Of a stretch of DNA of 64,000 nucleotides, positions 1-64,000 are shown one piece after another. Under the pieces are notes generated by a model. The model was not told where the DNA came from, ran no database searches, and worked only from the letters and a program-made list of their open reading frames with translations. The DNA comes from Paraburkholderia youngii (GTDB taxonomy: Bacteria; Pseudomonadota; Gammaproteobacteria; Burkholderiales; Burkholderiaceae). The stretch spans positions 1,508,197 to 1,572,196 of the forward strand of contig NZ_JAALDK010000002.1 in assembly GCF_013366925.1 (NCBI RefSeq), read 5' to 3'. The position numbers and the translations under genes are program-made. How positions within the stretch are numbered: position 1 is the first letter of the stretch; each line of letters starts with the position of its first letter.

Positions 1-2
1 AA

Positions 3-488
3 ATCAACCTGCCGCCGGTGCAGGCGGGTTCGAGCATCATGCCGGGCAAGGTGAATCCGGTGATTCCCGAGGTCGTCAACCAGATCGCGTTCGAAGTCAT
101 CGGCAACGATGTGACGGTGAGCTTCGCCGCCGAAGCGGGTCAGCTGCAGCTCAACGCATTCGAGCCGATCATCGCGCACAGCCTGTTCAAGAGCGTCGCG
201 CATCTGCGCGCGGGGTGCCTCACGCTCGCGTCGAAATGCGTCGACGGCATCACCGCGAATCGCGAACGGCTGCGCGCGATCGTCGAGAACTCGATCGGCA
301 TCGTGACCGCGCTGAACCCGTACATCGGCTATACGCACTCGACCGAAGTCGCGAAGGAAGCGCTGGCGTCGGGCAAGAGCGTGGCGCAGATCGTGATCGA
401 CAAAGGGCTGCTGAGCCAGGCGCAGCTCGACCAGATCCTTCAACCGGCCATGCTGACGCAACCGAGAAAAATGTCCCCGGCGGAATGA
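3..488 (+). CDS. aspA: Aspartate ammonia-lyase, C-terminal part (gene truncated by window edge)
   Basis: The enzyme deaminates L-aspartate to fumarate and ammonia in the cytoplasm. The visible part begins just before the fumarase/aspartase superfamily signature GSSIMPGKVNP (near position 39), the flexible loop that carries the catalytic serine. It continues through the helical C-terminal domain to a stop at 486-488. The 5' part lies before the window, so the frame is open from base 3. The motif alone would also fit fumarase C, but the context (GQLQLNAFEPIIAHSLFKS and a TALNPYIGYTHS-type tail) and the asparaginase 75 bp downstream favour aspartase. With that neighbour it would form an asparagine to aspartate to fumarate route. 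Family assignment is firm; the aspartase/fumarase choice is likely. Confidence 0.9.
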   Translation: MNLPPVQAGSSIMPGKVNPVIPEVVNQIAFEVIGNDVTVSFAAEAGQLQLNAFEPIIAHSLFKSVAHLRAGCLTLASKCVDGITANRERLRAIVENSIGIVTALNPYIGYTHSTEVAKEALASGKSVAQIVIDKGLLSQAQLDQILQPAMLTQPRKMSPAE

Positions 489-562
489 GCGACGAAGGTT
501 TTCCCAGTGACAGGTCGCGTGTATACGCACGCGACTCCTTTAAACGATGGTGGAGACGAAAC

Positions 563-1684
563 ATGAGCATCAACACGATCAATCGAAAAGCAATGCGGCT
601 GTGCGGTTCGGCGGCACTGCTGATTGTGGCGCTTGCCGCGGGTACCGCCGCGCAGGCGGCCGACGCGTCATCGCAACAGGCAAGCGCCGTTACCGCAATG
701 CCGCGCGTTCTGCTGCTGGCCACCGGCGGCACGATCTCGGGCACCGCCGATCCGCGCTCGGCAATCGGCTACAACTCGGGCAACGTGAAGGGGCAGGAAC
801 TGGTGCGCGGCGTGCCGGGCATCGAGAAGCTCGCGAGCATCAACGCGGAGCAGATCTCGAACGTCGGCTCGCAGGACATGAACGACAAGATCTGGTTGCA
901 GCTTGCGCGGCGAATCGACGAGGCTTTCGAGCGCAACGAGGCCGACGCCGTCGTGATTACGCACGGCACCGATACGATCGAGGAAACCGCGTTCTTCCTG
1001 AACAACGTGCTGCACTCCGACAAGCCGGTGGTACTGGTCGGCTCAATGCGCCCGGGCGGCTCCACCAGCGCCGACGGCCCCAACAATCTGTACGAAGCCG
1101 TCGAAGTGGCGGCGAGCCCGCAGTCGCGTGGCCGGGGTGTGATGGTCGTGATGAACGATCAGATTCACGCGCCGCGCTGGATCACCAAGACCAATACCAC
1201 GGCGGTACAGGCGTTCGCGTCGCCGAACGCGGGCGCGATCGGTTATGTCGATCCGGCCAGCGTGCGCTTCGTGATGCCGGCGGTGCAAGCGACGCGCACC
1301 GCGCTGAGCCTGCCCGCGAACGGGCAATTGCCGCGCGTCGATATCGTGTATGCGCATAGCAACATGGATGGCCGCCAGATCGAGCATGCGATCGCCGATG
1401 GCGCGAAGGGCATCGTCGTCGCCGGCGAAGGCGACGGTGACATGTCGAAGGAAGCCCTCGCGGCGCTCGACCGCGCGGCGGCAAAAGGCATCGTGGTAGT
1501 TCGTTCGACGCGCCTCGTGTCGGGATTCGTGAACCGGAACGTCGAGGTGGACGACGACAAGCGCGGCTTCGTCGCATCGCTCGATCTGAATCCGCAGAAG
1601 GCGCGCTTGCTGACGCAGTTGCTGGTGGCCAACGGCGTGACCGATCCGGTCAAGGTGCAGCAGGCATTCAGCGGAACGTGGTGA
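563..1684 (+). CDS. ansB: L-asparaginase, type II, exported
   Basis: Hydrolyses L-asparagine to aspartate and ammonia, probably in the periplasm. The 373-residue protein starts at an ATG preceded by TGGAGA and opens with a signal peptide (positive start, hydrophobic LLIVALAAGTAAQA, cleavage after AQA). The mature part carries both active-site signatures, TGGTIS (near residue 55) and HGTDT (near residue 137), each with a nucleophilic threonine, plus the GSMRPGGSTSADGPNN loop typical of bacterial type II enzymes. A longer in-frame ORF opens at 215 but runs through the end of aspA and lacks a signal peptide at its start, so I rejected it. The aspA neighbour is consistent with conversion of the aspartate product. 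Very sure of the family. Confidence 0.95.
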   Translation: MSINTINRKAMRLCGSAALLIVALAAGTAAQAADASSQQASAVTAMPRVLLLATGGTISGTADPRSAIGYNSGNVKGQELVRGVPGIEKLASINAEQISNVGSQDMNDKIWLQLARRIDEAFERNEADAVVITHGTDTIEETAFFLNNVLHSDKPVVLVGSMRPGGSTSADGPNNLYEAVEVAASPQSRGRGVMVVMNDQIHAPRWITKTNTTAVQAFASPNAGAIGYVDPASVRFVMPAVQATRTALSLPANGQLPRVDIVYAHSNMDGRQIEHAIADGAKGIVVAGEGDGDMSKEALAALDRAAAKGIVVVRSTRLVSGFVNRNVEVDDDKRGFVASLDLNPQKARLLTQLLVANGVTDPVKVQQAFSGTW

Positions 1685-1727
1685 TGGATTGGGGGCGGCG
1701 CGGCATCGCAAGCGACGGATAGCCGCT

Positions 1728-4334
1728 CTATCGCCCCTCGATCAGCGAGGAAAGCAGCTTCAGCAGGCTGTCGATATTGACGGGTTTGACGAAGTGATAG
1801 TCGAAGCCCGCCGATTGTGCGCGCAGCCTGTCGTCCGTCTGACCGTATCCGGTGATCGCGATCAGCAACGGCTTCGCATCGCCTTTGCGGCGAAGCTGCC
1901 TAGCCAGTGCGTATCCGTCGATATCCGGCAAGCCGATATCGAGCAGCGCCACGTCCGGCACGAATGACGGTGCGGCTTCCAGCGCCTCGGCTGACGAATA
2001 CGCGACACGGGCAGCATGCCCTTCGGATTCGCACAGCATCGCGAGTGAATCGGCGGCGTCGCGATTGTCATCGACGACCAGCACGCGCAACGCGGTTCGC
2101 GCGTGCCCCGGCGCGGGCTCCGACAGCGCGACCGCCGAATGGCGTTCATGGTGGTGCAAACGCGGCAGTCGGACCGTCACCGTGGTGCCGAGATTGGGGC
2201 CTTCGCTGTGCACGGCGATCGTGCCGTTGTGCATTTCGACGAGCTTCTTGACGAGCGACAGTCCGATGCCGAGGCCGCCATCCGAGCGATCGAGCGTGCG
2301 TTCGCCTTGCGAAAAGAGCTCGAACACCTTCGGCAGAAGCTCGGCCGAAATGCCCGTGCCGGTATCTTGCGTGACGATGGAAACCCATTCGCCGTCGGCC
2401 GCTACGTTCACCGTGATATGTCCGTTCTCCGGCGTGTACTTGCTCGCGTTGTTGAGGATATTGACGAAGATCTGCGAAATCCGCGTGATGTCGCCGCAAA
2501 CCCACGTGGTCGGATCGCAAACACTGACGTGCAACTGCTGATGACGAGCTTCGGCCATCGCCGCGATCGCCTCGACGGCGTGATAGACGGCCGTGCCGAC
2601 CAGAACGGGCTCGAGTTGCAGCACGATGCGGCCTTGGGTGATGCGCGACACTTCGAGCAGATCGTCGACGATTCGCGTCATGTGCTCGACCTGCCGGCGC
2701 ATCAGGTTGATCAGCTCGTGGGGGCGTGAGCCCGTGTCGGGCTGCTTGTCGAGCAATGCGATGGCAGTGCGTAGTGGCGCGAGCGGATTGCGCAGTTCGT
2801 GCGCGAGCATCGCGAGAAACTCGTCCTTGCGGCGATCGGTTTCGCGCAGCATCAGTTCGAGCTGCTTGCGCTGGGTGATGTCGATCACGCTGGCGATGAT
2901 GCGCAACGGCTTGCCGTCCGCGCCTCGCTGAAGCAGCGCGCTGCCGTGCATCCATTGTTCGCCGTACGCGTTCTGCAAGCGGAATTCGAAGTTCGCGACC
3001 GGGTCGTGGCCTTCGGCCACTCGGCAGACATACTGTTCGAGCATCGCGCGGTCGTCGGGATGCACATTGCGCAGCGCCTCGTCGTAGCTGAGCACATGGT
3101 CTATCCGCGGTGCGTGGCCCTCTTCGAACGACAGCGTGCGCGAGGTCAGGTCGAAGCAGACGATGTTCAGCCGCGCCGCCTGCATCGCGACGGACAGACG
3201 CAGGTTGCGCGCTTCGATCGCCAATTGCGCTTCATATTGAGGCGTCACATCGGTCGTTGTGCCGAACCACTCCTGGAGTTTGCCGTGGCTGTCGAACAGG
3301 GGTGCCGCCTGGGCGTGCATCATCCTGTACTGGCCGTCGTGACGCCGCATGCGGAACATGATCGATCCGGGCGCGCGTCGCTGCAGCACATCGACCCACC
3401 CCTGCCTTGCCGCCTCGCGGTCGTCCGGGTGAACGTAGTCGAGCCATCCCCAGTCCGCCAGACGGACCGCGCCGTCGCCCGTGAAGCGGCTCCAGTCCTC
3501 GCCTGCGGGCCGGATGTCGCCGTTCGGCTCGGCCGACCATACGAGTGCGCCCGTCGATTCCACGAGCACCCGATAACGCCGCTCGCTGAGACTGAGTTGC
3601 TCTTCGGCTGCCCGCTCCTTGCTGATATCGAAGGTCACGCCGTACACATGCGCGAGCGTACCGTTCTCGTATTCCGCGTGGCCGCGCATGCGCAGCCAGC
3701 GTGGGGAAGGCGATCCACCGTTCAGCACGAAGTCGAATTCGAAGGGACCGCCGTATTGCAGAGCGTCATCGACCTTCCGCTGGAATAGCGCCCGATACTC
3801 GGGTTCGACACGGTTCTCCAGATCGGATAGCGCAAGCGCATCGGTGCCGGGTGGAAACCCGTACAGATCCGCGAGTTGCGAGGTCATTCGCACGACGCGG
3901 CGCTTCATGTCCCATTCCCACGCACCCATGCGAGCGCCGTGGAAGGCAGCCTTCAGGCGTCGCTCGCTCGCTTCGTACATGGCCCACGCGTGACGGGCTT
4001 CGTGGATATCTGTCGCGACGCCCACCGTCTCGCCGATGCGGCCATTCGCGTCGCGCTCGGCTTGAAGATGCAACACGTGCCAGCGATACTCGCCGTCCGC
4101 GCGCAGCAGACGCACTTCGACATTGCCGAGCAGCGTGCCGTCCCGCATCTGCCGCACTGCGTCGAGCACATGATCGATGTCGTCGGGATGAACGAAGGTC
4201 TTCCAGTGCATCCCGACCAGTTCAAGGGCGGGAATGCCGAGATACCGTGATGTCCACGGGTTGGCGTAGCGGACGACGCCGTCGCGATCGGCACGCCAAA
4301 CGAATGAAGGAAGGAAGTGAGCAGGATCGTTCAT
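1728..4334 (-). CDS. Multi-PAS hybrid sensor histidine kinase with receiver domain
   Basis: About 868 residues and no convincing transmembrane segment, so probably a cytoplasmic sensor. Four PAS/PAC modules follow one another (roughly residues 1-120, 130-245, 260-380 and 385-500; PAC signatures such as GEYRWHVLHLQAERD are visible). Next come a HisKA dimerisation domain with the phosphoacceptor histidine in HELRNPLAPLRTA, a HATPase domain with the N box (NILNNASKYTP) and G boxes (DTGTGIS, GLGIGLSLV), and a C-terminal receiver with VVDDNRDAAD and the phosphorylatable Asp in LLDIGLPD. I chose the ATG at 4334 because AAGGA lies five bases before it. An ATG at 4367 is in frame but has no ribosome site. 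No response regulator with an output domain is adjacent, so the signal and target are unknown. A related kinase lies at 40057-42093. Confidence 0.9.
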   Translation of the reverse strand: MNDPAHFLPSFVWRADRDGVVRYANPWTSRYLGIPALELVGMHWKTFVHPDDIDHVLDAVRQMRDGTLLGNVEVRLLRADGEYRWHVLHLQAERDANGRIGETVGVATDIHEARHAWAMYEASERRLKAAFHGARMGAWEWDMKRRVVRMTSQLADLYGFPPGTDALALSDLENRVEPEYRALFQRKVDDALQYGGPFEFDFVLNGGSPSPRWLRMRGHAEYENGTLAHVYGVTFDISKERAAEEQLSLSERRYRVLVESTGALVWSAEPNGDIRPAGEDWSRFTGDGAVRLADWGWLDYVHPDDREAARQGWVDVLQRRAPGSIMFRMRRHDGQYRMMHAQAAPLFDSHGKLQEWFGTTTDVTPQYEAQLAIEARNLRLSVAMQAARLNIVCFDLTSRTLSFEEGHAPRIDHVLSYDEALRNVHPDDRAMLEQYVCRVAEGHDPVANFEFRLQNAYGEQWMHGSALLQRGADGKPLRIIASVIDITQRKQLELMLRETDRRKDEFLAMLAHELRNPLAPLRTAIALLDKQPDTGSRPHELINLMRRQVEHMTRIVDDLLEVSRITQGRIVLQLEPVLVGTAVYHAVEAIAAMAEARHQQLHVSVCDPTTWVCGDITRISQIFVNILNNASKYTPENGHITVNVAADGEWVSIVTQDTGTGISAELLPKVFELFSQGERTLDRSDGGLGIGLSLVKKLVEMHNGTIAVHSEGPNLGTTVTVRLPRLHHHERHSAVALSEPAPGHARTALRVLVVDDNRDAADSLAMLCESEGHAARVAYSSAEALEAAPSFVPDVALLDIGLPDIDGYALARQLRRKGDAKPLLIAITGYGQTDDRLRAQSAGFDYHFVKPVNIDSLLKLLSSLIEGR

Positions 4335-4634
4335 CAGCGTCCTTGCATCGGTTTCCTCTGCGGACATGGCGCCGAGGATGATCCAGCGCTGCGCACATGG
4401 TGTGCCTGCTTACATTAGCTAGCCCGAACTGCCAAACACGATGTTTGTACCATGCGAATGTTCATGCGGTAAAGGCGAGCCAGACGGTCGGAGATATAGA
4501 CGGATGCCGCGATGGCATTGAACTTGCTCAATTACGCATATCAAGCCGGCGGTTTCGGCGCAACGGACGCGTGCCTCATTTCTGCTTTGAACGCATCCGT
4601 GACGGGACCACCGGCCATCCAGAAGGAGACAACG

Positions 4635-4811
4635 ATGAATCACCCCGAAAACAGCAAGCCGCAGGAAGGTCAGCCGCGCGATGCGGCTGGGATGAGCGAA
4701 ACCTACGTGCCGTCATACCGTTTGTTGTTGAAAGAGCCGACCGTACTGCTTGCTGGCAACCCGATCGACCGCACGGATGTAGCGACCGCAGCGATCCTGG
4801 GCTACAACTGA
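4635..4811 (+). CDS. Small orphan protein, 58 residues
   Basis: A short ORF with a strong ribosome site (AGAAGGAGAC, 6 bases before the ATG). The product starts with a hydrophilic, proline- and glutamine-rich stretch (MNHPENSKPQEGQ) and ends with a more ordered tail containing PSYRLLLKEPTVLLAGNPID and ILGYN. There is no signal peptide, membrane helix or cysteine. I do not recognise the family. It stands alone: the kinase on its left is transcribed away from it, and the SulP gene on its right converges on it after 36 bp. The frame stays open upstream to 4512, but that extension lacks a comparable ribosome site. Confidence 0.55.
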   Translation: MNHPENSKPQEGQPRDAAGMSETYVPSYRLLLKEPTVLLAGNPIDRTDVATAAILGYN

Positions 4812-4847
4812 CGACCGCGCGCGATGCGCCAGTCCTGCATACATAAG

Positions 4848-7178
4848 TTACAAAGCCGCGCGTAGCGCCTCGTCGGCAACGGCAAGGCGCAACGCAATCG
4901 TCTTCACGAGAAACCGGTGCAACTGTTGCGCGGTTGCCGGGTCCTGCTGTTCGAGTTCGAGCAGCCGGGAGATCGACAGTCGGTACACGCGCGTCGGTGC
5001 CTCGGCAATCACGTCCGCGCTGCGCTGCTGCTGCGTGTACACCGCCATTTCCCCCACTACCGTGCCCGGGCCGAACGAGCGCAGACGCGCCGAGCGGCCA
5101 TCGGCGAGCGGCAGCGAGATCGCGACACGTCCTTGCTCGACGAAATACAGCGCATCGCCCGGCTCGCGATGACGAAACAGTGCCTGGCCTGAAAGCAGAT
5201 CACGCATCTCCAGACTCGCGACCAAGCCGTTCAACGCACTGGCCGTGAAATGCGGCTCGAGCATCGCACGCAGATCGCCGCCATGCGCGAACGCGAGCGA
5301 GTTCGACGCTAGAAGTTTGTCTTCGATCCACTCGAGACCCGCATCGAGCGTATCGAATTGATGGATCTTCAGACTGAGCGTGCCGGTCTTCTCGAGCAGA
5401 TCGCGCGAGCGCGGCGGCAGCGCGGTCAACACGAGGTCCGCGTTCTTTGCCGCGCAGAGTTGCCTGATCTTGACGAAGCTGATGGATACCGAAGCATCCA
5501 TGCCATGTGTCGCCGCAAAGTCCAGCACGACGAAACGGACTTGCACGGGACTGTTTGCATTGAAGCGTTCCCGCAGGCGCTGCAGAATCGAATTCGCCGT
5601 GCCGAAAAAGAGGAAGCCTTGCAGGCACATTCCGCATACCTGGGAGCCGATGGCACGCAGCGCCTGGGTGTCTTCGATGCTGCGCTCCACATTCGAGGAC
5701 CGCGCGCGCAGGTCGAACTCCATGCGTATGCAGCCGACCCGGCCGTAGAGCAGCGTGAACATCACACATGCCGCAACGACGCCCACGACTACACCGACGA
5801 TCACGCCATAAGCCGCGATCGTGCCGAGAATCACGGGCACGAGCAGATACTCATACCAGTTGAGCCTGGTCCAGGCGCCCGCGAGCCAATGCACGAGCAG
5901 ACGCAGCCCCATGAACAGTTGAAGGCCGACCAGCACCGGCACCGGAAACAGCGCCACGATGTCGGGCGAGGTCGCGAGCACGACCACGCACGCAAGCGAC
6001 GCGAACACGCCCGCCACCCGGCTCGTCGCGCCCACCCGCGCATTGAGCATCGAGCGATTGAACGACTGGTAGCCGACCATGCCGCCCAGCAGTCCGCTCG
6101 CGAGATTGGCGAGGCCGGCGGCGCGCATCTCGCGATTGAGGTCGACGTCCTCCCCGGTGGCTGTGCCGATCGCGGTCGAATTCATCAGGATGGTCACGGC
6201 CGACACCGACGTCACCACCAGGCTTTCGGGAAGATGCGCGCCGACCGCCGACCAGTCGATGGCGCCCTGTCCGAGCCTCGCGGCCAGGTGCAGCTCCGGC
6301 AGCCCGGCAAGGTGCAGCTTGACGCGCGGCAGCAGCAGACCCATGCCGCGCGCGTCGTCGATCGAAATTCCGGCAACCTGTAGCAGAACGTAGAAAAGCA
6401 CGACACCGAAGGCCAGCGTGAGCGGCAACGCGGCAATGTGCTGCCACGTACGCATCAGCACCGTGGCGAGCACGCCGACGACGAGCGCCGGAAGCCATGT
6501 GATCCAGTGAAGGTGCGCGAGCAAGGCGAGCGTGTGCCACTCCAGCGGCTGGCCCGTCAGCACGCGGAACGCCCCGGCGAGCAGCAGGTAGCCCGTGCCG
6601 GCGAGAAACCCGCCGAGCACCGGATAGGGCAGGAACTGCAACGAGCGGCTGCGCCTGGACGAGCCGATCGCATAGAGCGCGATGCCCGTCATCACCGAAC
6701 AAAGCGCGATTGCGATCAGCACCGTGAGGATCTGCGTCTGCGGTGAGCCGCCGTCCGCGCGCACGCTGCTGGCCACACCCGCCGCCACCCCCGCGAGAAA
6801 GGCCGCCGCGTTGCTGTCGGGGCCGCCGATGTTGATGCGCATCGAACTCGTCAAGGCGATCACCAGCGCCGTGACGACACAGCTCACGAGCGCGGTGGGC
6901 ACGCCCAGCATCGCGTAGCGCGCAAGATCGGCGCTAAAGATCATCGTGCCGAGGCTCATCGCATAGCACAGCATGACGAGCGTCGAAACGGCGCCCGCCG
7001 CCACGTCGCCTGGCAGGCCCGCCAAACGCGAGCGCAGCGCGACGTCGGAGACGGAAACGGTCTTGCCCGGCTTCACGTGGATTCCCGGTCGAATGCGAGG
7101 GCGCCGCGAGGCGCGCCAGCCAGTATCCTGCGCGGCTCGAACGGCTGTCAAACGCGATGCAGCGTGCTGATCGGACAC
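4848..7178 (-). CDS. SulP-family anion transporter with STAS and cyclic-nucleotide-binding domains
   Basis: 776 residues. The N-terminal half (about 45-470) is a polytopic SulP/SLC26 transport core, with 10 or more hydrophobic spans and the family hallmark region INIGGPDSNAAAFLAGVAAG. It is followed by a STAS domain (about 490-610). Unusually for the family, a CRP-type cyclic-nucleotide-binding domain follows (about 640-755), with GDALYFVEQGRVAISLP and GPGTVVGEMAVY. The substrate is probably sulfate, bicarbonate or a dicarboxylate, and cannot be told from sequence. The gene is divergent from a class III nucleotide cyclase gene starting at 7325, with about 146 bp between the starts. This suggests, but does not prove, that the transporter responds to a nucleotide made by its neighbour. 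Confidence 0.9.
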   Translation of the reverse strand: MSDQHAASRLTAVRAAQDTGWRASRRPRIRPGIHVKPGKTVSVSDVALRSRLAGLPGDVAAGAVSTLVMLCYAMSLGTMIFSADLARYAMLGVPTALVSCVVTALVIALTSSMRINIGGPDSNAAAFLAGVAAGVASSVRADGGSPQTQILTVLIAIALCSVMTGIALYAIGSSRRSRSLQFLPYPVLGGFLAGTGYLLLAGAFRVLTGQPLEWHTLALLAHLHWITWLPALVVGVLATVLMRTWQHIAALPLTLAFGVVLFYVLLQVAGISIDDARGMGLLLPRVKLHLAGLPELHLAARLGQGAIDWSAVGAHLPESLVVTSVSAVTILMNSTAIGTATGEDVDLNREMRAAGLANLASGLLGGMVGYQSFNRSMLNARVGATSRVAGVFASLACVVVLATSPDIVALFPVPVLVGLQLFMGLRLLVHWLAGAWTRLNWYEYLLVPVILGTIAAYGVIVGVVVGVVAACVMFTLLYGRVGCIRMEFDLRARSSNVERSIEDTQALRAIGSQVCGMCLQGFLFFGTANSILQRLRERFNANSPVQVRFVVLDFAATHGMDASVSISFVKIRQLCAAKNADLVLTALPPRSRDLLEKTGTLSLKIHQFDTLDAGLEWIEDKLLASNSLAFAHGGDLRAMLEPHFTASALNGLVASLEMRDLLSGQALFRHREPGDALYFVEQGRVAISLPLADGRSARLRSFGPGTVVGEMAVYTQQQRSADVIAEAPTRVYRLSISRLLELEQQDPATAQQLHRFLVKTIALRLAVADEALRAAL

Positions 7179-7324
7179 CTACACTGGTTATTCATCGGCC
7201 TCGTAGCTGGCGGCTCCACGCGAATGCACTGCGCGTCAGGGCCGTTCACGCCGACGGCCGTCACGCGCGTTATTCGTCTGAGTTTTTGCCCGCGGGACCA
7301 CGCATCGGAGGCAGGGCGACGAAC

Positions 7325-10300
7325 ATGGACATCGACAAATGGCTGCGGGGCCTCGGGCTCGAGCAGTACGCCCACGCGTTCGCGGCAAACGACATCGACA
7401 CGTCGCTGCTCGGGCAGCTGACCGACGCGGACCTGAAAGAGCTTGGCGTACAGTCGCTCGGCCACCGTAAGCGCATTCTGGCCGCGGCGACGGCATCGCT
7501 ACCGACAGCGGCGCCGCTATCGCCTCAGCCGGCCGACGACCACGAAGTGCCCGCGGACGAGCGCAGGCAGGTCACGATCCTGTTCGCCGATCTGTGCGGG
7601 TACACGATGCTGTCGCGCTCGCTCGATCCCGAAGACCTGCGCGCGCTGATCGGACGCTATACGGCGCTGGTCGACGGGATCGTGCTCGCCTATGGCGGCA
7701 CGATCGACAAGCACATCGGCGACGCGGTGATGGCGCTGTTCGGCGCGCCTCGCTCGCACGAGACGGACACGCTGCGCGCCGCGCGCGCCGCACTCGACAT
7801 TCACGACGGCGTGGCGCGACTGGCCACCCAGACCGGACGGGCGTTGCAGGCGCATATCGGCATTGCGAGCGGCGAGGTCATCGCGGGCGCGCTGGGCCGC
7901 GCCGACGCGCAGGACTACACCGTGCATGGCGATCCGGTGAACCTCGCCGCCCGGCTGGTGGCTGCCGCGCCAGCGGGCGAAACCTGGCTATCCGACGACG
8001 CAGCGCGCACGCTCGGCGACGTCGCCAGTTGCGAGGCAATCGGCGAGCGGCGCTTCAAGGGCATCGACACGCCGGTGCGGCCATGGCGCCTCGTCGCGCT
8101 CGGCAGCGAGCCGGTCAGGACGAGCCACAGCCATTTCGTCGGACGCGAAGCCGAGCTCGAACAGTTTCACGGCATCCTGCATGCGTGCATGGCAAAGCGC
8201 GCGGGGCACGTCGTTCATGTGCGAGGCGAAGCCGGGATCGGCAAGACGCGGCTCGTCGACGAGATGCGCCGCCATGCGCAGGCCCAGGGCTTCACGCTGC
8301 ATCGAAGCCTCGTGCTCGATTTCGGCGTCGGCAAGGGCCAGGACCCGGTGCGAACCGTCATCGGCAGCTTGCTCGGCTTGCCGGCCGGTGCATCGAGTGA
8401 AGCGCGGCAAGCCGCCGCCGCGCAGGTCGCGACCCAAGGCATCGTCAAGGCCGAGCAGATCGTATTTCTGCACGACTTCCTCGACCTCCCGCAGAGCGCC
8501 GAATGGCAAACCATCTACGAGGCCATGGACCACGGCGCGCGCAAGCGCGGCAAGCAGGCGCTCGCCGCGAGGCTGACCGAGGACGTTTGCGCGCACGCGG
8601 CGACGCTCATCGTCGTCGAAGACCTGCATTGGGCCGATGCCGAAGTCATCGGCTACCTGTCGGCGTTCGCGTCGGGCATTGCCAACGGTACTGGTCTGCT
8701 GGTGACGACTTCGCGCGTGGAAGGCGATCCGATCGATGCAAGCTGGCGCGCACGTTGCCGCGACACGCCGTTCGCCACGATCGATCTCGGACCGCTGCGC
8801 AAGGACGAGGCGCTGAGCCTGGCGGGCAATTTCATCGATGCGACGCAGCGTGTCGCGCTCGCCTGCATCGAGCGCGCGGGCGGCAATCCGCTGTTTCTCG
8901 AACAACTGCTGCGCAACGCCGAAGAAGGCAGCGGCAGCAACGTGCCCGCGTCGATCCGCAGTCTGGTGCTCGCGCGGATGGACCGGCTCGCGCCTCGCGA
9001 CCGCCTGGCGTTCCAGGCGGCCGCCGTGATCGGCCAGCGCTTCGACCTGGCGCTGCTGCGAGAACTGATCGACGATCCTGGCTATGTCTGCGCCGGACTG
9101 CTCGTCAATGCACTGGTGCTGCCGGAAGGCGAGGACTTCCTGTTCGCGCATGCGTTGATCCAGGAGAGCGCCTACTCGACGTTGTTGCGCGCGCGCCGCC
9201 GTGAACTTCATCTGCGCGCGGCCGAATGGTTCGCACAGAGCGATGCCACGTTGCACGCCCAGCATCTCGATCGCGCCGAAGACCCGCATGCGCCGCACGC
9301 CTACCTGGGCGCGGCGGTGGCTGAGCGCGCCGCTCATCGTTTCGAAGCCGCGCTGCGGCTGGCCGAGCGGGGCATCGAGATCGCGCGGTCGGACGCGGAC
9401 CGCCATGCACTGAGCTGCTGCAAGGGCGAACTTCAGCGCGACCTGGGCGACATTGCGGGATCGATCGCGACGTACCGCACCGCACTCGCCGCCGCCACCG
9501 ACGACACCGCCCGATGCGACTGCCAGCTCGGGCTCGCGGAAGGTCTGCGGGTCAGCGAGGGTCTCGACGAAGCACTCGGTCTGCTGGCGCAAGCGCAACG
9601 GATCGCGGAGCGGGACAACCGGCTGGCCGAGCTGGCAAGCCTCCATTATTTGCGCGGCAACATTCTGTTTCCGCTCGGCAAGATCGACGCCTGCTGCGCC
9701 GAACACGAGCGCGGTCTCGCCTATGCGCGCCGCCTCGATCTGCCCGAGGCGGAGGCTCGCGCGCTCGGCGGCCTGGCGGATGCGGCGTATGCGCAGGGAC
9801 GCATGCGCACCGCGTTCCATCATTTCAGCGAATGCGTGGCGATGAGCCGGGAGCACGGCTTCGGCCGCATCGAGGTTGCCAACCTGTCGATGCAGGGCTT
9901 CAGCCGCATCTATCTGAACGACGCGGGTCCCGCGCGCGAGGACGCCATCGCCGCCGCCCGCACCGCCGAGCTGATCGGGCAGCCTCGCGCGCAATTGCTG
10001 GGTGAGACGCTGGGGGTGTTCGCGTGCCAGGAATTGGGCGACGTGCAGGCGGCCAGCAAGCATCTGGCGCAGGAACTGCGCGTGATCCGGCAACTGGGTG
10101 CGCGCCGTTTCCAGGCGCAGAACCTTGAGATGCAGGGGCGCCTGCTACTGGACCAGGGATGCCGCAGTGAAGCGGTGATGGCGCTGCGCGAAGCACTCGC
10201 CATCTCACGCGAGGTGGGCAGTCAGTTTTCCGGGCCAAAGACCTTGAGCGCGCTGAGCCGCGCGGTTGACGACAAAGACGAGCGGACGCGGCTACTGGCT

Positions 10301-10618
10301 GAAGGTGAGGCGCTGTTGCGCCTTGGCGCGGTCGGCCACAATCACCTGTGGTTTTACCGCGACGCCATCGAAGCGATGCTGGGGGCGGGCGATCCTGCCG
10401 GCATGCTGCACTACGTGGACGCACTCGAGGCCTATACGCAGCGCGAACCGTTGCCGTGGTCCGAGCTTTTCGCGGCGCGTGGCCGTGCGCTTGCGCTCGC
10501 GCTTCAGGCGCCGCTTACCGACGCCACACGACATGAACTGCTGCGGCTGCTCGAGGCGCTACAGCAGGCCGGCTTTCGCAACTACGTGAGCGCGGTCGAA
10601 ACGGCCCTTGCGGCTTGA
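7325..10618 (+). CDS. SAM-domain class III adenylate/guanylate cyclase fused to AAA ATPase and TPR region
   Basis: 1097 residues in three parts. An N-terminal sterile alpha motif (1-60, WLRGLGLEQYAHAFAANDID) is followed by a class III cyclase catalytic domain (about 80-260). The catalytic domain keeps both metal aspartates (FADLCGYT and HIGDAVMALFGAP), the purine-contacting lysine (DKHIGD) and the transition-state Asn/Arg in NLAARL, so it should be active. The rest is a large ATPase module with Walker A GEAGIGKTR (near residue 305) and Walker B LIVVEDLHWAD, then a TPR-rich helical tail from about residue 690 to the end. I chose the ATG at 7325, preceded by GGAGGCAGGG; upstream in-frame codons reach into the divergent transporter gene. 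The architecture is that of signal-integrating STAND-like cyclases. Its ligand is unknown. Confidence 0.9.
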   Translation: MDIDKWLRGLGLEQYAHAFAANDIDTSLLGQLTDADLKELGVQSLGHRKRILAAATASLPTAAPLSPQPADDHEVPADERRQVTILFADLCGYTMLSRSLDPEDLRALIGRYTALVDGIVLAYGGTIDKHIGDAVMALFGAPRSHETDTLRAARAALDIHDGVARLATQTGRALQAHIGIASGEVIAGALGRADAQDYTVHGDPVNLAARLVAAAPAGETWLSDDAARTLGDVASCEAIGERRFKGIDTPVRPWRLVALGSEPVRTSHSHFVGREAELEQFHGILHACMAKRAGHVVHVRGEAGIGKTRLVDEMRRHAQAQGFTLHRSLVLDFGVGKGQDPVRTVIGSLLGLPAGASSEARQAAAAQVATQGIVKAEQIVFLHDFLDLPQSAEWQTIYEAMDHGARKRGKQALAARLTEDVCAHAATLIVVEDLHWADAEVIGYLSAFASGIANGTGLLVTTSRVEGDPIDASWRARCRDTPFATIDLGPLRKDEALSLAGNFIDATQRVALACIERAGGNPLFLEQLLRNAEEGSGSNVPASIRSLVLARMDRLAPRDRLAFQAAAVIGQRFDLALLRELIDDPGYVCAGLLVNALVLPEGEDFLFAHALIQESAYSTLLRARRRELHLRAAEWFAQSDATLHAQHLDRAEDPHAPHAYLGAAVAERAAHRFEAALRLAERGIEIARSDADRHALSCCKGELQRDLGDIAGSIATYRTALAAATDDTARCDCQLGLAEGLRVSEGLDEALGLLAQAQRIAERDNRLAELASLHYLRGNILFPLGKIDACCAEHERGLAYARRLDLPEAEARALGGLADAAYAQGRMRTAFHHFSECVAMSREHGFGRIEVANLSMQGFSRIYLNDAGPAREDAIAAARTAELIGQPRAQLLGETLGVFACQELGDVQAASKHLAQELRVIRQLGARRFQAQNLEMQGRLLLDQGCRSEAVMALREALAISREVGSQFSGPKTLSALSRAVDDKDERTRLLAEGEALLRLGAVGHNHLWFYRDAIEAMLGAGDPAGMLHYVDALEAYTQREPLPWSELFAARGRALALALQAPLTDATRHELLRLLEALQQAGFRNYVSAVETALAA

Positions 10619-10638
10619 AACAGGCGCGGAGCAGATCG

Positions 10639-10995
10639 TCAGCGCGGCGCGGAATCGTCGCGGGGCGGGTCCTTGTGGACCAACTCCATGTCGATGGTGC
10701 GGCCGTCGTCGTCGGGTGTGTCCCTGTGAACGACCTCCATGTCGACGGTGCGGCCGTCGTCGCCATACGCGGCCGCCTGCCGGCGCAACTTGCGCATCTT
10801 CCACCACAGATAGCCGACCACGACCGTGCCGACCGCGAACAGCACGGCGAACAGCACGATCGACAGCGTCGCGGCCACCACGAACAGGATCGCGCTCAAG
10901 GCGACGGTCAGCAACCGGCCGAACCAGCCTGAGCCACCGATCCGGATCCCTTTCTCATATGTCACCCGCCGCGGCGGCGGTCTGTCGTTTTGCAT
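10639..10995 (-). CDS. Small membrane protein with duplicated acidic C-terminal tail
   Basis: 118 residues. A short basic N-terminus (PPPRRVTYEKGIRIGG) precedes one long or two closely spaced hydrophobic segments (about residues 27-65, LLTVALSAILFVVAATLSIVLF and onward). A basic stretch (KMRKLRRQ) then suggests the tail lies in the cytoplasm. The hydrophilic tail contains the same 17-residue unit twice (DDGRTVDMEVVHRDTP, then DDGRTIDMELVHKDPP). I do not recognise the family. The gene converges on the cyclase gene 20 bp away and is divergent from the methyltransferase-like gene. No function can be assigned. Confidence 0.75.
   Translation of the reverse strand: MQNDRPPPRRVTYEKGIRIGGSGWFGRLLTVALSAILFVVAATLSIVLFAVLFAVGTVVVGYLWWKMRKLRRQAAAYGDDGRTVDMEVVHRDTPDDDGRTIDMELVHKDPPRDDSAPR
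10669..10766 (-). repeat. 51-bp in-frame tandem duplication inside the small membrane protein gene
   Basis: On the + strand a unit beginning GTCCTTGTGGAC at 10669 recurs beginning GTCCCTGTGAAC at 10720, a period of 51 bp (17 codons). The two copies differ mainly by synonymous or conservative changes. The duplication has therefore been kept under protein-level constraint. Confidence 0.8.
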
Positions 10996-11226
10996 CGTTC
11001 ATCTCCCGGCCGCCGTCCGGCGGCTGATGCGGGTAAGTCCTAATCCGTCGTCATTATGCGGGATGTGAACGGCGAGCGTCGCCCGCGCGGGGCGACTCGG
11101 CGTATAGTCGATTGACGCCGTTAAAGAAGCCCGCGCGTTGGCTCGTTTAACTTCGGTAGTAAGTTGCCGCTCGCCAAGGCTGACCGAGCGGCGTGGTTTT
11201 CAATTACCTCGGTTGCCCGCGTAATC

Positions 11227-12114
11227 ATGCGACGCCTGCATCTGCTCGAAATCGAAGACCAGCCGTGGTGCCCACGCGCCCTCCGTGACGGCGGGACGGA
11301 CTGGCTGCACTTTCTGGCCAATTCCCACAAGGGCTTCAACGTGATCGCGGGCAAGCTGCGCGAGGCGATGCGCCGGGTCGGCAGCGACCGGATCGTCGAT
11401 CTGTGCTCGGGCGGCGGCGGGCCATGGCAGACGCTTGCACCGTTGCTCGCGCTGTCCGGCCGCGTGATGGTGCAGTTGACGGACTTCTATCCCAATCGCG
11501 CCGCGTACGAGCGGATTTCAGCCGGGTCGACCAACTGTGTCACCTATGTGAGCGAACCGGTGGACGCGATGAACGTGCCATCGAGATTCGACGGCGTGCG
11601 CACGATGTTCAACTCGTTCCACCATTTCCGGCCGGACGATGCGCGCGCGATCCTCGCCGACGCCGTGACGAAACGCCGCGCGATCGTCGTCGTCGAGGGT
11701 GCGGATCACCGGCTGCTCGGTATCGTGTTCATCCTGGTGATGCCGCTGATGATGCTCGCGCTGACCCCGCTGATCCGACCGTTTCGCTGGTCGCGGCTAG
11801 CGCTCACCTATGTGCTGCCGGCGATCCCGCTGCTGTGTCTGTTCGACGGCATCGTGTCGATGCTGCGCATCTACAACCCCGACGAATTGCGTGAGATGGT
11901 CGCGAGTATTCCGGATCAGCAGAGCTTCGATTGGGACATCGGCACGCTGCCGGTGCAGGGCTCGCCGCTCGGTCTGACTTATCTTGTCGGCGTTCCGCGG
12001 CAACCCGCAGGCTTGAACGCAAGCGCGCGCCGTCGGGCGCGGCGCGCGGATCACTTGCCGGCCAGATGCTCGGGTGTCTGGGTGTTGCCCGGCGGCAACT
12101 CGCCCATCGCCTGA
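11227..12114 (+). CDS. Class I SAM-dependent methyltransferase-like protein with hydrophobic C-terminal insert
   Basis: 295 residues. The N-terminal half has a Rossmann-like methyltransferase core. VDLCSGGGGPW (near residue 58) is the SAM-binding glycine loop, followed by a QLTDFYPN second strand and FNSFHHF at the motif IV position. The later part holds two strongly hydrophobic stretches (LGIVFILVMPLMMLALTPLI and LALTYVLPAIPLLCLF), unusual for a soluble methyltransferase and suggesting a membrane-associated enzyme. I chose the ATG at 11227 (MRRLHLLEIED), although the frame opens at 11164. The last 64 bp overlap the 3' end of the convergent outer-membrane lipoprotein gene, and the final 30 or so residues are low-complexity and arginine-rich. 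The substrate is unknown. Confidence 0.75.
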   Translation: MRRLHLLEIEDQPWCPRALRDGGTDWLHFLANSHKGFNVIAGKLREAMRRVGSDRIVDLCSGGGGPWQTLAPLLALSGRVMVQLTDFYPNRAAYERISAGSTNCVTYVSEPVDAMNVPSRFDGVRTMFNSFHHFRPDDARAILADAVTKRRAIVVVEGADHRLLGIVFILVMPLMMLALTPLIRPFRWSRLALTYVLPAIPLLCLFDGIVSMLRIYNPDELREMVASIPDQQSFDWDIGTLPVQGSPLGLTYLVGVPRQPAGLNASARRRARRADHLPARCSGVWVLPGGNSPIA

Positions 12115-13616
12115 AACAGCGTCGCCGTATCGGCCAGGCGCCGGCCGACCAGGCGGATTTCTTCCAGCCTCGCTGCTTCGTACTGCTGCTCGCCGCCGCG
12201 AGCGGAGGCAGCGGGCAGCGCGCCGAGCCGGTGACGTGACGTGGCATCGTCGAACGTCTCGCGTGCGTCGCGGGCAGCGCCGCTCGCGGCTTCGAGCGCC
12301 TGCGCGTCGTGTTCGAGCGACGCAAGCGTGTCGGCGACGTTCTCGAACGCGGCCAGCACGGTCTGCTTGTACTCGAACACGGCGGCCTCGTAGGTATCGA
12401 TTGCCGCGCGCCGCTGCGCGACGAGCGCGCCGCCATGAAACAGCGCTTGCGACATCGTCGTGGCGATGCTCCAGATCGCGCCGGCGCCCGACAGCGCGAG
12501 CGGCCAGCTGAACCCGCCTTGTCCCATCGATGCGTTCAGCGTCAGGCTCGGAAAGAGCTGTGCGGTGGCGACGCCGACGTCGTTCGCGGCGGCTTTCAGC
12601 GCCGCCTCGGCGGCCGCGATATCGGGCCGTGAGCGCAACAGGTCCGATGGCAGCACGACCGGCACGTCCTGCGGCAAATGCAGGCTCGCCAGATCGGGCT
12701 CGGGCGGCGCCGCGTCGGGCGTGCGGCCGAGCAGCACCGCAAGCGCGTGTCGGGTCACGGTCAGCCGTTGCCGCAGATCGGCCGCGCTGACCTGGAGCGC
12801 GGCGGTGCTTTGCCGCGCAGCCGACACGTCGCCGCGCGTCAGCGACCCGAGCTGGTAATGCCGTTCGGTATCGTGAGCCTGATCGCCCGCCAGCACGATC
12901 AGGCGCTCGGTCGCATCGATCTCGGCGCGCAGCATCGCCGCCTCGATCGTCGCCGTGACGATGTTGGTGGCCAGCGCGCGGCGCGCGGCTTCGCGTTGAT
13001 ACGCATCGATGTCGACCCGCGCGGAGCGCGCCGCGTTGGCCTTGCGCACCGCGCCGAACAGGTCGAACGTGTATTGCGCCTGGACCACGCCGATGAACTC
13101 GTTGTAAAGCAGCGTATTCGGCGCGCCGGGAACCGGAATGCCGAGATCGCGTCCGCGCGAGGCCTGCGCGACCAGATCGACCGACGGCAGCAGCGTGGCG
13201 CCGATCTGCGCGCGCAGTTGTTCGTGCGCGGCGGCCAGGTGCTTGTCGGCGGCGGCGAGCGTCGGGCTGTTGCGCAGGCCTTCTTCGACGAGGTCGTTCA
13301 ATGTCGTCGAGCCGAACAGCCGCCACCATTGCGGCACCGGCTGCGCGCCGGTGGTGAAGCGCTGTGCTACACCGAGCGCCTCGACGGTTTGCGCGGGCTG
13401 CGGCTCGGCGCCGTAATGGGCGGGCGAGGGCATCGCCGGCGGCTCGCCGCTCGGACCGAACGAGCATGCGCCAAGCGCGATCACAGCGGCCGCGCCGAAC
13501 GCCGCGCGCCAGCGATGGGTCGCCACCGCCCGCGCTCGACGCGGCGCGTCAGTGAAATGCGGCGCGCTCGCCGGCCCGTCGATAGGGTTGCAGTCTGTGC
13601 GCACGATCAGCTCCAC
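12051..13616 (-). CDS. RND efflux outer-membrane lipoprotein, NodT/OprM family
   Basis: 521 residues. The TolC-like outer-membrane channel of a tripartite pump. A lipobox (VIALGAC) near residue 50 predicts acylation after signal-peptidase II cleavage. The body shows the two repeated coiled-coil/beta halves typical of the family (ALGVAQRFTTGAQPVPQWWRLFGS near the N-terminus; the VQAQYTFDLFGAVRKANAARS channel signature). The GTG start at 13616 overlaps the end of the RND permease gene by 10 bp, so translation is probably coupled. It is the last gene of the leftward 11-gene operon. The substrate should be that of the adjoining pump, inferred to be the cluster's product. Confidence 0.92.
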   Translation of the reverse strand: MELIVRTDCNPIDGPASAPHFTDAPRRARAVATHRWRAAFGAAAVIALGACSFGPSGEPPAMPSPAHYGAEPQPAQTVEALGVAQRFTTGAQPVPQWWRLFGSTTLNDLVEEGLRNSPTLAAADKHLAAAHEQLRAQIGATLLPSVDLVAQASRGRDLGIPVPGAPNTLLYNEFIGVVQAQYTFDLFGAVRKANAARSARVDIDAYQREAARRALATNIVTATIEAAMLRAEIDATERLIVLAGDQAHDTERHYQLGSLTRGDVSAARQSTAALQVSAADLRQRLTVTRHALAVLLGRTPDAAPPEPDLASLHLPQDVPVVLPSDLLRSRPDIAAAEAALKAAANDVGVATAQLFPSLTLNASMGQGGFSWPLALSGAGAIWSIATTMSQALFHGGALVAQRRAAIDTYEAAVFEYKQTVLAAFENVADTLASLEHDAQALEAASGAARDARETFDDATSRHRLGALPAASARGGEQQYEAARLEEIRLVGRRLADTATLFQAMGELPPGNTQTPEHLAGK

Positions 13617-16600
13617 GTGTATTCGATTGTCGAGGACGCGGTTCGCACACCGCGTTCGAAGTGCCGCACCTTGAACGCGGTCGCATAGAGCGCGGGAACG
13701 AAGAACAGCGTCAGCACGGTCGCGCCTGTGATGCCGCCCATCAGTGCGGTCGCCATCGGTCCGAAGAAGGCCGATTGCAGCAGCGGGATCAGCGCGAGCA
13801 CGGCGGCCGCGGCGGTCAGCATGATCGGGCGGAAGCGCCGGACCGTGGCGCTTACGATCGCATCGAAGCGCCCCTGGCCCGCGGCGATATTGCGTTCGAT
13901 CTGATCGACGAGAATCACCGAGTTGCGCATGATGATTCCGGACATCGCAATGACGCCGAGCATCGCGACGAAGCCGAACGGCTTGCCGAACAGCAGCAGT
14001 GCGGCGACCACGCCGATCAGCCCCAGCGGCGCGGTGAGCACGACCATCAGCACGCGCGCAAAGCTGCGCAGTTGAATCATCAGCAGCGTCAGCACCACCA
14101 CGAGCATCAGCGGCAGCTGCGCGATCACCGACGCCTGCGCCTTGCCGCTGATCTCGCCCGCGCCGCCGGTCTCGATCCGATAGCCGATCGGCAGCGACGC
14201 GCGCAGCGGCGCAAGCGTCCGATCGATCGCCTGGGTCACGTCGAGGTCCAGCGCGTTGCCGCGCACGTCGGCCTGGACCGTGATCGTCGGTTGACGGTCG
14301 CGGTCCCAGATCACCCCGTATTCGAGTTCGTTGTGCAGGTGCGCGAGCGTGCCGAGCGGAACCGGGCCGTTCGGCGTCGGCATCGCGAGGTTCACGATCT
14401 CGGCGGGATCGACCCGCTCACGCTGGGGCGCGCGCAGGTCGACGCTGATCAACCGGTCGCGCACCCGGTACTGCGTGAACGTATAGCCCGATAGCGTCAT
14501 CGCGAGGAAGCTCGCCACGTCTTCCGACGTGACACCGAGCTCGCGCGCCTTCTGCTGGTCGATCTCGAAGCGCACCGAGCGTTCGCCGGGTTCGTCCCAG
14601 TCGAAATGCACGCCCGTCGTGCGGGCATCGGCCTTCATCGTCGCCGCGACTTTTTCCGCGATTTCCCGCACGGTGGCAAGGTCGTTTCCGCTGACGCGAA
14701 ACTGCACCGGATAGCCGACCGAGGGTCCCGTCTGGAGCGGCGAAACGCGCGCACGTACGGCGGGAAAGCTGTTTTGCAGCGTGCTCGCGAGCCAGCGTTC
14801 GAGCTTTTCGCGGTCGTCGACGGACCTGGCGGTGATCACGAGCTGCGCGAAGTTCGGCTGGGGCATCTGGACGTCGAGCGGCAGATAGAAGCGCGGCGCG
14901 CCCGTGCCGACGAAGTCGACCAGATGATCGATCTCGGGCCGGCCGGCTAGCGTCTTTTCGAGGCGCGCGGCTTCGCGCAGCGTCGCTTCGAACGACGCAC
15001 CTTCGGGCAGCCGCATGTCGACGAGCAGCTCGGGACGCTCGGAGCTCGGGAAGAACTGTTGCGGCACGAGCGCGAAGCCGGCCAACGCGACGACGAACAG
15101 CGCAGCCGTGACGCCAATCACGACGAGGCGGCGCTTCACGCACCACGCGATGCAGTCGCGCAGGCGGTCATGAAAGCGGGGCGCGCGCGGCGCCGCCAGC
15201 GGGGCGCGGCGCGTCTGCGCGTCGTCGCGCCGGCGCAGCTTGCGAAGCGCGCGCCGAGGCGGCGTCTCGCGCGCGATGTCCTTGCGTTCGGGCAGCAGGT
15301 GATAGCCGAGCAACGGAATCAGCACGACCGCCGCGAACCACGAAGCAACCAGCGCAATCGCGGACACCTGAAAGATCGAGCGCGTGTATTCGCCAGTGGC
15401 CGATTTCGCCAGCGCGATCGGCAGGAATCCCGCCACCGTGACCAGGGTTCCCGTCAGCATCGGAAACGCGGTGCTGCTGTAGGCGAACGCCGCGGCCCTC
15501 GCGCGGCCCCATCCCTGTTCGAGCTTCACTGCCATCATCTCGACCGCGATGATCGCATCGTCGACGAGCAGCCCCAGTGCGAGGACCAGCGTGCCGAGCG
15601 AGATCTTGTGCAGGCCGATATCGAACCCATTCATGCATAGCGCGGTGACCGCGAGCACGACCGGGATCGAGATCGCCACAACCACGCCGGCGCGCCAGCC
15701 CAATGAGATGAGGCTCACGGCCAGCACGATCACGATCGCTTCGGCGGCGGCGCGCAGAAAGCCGTTGACCGAGTGCGAGACCGCGTGCGGCATGCTCGAC
15801 ACCTGGACGAGTTCGAGCCCCGCGGGCAGACGCGCGCGCAATTCGGCCGTCTTCGCGTCGAGCAGCTTGCCGAGCTGAATCACATCGCCGCCAGTCTGCA
15901 TCGTGATGCCGATGGCGAGCACCGGCCGGCCGTTGGTGCGAACCTGCGAGACCGGCGGATCGTCGTAGCCGCGCTTGATCGTCGCAATGTCGCCAAGACG
16001 AACGAGGCGGTGATTGATGTCGATCAGCGTGTCGCTCATCGCCGTCAGGTCGGTGAACTGGCCGCTCGGACGCACGAACACGCGATCGAACGCGGTGGTG
16101 AGCGTGCCGCTCGGCGTGACCGCGTTTTGCGCGTTGATCGCCCGCGCGAGCTGTTGCGGCGTGATGCTGAGCCGCGTCAATTGCGCGTTGGGAATCTCGA
16201 TCGTGATGTGCTCGTCGGGGTCGCCGAAATAATCGACTTTCGCGACACCGGGCACACGGAGCAGCACGCCGCGCAGTTCGTCCGCATAGTCGTGCAGTTG
16301 GGCCGGCGAGAAGCCGTCGCCGGCTAGCGTATAGATGTTCGTGTAGACGTCGCCGAATTCGTCGTCGAAGTACGGCCCGCGCACGCCGGGCGGCAGCGTA
16401 TCCGCGATGTCGCCGATTTTCTTGCGCACCTCGTACCACGTGTCGCGCACCTCGCTCACCGGCGCGGAGTCTTTCATCGTGAAGACGATCAGCGATTCCC
16501 CGGGACGCGAGTAACTGCGCAGATAGTCGAGATGCGGCGTCTCCTGCAGCTTGCGGCCGATCCGGTCGGTCACCTGCTCCTCGACCTGGCGCGCGGTCGC

Positions 16601-16852
16601 GCCGGGCCAGAAGGTGCGGATCACCATCGCGCGGAACGTGAACGGCGGGTCCTCCGATTGTCCGAGCCGGGAATAGGCGAGCACGCCGAACAGCGTCGCG
16701 AGCACGACGGCGAAAAAGACGAGCGCCTGGTTGCGGATTGCCCACGCGGACAGATTGAAGCGGCCGGTGTCGTCCGCTGCTGGCCGCCGCGGTCCACCCG
16801 GTTCACCGGGGCCGCCCGCTCCGTCGGGCCCCTGGCCAAACAGCGCTCTCAT
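13607..16852 (-). CDS. RND-family efflux permease (inner membrane pump)
   Basis: 1081 residues, close to the 1030-1050 typical of AcrB-like proteins plus a glycine- and proline-rich N-terminal extension of about 30 residues. The first membrane helix (NQALVFFAVVLATLFGVLAYSRL) leads into the periplasmic porter domain. The proton-relay helix 4 carries adjacent acidic residues in LGLLVDDAIIAVEMM. A second periplasmic loop begins after residue 600, and helices 7-12 close the protein, with the family signature VGVIAMSGIIMRNSVILVDQIE near the end. The long basic segment LPERKDIARETPPRRALRKL between the halves is cytoplasmic. The start overlaps the adaptor gene stop as ATGA. Drug or metabolite export is the expected role. 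Confidence 0.95.
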   Translation of the reverse strand: MRALFGQGPDGAGGPGEPGGPRRPAADDTGRFNLSAWAIRNQALVFFAVVLATLFGVLAYSRLGQSEDPPFTFRAMVIRTFWPGATARQVEEQVTDRIGRKLQETPHLDYLRSYSRPGESLIVFTMKDSAPVSEVRDTWYEVRKKIGDIADTLPPGVRGPYFDDEFGDVYTNIYTLAGDGFSPAQLHDYADELRGVLLRVPGVAKVDYFGDPDEHITIEIPNAQLTRLSITPQQLARAINAQNAVTPSGTLTTAFDRVFVRPSGQFTDLTAMSDTLIDINHRLVRLGDIATIKRGYDDPPVSQVRTNGRPVLAIGITMQTGGDVIQLGKLLDAKTAELRARLPAGLELVQVSSMPHAVSHSVNGFLRAAAEAIVIVLAVSLISLGWRAGVVVAISIPVVLAVTALCMNGFDIGLHKISLGTLVLALGLLVDDAIIAVEMMAVKLEQGWGRARAAAFAYSSTAFPMLTGTLVTVAGFLPIALAKSATGEYTRSIFQVSAIALVASWFAAVVLIPLLGYHLLPERKDIARETPPRRALRKLRRRDDAQTRRAPLAAPRAPRFHDRLRDCIAWCVKRRLVVIGVTAALFVVALAGFALVPQQFFPSSERPELLVDMRLPEGASFEATLREAARLEKTLAGRPEIDHLVDFVGTGAPRFYLPLDVQMPQPNFAQLVITARSVDDREKLERWLASTLQNSFPAVRARVSPLQTGPSVGYPVQFRVSGNDLATVREIAEKVAATMKADARTTGVHFDWDEPGERSVRFEIDQQKARELGVTSEDVASFLAMTLSGYTFTQYRVRDRLISVDLRAPQRERVDPAEIVNLAMPTPNGPVPLGTLAHLHNELEYGVIWDRDRQPTITVQADVRGNALDLDVTQAIDRTLAPLRASLPIGYRIETGGAGEISGKAQASVIAQLPLMLVVVLTLLMIQLRSFARVLMVVLTAPLGLIGVVAALLLFGKPFGFVAMLGVIAMSGIIMRNSVILVDQIERNIAAGQGRFDAIVSATVRRFRPIMLTAAAAVLALIPLLQSAFFGPMATALMGGITGATVLTLFFVPALYATAFKVRHFERGVRTASSTIEYTWS

Positions 16853-17955
16853 GATGCGAAGTCCTCGGGATGCAACGGCGCAACTGCGCGCACGGTTTCG
16901 CCGGCGCTGACTGTGTGCACGCCTTGCAGCACGACGCGCTCGCCGTCGGTGAGGCCTCGCGCGACGGAGATCGTGCGGTCGTCATAGCGGCCCACCTGGA
17001 CCCGGCGCAGTTCCAGCGCCTCGTCGCCGGGCCGCACGACCCAGACGGCCGGCGCGTTGCCGTCGTGAAAGAGCGCGCTGGCGGGCAGCGTGATCGGGTC
17101 GTCCGCTTGCGCCTCGCCGGACGCGTCGGCGAAGGTGATGGTGGCCGTCATGCCGAGGCGGACTTCGGGGCCTGGCGCATCGAGCGTCAGTTTCGCGCGA
17201 TAGGTGCGGCTGCCGGGATCTGCTGCCGGCGACAGCTCCCGGACGTGCGCGGTGAAGCGTCGGTCCGTGACGGCCGGCAGCGACACGCTGGCCGCGCTGC
17301 CGACCGCCAGCGCGTTCAGCAGGCTCTCGGGCACGTCGCAGAGGACATCGACCTCGCCGGACCACGCGAGGTGGTAGACCGGCTGTCCCGCCGCGACGTT
17401 CTGCCCGGTATCGGCGTCTTCGGCGGTGACGACGCCGGCATGGTCCGCCGTGAGGACCGTGTATTGGGTCTGATTCTTCAGCAGCGCGAATTGCTGTACC
17501 GCCTGATCGCGCTGCGCGGCGGCCGCCACATACGCATCCTGGGTCTGCTCCAGCTGCGTCGTCGAGATCAGCTGTTCCTGCGCCTGCGCGCGGTCGCGAT
17601 CGAGTTGCTGCTCGGCGAAGGTGAGCCGATGCTGCGCCGCCATCAATTGGGCCTGCGCGCTCGCGAGGCTGCGCTGCGCGTCGTCGGCATCGAGCCGCGC
17701 GATCACCTGGCCGGCCGTGACCGTATCGCCGAGCCGCACCTTCCGCTCGACCAGCTTGCCGGCGACGCGAAACGACAGCGGTGTCGCATAGCGTGCGTTG
17801 ACTTCGCCCGGCAGCGTCGCGAGCACGGGCTTGCTGTCCCGATGCACGACCACCGCGATGACCGGGCGCGGCAGCGTCACCTCGGCTTCTTTCGCGTGAC
17901 AGGCGGCGAGCGCGAGTGCGCCCGACACCGTCAGCATGATCTCGCGCCAGCGCAT
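16849..17955 (-). CDS. RND efflux periplasmic adaptor (membrane fusion protein), lipoprotein
   Basis: 368 residues. The signal sequence ends in a lipobox (ALAAC near residue 19), predicting a lipid anchor in the inner membrane. Next come a split lipoyl domain (LSFRVAGKLVERKVRLGDTV, later VVTAEDADTGQNVAAGQPV), an alpha-hairpin (about 85-150, rich in A, Q and L) and beta-barrel and membrane-proximal domains (PAADPGSRTYRAKLTLD). I chose the ATG at 17955, two bases after the stop of the acyl-AMP ligase gene. The longer open frame upstream to 18507 lies entirely inside that gene in another frame. It bridges the permease and outer-membrane channel encoded just downstream. Confidence 0.93.
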   Translation of the reverse strand: MRWREIMLTVSGALALAACHAKEAEVTLPRPVIAVVVHRDSKPVLATLPGEVNARYATPLSFRVAGKLVERKVRLGDTVTAGQVIARLDADDAQRSLASAQAQLMAAQHRLTFAEQQLDRDRAQAQEQLISTTQLEQTQDAYVAAAAQRDQAVQQFALLKNQTQYTVLTADHAGVVTAEDADTGQNVAAGQPVYHLAWSGEVDVLCDVPESLLNALAVGSAASVSLPAVTDRRFTAHVRELSPAADPGSRTYRAKLTLDAPGPEVRLGMTATITFADASGEAQADDPITLPASALFHDGNAPAVWVVRPGDEALELRRVQVGRYDDRTISVARGLTDGERVVLQGVHTVSAGETVRAVAPLHPEDFAS

Positions 17956-17957
17956 GC

Positions 17958-19628
17958 TCACGAGTGTTCCTCCAGCTCGCCGGCTTCGAACTGCGCCTTG
18001 GTCCGGCGGCGCTGCACCTTGCCGCTCGAAGTCCGCGGCAAGCTGCCCGCCTGTACGATCGCGACGTGACCGACCTGCAGGCCCGCGCATTCGGCGACCT
18101 TCTGCGCGATCGCACGGCGCAGCGCCGTGGCCTCCGCGGGCTTGCCCTCGGCGCAGACGACCAGCGTCTCGTCGCCGTCGCGCATCACGCTGAACGCGAT
18201 CACGCCGCGGCTTTGCACGCTCGGCAACTCGGCCACCGCCCATTCGATGTCCTGCGGATAGAGGTTCGAGCCGTGAATCACGATCAGGTCCTTGCTGCGG
18301 CCGCAGATATAGAGCTGGTCGCCCGCGACGTAGCCGAGATCGCCGGTCTGCAGCCAGCCGTCGCGGTACGCGTCGGCGCTCGCTTCGGTGAGGCCGTAGT
18401 AGCCCACGGTGATGCTGGGCCCGCGCGTGACGATCTCGCCGACGCAGCGTTCGGGCAACGCACGTCCGGATTCGTCGACGATCCGCAGCTCGTGTCCGGG
18501 AAAGCAATGGCCGCAGCCGACCAGTTCGATCGTGCGCAAGCTGGTATCACGCGCGGCCGGTATCGCTCGACCGAGCCCCAGCGGTGCCGCATAGACGACG
18601 TCGGTGACGATCGGCTGGCCGTGCTCGTGAAACGTGATCGCGAGTGTTGCCTCGGCCATCCCGTAGCACGGCAGCAGCGCTTCGGCGCGAAAGCCGGCCG
18701 GCTCGAAGCGCGCGGAGAACTGGCGCAGCGCTTGCGCGTTGATCGGCTCGGCGCCGCAGCCGGCCACGCGCAGTCGGCTCAGGTCGAGGCCTTCGAGATC
18801 CTGGTCGCGGGTGCGGCGCGCGGCGAGCGCATACGCGAAGTTCGGCGCGAAGCTGATCGTGCCGCGGTACTTCGTGATCGCCTCCATCCACAGGCCAGGC
18901 CGGCGCACGAATGCTTCGGTTGCTAGCAGCACGCTCGGCAAGTCGCAGATCAGCGCGCCCAGCACGCTGATGAGTCCCATGTCGTGGTGCAGCGGCAGCC
19001 AGCTCACATAGACGTCCTGCTCGTGCAGATCGATGCCGCGCGGTCCGAGGAACGCTGTCGCATTCGCGATCAGATTGCGATGCGTGACCATCACGCCTTT
19101 CGGCAGCGACGTGCTGCCCGACGTGTATTGCAGGAAACACAGGTCATCGGGATGCAGCGCGGGCAAATCGCAGGCGGGCGGCTCGCCGTCGAGCAGCGCT
19201 TCGACGGTCACGATGCATTCGAGGCCGGTGTCGGCGGCCAGCACGTCCTCGATAGTCTCGCGTGTCGAGTTCGACGTCAGCAGCATCCGCGCGCCTGCCG
19301 AGCGCACGATGTGACTGACGGTTTCGGCGTAGCGTTCGCGGGTTCTGAAGTTCAGGCTTCCGCGCGGAAAGATCGGGACCGGCACCAGACCGGCGAACGA
19401 CGCGCCGAGGAAGCTCAGGATGAACGCTTCCGGGTCGAGGATCACGAGCGCGATACGGTCGCCCTTGTTCAGGCCGAGTGCCACGAGCTTTTTCGCACGC
19501 TGGCGTGCCTCGCGCTCGAGCGCCTCATACGGATAGTAGTGCTCGTCGCCGTGCGAGGAGACAAAACGAAGGCCTCGAGCGTCGCCGCGCGGCAGCGCTG
19601 AAACGGCATCGACTAGCGTCAGGTTCAT
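17958..19628 (-). CDS. Fatty-acyl-AMP ligase (FAAL-type adenylate-forming enzyme)
   Basis: 556 residues. Activates a fatty or other carboxylic acid as an acyl-adenylate, normally for transfer to an acyl carrier protein. The P-loop-like motif YTSGSTSLPKGV (near 170) and the later motifs CYGMAEATLAITF, DGWLQTGDLGY and CGRSKDLIVIHGSNLYPQDIE are those of FAAL/DltA-type enzymes rather than acyl-CoA synthetases. The SWLPLHHDMGLI block is a FAAL hallmark. A GGGGAG ribosome site precedes the ATG. An acyl carrier protein, a desaturase and a reductase lie in the same operon, so the likely product is an acyl-ACP that is then modified. Chain length cannot be judged. Confidence 0.92.
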   Translation of the reverse strand: MNLTLVDAVSALPRGDARGLRFVSSHGDEHYYPYEALEREARQRAKKLVALGLNKGDRIALVILDPEAFILSFLGASFAGLVPVPIFPRGSLNFRTRERYAETVSHIVRSAGARMLLTSNSTRETIEDVLAADTGLECIVTVEALLDGEPPACDLPALHPDDLCFLQYTSGSTSLPKGVMVTHRNLIANATAFLGPRGIDLHEQDVYVSWLPLHHDMGLISVLGALICDLPSVLLATEAFVRRPGLWMEAITKYRGTISFAPNFAYALAARRTRDQDLEGLDLSRLRVAGCGAEPINAQALRQFSARFEPAGFRAEALLPCYGMAEATLAITFHEHGQPIVTDVVYAAPLGLGRAIPAARDTSLRTIELVGCGHCFPGHELRIVDESGRALPERCVGEIVTRGPSITVGYYGLTEASADAYRDGWLQTGDLGYVAGDQLYICGRSKDLIVIHGSNLYPQDIEWAVAELPSVQSRGVIAFSVMRDGDETLVVCAEGKPAEATALRRAIAQKVAECAGLQVGHVAIVQAGSLPRTSSGKVQRRRTKAQFEAGELEEHS

Positions 19629-19644
19629 GGTGACGGCTCCCCGC

Positions 19645-20649
19645 TTACTTGGTCGAGATTCCGTGATCGAGCGAAGCAGCGGGCGACCAGTCGCGGATCG
19701 GCTGCAGACGGCGGCGCAAGAGCGCGATCACCTCGTCGTCGCTGCGCACCGGCGCGCCCGGCAAGCGCACGAAATGCCTGGCGAGCTTGCGGTGCTGACG
19801 CGTGACGAGCAGCAGCCAGATCTGCGCGATGTCGATGCGATCGAACACGACCGCATCCTCGTGACCGTACTTCTCCAGGTTCGCGGCGAACTCCTTCGTG
19901 AGCTCGCTGAAGTGCGTGCCTTTGCGGACGTGGTGGTAGATGTGATAACCGGCGTTGAAGACGCGCGCATTGAAACGCGAGTCGATCGTATTGGTGCTGC
20001 TCGTGTACGGGTTGTCCGGATGATCGGGGTCGATGAACGCGTGCTGGACCCAGTTGCCGATCATCATCATCAGCCGCACGAACACGAACGGAAACACGAA
20101 CACGACCAGCGTCGCCCGCAGGTTCCAGTACGCGGCCGCGCCGATCGCCGCGTAGAACGCGATCTCACCGACGAGCAGTTGGCGCATCAGCTTCGTATTG
20201 CGCGAGCGCCACAGATAGACGCTGAGCTCGACCGGCACCAGCGCGGCGAAGCGCAGGTAGTAGTGCAGAAAGCCGATGACGCTATCGCGCTGAAACCGCA
20301 TCGTCGAACTCAGGTCGCGTGGCAGGTTGTCGTCGATGTGATGCATGCCCATGTGATGGACATAGAACGTGCCCGGCGTCTGGCCGAAGAACGGGCACAG
20401 CACCCAGTCGAGCAGGATTTCGAGCGCACGGTACTTCTTCCTGAAGAGCCGCCGATGCAGCGTGCAGTGGTAGCTCATCGTGAAGCGGTCGCCGAACATG
20501 TTCCAGACCAGCACATAGGCCACGCCCGCCCACCAGGGAAAGTGGCCGAGCCAATACAGCACGGCTGCGGCGGGGATGAATATCAGCGCGCACTCGATGT
20601 AGAGCCACAGATGCGGCAGGTCGCGACGATCGTTGAGCAGGCGGTACAT
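19645..20649 (-). CDS. Membrane fatty-acid desaturase / hydroxylase-type di-iron enzyme
   Basis: 334 residues with four or more hydrophobic spans. The histidine boxes of the membrane di-iron superfamily are present: HCTLH (61-65), HHMGMHH (98-104) and YHIYHH near residue 240. Such enzymes insert double bonds, hydroxyls or triple bonds into acyl chains, including ACP-bound ones in natural-product pathways. Position between the FAAL and the kinase-like genes, with an ACP upstream in the same operon, suggests the substrate is an acyl-ACP. It is the only desaturase in the cluster, so a polyyne product is unlikely. Regiochemistry and reaction type (desaturation or hydroxylation) cannot be read from sequence. 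Confidence 0.88.
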   Translation of the reverse strand: MYRLLNDRRDLPHLWLYIECALIFIPAAAVLYWLGHFPWWAGVAYVLVWNMFGDRFTMSYHCTLHRRLFRKKYRALEILLDWVLCPFFGQTPGTFYVHHMGMHHIDDNLPRDLSSTMRFQRDSVIGFLHYYLRFAALVPVELSVYLWRSRNTKLMRQLLVGEIAFYAAIGAAAYWNLRATLVVFVFPFVFVRLMMMIGNWVQHAFIDPDHPDNPYTSSTNTIDSRFNARVFNAGYHIYHHVRKGTHFSELTKEFAANLEKYGHEDAVVFDRIDIAQIWLLLVTRQHRKLARHFVRLPGAPVRSDDEVIALLRRRLQPIRDWSPAASLDHGISTK

Positions 20650-20703
20650 GGCAGTTTCCTTCAGGGGCGGTTGCAGTGGTCAGTCAGGAGGTAGGGATTC
20701 GTT

Positions 20704-23481
20704 TCAGGTCGGCTCGGGCAGTTCGATCACGCCGCTATGGCCATCGACCTTGAGTTGCATGCCCGACTGCACGCGCGTGGTGAGGCCCGGAATCTGCACG
20801 ACGGTCGGGATGCCGATTTCGCGTGCGACGATTGCGGCATGGGTCAGCGGACTGCCGCGCTCGATCAGCAGGCCGGTCGCCGACGCGAATACCGGGACCC
20901 AGCCGGGGTCGGTCCGATAGGTGACGAGGATGCCGCCGTCGAATTCGTTCGCTTCGCGCACGACCTTCGCGCGCCCTTCGGCGAAGCCCGGCGAGCAGGG
21001 CGTGCCGCGCAGCGTCGCGCCGGCCGCATGGGCGGGCGCCGCGTGCAGCGCGGCGAGGTTCGCCGGCTTGCTGAGCCAGGCCGCTACGGGACCATGCGTG
21101 AGGAAGCGTGGCGGCAGATCATCCATCGCGCGATACCTCGCGTCGTCGCGCTTGCGCTGCTCGATGAGCGGGCGCAGTTCGCGGTGGGACACGGTGCCTT
21201 CGAAGCAGCCGCGAATTTCGTCGAGACGCAGATGGAAGATGTCGCGGCCTGTGGCCAGCACGCCGTCGGCGGCGAGACCCTCGCCGATCGCGCGGAACAT
21301 CCGGCGCGCGACCCCGAACGCGCGCGAACGGCAAAAGCGCACGGTCTCGCGCGCCCGGATCGCGGCGCGCACGCGGCTGCGTGCGCGGGCAAAGATCCAG
21401 CGCTGCAGCGGATTAAGCCGCTCACGCAACAACGCGTCGATGCGCGCTTCGGTGGCGCTGCGATCGATCGTCGCGGCGCCATGCGCGAGCGAGGCCTTCA
21501 ACATATCGAACAGCACGCCCGGGTCTTCGCGCAGATCGGGTTCTTCGAGCTTCAGCTCGTTGTTGCTGCGGTACGCGAAGTCGGCGAGGTAGCGCTCGAC
21601 GTCGGCGACGATCTCCGGCGCGCCGCATTCGCGCAGCGCCGCATACGCTTCGGCTGACGGCGTGTTGCGGATCAGCGCTTCGACCCGCGGCTTCGACCGC
21701 ACGGCTTCCGCCAGCGCGGCCAGCCTGCGGACCGGCTCGATCGACTCGATGTCGTCCATGCCGCCGATCACCGCCACTTCGAGCCAGTCGGGCGCATCGG
21801 CAATCCACCGCTTGATCAGGCGCCTGAGCACGCCGTAACTTAGACCGATCGCCGATTCGAGCACGATCATCATGCCCCAGCGTGCCAGCAGCGCCCGCTC
21901 GAAGCGGCAGTAGTGCGCATAGACGGCATCGGCGGGATGCGAGCGATAGTCGAACGCGTTGAACTCGTCGTAGACCGGATAGAAGAACGCGCGGAAGCGC
22001 TCGACGTTGCGCTCCAGCCGCGCGAAGTGCCACGCGAACTTCGTGCCGCTCACGGCGCGGATGCAGGCGAGCCCAGCGCGCGAGCCGGCCTTGTACGGCG
22101 CGATCAGCTCGGCGAAGCTCGCCAGATCGAGCGGCTCGTCGACGCCCATCTGGACTTCCATCATCTTGCGTCCGAGGTCCTGGAACGGCGCGAGCCCGGA
22201 CAGCTTGTACCAGTGCAGCAGGTTGTAGTACACGCGCCCGTTCAGGAACGCGAGCGTCGAGCCGAGGAAGCCGTCCATCTCGCGCCGCTGCTTGTGCGGA
22301 ATCGCGAGCAGCCGGCAGAACTCGCGGAACACCTGCGCATAGACGTGCTGCGCGAAGGTGAAGGTCAGCTGCGTGGTCACGCCGGGATAGTTCTCGACGA
22401 TGTTGGAGTTGTCCCACAGCTGGAATTCGCCGGTCCGCGATGCGGCCGGTGCGACCGGCGTGGTCACCGGGCGCGCCTGCAGAATCCACAACTGGTGCTC
22501 CGCGATACACCATTCAATATCGAGCGGCTCGCCGAACCTGCTTTCGAGCGTGCGGGCCGCTGCCACGACGCGCTCGATCTCGTCGTTGGAAAGGGCCGCT
22601 GCATCGCGCAGCGCGGCCGGCACCTCGCGGATGCGGCGGCCGTCATGACGCTCGCGTTTTTCACCGATCACCACCTGCTTGTGCTGCCCGGTGTGGCGGT
22701 CCACGGTGATCGTGTCGGCGTCGACGGCGCCCGACACGAGTCCTTCGCCGAGCCCGTAGACGGCGCTCAGCACCAGCTCGTCGCGGTTGCCGTTGGCCGG
22801 GTTGATGGTGAACACGACGCCGCTCGTGTCCGCTTGCACGAGGCGCTGCAGGATCACGGCCATGCCGGCGCCGGCCATGTCGAGTCCGTGCTGATGCCGG
22901 TAGCGCAGCGAGCGCTCGGAATACGCGGAGGCCCAGCACCGGCGCACGTGTTCGAGTGTCGAGTCGAGCCCGCGTACATCGAGGAACGTGTCGAACTGGC
23001 CTGCGAACGAGAAGCTCGCGCTGTCTTCTTCGACACCTGACGAACGCACCGCGAGCGGTCCGTCTCCGATCGCATCGTGCGCGCGTGCAATGTCGGCGCG
23101 CAACGCGGCGCTGATGTCGCACGTCAGCACGGCCTCGCAAATCCTGCTCGCGATCGCGGCGGCGTTGGCGGGCGTGAAGTCGCTGAGCAGCGTGGCGATG
23201 GTTTGATCGAGGCCGCCGTCGCGGCGGAACTCCGCAAAGCAGTCGGTGCCGAGGATCGCCCAGTGCGGCACCGCTACACCGAGGTTCGCCAGCCGATGAA
23301 GCGACCGTCCCTTGTTGCCGGCGAGCCGCTCGATGGCTTCGGCGGGACTTGCCGCGGTGAGGATCAAACGTGGCGATGCTGTTGGGCCGGCGCTGCTGCT
23401 TGCGTCGAAGCTCTCGTGCTGTGCGTAGCTCTTGCCCGCTTCGAATTCGCCGCATGCGCGCGCAATGGTGTCGAAATTCAT
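20704..23481 (-). CDS. PEP-synthase-like dikinase / phosphotransferase (ATP-binding plus swivelling His domain)
   Basis: 925 residues. The N-terminal third is the ATP-grasp-like PEP/pyruvate-binding domain (GNKGRSLHRL near 56, AVRSSGVEEDSASFSFAGQ near 145, GLGEGLVSG near 250, DIEWCIAEHQLWILQARPVT near 330). The middle 450 residues are family-specific. The C-terminal domain carries the swivelling phosphohistidine in GSPLTHAAIVAREIGIP (near 890). The PEP-binding TIM barrel of true PEP synthase is absent. The arrangement therefore matches the rifampin-phosphotransferase type, which uses ATP to phosphorylate a hydroxyl and releases AMP plus phosphate. I infer phosphorylation of a pathway intermediate, not gluconeogenesis. 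The nucleotidyltransferase gene ends only 15 bp upstream. Confidence 0.85.
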   Translation of the reverse strand: MNFDTIARACGEFEAGKSYAQHESFDASSSAGPTASPRLILTAASPAEAIERLAGNKGRSLHRLANLGVAVPHWAILGTDCFAEFRRDGGLDQTIATLLSDFTPANAAAIASRICEAVLTCDISAALRADIARAHDAIGDGPLAVRSSGVEEDSASFSFAGQFDTFLDVRGLDSTLEHVRRCWASAYSERSLRYRHQHGLDMAGAGMAVILQRLVQADTSGVVFTINPANGNRDELVLSAVYGLGEGLVSGAVDADTITVDRHTGQHKQVVIGEKRERHDGRRIREVPAALRDAAALSNDEIERVVAAARTLESRFGEPLDIEWCIAEHQLWILQARPVTTPVAPAASRTGEFQLWDNSNIVENYPGVTTQLTFTFAQHVYAQVFREFCRLLAIPHKQRREMDGFLGSTLAFLNGRVYYNLLHWYKLSGLAPFQDLGRKMMEVQMGVDEPLDLASFAELIAPYKAGSRAGLACIRAVSGTKFAWHFARLERNVERFRAFFYPVYDEFNAFDYRSHPADAVYAHYCRFERALLARWGMMIVLESAIGLSYGVLRRLIKRWIADAPDWLEVAVIGGMDDIESIEPVRRLAALAEAVRSKPRVEALIRNTPSAEAYAALRECGAPEIVADVERYLADFAYRSNNELKLEEPDLREDPGVLFDMLKASLAHGAATIDRSATEARIDALLRERLNPLQRWIFARARSRVRAAIRARETVRFCRSRAFGVARRMFRAIGEGLAADGVLATGRDIFHLRLDEIRGCFEGTVSHRELRPLIEQRKRDDARYRAMDDLPPRFLTHGPVAAWLSKPANLAALHAAPAHAAGATLRGTPCSPGFAEGRAKVVREANEFDGGILVTYRTDPGWVPVFASATGLLIERGSPLTHAAIVAREIGIPTVVQIPGLTTRVQSGMQLKVDGHSGVIELPEPT

Positions 23482-23496
23482 TGAGGTCCCCGTTGC

Positions 23497-25158
23497 TCAG
23501 GTGCTCGACGAAGCGAGCAGGTCTCTTGCTTCCTCGGCGGTACCGCGTCCGCCGTGAGCGGTCTGCGGAAAGCGCGCGTGCAGATGCGCACCGAGGTTGA
23601 TCCAGTCGTAGGCGGCGTGGATCGTGCCGCGCCAGCCCGACGCCGTATCGAAGCTCGCCGGAAACTGCGGGTCGCCGCCGAGGTTGCGCAGACGCTGCGC
23701 GAGCTCATCGGCCAGCGCGACGTAACGCTCGGCATCCGGTGCCGATCCGATCGAGCACTGTTCGAGTTCGCGGATGCCGTCGATCAGCGCCGCATCGAGA
23801 GGCAGCAGCCGGATCGCGTCGAGCGTCGCTTCTTCCATCGTGGACTGCGGCGTCACGCCGTGCGCGCCGAGCGTGACCATGCAGGCGGTTTGCATCATCC
23901 GTTGCAGCGCGTACTCGAGCACCTTCCATTGGCCGCGCCGCAGTGCGCCCTGGGCGTCCTCGCGCGCATTTTCGAGGCCGATGTTGGCCCAGACCATCTC
24001 GAGGCCCACTTCGGCGAAGCGCCCGGCGGGCATCGGCAGCAACTGGGCACCGCTCGCGCGGCCGGCCGCGAGGCGTGCGCCGTCGATCGAGATCAACGGC
24101 GCACGGGACACCGGCGTCGAAGTCGCCTGCTGTCGTGCGTGGATTTCTCCGCTGCCCTTCCAGCGCAGGCTGACGAGACCCAGCCGGCTGAAGTCCGCGA
24201 TCAGCGCGCGCTGCCGGCTCGCCGCCTGCGCGTCGCCACGGCTGGCGATGGCCGTGCATGGGGTGTCGAAGGTGATCGCACGCCAGGCCTGGGCGGCTTC
24301 GTCGTCGAGCGCAAAGACGTCGCTGCCTCGCAGCACATGGACCCGTTCGCCGATCTGCCAGGTCGTCGCGTCCTTGCCTGGGCCGATCAGCACGTTCTTC
24401 CCCGCGAGGCTCACACCGCCGACGCCGAACTCGCGGAGCAGCGCGACCCCCGCCGCGAGGAACGCGCTTTCGGCGCCATGCTCGCGCGGCGCGTGTAGCA
24501 GGTTCCACAGACGGCCGGCGAGACCCGCGTCGACAGCCGCGCGTTCGAGTTGCAGCGACAGCCATTTCGGGCTCATGTAGCACTCGCCGAGCCGCGCCAC
24601 ATGACTCTTCGCCGCATGAAACGCGGCGGTTCTGATCCAGGCGCGGGCGTAGTCGGGCTCGCCGAGCGCGAACATCGCGACCGCATAGCGGCCGGTCTGG
24701 CGCGCGAAATCCTCGAACCACAGCGCCACCGCCTCGCAGAGCGCGTCGCGGCCAAGCTCCGCTTGCAGCGTTTCGATCAATGCCGGGTTGTCGATCGGCA
24801 GCGCGCCGATGAAGCGCTGGCACCGTTCGAGCAGATTCCACGACAGGCGCGCGACCGCGCGACGCCCTTTGCCGAGCGCTGCGCGTACCTGCGCGAGCTC
24901 GCGGCGCAGGCGCGCCGGACTCAGCAACCTGACTTCGATGCGGCGGCCGTCGATGAACAGGATGTACGGCATCGTGGCCGGCTCCAGCCCGCTATCGACG
25001 ATCGCGACGAAGTCGACATCGGAGCGCTCGTTGCCGAAACCTTCGGCGATCGAGCCTTCGAGAAAGACGGCGCTCGGTGCCCGCTGTTCGAACTGGGCGC
25101 TCAACGCGGTGCGCGCTTTTTGCCAGAGCTCGGCGAGAATCGGATCGGTCATCAACAT
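23497..25158 (-). CDS. Nucleotidyltransferase-domain protein
   Basis: 553 residues. The N-terminus holds a Pol-beta-type nucleotidyltransferase signature: GS at 35-36, EG at 39-40, then SDVD with the two metal aspartates at 47 and 49. A third acidic position may lie in RIEVRLLS. The remaining 450 residues are mostly helical and I do not recognise them; such tails are common in antibiotic- and metabolite-modifying nucleotidyltransferases. The gene sits between the reductase and the PEP-synthase-like gene with 18 and 15 bp gaps. The pairing suggests successive nucleotidyl and phosphoryl transfer on one intermediate, but that is inference. The substrate is unknown. Confidence 0.75.
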   Translation of the reverse strand: MLMTDPILAELWQKARTALSAQFEQRAPSAVFLEGSIAEGFGNERSDVDFVAIVDSGLEPATMPYILFIDGRRIEVRLLSPARLRRELAQVRAALGKGRRAVARLSWNLLERCQRFIGALPIDNPALIETLQAELGRDALCEAVALWFEDFARQTGRYAVAMFALGEPDYARAWIRTAAFHAAKSHVARLGECYMSPKWLSLQLERAAVDAGLAGRLWNLLHAPREHGAESAFLAAGVALLREFGVGGVSLAGKNVLIGPGKDATTWQIGERVHVLRGSDVFALDDEAAQAWRAITFDTPCTAIASRGDAQAASRQRALIADFSRLGLVSLRWKGSGEIHARQQATSTPVSRAPLISIDGARLAAGRASGAQLLPMPAGRFAEVGLEMVWANIGLENAREDAQGALRRGQWKVLEYALQRMMQTACMVTLGAHGVTPQSTMEEATLDAIRLLPLDAALIDGIRELEQCSIGSAPDAERYVALADELAQRLRNLGGDPQFPASFDTASGWRGTIHAAYDWINLGAHLHARFPQTAHGGRGTAEEARDLLASSST

Positions 25159-25176
25159 GGTTAGGCTCCCTGAGCG

Positions 25177-26259
25177 TCAAGCCGTGCGCGGCACGAAGTA
25201 GCCCGCCGCGATCCCATAACGGAAGATCCTGCGCAGCAGCGTTTTGCCCGTCGCGCGAGGCAGGGCCGGCAGGATCGCGGCGGTTGCGTCGCGTGCGAAG
25301 CGCACCTGGCGCGTCAGGTACGACTCGTACAGCTTCACGACCTCGTCGTAGTAGCGCCGCTCGAGCGGCTTCATCGCGGCGGCGTCGAACACATGCCGCG
25401 GCACATAGCGAGGCACGTGAAACGACGGGAACTCCGCGCAGACGTCGTTGATTTCGCGCAGCGTGGTCGGCGCGCCCGAGGTCAGATGCAGCGTGCGTCC
25501 GCGCACCAGCGGGAACTTCACCAGTGCCTCGACGACGCAGTCGGCGACCCAGTCGATCGGCACGATGTTCAGCGTCGCGCCGTAGTCGCCGGGCATCGTG
25601 CGCACGAGTCCCGCGGCCGTCAGGCGCACGACGGTGTAGAGCGTGTCGAACTTGCGGATCACGCCGCTCGCCGAGTCGCCGACGATGATCGACGGGCGCA
25701 GCACCGCGGCCGGCAGACCGCTGCGCATCGCCGCCCGCACCGATTGTTCCGCGCGGTACTTGCTCTGCTCATACGGGTTGCCCAGCCGCTGGCCGAGGTC
25801 CAGATCGTCCTCGCTGAACACGCCGGGACGCTCGCCGCAGACATAGGCGGTGCTCACGTAGAGCAGCGGAATCGGCGCTTCGTCGCGAGGTTGCGCGAAC
25901 TCGACGATGCGCTCGGTGCCGCGAAAGTTGATCGCGTCGTAGACCTCGGGCTTGCGGCCGAAGCTGGTGAGCGCGGCACAGTGGACGATCGTGCCCGTCG
26001 TCGCGCGCAGCGCCTCGTAGGTGTGCGGGTCGAGCCCAAGGTGGGGTTCGGCGACGTCGCCCCGCACACATGCGAAGGTTCCGGCCGAAGGCGTGTGGCC
26101 GTCGTACGTGGTTGCCGCGAGCGGCGTGCCGTCGTTGCGGACAACCGGTCCTTCGGAGCGCAAGAATGCGACGACCGGGTAGCCCATTGCCGTGAGCCGG
26201 GCGATCACTTCGGCGCCCAACAGACCTCGCGCACCGGTGACGAGAACGTGCTTATTCAT
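25177..26259 (-). CDS. Extended SDR / thioester-reductase-like NAD(P)-dependent oxidoreductase
   Basis: 360 residues. Rossmann glycine motif TGARGLLG (8-15) and catalytic YEQSK (Tyr163, Lys167). INFRGTERIVEFA and YVSTAYVCGERPG are typical of the NAD_binding_4 group, which includes fatty-acyl reductases and the terminal thioester reductases of NRPS/PKS lines. It could therefore release or reduce an acyl-ACP thioester made by the FAAL and ACP of this operon, but epimerase or dehydrogenase activity on a free substrate is also possible. I chose the ATG at 26259 (MNKHVLVTG); the longer open frame upstream runs antisense to nothing but overlaps the preceding gene in another frame. Confidence 0.85.
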   Translation of the reverse strand: MNKHVLVTGARGLLGAEVIARLTAMGYPVVAFLRSEGPVVRNDGTPLAATTYDGHTPSAGTFACVRGDVAEPHLGLDPHTYEALRATTGTIVHCAALTSFGRKPEVYDAINFRGTERIVEFAQPRDEAPIPLLYVSTAYVCGERPGVFSEDDLDLGQRLGNPYEQSKYRAEQSVRAAMRSGLPAAVLRPSIIVGDSASGVIRKFDTLYTVVRLTAAGLVRTMPGDYGATLNIVPIDWVADCVVEALVKFPLVRGRTLHLTSGAPTTLREINDVCAEFPSFHVPRYVPRHVFDAAAMKPLERRYYDEVVKLYESYLTRQVRFARDATAAILPALPRATGKTLLRRIFRYGIAAGYFVPRTA

Positions 26260-26285
26260 CGTGGGTGACCATCCAGGGTTGCGTG

Positions 26286-27203
26286 TCATTTGAGGAAAAT
26301 CTCGGCCAGCATTCCGAGCTCGACGGCGACGATGAAGCGCGTGCCCGCCCAGCGTGGCCGGCCCGGCCTGCTCGCGGGGCCCGGCCGACTCGCGTTGAGC
26401 CAGACGAGCCATACGAGTGGCAGCGTCGCCGCATAGATCGAATAGGTTTGCGACAGGCCTGCGAGGCGCGACAGCGACACGTTGATGCCGAGCGCCAGCA
26501 TCAGCAGGACATTCAGCGCGACGCGGATTTCGCGCGCCGACAGGTGATAGGGCTGCAGTGCGGTGGTGCCGACTTTGCGCGAGAACTTCCAGAATTCGTA
26601 GCCGGTCCACATCGAGCCCGCTACGCACATCACGGCATAGAAGCTCAGTTCGCGGCCAGCCATGTCGCGCCACCAGAAATAGCCGTACATGAAGACCGCG
26701 AAGGGCGCCCCCTCGAATGCGGGAAAGCACAGCAGCGGGCTGCTCGGGAGCAGCCGCTTGAATACGAACGGCGCGGCGAAGGCGAGGGCGGTGGCGGCAG
26801 CGGCGGCCGTCCTCGCGTGCTCCATGCCGGTGTTCAGCGCAACGAGCAGCAGCGCGCTGGTCGCGAGGCTGGCGACGAGACGTGTGCGTCGTGCCTCGCG
26901 GCGCGCCAACAGCGCGTGCCCGGCGGGATAGTCGCGTTCGAGATCGTCGAGATCGTCGATCAAGCGAAGCTGGACGAACAGCAGGAGAAAGGACACGAGG
27001 CCGGCCAGCACACGCCAGCCCGGTTCAACGGCGACGCCGGCGATCCGTCCGTACAGCAGCAGCGAGCAGACGAACGCGCCGGCGATCGGCAGCGCTTCGG
27101 CGGCCAGCGGCAAGCGGCCGAGCGTGTTGCCGACGGCAGCTGCCGCGGCCGCAAGCCGGCCACGTCTTGCCTGCGCGGTGGCCAGCGAAAGGCGCGGGCT
27201 CAT
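26286..27203 (-). CDS. UbiA-superfamily-like membrane protein
   Basis: 305 residues, about eight hydrophobic segments. The first Asp-rich motif of intramembrane prenyltransferases is present as DDLDDLERD (83-91, fitting DDxxDxxxD), in the expected place between helices 2 and 3. The second motif (DxxxD, expected between helices 6 and 7) is not evident: the corresponding stretch reads GYEFWKFSRKVG. It may be a diverged prenyltransferase, or a member that transfers another group. The start codon overlaps the ACP stop codon as ATGA, so the two are translationally coupled. The aromatic or lipid acceptor is unknown. Confidence 0.7.
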   Translation of the reverse strand: MSPRLSLATAQARRGRLAAAAAAVGNTLGRLPLAAEALPIAGAFVCSLLLYGRIAGVAVEPGWRVLAGLVSFLLLFVQLRLIDDLDDLERDYPAGHALLARREARRTRLVASLATSALLLVALNTGMEHARTAAAAATALAFAAPFVFKRLLPSSPLLCFPAFEGAPFAVFMYGYFWWRDMAGRELSFYAVMCVAGSMWTGYEFWKFSRKVGTTALQPYHLSAREIRVALNVLLMLALGINVSLSRLAGLSQTYSIYAATLPLVWLVWLNASRPGPASRPGRPRWAGTRFIVAVELGMLAEIFLK

Positions 27204-27529
27204 GTACGCATCCCCTCGTTGGCGTCCACGCGGATGGCGGCGTGCCGGATGCACAGGTCCACGAGCGAGCCGACCGTGAAATACGTTTCGGCGTGTTCTT
27301 CGTTCAACGCTTCTAGCGGCAGACGGTCGATGCCGAACGCCTGCTCGACTGCGACCACCGCTTCGACGAGCGATAGCGAGTCGAGGCCGAGATCGGCGAT
27401 CAGCGAACTCTCGAGGTGAATCTCTGCGTTGAAGTCGCGCTGATGCTCGCGGCAGACGCGCAGCAACTGCGTGCGTACGATGCCGAATACGGTGTTGCGC
27501 AGCGACGCATTTTTCGGTGTGCTGGCCAT
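27200..27529 (-). CDS. Acyl carrier protein
   Basis: 109 residues, longer than the 75-80 of primary-metabolism ACP. The 4'-phosphopantetheine attachment motif is LGLDSLSLVE, with Ser51 as the predicted prosthetic-group site, followed by the acidic helix II/III region (VVAVEQAFGIDRLP). It lies in an operon with a fatty-acyl-AMP ligase, a desaturase and a reductase, so it most likely carries a fatty-acyl intermediate of the specialised pathway rather than serving general fatty-acid synthesis. The stop codon overlaps the next gene's start. Confidence 0.9.
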   Translation of the reverse strand: MASTPKNASLRNTVFGIVRTQLLRVCREHQRDFNAEIHLESSLIADLGLDSLSLVEAVVAVEQAFGIDRLPLEALNEEHAETYFTVGSLVDLCIRHAAIRVDANEGMRT

Positions 27530-27546
27530 GCTGGGTTCCTTTCCGT

Positions 27547-28317
27547 TCACGCGTTGCTCGGCGCGGCGTAGCGCCACGGCAGAGTCTGGCCACCGGCCAG
27601 GATGCCCTGGGGATGCGCGAGCGCGACCGGCTCGATCGCCAGTTGCAGGCGGACGAGTGCGAGCGGTCGCTCCAACGCTTGTTCCCAGCGGTATGAGAGG
27701 GGAATGCGCGCGCGCTTGCCACGCAGCCATGCGCGGTGCAGAAAACGATGGACCCAGAAGTTCGGCCACCACGGCGCGGTCAACGCGGTGCCGAGCAGAC
27801 CGACGATGCGCGCGCGCATCGGTTCGAGGCCGCAGTCGAATGCGAGAAGCGAGGTCTCGCCGGCCCAGTCCTGTCCATAGCCCGTCAACACGTGCAGCAG
27901 GTCATGAATGCAGCCGCTGCGCTCGATGAACCACTGACGGTCCGGGCCCGGCAGGATTTCTTCGAGACCGGCGGCCAGCCGGCTTGCTTGCAGCAGACCA
28001 TCGGCGCTGTAGCCGCTGCGCTCCATCATCGCCATGTAGGCGCGGCCGAACGAGCCGGGCGGCAAGCGCAGCAGCGTGTCGGAATCAGCGAGCGTATCGA
28101 GCAATGACGGCTGTTCCGAAAGCAGCGCGCCGGCGCCCGGCTCGCTCAGAAAGCGCTGGTACATCGTCTCCATCTGACCGCCGTCGAGCGCGATCATCAC
28201 TTCGTAGGCATGCTGAATGTCGTCTACGTTCTCCCTCAACGCCTTGATCGCTCGCAACGCGCGCGGCCAATCGATGTGGCGTCGCGCCAGCGCGTCGTCC
28301 TTCAAAGTTGCTGTCAT
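27547..28317 (-). CDS. Coq4-family protein
   Basis: 256 residues. It carries the Coq4 family metal-binding motif HDxxHx(11)E exactly: His138-Asp139, His142 and Glu154 in HDLLHVLTGYG...GE. Coq4 proteins act in ubiquinone synthesis on the aromatic head group; bacterial relatives outside ubiquinone operons are little studied. It is the first gene of the leftward operon, ahead of the ACP by 17 bp. The UbiA-like gene two positions on hints at a head-group-plus-lipid chemistry parallel to quinone synthesis. I chose the ATG at 28317 (GGGAG just upstream) over an in-frame ATG-equivalent at 28353. Confidence 0.82.
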   Translation of the reverse strand: MTATLKDDALARRHIDWPRALRAIKALRENVDDIQHAYEVMIALDGGQMETMYQRFLSEPGAGALLSEQPSLLDTLADSDTLLRLPPGSFGRAYMAMMERSGYSADGLLQASRLAAGLEEILPGPDRQWFIERSGCIHDLLHVLTGYGQDWAGETSLLAFDCGLEPMRARIVGLLGTALTAPWWPNFWVHRFLHRAWLRGKRARIPLSYRWEQALERPLALVRLQLAIEPVALAHPQGILAGGQTLPWRYAAPSNA

Positions 28318-28393
28318 CTGCGGCTCCCGGCAAAGATCAAGAGGGCGGGTCACGAGTGGCGATCGACCGGTGCCACTTCTTGCGGACGCATTT

Positions 28394-28482
28394 TGCAGGG
28401 TTCATGCCAGTCATCCGTTGGCACCACGCAAGTCGTCCTCATCCCCTGCAAGAACGGAACGAAGTGCCCAGATCTCAAAAGG
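28394..28482 (-). repeat. Leader copy A (upstream of the Coq4-like gene)
   Basis: Read on the minus strand, this segment aligns without gaps to 28686-28774 on the plus strand, with about 58 of 89 identical columns by hand. The 15-base block CCTTTTGAGATCTGG differs by one base from its partner. Its first base is 165 nt before the Coq4-like ATG and in frame with it. The translated frame gives PFEIWALRSVLAGDEDDLRGA and then two TGA stops (28411 and 28402), at positions where copy B reads TGC and CGA. Confidence 0.75.
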
Positions 28483-28685
28483 CGGGGCGGGTATCGCGCG
28501 GATTGAAGCGGTGTCGGCGCATTGCCGACGCACGTTGGAGGAAAACCCCTCAGCCTCCTGAATGTCGGTGCCGGTCCAACATCCGAAGGAGATCTGTTGG
28601 TTGCAGCTCGACTGCACGACGTCTGATACCGGCCCGGTTCACATGCCAACGTCCAAACATCTAAACGTTCGGATATATGGCCCGG

Positions 28686-28774
28686 CCTTTTGAAATCTGG
28701 CGGCCTGCTTGCGTCATTGCCTCTGACGGGGACTCACTTCGCGCAGCAAAAGAATGCCTGGCACGAACAGTGCA
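28686..28774 (+). repeat. Leader copy B (upstream of the GHMP-like gene)
   Basis: Partner of the minus-strand segment 28394-28482. The block starts 156 nt before the GHMP-like ATG and is in frame with it. An ATG at 28677 opens the frame as MARPFEIWRPACVIASDGD and nothing stops it before 28842. Amino acids shared with copy A (P, F, E, I, W, V, A, D, D, L, R, A) are mostly encoded by different synonymous codons, which suggests a coding origin. It may be a leader peptide, the true N-terminus of the GHMP-like protein, or a structured RNA leader. Confidence 0.75.
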
Positions 28775-28841
28775 CCAGGAGCGCGAACAACGGGTGGTGC
28801 CCTTTGGAATTCCTGGAACTCACGAGGACGGAGGTAGAGCA

Positions 28842-29951
28842 ATGAATCAGGCCTGGAAGGCGAAAGCGGGGCAGTTCCTGCCGGGGGCGAATCTGACTGT
28901 GCTGCCGCACTGGGAGCGCGACGCGGTGCCGAGCTACGATCGTGCCGAAGTCTCGGTGCCAGGGCGCCTTCACTTCGCCGTGTTCGACTTCATGCAAATG
29001 ATGCCCGGCTTCGGCGGCGGCGGACTCGGCGTATCGACGAGCACGGTCGGACACCGGATCACCGTCACGAAGACGAACAACGGCGAAGGCGGCTGCGACG
29101 TGCCGAGCGGGCGGCACATGCTCGAGTTGTTCAAGCGAACGGTCGGCTACTCACGCGACGACATCCGTGTCGATCGGCTGCGCAGCATCCAGCATCAGCA
29201 CAGCGGCTTCGGCTCGAATGTGTCGTTCAACACCGCGACGCTCGCCGGCTTGAACGCGTTGTTCGGCTCACCGTTTTCGCCGCACGACATGTGGGAAATG
29301 ATCACCCGCAACTACGTCGAGACCGCGAAGGATGACGAGCACGTGTATTTCGGCCTCGAGACCGGCGTCGGTGAAGCTTGCCTGTTCTTCGGCGGGCTGG
29401 TCTGGGTCGACGAGAAACACGGCAACGGCCGTTTCCTCGGCAACCTGAGTTCGGAAAACCTGTGGGTGACCACCGCCGTTGGCAACTACGACACGCTATC
29501 GACCGAAGCGCTGCGTGCGCATGGCGAAGGCGCGGACATGTCCGGCACCACCGAGGCCGGTTTCGTGCCGACGCATTTCGTCGAGTGGCAGAAGCGCTAT
29601 GGCACCGCGTGGCGCAACTTCATCGAACAGAAACTGCGGCCGGCGCTGCATCGCAACGACCTGTTCGCGTTTCTGAAGCACGGCTGGGAACTCAACAGCA
29701 TGAGCAACATGAAGGTGCTCGAAGGCATCTTCCGGACCGACGTGATGCGTGAGTTCGACGAGACGATGCAACGCGAGGGCGCGGTGTACGCGGGGATGAG
29801 CAGCGCGGGTCCGGGCTTCTATGCGTTTTCCGACTGCGAGGAAAAGGCGAAGCACCTCTCGGCGGTGATGCGGCATCGGTTCAGTGAATTCATGAGCGAG
29901 ATGACGGTGGCCCGCGCGGGCCAGAAGATGTCGATCGACGTCGCCGTCTAG
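28842..29951 (+). CDS. GHMP-kinase-superfamily protein resembling beta-RFAP synthase
   Basis: 369 residues from an ATG with a good ribosome site (GGAGG, 8 bases upstream). An N-terminal VPGRLHFAVFDF strand and the GGGGLGVSTS turn are followed by the GHMP phosphate-binding motif HQHSGFGSNVSFNTATLAGL (118-137). The ETGVGEACLFFGG segment resembles the GIGTG-F-GG region of beta-ribofuranosylaminobenzene 5'-phosphate synthases, which join a phosphoribose to an aromatic acid with loss of CO2. It could equally be a small-molecule kinase. It is the first gene of the rightward operon. An in-frame ATG at 28677 would give a 424-residue form; the ribosome site favours 28842. Confidence 0.72.
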   Translation: MNQAWKAKAGQFLPGANLTVLPHWERDAVPSYDRAEVSVPGRLHFAVFDFMQMMPGFGGGGLGVSTSTVGHRITVTKTNNGEGGCDVPSGRHMLELFKRTVGYSRDDIRVDRLRSIQHQHSGFGSNVSFNTATLAGLNALFGSPFSPHDMWEMITRNYVETAKDDEHVYFGLETGVGEACLFFGGLVWVDEKHGNGRFLGNLSSENLWVTTAVGNYDTLSTEALRAHGEGADMSGTTEAGFVPTHFVEWQKRYGTAWRNFIEQKLRPALHRNDLFAFLKHGWELNSMSNMKVLEGIFRTDVMREFDETMQREGAVYAGMSSAGPGFYAFSDCEEKAKHLSAVMRHRFSEFMSEMTVARAGQKMSIDVAV

Positions 29952-29964
29952 CCGCGCCCTTTTT

Positions 29965-30004
29965 CGACCCCTTGCGACCCCTTGCGACCCCTTGCGAACC
30001 CTCG
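29965..30004 (+). repeat. Four tandem 10-bp repeats between the GHMP-like and radical SAM genes
   Basis: CGACCCCTTG occurs three times exactly (29965, 29975, 29985), then once degenerate (CGAACCCTCG, 29995). It starts 13 bp after the GHMP-like stop codon and ends 28 bp before the next start. One repeat is about one DNA helical turn. It may be replication slippage, a binding array, or a length-variable spacer affecting expression of the downstream gene. Confidence 0.85.
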
Positions 30005-30032
30005 CGAAACTTTCCACTGAGACTGATCGAAC

Positions 30033-31565
30033 ATGGCCAAGCGCGTCACCTTCGTCAACACGAACCAGATCAAGCCGGCGATTGCGCCGATTGCCTTCGA
30101 CTATCTGTCGGCGCCGATGGAGCGTGCAGGGTTCGAGCTCAACTTGCTCGACCTGTGCTTCTCCGACGATTGCGAGGCGGCCATTGCCGAGCACTGCCAC
30201 ACCGCCGCGCCGGATTACTGGGGGGTGACGCTGCGAAATACCGACGACGTCTATTTCTCCAGCGGCTACAGCTTTCTCGAACGCATCAGGGACATCGTCG
30301 CGATGCTTCGGCGTGCGCGCGCGGTCCCGATCGTGATGGGCGGCGCGGGCTACTCGGTGATGCCGGAAAAACTGCTTGCGTACCTCGACGCGGACTTCGG
30401 CATAGTTCGGGAAGGCGAATTCAGCTTTCCCGAACTGCTGACCTGCCTCGAAGAAGGCAGGAGTTTCACGCACATACCCGGCTTGGTCTACCGCGATACG
30501 GCCGGCGTGCATGCTACGCCGCTCGCGCCCAACACATGCGGACCGTTGGCCAGCATAGGGCCTCACAAACGCGAGCTGGTCAACAACCCGCACTATTTCG
30601 CCAAAGGCGGCCAGATCGGCATCGAAACGAAACGCGGCTGCAATCGCTCCTGCATCTATTGCGTCGAGCCGCTGATCAAAGGCCGCTCGGTGCGCATGCG
30701 CGAACCCGATGACGTCGTCGCCGAGATGGCATCGCTCGAGGAGCGCGGGGTCAACGTCTTTCACATCAACGACTCGGAATTCAATCTGAGCGTCGCGCAT
30801 CCGATGGCGCTGTGCGCCGCCATCATCCGGCACGGGCTCGCCGGAAAAATCCAGTGGTATGCGTACGGGATGCCGCGGCCGTTTCCCGACGAACTCGCGG
30901 CCGCGATGAAAGCGGCCGGTTGCGTCGGCATGAACTTCGGCGTCGATACCGCCAGCGAAACGATGCTGAAGATACTGCGCCGCACCTTCAGTGCTCCCGA
31001 CATCGAACATGCGGTCAATACCGCGAAGCGCCACGGCCTCGAGCACATCATCGAACTGCTGTTCGGCGCACCCGGCGAGACGCAGGAGACCGCTCGCGAG
31101 ACGATCGAGTTCATCAAGCGGGTCGATCCGGAGCGCGTTTCGGTCACGGTCGGGCTGAGGATTTTTCCGGGCACCGAGCTCGAACAGATGATCCGCCGCG
31201 AAGGCCTGCACGTCGGGAATCCGAATCTGCACGGCCATATCGAAGGCAACGACGATCTGCTGCACCCGGTGTTTTATCTGCCGACCGCATTGGGCCCGGA
31301 CCCGCAGCAGTTCGTTGCCGATCTGATCGGCAATGACCGGCGGTTCTTCGGGACCAATGCGAGCCTGTTCAACTACAACGCGAACGACGCGTTGGTCGAA
31401 GCGATCGCGCAAGGCGAACGCGGCGCGTATTGGTCGATCCTGAACCGGATCGAGAAACGCTTCGAAGCGGCCCATCACGCGCGCGCTTGTCACCGCGCGT
31501 CGGCGGACGGCGGCGATCCGGACTGGACGCCGATCGAGATTTTGCCGATCGAGCAAAGCGCCTGA
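30033..31565 (+). CDS. Cobalamin-binding-domain radical SAM protein
   Basis: 510 residues. The N-terminal 150 residues look like the B12-binding domain of class B radical SAM enzymes (VTFVNTNQ start, PIVMGGAGYSVMPEKLLAYL, DFGIVREGEFSFPELL), but without a DxHxxG histidine, so any cobalamin would bind base-off without a protein ligand. The radical SAM core follows, with the [4Fe-4S] motif CNRSCIYC (Cys203, Cys207, Cys210), FHINDSEFNLS, and a late GAPGETQETARETIEFIKRV segment. Enzymes of this architecture methylate or rearrange unactivated carbons. It lies between the GHMP-like and beta-eliminating-lyase genes. The weak ribosome site suggests expression depends on the upstream gene. Confidence 0.88.
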   Translation: MAKRVTFVNTNQIKPAIAPIAFDYLSAPMERAGFELNLLDLCFSDDCEAAIAEHCHTAAPDYWGVTLRNTDDVYFSSGYSFLERIRDIVAMLRRARAVPIVMGGAGYSVMPEKLLAYLDADFGIVREGEFSFPELLTCLEEGRSFTHIPGLVYRDTAGVHATPLAPNTCGPLASIGPHKRELVNNPHYFAKGGQIGIETKRGCNRSCIYCVEPLIKGRSVRMREPDDVVAEMASLEERGVNVFHINDSEFNLSVAHPMALCAAIIRHGLAGKIQWYAYGMPRPFPDELAAAMKAAGCVGMNFGVDTASETMLKILRRTFSAPDIEHAVNTAKRHGLEHIIELLFGAPGETQETARETIEFIKRVDPERVSVTVGLRIFPGTELEQMIRREGLHVGNPNLHGHIEGNDDLLHPVFYLPTALGPDPQQFVADLIGNDRRFFGTNASLFNYNANDALVEAIAQGERGAYWSILNRIEKRFEAAHHARACHRASADGGDPDWTPIEILPIEQSA

Positions 31566-31633
31566 CGCGGGATGTGATGTCCGAAGCGGCCAGCCATCCG
31601 CTGGCCCGTGTACTTTCAACGCAGGAGGAGTGC

Positions 31634-33061
31634 ATGCTTTTAGAAAACAGCCAGCCTGAGCCGTACAGGATCAAGATGGTCGAGCCGATCAGGCTGATCG
31701 ACCGCGAGCAACGGCAGGCGCGGCTTGCCGCTGCCGGGTACAACGTGTTTCGCCTCGAAGCCGACGACGTCTATATCGATCTGATGACGGACAGCGGCAC
31801 CTCCGCGATGAGCGCGAACCAGTGGGCGGGCATCATGACCGGCGACGAGTCGTATGCCGGCTCCCGCAGCTTTACCAAGCTGACGCAGGCGGTGCGGGAC
31901 ATGCTCGGCTTCGAATACGTATTGCCGACTCACCAGGGACGGCCGGCCGAGCACTTCCTGTTCCGGACCCTCGTGCGCCCGGGCCAGGTGGTGCCGTTCA
32001 ACGCGCCGTTCGATTCGACCGAGGCGCACGTATCGATTGCCGGCGGGACCGCGATATCGTGTGTCGCCGAAATCGGCTACCAACCCTCTGTCGAGCATCC
32101 GTTCAAGGGCGACGTGGATGTGCAGAAACTGCGCAACGTGATCGAGAGCGAAGGGCGCGACAACGTTCCGCTAATAATGGTCTCGCTGACGAACAACGCG
32201 GGCGGCGGACAGCCGGTATCGATGGCGAACCTGCGCGCGGTGAAAGCGTTGGCCGATGAGTTTGCGATTCCCGTGTACTTCGACGCGGCGCGCTGCGCGG
32301 AGAATGCTTATTTCATCCAGCAGCGCGAGAGCGGCTATGCGAACCGGTCGGTGGCGGAAATTCTGAAGGAGCAGTTTTCCTACGCCGACGGCTGCACGTT
32401 CAGTTGCAAAAAGGATGCGCTGGTCAACATCGGCGGCTTGCTCGCGACACGGTCGCGCGTGCTCTACGAGCAGGTTGTGCCGCTGCTCGTGCTGCACGAA
32501 GGCTTCGTCACCTACGGAGGGATGGCAGGCCGCGATCTCGAAGCGCTCGCGATCGGTCTGCGCGAGATGGTCGACGACAGATACCTGCAACACCGCGTGG
32601 GTCAGGTCGAACGGCTAGGGGACACACTGCTTGCCGGTGGCGTTCCGATCCTCAGGCCGACCGGTGGACACGCGGTGTATGTCGATGCGGCCGCCTTCCT
32701 GCCGCACGTGCCGCGCTCGGAGTTCCCCGCCGAGGCGCTGGCTTCCGAGCTTTACCTGGAGGGCGGCGTGCGCGCCGTCGGTCTGGGCTCGTTGGCGTTC
32801 CTGAAAGAAGATCCATCGACGGGCGCGCTCAGCGCCCCGAGGCTGGAACTGCTGAGGCTCGCCATTCCTCGCCGCGTCTACACCGATAGCCACCTCGCGG
32901 CGGTTGCGGCGGCGTTGATCCGGGTCTACCAGCGACGCGATTCGATCCGCGGTATGCGCATCGTCTCGGCGCCGCCGATGCTCAAGCACTTCACCGCGGT
33001 GCTCGCGCCGATCGAGGCCCGTGACGAGGTGTTTGCGGAGAGCCGCGAAGTGATGGTCTGA
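31634..33061 (+). CDS. PLP-dependent beta-eliminating lyase, tryptophanase/tyrosine phenol-lyase family
   Basis: 475 residues, start fixed by AGGAGGAG before the ATG. Conserved family residues: Tyr74 (DESYAGS), THQGR (99-103), Asp217 and Arg220 (YFDAARC), and the PLP lysine Lys260 in SCKKD. Overall the sequence reads closer to tyrosine phenol-lyase (SYADGCT, VNIGG, GGMAGRD). However, positions I recall as setting substrate choice look like tryptophanase: Asp127 where TPL has Thr124, Leu384 where TPL has Arg381, and His452 where TPL has Phe448. It should release an aromatic (indole or a variant) plus pyruvate and ammonia, or run in reverse to build an amino acid. It lies inside the rightward biosynthetic operon. 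Confidence 0.9.
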   Translation: MLLENSQPEPYRIKMVEPIRLIDREQRQARLAAAGYNVFRLEADDVYIDLMTDSGTSAMSANQWAGIMTGDESYAGSRSFTKLTQAVRDMLGFEYVLPTHQGRPAEHFLFRTLVRPGQVVPFNAPFDSTEAHVSIAGGTAISCVAEIGYQPSVEHPFKGDVDVQKLRNVIESEGRDNVPLIMVSLTNNAGGGQPVSMANLRAVKALADEFAIPVYFDAARCAENAYFIQQRESGYANRSVAEILKEQFSYADGCTFSCKKDALVNIGGLLATRSRVLYEQVVPLLVLHEGFVTYGGMAGRDLEALAIGLREMVDDRYLQHRVGQVERLGDTLLAGGVPILRPTGGHAVYVDAAAFLPHVPRSEFPAEALASELYLEGGVRAVGLGSLAFLKEDPSTGALSAPRLELLRLAIPRRVYTDSHLAAVAAALIRVYQRRDSIRGMRIVSAPPMLKHFTAVLAPIEARDEVFAESREVMV

Positions 33062-33070
33062 GGTGATTTC

Positions 33071-33823
33071 ATGTCGAATGCCGTGTTCGAAGCGCTCGAG
33101 CTCAAACCGCATGCTTATCCCGGCGTACTGGTCACGTTGTGCGGCGTGGATGGGGCCGGAAAGTCCTCACTGATGAAAAAGCTCGAAAGCGCGTGTACGC
33201 ATGCAGGGCTCAATTGCGTGACGACGTTTACGCCGACCAGTCGCATCCGCAAAGATGCGTTGTTCCGGGAGATGGTCGACAGCCACTGGCATACCTTCAA
33301 AGCGAGCTCCGAGCCCGACGCAAGCGTACGTCGCGTCGACATGCTGGGCATTCTGCTGTCCATCATGGGCGACCTCGTCCAGCATCTGACCGACACGGTC
33401 ATACCGGCACTGGGACGCGGCGACGTAGTCTTTTGCGACCGCTACGTGTTCACCTCTCAGGCCGAGATCGGCACGCGTTCCGATCCGGCTGCGACTGCGC
33501 CGGTGCTCCGCAGCATCGCTGGCCATGTGCTGCGTCCCGACGTCGCCTTTGGTCTGAACGTTTCCGGCGCGACTTCACACCGCCGCGTGCGCTCAAGGAA
33601 CGACGTGAACGACCAGCCGCCGCCGATGAGTTTTCTGACGCGTCAGGTGGCGGCCTATCGCGCCGTGTTCGACGTCAATGGCGTCGTCGCGCTGGATGGG
33701 GAGCGGAGTATCGACGAGACGTACCGCGCGGCAATCAGTCGTATCGCGGCTATCGAACGGGTTGCGGGGCGGTTGGGCCCTATCGCGGCGGAACACGCTG
33801 CAGGAACCCTGGCGGCATGCTGA
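33071..33823 (+). CDS. Thymidylate-kinase-like P-loop kinase
   Basis: 250 residues. Walker A is GVDGAGKSS (25-33), and the DRY-type motif is in VVFCDRYVFTSQAE; both are features of dTMP kinases. The protein is longer than housekeeping Tmk (about 210), begins with an extra 15 residues, and has an altered LID region (SHRRVRSRNDVNDQPPPMSF). It is therefore probably a specialised kinase of a small nucleoside- or sugar-like intermediate rather than the essential enzyme. Starts 9 bp after the lyase stop codon and is the last gene of the rightward operon. Confidence 0.78.
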   Translation: MSNAVFEALELKPHAYPGVLVTLCGVDGAGKSSLMKKLESACTHAGLNCVTTFTPTSRIRKDALFREMVDSHWHTFKASSEPDASVRRVDMLGILLSIMGDLVQHLTDTVIPALGRGDVVFCDRYVFTSQAEIGTRSDPAATAPVLRSIAGHVLRPDVAFGLNVSGATSHRRVRSRNDVNDQPPPMSFLTRQVAAYRAVFDVNGVVALDGERSIDETYRAAISRIAAIERVAGRLGPIAAEHAAGTLAAC

Positions 33824-33871
33824 GGCTTCGACCTGCACCGACACGCCGCGTCCTGGCGTCGAGGTGGGCGA

Positions 33872-33895
33872 CAAAACGCACGTCGACACGTTTTG
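33872..33895 (+). terminator. Hairpin after the rightward operon
   Basis: CAAAACG (33872-33878) pairs perfectly with CGTTTTG (33889-33895) around a 10-base loop, 48 bp after the kinase stop codon and before the convergent Lrp gene. The stem is short and no clean T-run follows, so this is a modest candidate for ending either transcript. Confidence 0.35.
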
Positions 33896-33929
33896 GTGAG
33901 CATGTCAATACAGTCTCCGAGTCGATTCA

Positions 33930-34403
33930 CTAGGCCGCCAGCGGGACCGCGCCTGTACATTTGATTTCATCGAGGCAAACGCTGGACTTGACTCCGCTCA
34001 CGCCCGGAATACGCATCAGCGTATCCAGTAGAAACTCCGACAGCGCTTTCAGGTCGTGCGCGACGACTTTGAGCATGTAATCGATATCACCCGTTACGAC
34101 GAAGCATTCCTGAACCTGGGTGAGTTCCGAGATCATTCGCTTGAACTTCGACAGGTCGCGCACATGGCCTCGCTCCATCGTCACCTGGATGAAAGCCACT
34201 ACGCCGAAGCCCAGCAGCTGCGCGTCGAGCCGCGTCTCGTAGCACTTGATTACGCCCATTTCCTCGAGCCGGCGATGACGCCTCAGCGTTTGCGCGGGCG
34301 ACAGCTTGATCGCCTCCGCCAACTCGAGATTGGAGATGCGCCCTTGCGACTGAAGAATCTCCAGCAAACGCACGTCGATTCGGTCGATGTCGATTGTATG
34401 CAC
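33930..34403 (-). CDS. Lrp/AsnC-family transcriptional regulator
   Basis: 157 residues, typical for the family. The N-terminal winged helix-turn-helix (about 5-55) contains DRIDVRLLEILQSQGRISNLELAEAIKLSPAQTL in family order. The C-terminal RAM ligand-binding/oligomerisation domain (about 65-150) contains VQECFVVTGDIDYMLKVVAHD, the usual effector-responsive segment. It is divergent from the 4-hydroxyphenylpyruvate dioxygenase gene across 286 bp. It probably controls that gene, the permease and the aminotransferase in response to an aromatic amino acid, as for other local Lrp/AsnC pairs. The effector is inferred, not shown. Confidence 0.9.
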   Translation of the reverse strand: MHTIDIDRIDVRLLEILQSQGRISNLELAEAIKLSPAQTLRRHRRLEEMGVIKCYETRLDAQLLGFGVVAFIQVTMERGHVRDLSKFKRMISELTQVQECFVVTGDIDYMLKVVAHDLKALSEFLLDTLMRIPGVSGVKSSVCLDEIKCTGAVPLAA

Positions 34404-34443
34404 TCTTATTTCCTCGTTCCGCAGCGAAATGAAATGTTAATGC

Positions 34444-34459
34444 ACAAATCAGGGTTTGT
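34444..34459. promoter_or_regulatory. Possible Lrp-type operator in the lrp-hpd intergenic region
   Basis: ACAAA TCAGGG TTTGT forms an inverted repeat with A/T-rich arms, as Lrp-family sites often do. It lies 40 bp before the regulator's start codon and about 230 bp before hpd. The rest of the 286-bp gap shows nothing else I can name. Confidence 0.3.
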
Positions 34460-34689
34460 CTGCGTCCGCTAGGAAATCCTATTGCATCGATAAAAAATTA
34501 AACTGATTCCAGATGTTGCTGCGACACGAGCGCGTGTGCTGGGAAGGTGGTCAGATGAGCAGGTGGCTCGAGGGCCTTTCCCTGCGTGACGAATGGGAAA
34601 TTTTCTTTCATTGTTCCAACATGCCTCCGCATCAGTCAGTGCCCGTCGATCGCCACCAATCATTCAACCTCCGCTGAACCTGAGAAATC

Positions 34690-35763
34690 ATGGCCGACCT
34701 GTTTGACAATCCAATGCAACTGATGGGCTTCGAATTCGTTGAATTCGCCTCGCCCGCACCCGATGTCCTCGAACCGCTGTTCGAGCAGATGGGCTTCACA
34801 CTGGTGGCTCGCCACCGTTCGAAAGACGTGCTGCTTTACCGCCAGGGCGAAATCAACTTCATCGTGAATCGTGAGCGCAATAGTCAGGCCGCTTACTTTG
34901 CCGCCGAACATGGCCCGAGTGCTTGCGGCATGGCATTTCGCGTGAAAGATTCGCACAAGGCCTACGCCCGCGCGCTGTCGCTGGGCGCTCAGCCGATCGA
35001 AATCGCAACCGGTCCGATGGAGTTGCGATTGCCGGCAATCAAAGGCATTGGCGGCGCGCCGCTTTATCTGATCGACCGCTTCGAAGACGGCAAGTCGATC
35101 TACGACATCGATTTCGAGTTCATCGAAGGTGTCGAGCGCCGGCCGGCCGGTCATGGCTTGCGCCTCGTCGATCATCTGACGCACAACGTTTATCGCGGCC
35201 GCATGACGTATTGGGCCAACTTCTACGAGACGCTGTTCAACTTCCGGGAGTTGCGCTACTTCGACATCGAGGGCGAATACACGGGGCTCACGTCGAAGGC
35301 GATGACGGCGCCGGACGGCAAGATCCGCATTCCATTGAACGAGGAGTCCGGCAAGGGGAGCGGCCAGATCGAAGAATTTCTGATGGCCTTCAACGGCGAG
35401 GGCATTCAACACATCGCCTTCCTGACCGACGATCTGATCGCGGTGATCGACAACCTGCAGATGGCTGGCGTGCCGCTGATGACCGGGCCGAACAGCTACT
35501 ACTACGATGCGCTCGAAACCCGCCTGCCAGGCCACGGTCAACCGGTTGGCGAATTGCAGTCGCGCGGCATTCTTCTCGATGGAACGACTGCGGATGGATC
35601 GCCGCGCCTGTTGCTACAGATTTTTTCCAAACCGCTGCTTGGCCCCGTTTTTTTCGAATTCATCCAGCGCAAGGGCGATGAAGGTTTCGGGGAAGGCAAT
35701 TTCAAGGCGCTGTTCGAGTCGCTCGAACGCGATCAGATCGAGCGGGGCACGCTGAAAGTTTGA
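34690..35763 (+). CDS. hpd: 4-Hydroxyphenylpyruvate dioxygenase
   Basis: Converts 4-hydroxyphenylpyruvate to homogentisate, the second step of tyrosine breakdown. 357 residues, the usual length for bacterial HPPD. Two VOC-type halves are visible. The three iron ligands are His162 (VDHLTHNV), His241 ([11 protein letters not shown]) and Glu323 ([11 protein letters not shown]). The C-terminal gate helix [16 protein letters not shown] is intact. It is followed in the same direction by an aromatic amino acid permease and an aromatic aminotransferase that would supply the keto acid. No homogentisate dioxygenase gene lies in the window, so the rest of the pathway must be elsewhere. Confidence 0.96.
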
Positions 35764-35859
35764 CGCGCATGCAACCCGTTCATCGCCGCTTCAACCATAC
35801 CTATCCCAGCAAGACACGGCACCGGCGTCACAAGCGTCGGCTGTGAGGCCTCGGCATAC

Positions 35860-35887
35860 TTCGCCTGCTCTGACCCGAGCAGGCGAA
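35860..35887. terminator. 11-bp perfect hairpin between hpd and the permease gene
   Basis: TTCGCCTGCTC (35860-35870) and GAGCAGGCGAA (35877-35887) pair fully around the loop TGACCC. No T-run follows on the + strand, though an A-run does (a T-run on the other strand). It could attenuate read-through from hpd into the permease gene. Confidence 0.5.
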
Positions 35888-35939
35888 AAAAGCGAAGCGT
35901 GGCGTCCAGAACCAACCGCAGGACACAGGAGACAACATC

Positions 35940-37322
35940 GTGGCACACCAGCAACAGGGCACGCTAAAGCGCGGCCTGAAGAATCGTCACATTCAGTTGA
36001 TCGCGCTAGGAGGCGCAATCGGCACGGGCCTGTTTCTCGGCATCGCGCAGACCATCAAGACGGCAGGGCCGTCCGTGTTGCTTGGGTACGCGATCGCGGG
36101 CATCGTCGCTTTCTTCATCATGCGGCAACTCGGCGAAATGGTCGTCGACGAACCCGTCGCAGGTTCTTTCAGTTACTTCGCAGGAAAATACTGCGGGCAA
36201 TTCTCTGGCTTTGTTTCCGGGTGGAATTACTGGGTGCTGTACGTGCTCGTGTCCATGGCGGAACTGTCGGCCGTTGGCATCTACATGCAGTACTGGTGGC
36301 CAGGACTGCCAACGTGGGTCTCCGCACTCGTGTGCTTTGGCGTGATCAACGCGATCAACCTCACGAGCGTGAAGTCATACGGCGAACTCGAATTCTGGTT
36401 CTCGATCGTCAAGGTCGCGGCGATCGTTGGCATGATCGGCTTCGGCGGCTATCTGCTGATTTCGGGCCATGCGGGTCCTGAGGCGGGCGTGACCAATCTG
36501 TGGCGCCACGGCGGCTTCTTCCCGAACGGCGTGTCGGGTCTCGTGATGGCGATGGCCGTCATCATGTTCTCGTTCGGTGGACTGGAACTCGTCGGCATTA
36601 CGGCCGCCGAGGCCGAAGATCCTTCGCACACGATCCCGCGCGCGACCAACCAGGTGATCTACCGGATCCTGATTTTCTACGTCGGCGCACTCGGCGTGCT
36701 GCTGTCGCTGTATCCGTGGGAAAAAGTCGTCGCGGGCGGTAGTCCGTTCGTGCTGATCTTTCACGCGATGAATAGCAACTTCGTCGCCAACGTCCTCAAT
36801 GCGGTGGTGCTCACCGCCGCGCTGTCGGTGTACAACAGCGGTGTCTATTGCAACAGCCGCATGCTTTACGGCCTCGCAGGCCAGGGCAATGCGCCGCGCG
36901 CTCTGCTGAAGGTCAACGCGCGCGGGATTCCGCTCGTCGCGCTGGGTGTGTCCGCCGTGGCGACGGCCGCCTGCGTGGTAATCAACTATCTGATGCCGGG
37001 CAAGGCATTCGAGCTGCTGATGGGGCTCGTCGTCTCGGCGCTGATCATCAACTGGGCAATGATCAGCATCATTCATTTGCGTTTCCGCGCTGCGAAAGCG
37101 CGCGCCGGTGAGACGACCCTATTCCGCAGCCTCGGTTATCCGCTTACCAACTATCTTTGCCTGATCTTCCTTGCCGGCATTCTGGTCGTGATGTGGCTGA
37201 TACCGGATCTGCGCATGTCGGTCTACCTGATCCCCGTTTGGCTCGTTGCGCTGGGCGTCGGCTATCGCTTGCGCAACAGGCGGGCGGGCGCCTCGGTTGC
37301 CGTTGGCGTGCCGACGCGCTAG
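35940..37322 (+). CDS. aroP: Aromatic amino acid permease, AroP/PheP-like (APC family)
   Basis: 460 residues, 12 predicted membrane helices, cytoplasmic N-terminus. The amino acid transporter signature LKRGLKNRHIQLIALGGAIGTGLFLG opens helix 1. The helix 3 region EPVAGSFSYFAGKYCG and the GLELVGITAAEAEDPSHTIPRA block are typical of the AroP/PheP/LysP/GABA group. It should import phenylalanine, tyrosine or tryptophan by proton symport. The start is a GTG preceded by CAGGAGACA. Position between hpd and the aromatic aminotransferase supports aromatic rather than other substrates. Confidence 0.88.
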   Translation: MAHQQQGTLKRGLKNRHIQLIALGGAIGTGLFLGIAQTIKTAGPSVLLGYAIAGIVAFFIMRQLGEMVVDEPVAGSFSYFAGKYCGQFSGFVSGWNYWVLYVLVSMAELSAVGIYMQYWWPGLPTWVSALVCFGVINAINLTSVKSYGELEFWFSIVKVAAIVGMIGFGGYLLISGHAGPEAGVTNLWRHGGFFPNGVSGLVMAMAVIMFSFGGLELVGITAAEAEDPSHTIPRATNQVIYRILIFYVGALGVLLSLYPWEKVVAGGSPFVLIFHAMNSNFVANVLNAVVLTAALSVYNSGVYCNSRMLYGLAGQGNAPRALLKVNARGIPLVALGVSAVATAACVVINYLMPGKAFELLMGLVVSALIINWAMISIIHLRFRAAKARAGETTLFRSLGYPLTNYLCLIFLAGILVVMWLIPDLRMSVYLIPVWLVALGVGYRLRNRRAGASVAVGVPTR

Positions 37323-37366
37323 GCACCGCGCTTTTGCGATCTTTTGGCCTGATTCAAGGAACTAGC

Positions 37367-38572
37367 ATGTTTGAACACATCGATGCCTATGCGGGCGACC
37401 CGATCCTCACTTTGAACGAAAACTTCGCGAAGGATTCGCGCGAGCACAAGGTCAATCTGAGCATCGGCATTTACTACGACGATCAAGGCCGCTTGCCGGT
37501 GATGCAAGCGGTACGCGAGGCCGAAGGACAACTGCTCGCCGAACTCGGTCCCAAGCCGTACCTGCCGATGGCGGGCTTCGCCCACTACCGCGATGCCGTG
37601 CAATCGCTGGTGTTCGGCGACGACTCGGCGGCGCGTACCGAGGGGCGCATCGCGACCGTGCAGACCTTGGGCGGCTCGGGCGCGCTGAAGGTCGGTGCGG
37701 ATTTCATCAAGCGCTACTTTGCGGGCTCGCGGGTATGGGTCAGCGATCCGACGTGGGAAAACCACCGCTTCATCTTCGAGCGCGCGGGATTCGAAGTCAA
37801 TGCGTACCCGTACTACGACGAGTCGAGCGGCGGTCTGAAGTTCGAAGAGATGCTATCGGCCATCGACGCTCTGCCGGCGCGCAGCGTCGTCCTGCTGCAC
37901 GCGTGCTGTCACAACCCGACGGGTGTCGATCTGAACGACGCGCAATGGGTGCAACTGATCGAGGTCATTGGAAAGCGGAACCTGCTGCCCTTTATCGACA
38001 TGGCGTACCAAGGCTTCGGCGCTGGTATCGACGCCGACGCATTCGCGATTCGTGAACTGGTGCGCCAGAACGTGCCGGCGTTGGTGGCCACTTCGTTCTC
38101 GAAGAACTTCTCGCTGTATGGCGAGCGGTGCGGCGGACTGTCGGTGATTTGCGAGTCACCGGACATTGCCGCGCGCGTATTGGGTCAATTGACGAGCGCT
38201 GTGCGCGCGAACTACAGCAATCCGCCGACGCATGGCGCGAAGATCGTAGCGCGCGTGCTGACCACACCGGCGCTGCGGCAATCGTGGCAACAGGAGCTTG
38301 CCTCGATGTGCCGGCGCATCATGCGCATGCGCGCGGAGATCCATGAACGCCTGCGCGGCAAGGTGCCGGACACGATGCTCGCGCGCTACCTCGAGCAGCG
38401 CGGCATGTTCACGTACACGGGGCTGTCGGCGGAGCAGGTCGACACGCTGCGCGAACGGCACGGCGTCTACCTGATCCGGTCCGGGCGCATGTGCGTCGCC
38501 GCGCTCAATGACAACAACGTTGCGACGGCGGCGCAGGCCATCGCTAAGGTCATCTCGCGCGCAGGCGATTGA
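37367..38572 (+). CDS. tyrB: Aromatic amino acid aminotransferase (class I)
   Basis: 401 residues. Transfers the amino group of tyrosine or phenylalanine to 2-oxoglutarate, producing the hydroxyphenylpyruvate used by HPPD. The fold-type I class I signature with the PLP lysine is SFSKNFSLYGER. Substrate and PLP contacts GGSGALKVGADF, CHNPTGVD, DMAYQGFG and the C-terminal RSGRMCVAALND arginine loop are present. The sequence is of the aspartate/tyrosine aminotransferase type rather than HisC. It lies 44 bp after the permease, likely co-transcribed. Aspartate aminotransferase activity cannot be excluded. Confidence 0.92.
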   Translation: MFEHIDAYAGDPILTLNENFAKDSREHKVNLSIGIYYDDQGRLPVMQAVREAEGQLLAELGPKPYLPMAGFAHYRDAVQSLVFGDDSAARTEGRIATVQTLGGSGALKVGADFIKRYFAGSRVWVSDPTWENHRFIFERAGFEVNAYPYYDESSGGLKFEEMLSAIDALPARSVVLLHACCHNPTGVDLNDAQWVQLIEVIGKRNLLPFIDMAYQGFGAGIDADAFAIRELVRQNVPALVATSFSKNFSLYGERCGGLSVICESPDIAARVLGQLTSAVRANYSNPPTHGAKIVARVLTTPALRQSWQQELASMCRRIMRMRAEIHERLRGKVPDTMLARYLEQRGMFTYTGLSAEQVDTLRERHGVYLIRSGRMCVAALNDNNVATAAQAIAKVISRAGD

Positions 38573-38579
38573 CAGCACC

Positions 38580-38602
38580 GCAGGCTGAGCGCGCCAGCCT
38601 GC
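38580..38602. terminator. Bidirectional hairpin between convergent tyrB and patatin genes
   Basis: GCAGGCTG (38580-38587) pairs perfectly with CAGCCTGC (38595-38602) around a 7-base loop. It begins 8 bp after the aminotransferase stop codon and sits before the convergent patatin stop at 38637. Position and symmetry suit a shared terminator; there is no T-run. Confidence 0.5.
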
Positions 38603-38636
38603 TACGCGATGTCGTCAAATGCGCCGTCCGTCCATG

Positions 38637-39755
38637 TCAGTTTCGTCGCGCGCTCGCGTTGCCGCTGTGCTTGAGCGTCGGATCGATCAACGAAGCCTTG
38701 ACGTCCACCGAAGACGCTTGCCCGAGCTTCGCGTAGCCGCCCTTGAGCCATTCGTCGGCGACTTCACGGCCACGCTCGAACAGCGTGCTGAGCAATGACC
38801 AGGACGTGCTGCTCTTCGACACGAATCCGAACTTCGCCAGAAATTCGTCGTCGCGAATCAGGTGAAACCTGACGGGCTTGTAGCGGCTCTTGCTCGCCGC
38901 TTCCTCGCCGACCGAATCGAGCACGTGGTTGACCGCTTCGATCGCGTTGATCTCCAGCACCACGGACGCGTTGAAACCGATTTCATTGAGCCGTTCGAGA
39001 ATGCCGCGCGCATCTTTGGGCGGCATATCGTGGCGCACGAACGGATTCGCGAGCACGAGAATCAGGTCCTGGGCGTGCTCGATCAACGGCGCCAAAGGCG
39101 GGTTGCCCAGATAACCACCATCCCAGTACGGTATGCCGTCCACGCTGACGGTGCGAAACTCGTTCGGGAGGCATGCGGAAGCGCGCAATACGTCAATCGA
39201 AATAGCGGGGCGGGTGAAGATTGCGCGTTGGTTGGTTCGTACGTCGGTTGCGCAAATGAATAGTTGCGGGCCGTCGCGCGTCGTATTGAGCGCGGCGAGA
39301 TCGTGCTCGGGGAGCGCGGAACGGATCACCGGCCCGAGCGGATCGCGGTAGAACGGATTGCCATAAGGCGAAGCGACGAGTCCGACGGCCTCCAGCATGA
39401 TGGCGGCGGGATTCCAGTCGATATTCCAGCCGCCGAATGGGCCAGGTTCGGAAAAGCCGAGGAGCGCGTTGCCCGCCAGCGCGCCGGCGCGCGATACCGC
39501 TTCCCAAAACGCGCGCAGCATGTCGCGTGCTTTCGTTGCCCCGCTGGTTGCGAGACCCGCCGCGCACAGCGTCGCATTGATGCCGCCCGCGCTCGCGCCG
39601 CTGATTGCCGCGATATCGAGTGGCATTGCCTGCGACGAAGCCTCCAGCAGACGGTCGAGCACACCCCACGTGAACGCGCCGTGCGAACCGCCGCCTTGCA
39701 GGGCAAACGCGACCTTGGGGCCCTTGTGCCGCGTCGAGTTCCGAGGTTCCTCCAT
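38637..39755 (-). CDS. Patatin-like phospholipase
   Basis: 372 residues. Has the full patatin catalytic set: oxyanion-hole loop LQGGGSHG (near 18-25), nucleophile elbow GASAG with the active serine (near 52), and the catalytic aspartate in DGGYLGN (near 210). It is therefore predicted to be an active acyl hydrolase acting by a Ser-Asp dyad. No signal peptide, so probably cytoplasmic, acting on membrane lipids or storage polyester. I chose the ATG at 39755, preceded by GAAGGAG. An in-frame ATG at 39812 adds 19 arginine-rich residues without a better ribosome site. Convergent with the aminotransferase gene. Confidence 0.9.
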   Translation of the reverse strand: MEEPRNSTRHKGPKVAFALQGGGSHGAFTWGVLDRLLEASSQAMPLDIAAISGASAGGINATLCAAGLATSGATKARDMLRAFWEAVSRAGALAGNALLGFSEPGPFGGWNIDWNPAAIMLEAVGLVASPYGNPFYRDPLGPVIRSALPEHDLAALNTTRDGPQLFICATDVRTNQRAIFTRPAISIDVLRASACLPNEFRTVSVDGIPYWDGGYLGNPPLAPLIEHAQDLILVLANPFVRHDMPPKDARGILERLNEIGFNASVVLEINAIEAVNHVLDSVGEEAASKSRYKPVRFHLIRDDEFLAKFGFVSKSSTSWSLLSTLFERGREVADEWLKGGYAKLGQASSVDVKASLIDPTLKHSGNASARRN

Positions 39756-39933
39756 CGTCACGGCTCCTTCGCGTCTTGATCGCGTTCCGGCAATCTTACC
39801 CGTAAGTGTCACGCGTTTGGTCTAGCCTCGCCAGACGCGGCTGCGGGTTTGTCTCGGTTAAACCGCCGCCCGGCAGCAGGTACAGTGTGAGGCGATTTGC
39901 GGCGGGCCGGGGCCCAAACCTCGGCCGATCGAT

Positions 39934-39945
39934 ACTATTAATAGT
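39934..39945. promoter_or_regulatory. 12-bp perfect AT-rich palindrome in the patatin-kinase intergenic region
   Basis: ACTATTAATAGT reads the same on both strands and stands out in a GC-rich gap of about 300 bp (39756-40056) between the divergent patatin and kinase genes. It lies about 110 bp before the kinase start. It could be an operator or part of an A/T-rich promoter. I see nothing else in the gap. Confidence 0.35.
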
Positions 39946-40056
39946 CGCAAGTGACATATCCGATAAAAAACGGGCCATGAGAGAGAAGTTGAATGACATA
40001 AGCCAGCGTGCCAGGGCGGCATCGCGGGCTCACCGCGCTTGTCCGGGGGCGCCTCG

Positions 40057-42093
40057 ATGAAACGGGATTTCGACCAGGATTGCCGAGGCGCGATCACGCT
40101 AAATGGGCTGGCGCGCAGGTTGGGGCGTACCCGTGAGCAGGTGATGCAGCGCTGGATCGCCGAGACTTCGGAGCAGGGCGCGCACCCCGGTGCGGACGGC
40201 GGGCAGGGACTGACTGCCTGTTTCGCCTACATGCTGGCCGAGGTATGCGCTTCCTTGCTGGTCGCCGACAGCGACGCGTCTTTAACCGATCACGTAGGTA
40301 TCGCGCAGCCCGGCAGGTTCTGGCCGGACGACTGGCGGGTCACGGATCTGTTTCGCAACATGGATCTGATGCAGCGCTTTCTGAAGCACGAGATCCGCGC
40401 GTATTTCGGTCCCGTTGCCGCATCCGTCGACGTTCACATGCGGGCGCACGACGTTGTCGAGCGCACCTTTCGCGCGATGATCGAAAACGCGATCGAGGCG
40501 TACATGCAACGTCAGGCGGGCGAGGTGGCGGCGGCACAGGACAGCCTGCGCACGGCGCTGACCGCGCTGAAGCTCACGGAGGAGCGGCTGCGTGTCGCGA
40601 CGAGCGCGGCCGGCATCGGCATCTTCGAGTGGTGTGGCGCGTCGCGACAAGGCGTGTGGGAAAACCGCCGGATGTACGAAATCACCGGGCAGCCCGAGGA
40701 CAGGGGCCCGTTGACGGAAACCGAGTTCATGACGTCGGTCGTTCATTCGGACGATGTCGAACTGCTGCGAAGCCATTTCCAGGCCCGGCGGGTCTCCGGC
40801 GAACCGGTGCATGTCGCGTTCCGGCTGCACCGCATAACCGACCGTGCGCTGAGGACCGTCGAAATGTTCGGGTATCTGCGACCGCCGATTCATCAGGACG
40901 ATTACACGTTCATCGGCAGCTTGTGCGACGTGACGGAGCGGGCCGACGCGGAGGCGAAACTGCGCGACGCCGATCGCCGCAAGGACATCTTTCTGGCCAC
41001 GCTCGCGCACGAGCTGCGCAATCCGTTGGCGCCCGTGCGCAACGCCGCGCATCTACTGGGTCACAGCGCGGGAGCCGATCCCGCCAAACGCGAGTGGCTG
41101 CGCAATGTGATCGAACGCCAGACCGGTCACCTGTCGCATCTGATCGACGACCTGCTCGATGTATCGAGAATCACCACCGGCAAGATCGAGTTGAAGCGCG
41201 AGGTCTTCGATATCAGGCTGGCACTCGACCACGCTCTCGAGATCACGATGCCGGCTGCGTCGCAGCGGCATCACGACATCGTGCGTCTGCCGCTGGAGCA
41301 CCCGGTGTACGTGCACGGCGACCCGGCGCGGATCACCCAGACATTTTCGAATCTGCTCGATAACGCGATCAAATACACCGACGAGGGTGGGCGGATTGTC
41401 GTATGCGCAACGCTCGTCGGGCAGGAAGTCTCCGTGACGGTGTCGGACACGGGCACAGGTATTTCGGACGACGCACTGCCTCACGTGTTCGATCTGTTCG
41501 TACAGGGTTCCTGCCACGGCGAGCCGTCGAGGGGCGGTCTTGGGATCGGGCTGTCGGTGTGCAAGACGCTGACCGAAATGCACGGCGGGACCATTGCCGC
41601 GAGGAGCGCAGGCAAGAACAGAGGCAGTGAATTCGAAATACGTCTACCCGTTTGCCAGGGCCGCGATCAGGACGCGAAGGACGGTGCCGAAGCCGGTCTG
41701 CCGGCGTCCGACCGTCTGCGGGTTCTGATCGTCGACGATAACAGCGATGCCGCTGTGTCGCTCGCCATGATTCTCGACGCGCACGATGTGCGCACCGCGC
41801 ACAGCGGTGAAGAGGCGCTTCAGATAGCCGCTGCGTTCGAGCCGCAGATCGTGTTCCTCGATCTTGGGCTGCCGGGAATCAGCGGCTATGAGGTTGCGCG
41901 TCGGCTGAGGGAACATCAGGCGGCCGGCAAGCGCGTTGAAATCGTCGCCGTGTCGGGATACGGACACCCTGAGGACGTGGCTCACTCAGCGGAGGCGGGG
42001 TGTGATACGCATCTGGTCAAACCCGTCGATATCGAGGAACTGCTCGCGATCATCAGGCGGATGACCGGCGAAAAACGTAAACGCGAGCCGTGA
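40057..42093 (+). CDS. PAS-domain hybrid sensor histidine kinase with receiver
   Basis: 678 residues, no clear membrane span. The N-terminal 170 residues are helical, starting with LARRLGRTREQVMQRW, perhaps an RsbRD-like or globin-like sensor domain. A PAS domain follows (about 175-300), then HisKA with the phosphoacceptor His in HELRNPLAPVRNA (near 325), a HATPase domain (NLLDNAIKYTD, DTGTGIS, GLGIGLSVC) and a C-terminal receiver (VDDNSDAAVS, LDLGLPG). The ATG at 40057 is preceded by GGGGGC; a TTG at 40039 is a weaker option. The kinase core is closely similar to that at 1728-4334, suggesting paralogues. No partner response regulator is adjacent. Confidence 0.88.
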   Translation: MKRDFDQDCRGAITLNGLARRLGRTREQVMQRWIAETSEQGAHPGADGGQGLTACFAYMLAEVCASLLVADSDASLTDHVGIAQPGRFWPDDWRVTDLFRNMDLMQRFLKHEIRAYFGPVAASVDVHMRAHDVVERTFRAMIENAIEAYMQRQAGEVAAAQDSLRTALTALKLTEERLRVATSAAGIGIFEWCGASRQGVWENRRMYEITGQPEDRGPLTETEFMTSVVHSDDVELLRSHFQARRVSGEPVHVAFRLHRITDRALRTVEMFGYLRPPIHQDDYTFIGSLCDVTERADAEAKLRDADRRKDIFLATLAHELRNPLAPVRNAAHLLGHSAGADPAKREWLRNVIERQTGHLSHLIDDLLDVSRITTGKIELKREVFDIRLALDHALEITMPAASQRHHDIVRLPLEHPVYVHGDPARITQTFSNLLDNAIKYTDEGGRIVVCATLVGQEVSVTVSDTGTGISDDALPHVFDLFVQGSCHGEPSRGGLGIGLSVCKTLTEMHGGTIAARSAGKNRGSEFEIRLPVCQGRDQDAKDGAEAGLPASDRLRVLIVDDNSDAAVSLAMILDAHDVRTAHSGEEALQIAAAFEPQIVFLDLGLPGISGYEVARRLREHQAAGKRVEIVAVSGYGHPEDVAHSAEAGCDTHLVKPVDIEELLAIIRRMTGEKRKREP

Positions 42094-42160
42094 CCCGCCG
42101 TCAGTACCCCATTTCCAATCTGCGACAATAGCCCCGATTCCCGTCCAGGCCGATCGTGAA

Positions 42161-43126
42161 ATGGAACTCAGACAACTACGCTATTTCCTCAGCGTCGTCG
42201 AACACGGCAGCATGGGGAAGGCCGCGCTCGAACTCGGCGTCGTCACTTCCGCGCTGAGTCAGCAGATCAGCCGCCTCGAAGGCGAACTGTCGACGCGCCT
42301 TTTGCAGCGCACCTCCAGCGGCGTCGTGCCGACCGATGCCGGTCTCGCGTTCTGGCGTCAGGCGCAACTCGCGCTGCGTCATATCGACGACGCGGCGCTC
42401 GCCGCGCGCGCTGCCCGGCTCTCGGGCCACGTCAGCGTCGGCATGGCGCCCAGCACCGCCAGCGTGCTCGGGGTGCCGTTCATGCAGGCCATGCGCGCGC
42501 GCTATCCCGACGTGCGGCTGCGCATCGTCGAAAGCCTGTCCGGCTATCTCGCGTCGATGCTGAGCGCACGCCAGATCGATCTTGCCGTGCTGTTTCGCCC
42601 GGAGCCCGCGCAGCGCTGGAGCGTCGTGTCGCTGCTCGACGAGCGGCTGTTCGTGATCGGCCGGCACGAGCTCGAAGGCATGCCGTCGGGCGCGAGCGTG
42701 CGTCTCGGGCAACTCGGCAAGCTTCCCCTCGTTCTTCCGAGCGGCGCGCACGGCCTGCGCTCGCTGCTGTCCGCCGCGTTCAAGCGGGCCAAATATGAAC
42801 CGAACATCGCGGCCGAAGTAGACGGCCTCGCTCTGCTGATGGACGTCGTGCGCACGGGCATCGCCGCGACCATCCAGCCCGGCGCCGCACTCGCGCGGCC
42901 GGAGAACGCGGTGCTGGCTAGCGTGCCCGTGTCCGAAAGCTTCGCCGTGCGGCCCAATATGATCGCGAGCATCTCCGACGACGAGCTTTCACCTGCGGGG
43001 CTCGCCGCGCGCGTGGTGCTCGCCGACGTCGCGCGCGAACTGGTGCGCGAAGGCCGCTGGCCCGGCGCGCGCCTGCGTCAGTCGGAGGGCTTCACAAAAA
43101 CTGAAGGCCTGTTGACGGCCCGCTGA
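42161..43126 (+). CDS. tcuR: LysR-family regulator of the tricarballylate operon
   Basis: 321 residues. The N-terminal winged helix (MELRQLRYFLSVVEHGSMGKAALELGVVTSALSQQISRLE region) is typical of LysR regulators. The effector domain begins near residue 90 (GHVSVGMAPSTASVLGVPF). It is immediately upstream of, and in the same direction as, tcuA, B and C (52 bp before tcuA). This is the arrangement of the tcuR regulator in enterobacteria, so it probably activates that operon when tricarballylate or a related tricarboxylate is present. The family assignment is firm; the name rests on context. Confidence 0.85.
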   Translation: MELRQLRYFLSVVEHGSMGKAALELGVVTSALSQQISRLEGELSTRLLQRTSSGVVPTDAGLAFWRQAQLALRHIDDAALAARAARLSGHVSVGMAPSTASVLGVPFMQAMRARYPDVRLRIVESLSGYLASMLSARQIDLAVLFRPEPAQRWSVVSLLDERLFVIGRHELEGMPSGASVRLGQLGKLPLVLPSGAHGLRSLLSAAFKRAKYEPNIAAEVDGLALLMDVVRTGIAATIQPGAALARPENAVLASVPVSESFAVRPNMIASISDDELSPAGLAARVVLADVARELVREGRWPGARLRQSEGFTKTEGLLTAR

Positions 43127-43178
43127 TGGCGGAGGACGAGCGCGACCTTTAGAGTGCGTCCGAAAGGAGGCCCACAAG

Positions 43179-44588
43179 ATGGTCGACGTACTCGTAATCG
43201 GAGGAGGCAATGCGGCGCTCTGCGCGGCATTGATGGCGCGCGAAGCCGGCGCGTCGGTTGTGCTTCTCGAATCGGCGCCGCGCGAATGGCGCGGCGGCAA
43301 TTCCCAACACACCCGCAATTTGCGCTGCATGCACGACGCGCCGCAGGACGTGCTCGTCGATGCCTATCCGGAAGAAGAATTCTGGCAAGACCTGCTGAAG
43401 GTCACCGGCGGCATCACGAATGAGCATCTCGCGCGTCTGACGATTCGCGCGTCGTCGTCGTGCCGGCCCTGGATGCAAAAGCACGGCGTGCGCTTTCAGC
43501 CGCCGCTGTCGGGCGCGCTGCATGTGGCGCGCACCAACGCGTTTTTCATGGGTGGCGGCAAGGCGCTCGTGAATGCGTATTACCGCAGTGCCGAGGCGCT
43601 GGGCGTCGAGATTCGCTATGACACGCCGGTCGATTCGCTGGAACTGGACGGCGGCCGTTTCGTCGCGGCCAGGAGTGGCAGCCAGCGCTTCGAGGCGCGC
43701 GCCTGCGTGCTGGCGGCGGGCGGCTTCGAATCGAACCGCGAATGGCTGCGCGAGGCCTGGGGGCAAAACGAGCGCGGCGAATGGCCCGCCGACAACTTCC
43801 TGATCCGCGGCACGCGTTTCAACAAGGGCGTGCTGATCCGCCACATGCGGGATGCCGGCGCGGACATGATCGGCGATCCGTCGCAGTCGCACTGCGTGGC
43901 CATCGATGCGCGCGCGCCGCTCTATGACGGCGGCATCTGCACGCGCATCGACTGCGTGTCGCTGGGCGTGGTCGTCAATCGCGAGGCCGAGCGCTTCTAC
44001 GACGAAGGCGAGGACTTCTGGCCGAAACGCTATGCGATCTGGGGACGCCTCGTTGCGCATCAACCGGGACAGATCGGCTACTCGATCATCGATTCGAAGG
44101 CGATTGGCCGCTTCATGCCGCCGGTGTTTCCGGGCGTGAAGGCCGACACGCTGCCCGAACTCGCGCGCCAACTGAAGCTGCCTGAAGCACGCTTCGTGGA
44201 GACGCTGTCGCGCTACAACGAGTCATGCCGGGTCGGCACCTTCGATCACACCTCGCTCGACGACTGCCACACGGAAGGCGTCATACCGCCCAAGACGCAC
44301 TGGGCCCGCCCCATCGACACGCCGCCGTTCTACGGCTACGCATTGCGTCCCGGCATCACGTTCACGTATCTCGGGCTGAAGACCAACGACCGCGCCCAGG
44401 TGCACTTCGGCGGCGAGGCGAGCGAGAACCTGTTCGTCGCGGGCGAGATGATGGCGGGCAACGTGCTCGGCAAGGGCTATACAGCGGGTGTCGGCATGTC
44501 GATCGGCACGGCGTTCGGGCGCATTGCCGGCACTCAGGCCGCGCGCGCCGCACTGCAGACTACGGAGGTTTCCTGTGCAGCAAACTGA
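43179..44588 (+). CDS. tcuA: FAD-dependent tricarballylate dehydrogenase
   Basis: 469 residues. Oxidises tricarballylate to cis-aconitate using FAD. The N-terminal dinucleotide fold [29 protein letters not shown] is that of the fumarate reductase/succinate dehydrogenase flavoprotein group. [12 protein letters not shown], the family-specific [12 protein letters not shown], and the C-terminal [30 protein letters not shown] complete the FAD site. The ribosome site AAAGGAGG is near-perfect. The tcuB start lies inside its last codons, so the two are translationally coupled. Confidence 0.93.
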
Positions 44589-45792
44589 CACGCTCGCGTC
44601 CGAACGCACGCGCGCCGCGGCGTTCGAATCGAAGCACGACATGCAACGCACGCGCGGCGGCTCGCGCGTGATTCCGATCGTGCCGCTGACCGCAAGCGAA
44701 GGCGAAGTGGCGCGCCAGATGCAGATCTGCAACGCGTGCCGCTATTGCGAAGGCTTCTGCGCGGTGTTCCCGGCGATGACGCGGCGCCTCGAATTCGGCA
44801 AGGCCGACGTCAACTATCTGGCCAATCTGTGCCATAACTGCGGCGCCTGCTACCACGCATGCCAGTACGCGCCGCCGCACGAATTCGCGGTCAACGTGCC
44901 GAAGGCGATGGCGCAAGTGCGCCTCGAAACCTACACCGAATACGCGTGGCCCAAGGCGCTAGGCAAGCTGTACAAGCGCAATGGCGTGACGCTGTCGGTC
45001 GCGCTGGCGGCGGGGCTCGCGCTGTTTCTGCTGCTCGGCACCGCAATGCATGGCGGATTGAGCGGCAACGTCGCGCCCGCGAACTTCTACGCGATCTTCC
45101 CGCACAACCTGCTGGCGGCGATGTTCGGCGCGGTCTTCCTGTTCGCGATCGTGGCGCTCGGCATCGGCGTGACGCGCTTCTGGGGCGACGTGTCGCCGGG
45201 AACCGCGAACGCGAGCACGCCGGCCGTGACGGAAGCGGCGAAAAACGCGCTGACGCTCAAGTATCTCGACGGCGGGCATGGCGATGGCTGCAACGAATCG
45301 AACGATGCCTTCACGCTCGCGCGGCGGAAATTTCACCACTTCACGTTCTACGGGTTCATGCTGTGTTTCGCGGCAACGGTGGTGGCGACGCTCTATCACT
45401 ACCTGCTCGGCGAGGAAGCGCCGTATCCTGTCTTCAGCTTACCGGTATTGCTCGGCACGGCGGGCGGGATCGGCCTGATCGTCGGGCCCTTGGGGCTCCT
45501 GTGGCTCAACCTGAAGCGCCATCCGGAGCAGGGCGATGCGCGCCAGCGTCCGATGGACCGTGCCTTCATCGCGCTGCTGTTGCTCACCAGCGCGTCGGGC
45601 CTCGGGCTGCTGGCATTGCGCGAAACGGCGGCGATGCCGTGGCTGCTGGCGGTGCATCTTGGCATCGTGATCGCCTTGTTCGCGACGCTTCCGTACGGCA
45701 AGTTCGCGCACGGCATTTTCCGCTCGGCGGCGCTGCTCAAATCGTCTATCGAAAAGCGCCAGCCCAATACCTTGGGTCTCGGCTCGGACTAG
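44575..45792 (+). CDS. tcuB: TcuB: Fe-S cluster/membrane protein re-oxidising the tricarballylate dehydrogenase
   Basis: 405 residues. Two cysteine-rich ferredoxin-like motifs, [11 protein letters not shown] and [12 protein letters not shown], near residues 55-105 bind iron-sulfur clusters. The rest has about six membrane helices, with histidines ([17 protein letters not shown]) that could ligate haem. The role is to pass electrons from reduced TcuA flavin to the quinone pool. I chose the GTG at 44575, with GGAGG eight bases upstream; it overlaps tcuA by 14 bp. The open frame continues upstream to 44488 but inside tcuA. Length and order match tcuB in known operons. Confidence 0.92.
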
Positions 45793-45837
45793 GCGCGACA
45801 CGCGCCGCATATTTGCATAACAACAGGGGACATATTC

Positions 45838-47151
45838 ATGAACGCTAGCGAACCACTAGCCGGCACGCCGGTCGGGGCGCGCTCGTCCAAAGCCGCGGCC
45901 GTACTGCGCGTGACGAGCGGCAACTTCCTCGAGCAGTTCGACTTCTTTTTGTTCGGCTTCTACGCCACGTCGATCTCGAAGATTTTCTTTCCGGCGTCGA
46001 GCGAGTTCGCGTCGCTGATGCTGACCTTCGCCGTGTTCGGCGCGGGCTTTCTGATGCGTCCGTTGGGCGCGATCTTTCTCGGCGCCTATATCGACAAGGT
46101 GGGGCGGCGTACCGGCCTGATCGTTACGCTGTCGATCATGGCGAGCGGCACGATCCTGATCGCGTGCGTGCCCGGTTACGCGACCATCGGCCTGCTCGCG
46201 CCCGCGCTCGTTCTGCTCGGGCGGCTGTTGCAGGGCTTCTCGGCGGGCGCGGAGCTGGGCGGCGTGTCGGTGTATCTCGCGGAAATGGCCACGCCCGGCG
46301 CAAGGGGTTTCTACACGAGCTGGCAGTCGGCCAGCCAGCAGGTCGCGATCGTGATGGCGGCGGCGCTCGGCTACGGATTGAATCACTGGATGAGCGCGCA
46401 GCAGATCGGCGCGTGGGGCTGGCGCATTCCGTTCTTCATCGGCTGCGCGATCGTGCCGTTCCTGTTCATGCTGCGCCGCTCGCTGCAGGAAACCGCCGCG
46501 TTCGAGGCGCGCCGGCATCATCCGCAGACGCGCGAAATCTTCGCGATGCTGCTCAGCAATTGGCGCACGGTGATCGCGGGCATGCTGCTCACCGCGATGA
46601 CGACGACCACGTTCTATCTGATCACCGTCTACACGCCAACTTTCGGCAAATCCGTTCTCAAACTGTCGACATCGGATAGCCTGATGGTGACGTTGCTGGT
46701 GGGCGTGTCGAACTTCGTCTGGCTGCCGATCGGCGGCGCGCTGTCGGACCGGATCGGCCGCAAGCCGATTCTGCTGACCATTGCCCTGCTGGCGATCTTC
46801 ACCGCGTATCCGGCGCTGTCGTGGCTCGCCGCGGCGCCGAGCTTCGGCCGCATGCTGAGCGTGCTGCTGTGGTTCTCGTTCTTCTTCGGCATGTATAACG
46901 GCGCGATGGTCGCAGCGCTCACCGAGGTCATGCCGGCGGAGGTGCGCGTCGCGGGTTTTTCGCTGGCGTTCAGTCTCGCGACGGCGCTGTTCGGCGGCTT
47001 CACGCCGGCCGTGTCGACCTTCCTGATCGAAACCACACACGACAAGGCCGCGCCCGGCTACTGGCTCAGTTTCGCCGCGCTATGCGGGCTTGGCGCGACG
47101 CTTGGGCTCTATCGGCGGCGAGCGGAGCGGGCGGCTTCTTCGTCGGCGTGA
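45838..47151 (+). CDS. tcuC: Tricarballylate/citrate-proton symporter, MFS
   Basis: 437 residues with 12 predicted helices. Metabolite:H+ symporter (MHS) subfamily features: [24 protein letters not shown] at helix 1, the [21 protein letters not shown] cytoplasmic loop 2-3 motif, [22 protein letters not shown], and a repeated [11 protein letters not shown] loop in the second half. It should import tricarballylate or citrate for the TcuA/TcuB pair. A GGGGA ribosome site precedes the ATG, 45 bp after tcuB. The operon ends at the strong hairpin 40 bp downstream. Confidence 0.93.
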
Positions 47152-47190
47152 GGCTTTTAGCGCGTTGCCGTTGACGTGCTGAGCTGTATG

Positions 47191-47224
47191 GAGAGGGCGC
47201 CGCCACGGTTGGCGGCGCCCTCTC
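47191..47224 (+). terminator. Perfect 15-bp hairpin ending the tcu operon
   Basis: GAGAGGGCGCCGCCA (47191-47205) and TGGCGGCGCCCTCTC (47210-47224) are exact reverse complements around the loop CGGT. It starts 40 bp after the tcuC stop. No T-run follows, but the stem is very stable, so it may act with Rho or as a transcript 3' end protector. It also ends two bases before the degraded ORF on the opposite strand, so may serve both. Confidence 0.8.
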
Positions 47225-47226
47225 GC

Positions 47227-47364
47227 TCATTCCCGATACGACGGATCGATCCGATCCAGCTTGCGCAGCAGCGCCGGCCATTCCATCACACCGTACGGGC
47301 GACGCGTCTGCGGTTGATAGTTCATGTAGGTTTCTTCGAGCACGTCTTTGGGCACACCGGATTC
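47227..47364 (-). pseudogene. C-terminal remnant of an unidentified gene
   Basis: On the minus strand the last 45 codons before a TGA (47227-47229) read like real protein, ending QTRRPYGVMEWPALLRKLDRIDPSYRE, with normal high-GC codon use. Upstream the frame runs into unrelated sequence. I do not recognise the family. It looks like the tail of a gene whose front has been deleted or replaced. Confidence 0.4.
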
Positions 47365-47369
47365 AACTC

Positions 47370-47536
47370 CGTGTTGCCTGATTGCGGACGCTTATCTATC
47401 GCGTTACGGGTTGAAGGCCATTCGGCTGACGGACGAATGGGCACGGCGCCAGTTCTTCCTCTGGATGTCGGCAAGCGACCATCGCGCGATGCGGCCGGCC
47501 CTCGGTGCTTTCCTTGAGCATCTACTTGGTCGGTAT
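47370..47536 (+). pseudogene. Possible LysR-type effector-domain remnant
   Basis: The frame encodes LIADAYLSRYGLKAIRLTDEW, then RQFFLWMSASDHR and ALGAFLEHL. This resembles the last 50-60 residues of LysR-family effector domains, where a hydrophobic strand, an arginine-rich strand and a terminal PALxxFxxHL helix occur in this order. There is no N-terminal DNA-binding part and no ribosome site. Identification is tentative. Confidence 0.35.
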
Positions 47537-47861
47537 CGACGCCGGGTCGTTCATCGTAACAAAGCGATTTCGTCTGCTTTATCGCTTCATTCCATCTGCG
47601 CTGCGTCTGTCCAGGGACGTCACGGTGCCTTCGTCAGCGAGACCGGAAGGAATGTCTTCATCTTTGTGTGAGGTGACGTACAAATGGCTATATTGGCGCG
47701 CGCGTATGCTTGTAAAAAAAGTGACATATAGCACCATCAGACCGAAAGCGTCCTCGAATATAGCTGCGCGACAGCTTCCTTGAGAAACGTAAATTTCGGT
47801 GAACAGAACAATTCGAGAATACCTTGCGTGGAGGGTTCAAAATCAACCTTCCGAGGTTTCG
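47537..47861. other. Gene-poor, lower-GC stretch
   Basis: About 325 bp with no convincing gene. Base composition is more A/T-rich than the surroundings (for example the TGTAAAAAAAGTGACATATAG stretch near 47712). This probably holds the promoter of the membrane protein gene downstream. Short ORFs in all frames lack ribosome sites and protein-like composition. Confidence 0.5.
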
Positions 47862-49430
47862 ATGACTGTGAGCGACCGGATGAACACTGGCATCTCGCTT
47901 ATGCGTCTGTGGGGTGTGTGGCTTATTGCGACCGTGGTTGCGTCGGTGCCATTCCTCGTCACGCTATATCCGCCTCTTGGGCAACACTTTTACAATATCG
48001 TCAGGGTCGATATCCTTTCTCATCCGGCTTCGTATGCGAGAAACTTTGTGGTTCATTGGGATGCCGTGCCTGACCTTGCGATGGATCTGGCCCTCCCGTG
48101 GTTCACGAAGCTCATACCGGTAGAATGGGCCGCCTGGCTATTTACCCTCGCTGAACTCGGGCTATTGACGTCGGGCTGCCTGGTGTTGAGCCGTGTTGCC
48201 AATGGCCGCTGGTCATGGTTGCCGCTTGTCAGCTTCCTGCTACTCTATAACTGGATACTCATCCGCGGCTACGATAACTTTCTGTTCGGTCTTGGCATTT
48301 CCTTTTGGGCGATCGCCGCGCATGTGGCGTTGCGCAGAGCCACCCTCGCGCGGATCGTGGTCTCGTGCTGCAGTGCCCTTGTTATTTATTTTTGCCATCT
48401 GTTTCCACTCGCCGTTTTCGCTCTGGTCGTAGGCACGTGGGAACTTGGCTGTCTTCTTCGCGAGGGGAAGATCTCGAGTCAATCAATTGCTCGCCACGCG
48501 GCCGCGAGCGTCGTTCCGTTGCTGCTTCCTCTTGCACTGTTGGTCCGCAGCACCACCGGTGGCCTTCACGGGTCAACTCACTTCGGCCTTATCCACGTAC
48601 TTTCGAAGCTCGCTTTCTGCATCGATGTCTTCTCGGTGGGCAATCGTGCGGGCGATGTGGCGATCGTGGCGGGTTTGAGCCTGTTCGTGGCCATTGGTCT
48701 CGTTCTGAAATGGTGGACGTGCGAGCCAGAGTTCCGGATAACCGTGTTTTCACTTCCACTGGTAGTCCTACTCGCACCGTTTGACGCATTTGCTTCCTAC
48801 GGTGTGATCGAGCGATGTGCGATCAGCTTCGCGTTTTTGCTGACTGCGTTGGTCGGCATACGGCCCTCGGTGGCGCCACGTTTTCAACGTATCGGCGCAG
48901 TCGCGCTCACGCTTGTCTTTGTTTTCCGGATCGTGACTGTGACTGAAGACTGGCGTGGCGACAGGCCTGTCATTCAGGCTTACCGCGATACGTTCGCGTC
49001 GCTGAAGGCCGGTTCCGTGTTGTTCCAGTACAAGCAGGACACCGCCGACCGGTCTCCATGGAAAGACCCCCACCGCTGGAATCCATATCTGGACAAGGTG
49101 GTGGCGCTCGCAACGGTGAATGGCGTTCTGGTGCCGGATTTGTATCTCAAACCGGGGCAGCAACCCGTGCTTTACCGGAGCGAGAACGTAGCATTGAGGG
49201 AGTTCCAGGACGACAGCTCCACCCGGAAACCGAATGTCTTGGCAGATGGCGAGATGTTGCGCGCCTGGTCGACTGAACTGCTGGATCGTTTCCCGGACCT
49301 TCAAAGCCGGTTCACGACGGTCTATCTTGCGGTGCTCGACCCGTACCGGCGTCTACCCGAGACGCTTGATGGTTGGCAACTGGTTGCGACTTTGCCGGAA
49401 CATCGGCTCTATGAATTGCGCCCCCGCTGA
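47862..49430 (+). CDS. Unrecognised multi-span membrane protein, possibly GT-C-like
   Basis: 522 residues. About ten hydrophobic segments in the first 380 residues (for example WGVWLIATVVASVPFLVTLY, LPLVSFLLLYNWILIRGYDN, IVVSCCSALVIYFCHLFPLAVF), then a hydrophilic periplasmic-type C-terminal domain of about 140 residues (KDPHRWNPYLDKVVALA, REFQDDSSTRKPN, PETLDGWQLVATLPEH). The layout resembles membrane-bound GT-C glycosyltransferases, but I cannot point to a catalytic motif. I chose the ATG at 47862 (GAGG 6 bases upstream); a GTG at 47799 is in frame. Codon use is less GC-biased than neighbours, suggesting acquisition. A PAP2 phosphatase gene follows. Confidence 0.65.
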   Translation: MTVSDRMNTGISLMRLWGVWLIATVVASVPFLVTLYPPLGQHFYNIVRVDILSHPASYARNFVVHWDAVPDLAMDLALPWFTKLIPVEWAAWLFTLAELGLLTSGCLVLSRVANGRWSWLPLVSFLLLYNWILIRGYDNFLFGLGISFWAIAAHVALRRATLARIVVSCCSALVIYFCHLFPLAVFALVVGTWELGCLLREGKISSQSIARHAAASVVPLLLPLALLVRSTTGGLHGSTHFGLIHVLSKLAFCIDVFSVGNRAGDVAIVAGLSLFVAIGLVLKWWTCEPEFRITVFSLPLVVLLAPFDAFASYGVIERCAISFAFLLTALVGIRPSVAPRFQRIGAVALTLVFVFRIVTVTEDWRGDRPVIQAYRDTFASLKAGSVLFQYKQDTADRSPWKDPHRWNPYLDKVVALATVNGVLVPDLYLKPGQQPVLYRSENVALREFQDDSSTRKPNVLADGEMLRAWSTELLDRFPDLQSRFTTVYLAVLDPYRRLPETLDGWQLVATLPEHRLYELRPR

Positions 49431-49592
49431 GCTCGTTGTTCCTTGATCTCTTCAGGTAGTAGGCCATCCTCATAAGTTTGCGATGAAATTGTGCAGTAGA
49501 AGTTGTCGGTGAAAGTAAGCGTCGTGAAATGTGGCACATCCAATGGACCATGCTGATTTCCGATGGGACCAGCTCGATATTCTTACAAGACA

Positions 49593-50285
49593 ATGAACAG
49601 CATCGATTCATCTATCGAAACATATCTATCCAACATCCACTTCGGGAATCTCACGACCCAAACCATAGAGGTCATTGCAGACCTCTACACGTTCAAAGGG
49701 CTCGTACTCATACCGTTGCTGTGGTGGATGTGGTTTCAGCGTGGCGATCGCCGCGAATGGCGGCGGGAAATGGTGCTCGCGACGCTTCTCAGCGGCCTCC
49801 TGGCGCTCTTCGTCGGAAGGCTGCTGACTCACTGGTTACCGTTCCGAGTGCGTCCCGTCTTTAGCAGCGAGTTGCATCTGCGCTTCGCGGGTCGCGTCAT
49901 CGACGACGCACAGCTGTCGACATGGAGTTCCTTCCCAAGCGATCACGCAATGCTATGGATGGCGATCGCGACTGGCATCTTCCTCGTGTGGCGGGCCGTC
50001 GGTGTGCTGGTGCTTATCTATGCGGTGCTGGTCATTTGCGTGCCGCGCGCCTATCTCGGCTTTCACTATCCGTCGGACTTGCTGGTGGGCGCGCTCATCG
50101 GCGCCGGAATCACCTATCTAATGACGCGAGATGCGATTCGCGTGCGCTACGCTACTCCGGCGCTGCGTTGGATGGAGCGTTACCCGGGACCGTCAGCATC
50201 GCTGGCGTTCATGCTGTGCCTCGAACTCGCCACGCAGTTCGACGAACTGCGCAAGCTGGCCGGCAGTGTGATCAGACACCTATGA
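49593..50285 (+). CDS. PAP2-family membrane phosphatase
   Basis: 230 residues with five or six membrane spans. The three phosphatase motifs are present: FRVRP (short form of motif 1), SFPSDHA (motif 2, with the catalytic histidine) and RAYLGFHYPSD (motif 3, nucleophilic histidine and aspartate). Such enzymes dephosphorylate undecaprenyl diphosphate or phosphatidic acid on the outer face of the inner membrane. An ATG at 49563 would add ten residues; neither start has a strong ribosome site. The preceding membrane protein may be a glycosyltransferase using polyprenyl carriers, which would fit a recycling role, but this is speculation. Confidence 0.82.
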   Translation: MNSIDSSIETYLSNIHFGNLTTQTIEVIADLYTFKGLVLIPLLWWMWFQRGDRREWRREMVLATLLSGLLALFVGRLLTHWLPFRVRPVFSSELHLRFAGRVIDDAQLSTWSSFPSDHAMLWMAIATGIFLVWRAVGVLVLIYAVLVICVPRAYLGFHYPSDLLVGALIGAGITYLMTRDAIRVRYATPALRWMERYPGPSASLAFMLCLELATQFDELRKLAGSVIRHL

Positions 50286-50461
50286 ATTACCCATCCTGAT
50301 TCAATCGGCAATGCGTTTGAAACTGGCAGAGTAATCGTCGGCGTAGTAGCAGGCGTCGTGCAGTGTGGCGAGCAGCATCGAGTTGAAAGCGGTTACGACG
50401 CTGCGCAGTCACCGCCCGCAAGCGTTGCTGATGGCCACGTCCAGCCCAGAACAGCCGGATA

Positions 50462-51553
50462 TCAGAACGCGGTGCGAAGGCCAACTCGTGCAATGGCTTG
50501 CGACGTCGTGCTAGACGATCCGTTGGGACCCATGATGCCGTTGATGGCAGCCTGCGAACCTGCGCTCGCCTTCTGATAAACGCCCTCCGCATAAACCATG
50601 CTCCGCTTGGAGAGCGAATAGTTCAGCGTTGCACCAAGCTGATGCGCGTGGTTGTTGTTGAGTTCCTCGTTACCTTTCAGGTACATATAGTTCCCGCCGA
50701 ACGACCACGCGGGAGTGATCTGCCAACTGGCGCCGACTTGTGCGGCAAAGGCCGCGGCGCCGTTGAACGAGTTGCGCACGGTCGTGAAGTTCGCGACCGT
50801 GTAGACGGGTCCGATTACATAGTGAGCGCCGAAACCCCAGTTCGTGATTGGAATCTGCGGCGAGCTGTTGCTGGAGCCCGGATATTTTGCTTTCGTGTAG
50901 GCGGCCCCGACTCCGAATGGACCGGCACCGTAATTCAACCCGAAGCTCATGGTTGAATTCGACCCGAACGAACCAGCCACTCCGCCGAGCGAATACATTG
51001 CCCCAGCGGACAAGCCCGCAAACACCGGCGATTGATACTTGATCGAATTGGCCGCCGGGATGCCGCTCATGCGGCTCCAGTCGAACCAGCCGGTCGGGTT
51101 TTGCGGAATGTTCAGTTTCTGGAACGGGCCGGCCGCGAAGTTGTACAAGCCGCCAGTGAACACGGCAGGAGCATTGCCCGCCTCGGTCAGCGACGTCGTC
51201 ATGAAATCGAAGACATTGCCGAAAGTCAGCTTGCCGAAGCTGGCACTATCCAGACCGACGTAAGCATTCCGCCCGAAGATGCCCGGCTGCACCGTCGCGC
51301 CCGTACCGAGCTGAAACTGGTTCTCCAACTTGAAAATGACCTTGTTTCCACCGCCGATATCTTCGGCGCCCTGCAAGCCGAACAGGTTCGGCGTATAGAT
51401 GCCGTCGTCAAACTTCGTGACCGAATGCCCACCCTGGTTCGTCACATAGGAGACGCCCCCGTCAATCAGGCCGTACAGCGTGACGTTGCTCTGGGCGAAC
51501 GCGTATCCGACAGGCAGGAATCCAAAAAGAATTGCAATGGAATGTTTTTTCAT
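50462..51553 (-). CDS. Gram-negative trimeric porin (OmpC/Burkholderia type)
   Basis: 363 residues. Signal peptide MKKHSIAILFGFLPVGYAFA, then the mature start QSNVTLYGLIDGGVSYVTNQGG, the hallmark first strand of Burkholderia-type porins. The 16-strand barrel alternates hydrophobic residues and ends in VGLRTAF with the C-terminal phenylalanine required for outer-membrane insertion. It is the last gene of the leftward aromatic operon (70 bp after mhpE), so it probably admits the aromatic substrate. Confidence 0.92.
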   Translation of the reverse strand: MKKHSIAILFGFLPVGYAFAQSNVTLYGLIDGGVSYVTNQGGHSVTKFDDGIYTPNLFGLQGAEDIGGGNKVIFKLENQFQLGTGATVQPGIFGRNAYVGLDSASFGKLTFGNVFDFMTTSLTEAGNAPAVFTGGLYNFAAGPFQKLNIPQNPTGWFDWSRMSGIPAANSIKYQSPVFAGLSAGAMYSLGGVAGSFGSNSTMSFGLNYGAGPFGVGAAYTKAKYPGSSNSSPQIPITNWGFGAHYVIGPVYTVANFTTVRNSFNGAAAFAAQVGASWQITPAWSFGGNYMYLKGNEELNNNHAHQLGATLNYSLSKRSMVYAEGVYQKASAGSQAAINGIMGPNGSSSTTSQAIARVGLRTAF

Positions 51554-51622
51554 TCCAGTCTCCAGATAGTTTATTTGATCGATCTTTTGTGCAGCCTCAA
51601 TGAGGCTGCTAGTCCGCGCGCT

Positions 51623-52639
51623 TCAAGCCTGGCGTGCCTGCTTCAAGTCGAGTGCGACATCGACGATCATGTCTTCCTGGCCGCCGACCATGCGGCGCTT
51701 GCCCAGCTCGACCAGAATGTCGACGGTCTTCAGGCCGTACTTCTTCGCGGCCACTTCCGAATGACGCAGGAAGCTCGAATACACGCCCGCATAGCCGAGC
51801 GCGAGCGTTTCGCGGTCCACGCGCACCGGTCGGTCCTGCAGCGGACGCACGATGTCGTCGGCGGCGTCCATCAGCGTGTAGAGGTCGGTGCCGTGATTCC
51901 AGCCCATGCGCTCCGCTGCCGCGATGAACACTTCGAGCGGCGCGTTGCCCGCGCCCGCGCCCATGCCCGCGAGCGATGCATCGATGCGATCGCAGCCTTC
52001 TCCGACCGCGACGATCGAATTCGCCACGCCGAGCGACAGGTTGTGGTGCGCGTGCATGCCCGTCTGCGTTTCGGGTTTCAGCACGGCCTTCACCGCGCGG
52101 AAGCGGTCGCGCACGTCGTTCATCGTCAGCGCGCCGCCCGAATCGACTACGTAGATGCAGGTCGCGCCGTAGCTCTCCATCTTCTTCGCTTCGATGGCAA
52201 GGTTCTCCGGCGTGGTCATGTGGCTCATCATCAGGAAGCCGACGGTGTCCATGCCGAGTTCGCGCGCGTATTCGATGTGCTGCTTCGAAATGTCCGCTTC
52301 CGTGCAGTGCGTCGCCACGCGCACTACGCGTGCGCCCGCGTTGTACGCAGCCTTCAGGTCGTGAATCGTGCCGATGCCGGGCAGCAGCAGCGTCGCGATC
52401 TGCGCGTGCTCGACGACATCCGCGACTGCTTCGATCCATTCGAGGTCGCTATGCGCGCCGAAGCCGTAGTTGAAGCTCGAACCTTGCAGGCCGTCGCCGT
52501 GCGCGACTTCGATGCTGTCCACCTTCGCGCGGTCCAACGCGCGTGCGATGTCCTGCACGTTCTGGATCGAGTACTGGTGACGAATCGCGTGGCTGCCGTC
52601 GCGCAGCGTCACGTCGGAGATATACAGTTTCTTGTCCAT
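51623..52639 (-). CDS. mhpE: 4-Hydroxy-2-oxovalerate aldolase
   Basis: 338 residues. Cleaves 4-hydroxy-2-oxovalerate to pyruvate and acetaldehyde. DmpG/HMGL-type TIM barrel: [16 protein letters not shown] carries the catalytic Arg/Asp and metal-site aspartate. [13 protein letters not shown] gives the two metal histidines. The C-terminal communication domain [21 protein letters not shown] forms the channel to the partner dehydrogenase. The neighbour mhpF (22 bp upstream) makes the usual channelled complex. Confidence 0.96.
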
Positions 52640-52661
52640 GCGGGAAGTCTCCTTAAGCCTC

Positions 52662-53612
52662 TTATGCCTCTGATGCCTGCACGAGCGCCTGCGCCATGCG
52701 CTCGGCGGTCGCGAGCGCGGCCGAAGTCATGATGTCGAGATTGCCGGCATAGGCGGGAAGGTAGTGCGCGGCGCCTTCGACCTCGATGAAGACCGACGTC
52801 TTCAGGCCGCTGAAGCGGCCGAGTCCCGGAATGTTGAGTGGCGCGTTCGCGGGAATTTCGTCGAACTGCACCTTCTGCTTCAGGCGATAGCCGGGCACGT
52901 ACGCCTGCACCGCGGCGGCCATCTGCTCGATCGAAGCCTCGACCTTCGCGCGATCTGCGAGGTCCGACAGCGTATAGACGGTATCGCGCATCATCACCGG
53001 CGGCTCGGCCGGATTGAGCACGATGATCGCCTTGCCTTTCGCCGCGCCGCCGACCGCTTCGATCGCCTTCGACGTGGTCTCGGTGAATTCATCGATATTC
53101 GCGCGCGTGCCGGGACCGGCCGACTTGCTGCTGATCGACGCGACGATCTCCGCGTAATGCACCTTCGCCACGCGCGACACGGCCGCGACCATCGGAATGG
53201 TCGCTTGTCCGCCGCAGGTCACCATGTTCACGTTGGGCGCGCCGATATGCGCGTCGAGATTGACGACCGGCACGCAGTACGGCCCGATCGCGGCCGGCGT
53301 CAGATCGATCACGCGAATCGAAGGCTTCAGCTTTCGCAACAGCGCATCGTTCTTCACGTGCGCGCCGGCCGAGGTCGCGTCGAACACGAAGTCGATGTCA
53401 TTGAACACCGGCAGACGCGTCAGACCTTCGACGCCTTCATGCGTGGTCGCGACGCCAAGCCGCGCGGCGCGCGCGAGGCCGTCGGAGTTTGGATCGATGC
53501 CGACCATCGCCGCCATCTCCAGATGCTGGCTGTTGCGCATGATCTTGATCATCAGATCCGTGCCGATGTTGCCCGAGCCGATGATCGCGACCTTCAGTTT
53601 TTTGGAAGCCAT
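52662..53612 (-). CDS. mhpF: Acetaldehyde dehydrogenase (acetylating)
   Basis: 316 residues. Oxidises acetaldehyde to acetyl-CoA with NAD+ and CoA, in complex with the aldolase. Rossmann start [19 protein letters not shown], catalytic cysteine in [12 protein letters not shown] (near 130), and DmpF-type [21 protein letters not shown] chose the ATG at 53612 ([12 protein letters not shown]); the in-frame ATG at 53645 adds 11 residues inside the gap. Usual length for the family. Confidence 0.96.
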
Positions 53613-53625
53613 ATAGAGTCCTGAT

Positions 53626-54435
53626 TCAAGCGATAAACGTGGCACGCACGCTGCCGAGGCCTTCGATCTGCGCGCAGTAAGTGCCCGGCTCCTTGACGGC
53701 GACCATCGGGCCGAGCGCGCCGGTCAGCACGACGTCGCCGGCGCGCAGCGGCGTGCCGAGCTGGATCATGCGATCCGCGAGCCACACGGCGGCGTTCAGC
53801 GGATTGCCGAGACACGCCGCGCCGCTGCCGCGCGAGAGCACTTCGCCGTCGCGCGACAGCGTCATCGCGCACGCGGCGAGGTCGATCCGCGAGAGCGGCA
53901 CCGGCCGGCTGCCGAGCACGAACAGCGCGCTCGACGCGTTGTCCGCGACCGTATCGACGAAGCGGATGTCCCAGTTTTCGATGCGGCTGTCGACAACCTC
54001 GATCGCGGCCAATGCGTACGCACTGGCGCGCAGGATGTCGACGAACGTGTGCTTGTCGTGCGTGAGCTCGTGTTCGAGCACCAGCGCGATTTCGGCTTCG
54101 ACCTTCGGCTGGATCAGCTTCGACAGCGGCATCGGTTCGCTGTCGCCGTAGGCCATGCCGGCGAACAGCGCGCCGAAGTCGGGCTGATCGACGCCAAGCT
54201 GCTTCTGCACGGCAACGGACGTCAGACCGATCTTGCGGCCGACGATGCGCTCGCCGTTCGCGACGCGCAGATCGACGTTCGCCTGCTGCACTGCGTAGGC
54301 GGTGGCGACGTCGTCGAGCGGGATGCCGCCCGCAGCGATGTCGCCGCGTACGGGCGAGATGGTCTGGCGCATCGCTTCAGCATTGCGCAGGCGCGAGGCC
54401 AGCGGGTTGACGACGGTGGCATCATGCATGTTCAT
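53626..54435 (-). CDS. mhpD: 2-Oxopent-4-enoate / 2-hydroxypentadienoate hydratase
   Basis: 269 residues, FAH-related hydratase fold. [26 protein letters not shown] and [10 protein letters not shown] (metal-binding Glu residues) are the family core. The late [28 protein letters not shown] segment closes the active site. Adds water to the dienoate released by MhpC. The open frame extends upstream into mhpA in another reading; the ATG at 54435 ([10 protein letters not shown]) has a GGGAGAAAC site. Gap to mhpF 13 bp. Confidence 0.95.
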
Positions 54436-54458
54436 GTTTCTCCCTGGTTTGAGGCGTG

Positions 54459-55997
54459 TCAGGCAGGTACCGCAAGACCGCTGACGTCGGCGGAGGCGAC
54501 GAAGCGATCGGGGCGCAGTGCGACTGCGCGCGCACCGTACTTGCGCAACCATGGGCGCAGTACGCCGTCGAGATCGACGAATTCGTCGCAGCCCTTGGTG
54601 TGCTGATCCTGTTGGCGCAGCGCGATGTAGCGGGCGCCGAGCTGGTCCCACGCCGCTTTTTCATCGGGCGTGAGCAGCGTGGCGGGATCGACGTCGTCGC
54701 CGAGCAGCACGAAGCCGTCGCCGAGCAGGTCATCCAGCCGTGCCATCACCCCGCGGTTATCGCCCACGACGGGTTGCGGGACCATGCGGCCCACGATGCT
54801 GTCGTGAGCGAGCGGACCGCGCAGCCAGCCGGCTTCCAGCACCGGCGGCGCGATGAGCGGCTGCTCCGGCGCGTCGGGCGGAGGCGGTGCATTGAGCGCG
54901 GCCTGTTCTTCTTCGGAGAGTTCCTGTTTGATGATGCGGCCGAGTTGCACGGCAAGGCCGGTGTAGAACGCCGCATTGGGCCGACGTTCCGCTTCATAGG
55001 TGTCGAGGAACTGCTCGGGCAGCGTGCCCTTGAGCACGCCCGCGAGCTTCCAGCCCAGATCGAACGCGTCGCGCATGCCGGTTTGCATGCCCGCGCCTGC
55101 CCAGGGCGGCATCAGATGCGCCGCGTCGCCCGCGAGAAACACGCGCCCGACACGCCACTTGTCGGCCATCCGCGTATGGTGGCGATAGAACGCATACTGG
55201 TGGATTTCGACGTCGTCCTCGGTGACGCCGAGTGCCTTAAGCAGCGGCCAGACGTCCTCGTTCGTCGCGAAGTCGGCTTCCGACTCGGTAGGCTTCAGCG
55301 GCAGTTCCCAGCGGTGGTTGCCGCCAGACAGCGCGATGTCCACCACCGGCCGTTCCTTGTCGGACCAGAACGTCAGCAGGTTGCGGTCCGGCCACCAGCG
55401 CTTGACGCGGCAGTCGATCACGATCCACTGCACGTCGAGCGTATCGCCCAGCAGTTTGACGCCGAGCTTGCCGCGCGTGGCACTGCTGCCGCCATCGCAG
55501 CCGATCACGTAGCGCACGCAGGTCTGTTTCGTTTCGCCAGTCGCGAGGTCCCTTGCGGTCACCGTGACGCCGGTTTCATCCTGCTCCAGCGACACGACTT
55601 CGAAGCCGTAGTGCACGTCGATGCATTCGGCGTGCTTCGCCGCGCATTCGCGCAGTGTGGACTCCATCGTCGGTTGATAGATGTTGAAAAAGCGCGGCTT
55701 GATGCCGAGTGTCGAAGGCGGGTGCTCGATGCGCAAAATCTCGGTGCCGTCATAGCGCATCCAGCGTAGCGCGCGTTGCGGATCGATCTGCTTAAGCACC
55801 GGTTCGTCGACGCCGAGGTTCTGGAAGATGCGCATCGTCCAGTCGTTGACGGTGACTGCGCGCGCACGCTGGTAAATGTCTTTGTGTTGCTCGAACGCGA
55901 TGGTGGAAATGCCGTGTTTGGCGAGGGTCAGCGCGGCGATCACGCCGGTCGGTCCATAGCCGACGATGGCAACCTCGGCGTCGTACTCATTGGTCAT
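54459..55997 (-). CDS. mhpA: 3-(3-Hydroxyphenyl)propionate hydroxylase-type FAD monooxygenase
   Basis: 512 residues, class A flavoprotein monooxygenase. FAD-binding VAIVGYGPTGVIAALTLAKHG at the N-terminus, the second motif YVIGCDGGSSATR (DG motif), and GRVFLAGDAAHLMPPWAGAGMQTGMRDA (GD motif) are all intact. Hydroxylates the ring at position 2 to give a 2,3-dihydroxyphenylpropionate-type catechol, using NADH and oxygen. Substrate (3-hydroxyphenylpropionate or -cinnamate or a close analogue) is inferred from the operon. A gap of 107 bp upstream separates it from mhpC. Confidence 0.92.
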   Translation of the reverse strand: MTNEYDAEVAIVGYGPTGVIAALTLAKHGISTIAFEQHKDIYQRARAVTVNDWTMRIFQNLGVDEPVLKQIDPQRALRWMRYDGTEILRIEHPPSTLGIKPRFFNIYQPTMESTLRECAAKHAECIDVHYGFEVVSLEQDETGVTVTARDLATGETKQTCVRYVIGCDGGSSATRGKLGVKLLGDTLDVQWIVIDCRVKRWWPDRNLLTFWSDKERPVVDIALSGGNHRWELPLKPTESEADFATNEDVWPLLKALGVTEDDVEIHQYAFYRHHTRMADKWRVGRVFLAGDAAHLMPPWAGAGMQTGMRDAFDLGWKLAGVLKGTLPEQFLDTYEAERRPNAAFYTGLAVQLGRIIKQELSEEEQAALNAPPPPDAPEQPLIAPPVLEAGWLRGPLAHDSIVGRMVPQPVVGDNRGVMARLDDLLGDGFVLLGDDVDPATLLTPDEKAAWDQLGARYIALRQQDQHTKGCDEFVDLDGVLRPWLRKYGARAVALRPDRFVASADVSGLAVPA

Positions 55998-56076
55998 ATC
56001 TTGTCTCCACTAGATATTCTGGATGTTCAACGTGGCAGCGGGATGCGCGTATTCGCAGCGCAAGGGCCAGCGCGAT

Positions 56077-56104
56077 GACGGCGACCGCCGCCGTCGCCCG
56101 TTTT

Positions 56105-56106
<2 letters not shown>
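56077..56106 (+). terminator. Terminator-like hairpin with T6 on the + strand, inside the mhp operon
   Basis: GACGGCG (56077-56083) pairs with CGCCGTC (56089-56095), and an alternative GGCGAC/GTCGCC stem overlaps; CGTTTTTT follows. The run of T's includes the complement of the mhpC TAA stop. No + strand gene ends here, so it may be an accident of sequence or may block antisense transcription. Confidence 0.35.
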
Positions 56107-57933
<1,827 letters not shown>

Positions 57934-58086
57934 AGCTCTCCTTATGTTCAAGTTCTGATGACGGGCCATTGGCCCGGAAATGTTGCGAAGCACTCTCCGG
58001 TGCATGCTCGTGTCCGAATCGGGCGATGAGGAACAACGCCCGATCCGGACGCTGGTCTGGCTCATTCCCACAGTTGGAATTAGTGT

Positions 58087-58145
58087 ACCGATCGGTCCAA
58101 TCGCGAACAGCCAGGGCAAACCAGTAATGAACCGATCGGTCCAAT
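58087..58145. promoter_or_regulatory. Twin operators in the TetR-dioxygenase divergent promoter
   Basis: ACCGATCGGT, a perfect 10-bp palindrome, occurs at 58087-58096 and 58131-58140. Both copies are followed by CCAAT, so a 15-bp sequence ACCGATCGGTCCAAT is repeated exactly 44 bp apart. The pair lies between the TetR start (58182) and the dioxygenase start (57933). It is the expected place and form for TetR-family operators that repress both directions. Confidence 0.8.
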
Positions 58146-58181
58146 ACGGTAGAAAAGGGGGCGAAGCGGTATACTTTTGGA

Positions 58182-58937
58182 ATGGAAACCACACAGCAGA
58201 TTGGCAATCGACGCGGCCAGAGATCGCGCCAGGAAATCCTCGACGCAGCCGCCCGCGTGATGTCGGCCTATGGCTACACCGGCACCTCGATGTCGGCGCT
58301 GGTCGAAGCAACCGGAATCCCGAAGAGCGCGATCTATCATCATTTCGGCTCCAAGGCCGGGCTGTTGGCGGAGGTGATGGCCCAAGGCGCGCGGGGCTTC
58401 TTCGCCGCGATGCGTGAAGCTCACCAGAATCCCCCGGAGGGCGGCACGTCGCGCGAGCGTCTGGGCTGGTATCTGAAGAAGACAGGGGAGGTGTTCCAGC
58501 ACCGCGAGAACTTCCTGCGCCTGTTGGTCGTCATGGTGATGAGCAACGAGGCCGCGGAGCCGGAGGCGATCCAGACGGTGATCGAGGTGCGCAACGAAGG
58601 CCGCGACTATATGCGCGAGATGATCCGCAGCGCGTTCAGCGCTGAAGGCGACGCCGCGGCGTCAGCGGTCGCCGACGAACTGGCGTATTTCGGCATGCTC
58701 GGTTTCGACGGCGCTTTCGTCTCCTTTCAATCTGGCGACAACAGATCGATGGAAACGCATATGGCGCAGCTCACCGATGCGCTGATTGCGCTAGGCGAAG
58801 CGCGTGCCGCGTCGTTCCGGGAAGCGACACGGGCAGCGGGCCGCAAGCGTGAGGCTAAACTGGCGAAGGACTCTGTCCGGCTGGCGGAGAAGCGGCCGAA
58901 AAGCAAAGCGGTGCAAAAGGGCGGCATCGCTGGCTAA
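58182..58937 (+). CDS. TetR-family transcriptional regulator
   Basis: 251 residues. N-terminal helix-turn-helix (about 12-60): QRSRQEILDAAARVMSAYGYTGTSMSALVEATGIPKSAIYHHFGSKAGLL, the complete TetR signature. The ligand domain follows (HRENFLRLLVVMVMSNEA). The last 45 residues are lysine- and arginine-rich (GRKREAKLAKDS, KRPKSKAVQKGG), an unusual basic tail. Divergent from the meta-cleavage operon, which it probably represses until an aromatic acid or CoA thioester binds. The ATG lacks a ribosome site but lies 7 bp after a TATACT hexamer, so the transcript may be leaderless. Confidence 0.9.
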   Translation: METTQQIGNRRGQRSRQEILDAAARVMSAYGYTGTSMSALVEATGIPKSAIYHHFGSKAGLLAEVMAQGARGFFAAMREAHQNPPEGGTSRERLGWYLKKTGEVFQHRENFLRLLVVMVMSNEAAEPEAIQTVIEVRNEGRDYMREMIRSAFSAEGDAAASAVADELAYFGMLGFDGAFVSFQSGDNRSMETHMAQLTDALIALGEARAASFREATRAAGRKREAKLAKDSVRLAEKRPKSKAVQKGGIAG

Positions 58938-59015
58938 CTCAGCCTCGCGCGGCCACGTTGAACGGGCAGGGCTGGCGTTGCGCGAGTCCCCGCGCGAAGC
59001 GCCTCTGAACGATGC

Positions 59016-60341
59016 TTACAGGTTCGCGCCCCGCAGATCGACGACGCGTTTCGCCTTGCCGGTGGCGGTCATTGGAATATGTCCGGCAAGCGCGACCGAG
59101 ACCGTCGTCGAGACGCCGACCATCGTCTTGATGCGATGCTGCAGTTCGCGCGCGAGCGCTGTCCGATCGTGGTCGCTCAACGACTCGCCGACCTCCGGCC
59201 GCGCTTCGACGCACACCGCCAGTGAATCCAGATGCCCGTCGCGTTTGACCGTCAATTGATATTGCGCGCTCAGCTTGGGAATCGCGAGAATCAGCTCTTC
59301 GATCTGGCTCGGAAACACGTTGACGCCCCGGATGATCAGCATGTCGTCCGAGCGTCCGGTGATCTTCGCCAGCCGGCGCATCGCGCGGGAAGTCGGGGGC
59401 AACAGCGAGGTCAGATCGCGCGTGCGATAGCGGATGACCGGCATGGCTTCCTTCGTCAGCGAAGTAAAGACCAATTCGCCTTCGCTTCCATCCGGCAGCA
59501 CCTCACCGGTAACGGGATCGATGATTTCCGGGTAGAAGTGGTCTTCCCAGATCACCGGACCGTCCTTGCTTTCGATGCACTCCGCCGCGACGCCGGGGCC
59601 CATCACTTCAGAGAGGCCGTAAATGTCGACCGCGTCGATTCGCGCCCGTGTTTCGATTTCGCTACGCATGGCCTGGGTCCAGGGCTCGCCGCCGAAGACA
59701 CCCACCTTCAGCGACGATTCGGCCGGATTCATCCCTTGGCGCGTCATCTCGTCGATCAGGTTCAGCATGTACGACGGCGTGACCAGAATGATCGACGGTT
59801 CGAAGTCACGGATCAACTGAACCTGCTTTTCCGTCTGGCCGCCGGACATCGGCACCACCATGCAGCCGAGCCGCTCCGCACCGTAGTGAATGCCCAGGCC
59901 GCCGGTGAACAGGCCATAGCCGAACGCGTTGTGCAGCGTGTCGCCGCGACGGCCGCCGGCAGCGCGGATCGAACGCGCGACGATGTCGGCCCAGGTATCG
60001 ATGTCGCGTGCGGTGTAGCCCACGACCGTCGGCTTGCCCGTGGTCCCGCTCGATGCATGCACACGCACCACCTGGTCGCGCGGTACGGCGAAAAGACCGA
60101 ACGGATAGTTGTCGCGCAGGTCCTTCTTCGTCATGGTCGGAAACCTGGCCAGATCGGACAGTTCCTTCAGATCGTCCGGATGCACGCCAGCGGCATCGAA
60201 CGCCTTGCGGTAATGCGCCACGTTGTCGTAGGCATGGCGGACCGACCATTTGAGGCGAGTCAGTTGCAGAGCCTGCAGCTCGTCGCGGCTGGCGCGTTCG
60301 ATCGGTTCGAGTTCGTCGGATTGGGGGGTGCGTCGGACCAT
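59016..60341 (-). CDS. paaK: Phenylacetate-CoA ligase
   Basis: 441 residues, the usual length. Activates phenylacetate with ATP and CoA, the first step of the paa pathway. Adenylate-forming motifs: VHASSGTTGKPTVVGYT (P-loop-like, near 100), YGLSEVMGPGVAAEC (A5), RYRTRDLTSLL (A7, conserved Asp), and IPMTATGKAKRVVDL with the C-terminal catalytic lysine. I chose the ATG at 60341, preceded by GGAG; the frame extends to 60422 over the paaH end. Transcribed with paaJ and paaH; gap of 37 bp after paaH. Confidence 0.95.
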   Translation of the reverse strand: MVRRTPQSDELEPIERASRDELQALQLTRLKWSVRHAYDNVAHYRKAFDAAGVHPDDLKELSDLARFPTMTKKDLRDNYPFGLFAVPRDQVVRVHASSGTTGKPTVVGYTARDIDTWADIVARSIRAAGGRRGDTLHNAFGYGLFTGGLGIHYGAERLGCMVVPMSGGQTEKQVQLIRDFEPSIILVTPSYMLNLIDEMTRQGMNPAESSLKVGVFGGEPWTQAMRSEIETRARIDAVDIYGLSEVMGPGVAAECIESKDGPVIWEDHFYPEIIDPVTGEVLPDGSEGELVFTSLTKEAMPVIRYRTRDLTSLLPPTSRAMRRLAKITGRSDDMLIIRGVNVFPSQIEELILAIPKLSAQYQLTVKRDGHLDSLAVCVEARPEVGESLSDHDRTALARELQHRIKTMVGVSTTVSVALAGHIPMTATGKAKRVVDLRGANL

Positions 60342-60378
60342 CGGAGTCTCCGGAATACTGGAATTGGATTGATTCGAG

Positions 60379-61938
60379 TCAGGCTGCGCTGTCGATGGCA
60401 GCGCGGGCATGCCATGACGCACGCGACCACGAAAGTGCGGCTAGTAGCGGTGAAACGCGGTACCGGTCTTCACCGTAATGGGTGCAGAGATTGCTCAGTA
60501 CCGTAGAGAACAGAGCGACGCCCGCGTTATCCGCCCACTGCAGCGGGCCCAACGGATAGTTGACGCCTTTTTCCATCGCCAGGTCGAGATCCGCGGCCGT
60601 GCACACGCCCTGATTGACTGCATCGGCCGCTTCGTTCACCAGCATCGCGACGGTCCGCATCACGATCATGCCGGCCACATCGGCCATCGGCACGACCGAG
60701 TAGCCGGCCGCCTGCATCGCGCCGACGACGGCCGCATAGGCCGAATCACTGCATTGCCGCGCACGGGCGAGCGCGACCGTGCTGCAGCCGGCGTAGTCGA
60801 GTGCGAGGTCGACGAGCACCACGTTGTCGTGATCCATGTCGTGAGCGCATTGAGTCGCCGTGCGCCCGTCGGTCAGTCGCAGCAGCGCGTCGTCGATTTG
60901 CGCGACCACACCGTCGACGCGTTCGGTTTCCGGCATCGTCGCCGTAACGAGCCCGGCATCCAGCAGCCTTTGTTGAAGCCGCGCGATCACGCCGGACTGC
61001 GGAAACAGATTGACGACCCGCGGAGAATCCGCGGGTGGCGCAAGCCGCGGGCTCGGGCGCGTGGCGTTCGGACCATATTCGTAGAAACCACGTCCCGATT
61101 TGCGGCCCAGAAAACCCGCATTGACCAGCTCCTGCTGGATCAACGACGGCGTGAACCGGGGATCGTTGAAATACGCACGAAACACCGACTCGGTGACCGC
61201 GAAATTGACGTCGTGTCCGATCAGGTCCATCAGCTCGAACGGTCCCATCCGGAAGCCGCCTGCCTCGCGGATCACCTCGTCGATCGACGCGGCACTCGCT
61301 GCCTGCTCGTTCAGAAGCCGCAGACCTTCGGCGTAAAACGGACGTGCCACGCGGTTCACGATGAAGCCGGGCGTCGAGCGCGCGTAGACGGGCGTCTTGC
61401 CCCACGCGGCGGCCGTTTCGTACACGCAGGTCGCGACGTCCGGCGATGTGGCGAGGCCGCTGACCACTTCGACCAGCGCCATCACGGGCGCGGGATTGAA
61501 GAAGTGCATGCCCACGAGGCGCGACGGAATCTTCAGCGTCGCACCGATCGCCGTGACGGAAATCGACGAAGTGTTGGTCGCGAGAATGCAGGCGTCGTCC
61601 ACGTGCTCTTCGAGCTCGGCAAAAATCTTGCGCTTCACTTCCAGCCGTTCGGCGACGGCTTCGATGACGAGCCCCGCATCGCGCATCGCGGCCAGCTGGC
61701 CGACCGCAAACAGCCTTCCGTTCGCTTGAGCGGCAGCCGTCGCGTCGAGGCGGCCTTTGTCGACGAGCCTCGCGAGATTCGCGCCGATGCCCTTGATGGC
61801 CTTTGCGACCGTAGCGGCATCGAGATCGAATAGGGCGACCCGGTGTCCGGCGAGCGCGGCCACCTGGGCGATGCCCGCACCCATCGCGCCCGCGCCGACG
61901 ATGCCAACGATCGTGGAAGTCTTCAATACGTTCGACAT
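60379..61938 (-). CDS. paaH: 3-Hydroxyacyl-CoA dehydrogenase of phenylacetate degradation
   Basis: 519 residues. NAD-binding VGIVGAGAMGAGIAQVAALAGH at the N-terminus; catalytic histidine in GMHFFNPAPVMALVEVV; FIVNRVARPFYAEGLRLL starts the first C-terminal helical domain. A second, duplicated C-terminal domain near 410-505 (AGMIVMRTVAMLVNEAADAV, MEKGVNYPLGPLQWAD) explains the length, as in known PaaH/PaaC proteins. Oxidises 3-hydroxyadipyl-CoA to 3-oxoadipyl-CoA. ATG at 61938 lies 14 bp after the paaJ stop. Confidence 0.93.
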   Translation of the reverse strand: MSNVLKTSTIVGIVGAGAMGAGIAQVAALAGHRVALFDLDAATVAKAIKGIGANLARLVDKGRLDATAAAQANGRLFAVGQLAAMRDAGLVIEAVAERLEVKRKIFAELEEHVDDACILATNTSSISVTAIGATLKIPSRLVGMHFFNPAPVMALVEVVSGLATSPDVATCVYETAAAWGKTPVYARSTPGFIVNRVARPFYAEGLRLLNEQAASAASIDEVIREAGGFRMGPFELMDLIGHDVNFAVTESVFRAYFNDPRFTPSLIQQELVNAGFLGRKSGRGFYEYGPNATRPSPRLAPPADSPRVVNLFPQSGVIARLQQRLLDAGLVTATMPETERVDGVVAQIDDALLRLTDGRTATQCAHDMDHDNVVLVDLALDYAGCSTVALARARQCSDSAYAAVVGAMQAAGYSVVPMADVAGMIVMRTVAMLVNEAADAVNQGVCTAADLDLAMEKGVNYPLGPLQWADNAGVALFSTVLSNLCTHYGEDRYRVSPLLAALSWSRASWHARAAIDSAA

Positions 61939-61952
61939 GCGAGTGGCTCCGC

Positions 61953-63155
61953 TCAAACGCGCTCGATCGCAATCGCGATGCCCTGGCCAACGCCGATGCA
62001 CATCGTGCAAAGCGCGAAGCGTGCGTTGCGGCGTTCGAGTTCGTAGGTCGCCGTCGTGACCAGCCGGGCACCCGAAGCGCCGAGCGGATGGCCCAACGCG
62101 ATCGCACCGCCGTTCGGATTGACGCGGGGATCGTCCTCCGCGACGCCGAGACGGCGCAGCACCGCAATACCCTGCGACGCAAACGCTTCGTTCAGCTCGA
62201 TCACGTCGAACTGGTCGAGCGTCATGCCGAGGCGCGCAAGCAGCTTCTCGGTGGCCGGTGCCGGTCCGATGCCCATGATGCGCGGCTCGACGCCCGCCGT
62301 AGCCATGCCCACGATGCGGGCACGCGGCGTCAAATGGTTGCGCTTCGCTGCCTCTTCGCCTGCGATCAGCAACGCGCAAGCGCCGTCGTTGACACCCGAA
62401 GCGTTGCCCGCCGTCACCGTGCCGTTGGGGCGCACCACACCTTTGAGTTTCGCCAGCGCCTCGAGCGAGGTCTCGCGCGGATGTTCGTCGCGATCGACCA
62501 CGAGGGGTTCGCCCTTCTTTTGGGGAATGCGCACCGCGGTGATTTCCTGGGCCAGCGTGCCGTCCGCCTGAGCGCGCGCGGCGCGTTGCTGGCTGCGCAG
62601 CGCAAAGCGGTCTTGCGAGTCGCGGTCCACGCCGAAGTCGTCGGCCACGTTTTCCGCGGTTTCGGGCATCGAGTCGACGCCGTACTGGCTGCGCATCAGC
62701 GAATTGACGAAGCGCCAGCCGATCGTCGTGTCATGGATTTCGGCCGAGCGCGAGAACGCCGTCGCCGACTTGCCGACCACGAAAGGTGCGCGCGTCATGC
62801 TTTCGACGCCGCCCGCAATGTAAAGGTCGCCATCGCCCGCCCGGATCGCGCGCGCGGCGCTGCCCACCGCGTCCATCCCCGAGCCGCACAGGCGGTTGAT
62901 CGTGGAGCCCGGGACGTCGATCGGCAAGCCCGCGAGCAAAGCGGACATGCGCGCGACGTTGCGATTGTCCTCGCCGGCCTGGTTCGCGCATCCGTAGAGG
63001 ACGTCCGCGACCTGCTGCCAGTCCACCGACGGATTGCGCTGCATCAGCGCGTGAATCGGCACGGCGCCGAGGTCGTCCGCGCGAACATCCTTCAGTACGC
63101 CTGCATAACGTCCGAACGGAGTGCGAATGGCATCACAGATAAAGGCTTCGGTCAT
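61953..63155 (-). CDS. paaJ: 3-Oxoadipyl-CoA/3-oxo-5,6-dehydrosuberyl-CoA thiolase
   Basis: 400 residues. Thiolase catalytic residues: Cys in NRLCGSGMDAVGSA (near 90), His in GGAIALGHPLGASGAR (near 355) and Cys in CTMCIGVGQG (near 385). INELNEAFASQ-type segment is present as VIELNEAFASQG. Releases acetyl-CoA and succinyl-CoA at the end of the pathway. PcaF of the beta-ketoadipate pathway is near-identical in pattern; adjacency to paaH, paaK and paaE favours paaJ. First gene of the paaJ-paaH-paaK run. Confidence 0.93.
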   Translation of the reverse strand: MTEAFICDAIRTPFGRYAGVLKDVRADDLGAVPIHALMQRNPSVDWQQVADVLYGCANQAGEDNRNVARMSALLAGLPIDVPGSTINRLCGSGMDAVGSAARAIRAGDGDLYIAGGVESMTRAPFVVGKSATAFSRSAEIHDTTIGWRFVNSLMRSQYGVDSMPETAENVADDFGVDRDSQDRFALRSQQRAARAQADGTLAQEITAVRIPQKKGEPLVVDRDEHPRETSLEALAKLKGVVRPNGTVTAGNASGVNDGACALLIAGEEAAKRNHLTPRARIVGMATAGVEPRIMGIGPAPATEKLLARLGMTLDQFDVIELNEAFASQGIAVLRRLGVAEDDPRVNPNGGAIALGHPLGASGARLVTTATYELERRNARFALCTMCIGVGQGIAIAIERV

Positions 63156-63261
63156 GGTGTTTTCCGGTAGAGAAATTGAACGATTCAGGCTTTGCATCCG
63201 CAACAGGGTTGCGCGGTGCGATCAGACATGAGCGGCTTCGCGCGGCGGCACGTGACGCCGT

Positions 63262-63274
63262 ACCGACCGTCGGT
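63262..63274. promoter_or_regulatory. Palindrome upstream of paaJ
   Basis: ACCGAC C GTCGGT is a perfect inverted repeat with a one-base centre, 107 bp before the paaJ start in the 188-bp gap after paaE. Its arms share ACCGA and TCGGT with the twin sites at 58087 and 58131, but with three extra bases in the middle. It may be the site of a phenylacetate-pathway TetR repressor. The rest of the gap shows nothing else clear. Confidence 0.45.
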
Positions 63275-63343
63275 GCTTGTTGAACAGTGAATGAGACATG
63301 AGATGGAACTTTGATCGAAGACGGGGGTGTGATGCGCTTGCGC

Positions 63344-64000
63344 TCAACGTTCGTCGTAACTGACGACAACCTTCTCGCTCACCGGATGACACTGACACGT
63401 CAGCACGAACCCGTCGCGAACCTCGTGTTCTTCGAGCGTGTAGTTCTTTTCCATCTTCACTTCGCCCTCGAGCACCTTCGCGCGACACGTGCAGCACACG
63501 CCGCCCTTGCACGCATACGGCAGCGCGAGACCGGCGCGCAGCCCGACGTCGAGCACGCTCATGCCCTGATACGGCAGGCGCAGCCTGCGCCGCTTGCCGT
63601 CGAGCACGATCTCGAGGTCGGCCGCCGGGGTGTCCGCGGTGATCTCGACGGGCGGCACGCCCGCCTGCGGCAGCGGCGTGCCGAAGCGCTCGACGTGCAC
63701 CTTCGCGGGCGGCACGCCGGCAGCCTTCAGCGCCGCCTCGGCCGCGTCCATCATCGGCGCGGGGCCGCAGATGAACGCCTCGTCGATCGCGTCGGCCGGC
63801 AGCAGCTGGTCGAGGAACGCCGCGCACTTCTGCTGGTCGAGCACGCCGTTGAAGAGCTCGACGTCCTGCAGGTCGTCCGACAGCACGTGATACAGCACGA
63901 AGCGGTTCATGAAGCGGTTCTTCAGATCCTCGAGCTCCTCGGCGAACATGATCTGGTCGACGCTGCGGTTGCCGTACACCAGCGTGAACGTGCTGCGCGG
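63344..64000 (-). CDS. paaE: Phenylacetyl-CoA epoxidase reductase subunit, C-terminal part (truncated by window edge)
   Basis: The visible 218 residues are the end of the electron-transfer subunit that feeds the PaaABC(D) epoxidase from NADPH. The NAD(P)-binding part is seen in FNGVLDQQKCAAFL and EAFICGPAPMMDAAEAAL. A plant-type [2Fe-2S] ferredoxin domain follows, with cysteines in LPYACKGGVCCTCRAK and FVLTCQCHPVSE. The start lies beyond the window. The rest of paaABCDE is expected upstream on this strand. Confidence 0.94.
   Translation of the reverse strand, partial: PRSTFTLVYGNRSVDQIMFAEELEDLKNRFMNRFVLYHVLSDDLQDVELFNGVLDQQKCAAFLDQLLPADAIDEAFICGPAPMMDAAEAALKAAGVPPAKVHVERFGTPLPQAGVPPVEITADTPAADLEIVLDGKRRRLRLPYQGMSVLDVGLRAGLALPYACKGGVCCTCRAKVLEGEVKMEKNYTLEEHEVRDGFVLTCQCHPVSEKVVVSYDER

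What the first reader, a model, noticed from the sequence alone, without database searches (positions are those of the whole stretch)
12051..33823. Divergent 15-gene cluster that looks like an undescribed lipid-linked natural-product pathway
Two back-to-back operons combine FAAL, ACP, desaturase, thioester-reductase-like SDR, UbiA-like and Coq4-like proteins, a nucleotidyltransferase and an RPH-like dikinase on one side. On the other are a beta-RFAP-synthase-like GHMP protein, a cobalamin-type radical SAM enzyme, a tryptophanase homologue and a Tmk-like kinase. A full RND pump closes the left operon. Tight spacing (2-54 bp gaps, three overlaps) shows the left operon is one unit. I know of no described pathway with this set. 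One reading: the lyase supplies an aromatic unit, the radical SAM and GHMP proteins methylate and glycosylate it, kinases phosphorylate it, the FAAL/ACP branch adds a modified acyl chain, and the pump exports it.
Basis: partly seen in the sequence, partly recalled or inferred. Interest (0 to 1): 0.85.

Follow-up and report, generated by a model that had tools for sequence, protein, structure and literature searches.

The report
Undescribed bacterial indole-ribose-lipid gene cluster
A 22.6-kb block of sixteen genes, carried by a few Paraburkholderia species and found in different places in their genomes, looks like a pathway that turns tryptophan into a methylated indole, probably attaches ribose and a fatty chain, and pumps the product out.

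Summary
The two operons are one unit: the left marker (NTase) and the right marker (GHMP) occur in the same 7 of 144 genus genomes, side by side in all 7. Where flanks differ, similarity stops near 11195 and 33788.

The right operon is clearest. The radical-SAM enzyme has the signature residues of TsrM, which methylates tryptophan C2. The lyase is tryptophanase-type. Amycolatopsis has a similar pair. The GHMP protein is a remote relative of PRPP-dependent C-ribosyltransferases. I propose Trp -> 2-methyl-Trp -> 2-methylindole -> C-ribotide. The left operon makes an activated acyl/alkyl arm. In three of three organisms examined, relatives of its dikinase share a gene run with UbiA-like, or NTase and Tmk-like, proteins.

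My literature searches found no described pathway with this set. The product is unknown, ribosylation and lipid chemistry are inferred, and no structure model was usable.

The parts
11227..12114 (+).
   Evidence: Methyltransf_25 below cut-off (21.4 vs 27 bits); DLCSGGG motif; codon-position bias 95/37/33; inside the conserved block in the six relatives whose left end was read
12051..13616 (-). RND outer-membrane channel (NodT/OEP family)
   Evidence: PF02321 and TIGR01845 over cut-off
13607..16852 (-). RND permease (AcrB family)
   Evidence: PF00873 511 bits
16849..17955 (-). RND periplasmic adaptor
   Evidence: TIGR01730 212 vs 94.9
17958..19628 (-). Fatty acyl-AMP ligase (FAAL)
   Evidence: best solved relative is a fatty acyl-adenylate ligase, 3pbk, 331 bits; NF006624 518 vs cut-off 600
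19645..20649 (-). Membrane fatty-acid desaturase-like protein
   Evidence: PF00487 69.8 vs 29.7; histidine clusters at 61, 98-104 and 236
20704..23481 (-). RPH/PEP-synthase-like dikinase with C-terminal phosphohistidine swivel domain
   Evidence: NF004881 1412 vs 883; Lys22/Arg117/Thr136/His825 of RPH-Lm have counterparts
23497..25158 (-). Pol-beta-type nucleotidyltransferase-like protein with a ~450-aa extension of unknown fold
   Evidence: NTP_transf_2 18.8 vs 21 and DUF6001 20.3 vs 25; GS..DxD motif
25177..26259 (-). SDR of the thioester-reductase / fatty-acyl-reductase kind
   Evidence: PF07993 147 vs 20.1 bits; TIGR01746 123 vs 213, below cut-off
26286..27203 (-). UbiA-like membrane protein
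   Evidence: no Pfam match; DDLDDLERD motif; hhalign to Roseinatronobacter UbiA E 1.4e-5 vs 0.12 and 0.39 for two controls
27200..27577 (-). Acyl carrier protein (start uncertain)
   Evidence: PF00550 30 vs 20.8; LGLDSL site
27547..28317 (-). Coq4-like protein, first gene of the left operon
   Evidence: PF05019 55.9 vs 22.9; HDxxHx11E at 138
28318..28841 (.). 524-bp divergent promoter region
   Evidence: alignment of 8 species with several invariant blocks
28394..28409 (-). possible sigma-54-like site facing the left operon (tentative)
   Evidence: GG-N10-GC kept in 8 of 8 species; pattern
28759..28774 (+). possible sigma-54-like site, or palindromic operator, facing the right operon (tentative)
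   Evidence: GG-N10-GC kept in 7 of 8 species; lies in a terminator-like palindrome
28842..29951 (+). GHMP-superfamily protein, remote relative of beta-RFAP synthase / ForT: proposed PRPP-dependent C-ribosyltransferase
   Evidence: NF040726 E 5.6e-7 and TIGR00144 E 1.4e-5, both far below cut-off; profile finds a TIGR00144 RFAP synthase as the only other hit in 398 genomes; 32% over 136 aa
30033..31565 (+). Cobalamin radical-SAM enzyme of TsrM type: proposed tryptophan C2-methyltransferase
   Evidence: best solved relative TsrM 6wte; Arg68 and DSEFN Glu shared with TsrM, Arg absent in 6 of 6 other enzymes
31676..33061 (+). Tryptophanase-type PLP lyase
   Evidence: NF009709 633 vs 285; tryptophanase-type residues, no tyrosine-phenol-lyase Arg381
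33071..33823 (+). Thymidylate-kinase-like P-loop kinase
   Evidence: PF02223 52.3 vs 27; P-loop and DRY motif

Best explanation
The 16 genes at 11227-33823 form one horizontally movable biosynthetic unit for an exported, lipid-bearing metabolite with an indole core. (1) The TsrM-type enzyme methylates tryptophan at C2 without a radical. (2) The tryptophanase-type lyase removes the side chain, giving 2-methylindole, pyruvate and ammonia. (3) The RFAP-synthase/ForT-like GHMP protein joins the electron-rich ring, most likely at the freed C3, to the ribose of PRPP, giving a C-ribotide. (4) The Tmk-like kinase, and perhaps the NTase, build up the 5'-phosphate or pass it on. (5) FAAL loads a fatty acid on the ACP, the desaturase modifies it, and the SDR reduces the acyl-ACP to aldehyde or alcohol. 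(6) The His-swivel dikinase activates a hydroxyl or carbonyl with ATP, and the UbiA-like membrane enzyme uses the activated chain to join lipid and head group; the Coq4-like protein and the methyltransferase tailor the ring. (7) The RND pump exports the product. Steps 1 and 2 are supported by signature residues and by one independent gene pair; step 3 by remote homology; steps 4 to 6 are inferred from family chemistry and recurring gene neighbourhoods; nothing has been shown biochemically.
For: One unit: the same 7 of 144 genomes carry both operon markers, adjacent; both operons in 7 of 7 named loci; block edges coincide in different contexts; all 16 genes open in the two relatives tested. Steps 1-2: TsrM is the best solved relative; its Arg69 and Glu273 have counterparts, and Arg is absent in 6 of 6 other B12 radical-SAM enzymes; tryptophanase-type residues; Amycolatopsis AA4 has tsrT and a tryptophanase with one gene between them (35% and 48% identity to the window proteins); two Streptomyces plasmids pair a tryptophan prenyltransferase with a tryptophanase, a described route to ring-modified indoles (PMC3617294 passages). 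Step 3: with PRPP-loop features of ForT. Steps 4-6: all three organisms with dikinase relatives at E <= 1e-50 have another family of this set in the same gene run.
Against: No curated cut-off is reached for the TsrM (255 vs 500), RFAP synthase (29 vs 328; 24.5 vs 113.5) or RPH (334 vs 999) models. RFAP synthase and ForT act on aromatic carboxylates with loss of CO2; ribosylation of an indole without a carboxylate has no precedent I know. The GHMP protein has a ~14-aa insert where ForT binds the 5'-phosphate, and I did not identify a counterpart of ForT's essential Glu211 (PMC9832568 passages). TsrM/tryptophanase in Amycolatopsis lacks any annotated C-ribosyltransferase within 12 kb, and the two Streptomyces tryptophanases examined are not with a tsrM. 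The UbiA-like protein found no plasmid match even at E 1, and the Tmk-like protein did not match the S. durmitorensis one by BLASTP at 0.01; only profile alignment linked them. No reaction links lipid and indole branches directly. The AlphaFold model was unusable (pLDDT 30.5).
Confidence: 0.42

Rival explanations
1. 2-Methylindole is made as above, but the lipid branch delivers a fatty aldehyde that the dikinase condenses with the indole ring, as the PigC/RedH ligases join a pyrrole to an aldehyde in prodigiosin. The GHMP and Tmk-like proteins then act only as kinases.
For: Among NCBIfam models named for something other than PEP synthase, RedH scores highest for the dikinase (382 bits; RPH 334, PigC 332). 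A thioester-reductase-like SDR and an ACP that could give an aldehyde are present.
Against: RedH and PigC cut-offs (1350, 1300) are far from met. Does not explain the RFAP-synthase relationship of the GHMP protein or the UbiA-like and NTase partners of the dikinase.
Confidence: 0.18
2. The right operon's ribosylation substrate is not 2-methylindole but another aromatic acid (RFAP-synthase style, with decarboxylation), and the Coq4-like and UbiA-like proteins work on that ring as in quinone biosynthesis; the lyase/TsrM product is a second building block.
For: RFAP synthase and ForT use aromatic carboxylates (PMC8183095). Coq4-like and UbiA-like proteins occur together.
Against: No gene for an aromatic carboxylic acid is apparent in the unit. 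Four right-operon genes in one order in 7 of 7 loci suggest one chain of reactions.
Confidence: 0.2
3. Two independent operons that merely travel together on one genomic island.
For: They are divergently transcribed and no shared intermediate is proven.
Against: No genus genome searched had one marker without the other (the same 7 of 144). In Streptomyces durmitorensis a dikinase, an NTase and a Tmk-like kinase lie in one run of genes, with two other genes between dikinase and NTase; in the window these families are split between the two operons.
Confidence: 0.08
4. A membrane-lipid modification pathway rather than a secreted metabolite: the unit decorates an envelope lipid, and the pump inserts or expels it.
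For: The dikinase/UbiA pair in Roseinatronobacter sits with a DUF3419 protein, a family I recall as BtaA-like (betaine lipid). A PAP2 lipid phosphatase adjoins the unit in two relatives.
Against: Sporadic distribution (7 of 144) and a dedicated RND pump fit a specialised metabolite better.
Confidence: 0.12

Closest known systems
C-nucleoside antibiotic pathways (formycin ForT, pyrazofurin PyfQ) and beta-RFAP synthase of methanopterin biosynthesis
   Same: GHMP-superfamily protein with the RLH start, the GFGS phosphate loop preceded by His, and the SS-x-GP C-terminal motif, all shared with the RFAP synthase of L042; PRPP proposed as donor
   Different: Far below the family cut-offs; a ~14-aa insert; set beside tryptophan-methylating and -cleaving enzymes and a FAAL branch, not formycin or methanopterin genes
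TsrM of thiostrepton biosynthesis
   Same: B12 radical-SAM enzyme with the non-coordinating Arg and DSEF Glu signature
   Different: 33-35% identity to the Amycolatopsis tsrT; no thiopeptide gene recognised in the unit; paired with a tryptophanase
Type A indole prenyltransferase/tryptophanase clusters of actinomycetes (6-dimethylallylindole-3-carbaldehyde)
   Same: Logic: modify the ring of tryptophan, then release the modified indole with a tryptophanase (PMC3617294 passages)
   Different: Methylation instead of prenylation, and a lipid and transport side not described there in the passages read
FAAL/ACP/desaturase starter cassettes (jamaicamide; Burkholderia polyynes recalled)
   Same: Free-standing FAAL, ACP and membrane desaturase (jamaicamide FAAL, ACP and desaturase in a PMC11837247 passage)
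   Different: A single desaturase, no PKS or NRPS, and an SDR, dikinase and UbiA-like protein instead
Rifampin phosphotransferase and prodigiosin ligases PigC/RedH
   Same: ATP-grasp N-terminus and C-terminal phosphohistidine swivel, catalytic residues of RPH kept
   Different: Below the RPH, RedH and PigC cut-offs; relatives' neighbours are UbiA-like proteins and lipid enzymes

Membership tests
TsrM (tryptophan 2-C-methyltransferase, TIGR04428) | Curated model cut-off (500 bits) | tested here: not met
   255 bits
TsrM (tryptophan 2-C-methyltransferase, TIGR04428) | Arg69 below cobalt and Glu273 on the iron-sulfur cluster, CX3CX2C | tested here: met
   Arg68, DSEFN from 247, Cys motif from 203; Arg absent in 6 of 6 other enzymes
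TsrM (tryptophan 2-C-methyltransferase, TIGR04428) | Methylates tryptophan at C2 | not testable with these tools
   needs enzyme assay
Tryptophanase subfamily (NF009709) | Curated subfamily cut-off (285 bits) | tested here: met
   633 bits; but the TnaA equivalogs (750, 825.8) and tyrosine phenol-lyase (720.7) cut-offs are not met
Tryptophanase subfamily (NF009709) | Tryptophanase-type Asp/His and no tyrosine-phenol-lyase Arg381 | tested here: met
   FDST at 112, HFTA at 438, Leu where TPL has Arg; residue roles recalled
beta-RFAP synthase / ForT | Curated cut-off (328 for NF040726, 113.5 for TIGR00144) | tested here: not met
   29.0 and 24.5 bits
beta-RFAP synthase / ForT | PRPP-binding residues (Arg19, His99-Ser104 loop, Arg135 region of ForT) | tested here: inconclusive
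   Arg42 and QHSGFGS loop present; Arg156 aligns only beside a ~14-aa insert. Aligned to an RFAP synthase from L042, not to ForT itself; essential Glu211 of ForT not located
beta-RFAP synthase / ForT | Same fold | tested here: inconclusive
   AlphaFold model pLDDT 30.5, not usable
PEP synthase as named by NCBIfam (NF004881) | Curated cut-off (883 bits) | tested here: met
   1412 bits; but the PEP-utilizers domain is C-terminal (848-917), the layout that PMC4844700 gives as separating RPH from PEP synthase
Rifampin phosphotransferase (RPH) | Lys22, Arg117, Thr136, His825 | tested here: met
   GNKG at 55, AVRSS at 144, FDTFL at 163, THAA at 880
Rifampin phosphotransferase (RPH) | Curated cut-off (999 bits) | tested here: not met
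   334 bits
UbiA superfamily | Pfam PF01040 match | tested here: not met
   no match up to E 10
UbiA superfamily | First Asp-rich motif and profile similarity to a true UbiA | tested here: met
   DDLDDLERD at 83; hhalign E 1.4e-5 over 61 columns to a PF01040 protein, controls 0.12 and 0.39; motif recalled
Coq4 | Pfam PF05019 and HDxxHx11E motif | tested here: met
   55.9 vs 22.9 bits; motif at 138; motif recalled
FAAL | Closest to solved FAALs rather than CoA ligases; curated cut-off | tested here: inconclusive
   best hit a fatty acyl-adenylate ligase, but NF006624 518 vs 600
Sigma-54 promoters | TGGCAC-N5-TTGC with GG-N10-GC (recalled) | tested here: inconclusive
   two divergent sites conserved in 8 and 7 of 8 species, but the consensus is not enriched in the window: 14 found vs 17.7 expected at up to 2 mismatches

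The most novel reading that the evidence does not exclude
The unit makes the first natural lipid-linked indole C-nucleoside: 2-methylindole made by a TsrM/tryptophanase pair is C-ribosylated with PRPP by a new branch of the RFAP-synthase family acting without a carboxylate leaving group. A fatty chain, activated by FAAL, reduction and a His-swivel dikinase, is then transferred by a UbiA-like enzyme as a fatty-acid-derived stand-in for a prenyl donor. The dikinase/UbiA pairing would be a general, undescribed lipid-transfer module that also occurs in Streptomyces and alphaproteobacteria.
Probability: 0.25. Interest if true: 0.88.

Novelty: new variant of a known kind. Interest (0 to 1): 0.7.

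Why it matters
No PKS, NRPS, RiPP or terpene-synthase core enzyme was recognised among the 16 genes, so rule-based miners may overlook the unit (antiSMASH was not run). It offers concrete, cheap tests of three open points: whether TsrM-type methylases work outside thiopeptides as suppliers of 2-methylindole; whether the RFAP-synthase/ForT family can C-ribosylate a ring without decarboxylation, a reaction useful for C-nucleoside synthesis; and what PEP-synthase-like dikinases do beside UbiA-like proteins.

Tried and rejected
Structure: AlphaFold of the GHMP protein from 8 near-identical rows gave pLDDT 30.5, so I ran no fold search. The NTase job was never accepted. Solved-structure searches with the GHMP protein and its profile hit designed repeat proteins over about 27-34 residues, plus (phmmer only) two other chains at E above 0.8, which I regard as chance. 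The desaturase found nothing relevant.

Distribution: a TIGR04428 search in 398 Pseudomonadota rang nowhere, not even in the window's own genome at E 1e-40, so it is uninformative. Plasmid searches with the GHMP, NTase and UbiA-like proteins found nothing. The Coq4-like protein matched 3 plasmid records; the one opened (Sphingobium) lies among acyl-CoA dehydrogenase and P450 genes, with no other family of this set besides an efflux channel and an acyl-CoA synthetase. No Rfam match. NifA-type sites TGT-N10-ACA were not enriched: 5 found, 6.1 expected. A sigma-70 scan of the divergent region found none.

Considered and rejected: tyrosine phenol-lyase (lacks the Arg381 counterpart); a housekeeping PEP synthase, although the NCBIfam name is that (the catalytic His is C-terminal, as in RPH); the HPPD/AsnC/permease genes to the right as part of the pathway (absent from the ~6 kb read to the right of the unit in P. 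translucens, H160 and P. panacisoli).

Pattern caution: the pattern was written after both sites had been seen; searches are the less biased tests.

Full report
WHAT IS THERE. The window lies in a 9.49-Mb genome whose relatives are Paraburkholderia. It encodes a methyltransferase-like protein (below the Pfam cut-off), and its differences from two relatives fall mainly on the third codon position (95 vs 37 and 33 columns).

ONE UNIT. Of 144 genus genomes searched, 7 (the window's own included) carry the GHMP gene, and the same 7 carry the NTase gene of the other operon, always a few kilobases away and divergent. In an earlier sample of 98 relatives the GHMP gene was in 3, all of the genus, and in 0 of the 40 genomes from other genera of the order. 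A scan of the species-genome collection with short peptide patterns, which reaches close relatives only, confirmed 7 loci among 11 stretches that matched a pattern, all labelled Paraburkholderia except Burkholderia sp. H160. All 7 have both operons in the same order as far as the 21-kb loci reach; the RND genes lie outside them. In P. monticola and P. translucens all 16 genes are present. For the best hits, amino-acid identities are 77-96%, with substitutions concentrated at third codon positions.

MOBILE UNIT. In P. atlantica and P. tuberum both flanks match the window (P. tuberum lacks one left-hand gene), and in P. monticola and strain UYCP14C the right flank does. In P. panacisoli and H160 the right flank does not match, and in P. 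panacisoli and P. monticola the left flank does not (weak matches of about 25-27% identity aside). In these cases similarity stops at 11195-11209 on the left and 33764-33788 on the right. This defines the unit without assumptions about function, and fits transfer as a block. In a sample of 398 Pseudomonadota the NTase (E <= 1e-6) and the dikinase family NF004881 (E <= 1e-180) were each found in one genome, the window's own.

RIGHT OPERON. The radical-SAM protein's best solved relative is TsrM (6wte, 223 bits; the next is 71). TsrM differs from other B12 radical-SAM enzymes by Arg69 under the cobalt and by using Glu273 to hold the cluster (PMC8992657, passages read; the Glu position itself is common in the superfamily). 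By alignment these are Arg68 and the Glu of DSEFN. I compared the window protein with Amycolatopsis tsrT and six other enzymes taken from the 20 listed hits (of 100 records). GVT-x-RNTD and DSEFN are shared with tsrT, and the Arg is absent in 6 of 6 others, BchE and HpnR among them. The lyase scores as tryptophanase subfamily (633 vs 285) and carries the tryptophanase-type Asp and His, with Leu where tyrosine phenol-lyase has Arg381 (residue roles recalled). I opened three actinomycete plasmid tryptophanase neighbourhoods. On the Amycolatopsis plasmid a tsrT gene and a tryptophanase have one gene between them (35% and 48% identity to the window proteins). The two Streptomyces plasmids have no tsrT there but pair a tryptophan dimethylallyltransferase with the tryptophanase, an arrangement tied to ring-modified indoles (PMC3617294, passages read). 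TsrM methylates tryptophan and indolepyruvate but not indole (PMC8992657), hence my order: methylation, then cleavage, giving 2-methylindole.

THE GHMP PROTEIN. NCBIfam's best model is beta-RFAP synthase NF040726 (29 bits, E 5.6e-7), then homoserine kinase (25 bits) and TIGR00144 (24.5 bits); none reaches its cut-off. A profile of 8 orthologues run over 398 Pseudomonadota found one other protein (E 9e-6), which passes the TIGR00144 RFAP-synthase cut-off (156 vs 113.5) though not that of NF040726 (174 vs 328), and lies beside a weakly formylmethanofuran-dehydrogenase-like gene. It aligns at 32% identity over 136 residues. The window protein keeps the RLHF start and the QHSGFGS loop. ForT binds PRPP with Arg19 and the loop His99-Ser104 (PMC8183095, first of three parts of the text read). 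A ~14-residue insert sits near the 5'-phosphate site. The only ForT variant confidently measured as inactive was E211A (PMC9832568, passages read), and I could not place its counterpart. So the protein works like, but is not shown to be, a C-ribosyltransferase; the structure model failed.

LEFT OPERON. FAAL, ACP, desaturase and thioester-reductase-like SDR form a recognisable acyl-loading and reduction set. The dikinase has the RPH layout with the catalytic residues (PMC4844700, passages read), though NCBIfam names its family PEP synthase. Its relatives at E <= 1e-50 on plasmids are 18 records from three organisms (104 records at E <= 1e-30), and I examined one record of each of the three. Roseinatronobacter has a true UbiA directly before it and an AMP-binding enzyme further on, after three other genes. 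S. clavuligerus has a UbiA-like protein directly after it (PF01040 19.6 bits, below the cut-off). S. durmitorensis has an NTase and a Tmk-like kinase in the same run, with a P450 and an NTF2-like gene between. Profile alignments to the window proteins: UbiA E 1.4e-5 and 1.1e-3, NTase 6e-4, Tmk 9e-5, against 0.12-0.5 for four control comparisons. These are single comparisons, BLASTP did not link the two Tmk-like proteins, and no control set of unrelated dikinase neighbourhoods was examined. They suggest that dikinase, UbiA-like protein, NTase and Tmk belong together across the two operons.

REGULATION (tentative). The 524-bp divergent region has two GG-N10-GC sites facing the two operons, kept in 8 of 8 and 7 of 8 species. 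The recalled sigma-54 consensus is not enriched in the window (14 found, 17.7 expected), and the right-hand site is also a palindrome, so an operator is equally possible.

LITERATURE. Searches of the held PMC library found no paper describing the set. Searches returned none. In the rows shown by the other searches no title or start of abstract matched: 15 of 274 papers; 15 of 46; 15 of 21; 6 of 6; 12 of 4,966; 10 of 25; 12 of 126; 10 of 20. In a FAAL review (PMC11837247, passages only) the terms radical SAM, nucleoside and indole do not occur. Most subscription papers and all bioRxiv preprints are outside the library.

VERDICT. Most likely an exported, lipid-bearing 2-methylindole C-riboside pathway, confidence 0.42; the whole-unit claim is much firmer than the chemistry.

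Noticed in passing
window 49593-50285; L009:17785-18474; L033:3802-4491: A PAP2-type lipid phosphatase gene well away from the unit in the window has homologues (73-75%) within about 250-270 bp of the left end of the unit in P. translucens and G161; it may be an optional member.
   Followed up: partly
L029 (Amycolatopsis sp. AA4 plasmid): tsrT and a tryptophanase lie one gene apart, with no thiopeptide gene annotated within 12 kb: a candidate stand-alone 2-methylindole module.
   Followed up: partly
L047 and L048 (Streptomyces plasmids): Clusters with an AfsA-type hotdog protein, an ICMT-like methyltransferase and the dikinase, plus NTase and Tmk in one and a UbiA-like protein in the other. 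Whether they are described was not searched for.
   Followed up: partly
L046 (Roseinatronobacter plasmid): UbiA, dikinase, DUF3419, two unknowns and an AMP-binding enzyme in one run of genes.
   Followed up: partly
window 7325-10618: Large regulator with SAM (sterile alpha motif), adenylate cyclase, AAA and TPR domains beside the unit.
   Followed up: no
window 51623-57933: Aromatic ring-cleavage genes: DmpG-like aldolase, acetaldehyde dehydrogenase, FAA hydrolase, FAD hydroxylase, hydrolase, BphC-like dioxygenase.
   Followed up: no
window 12014-12114: The methyltransferase gene in the window runs on into the end of the RND channel gene, whereas in two relatives it stops earlier.
   Followed up: no
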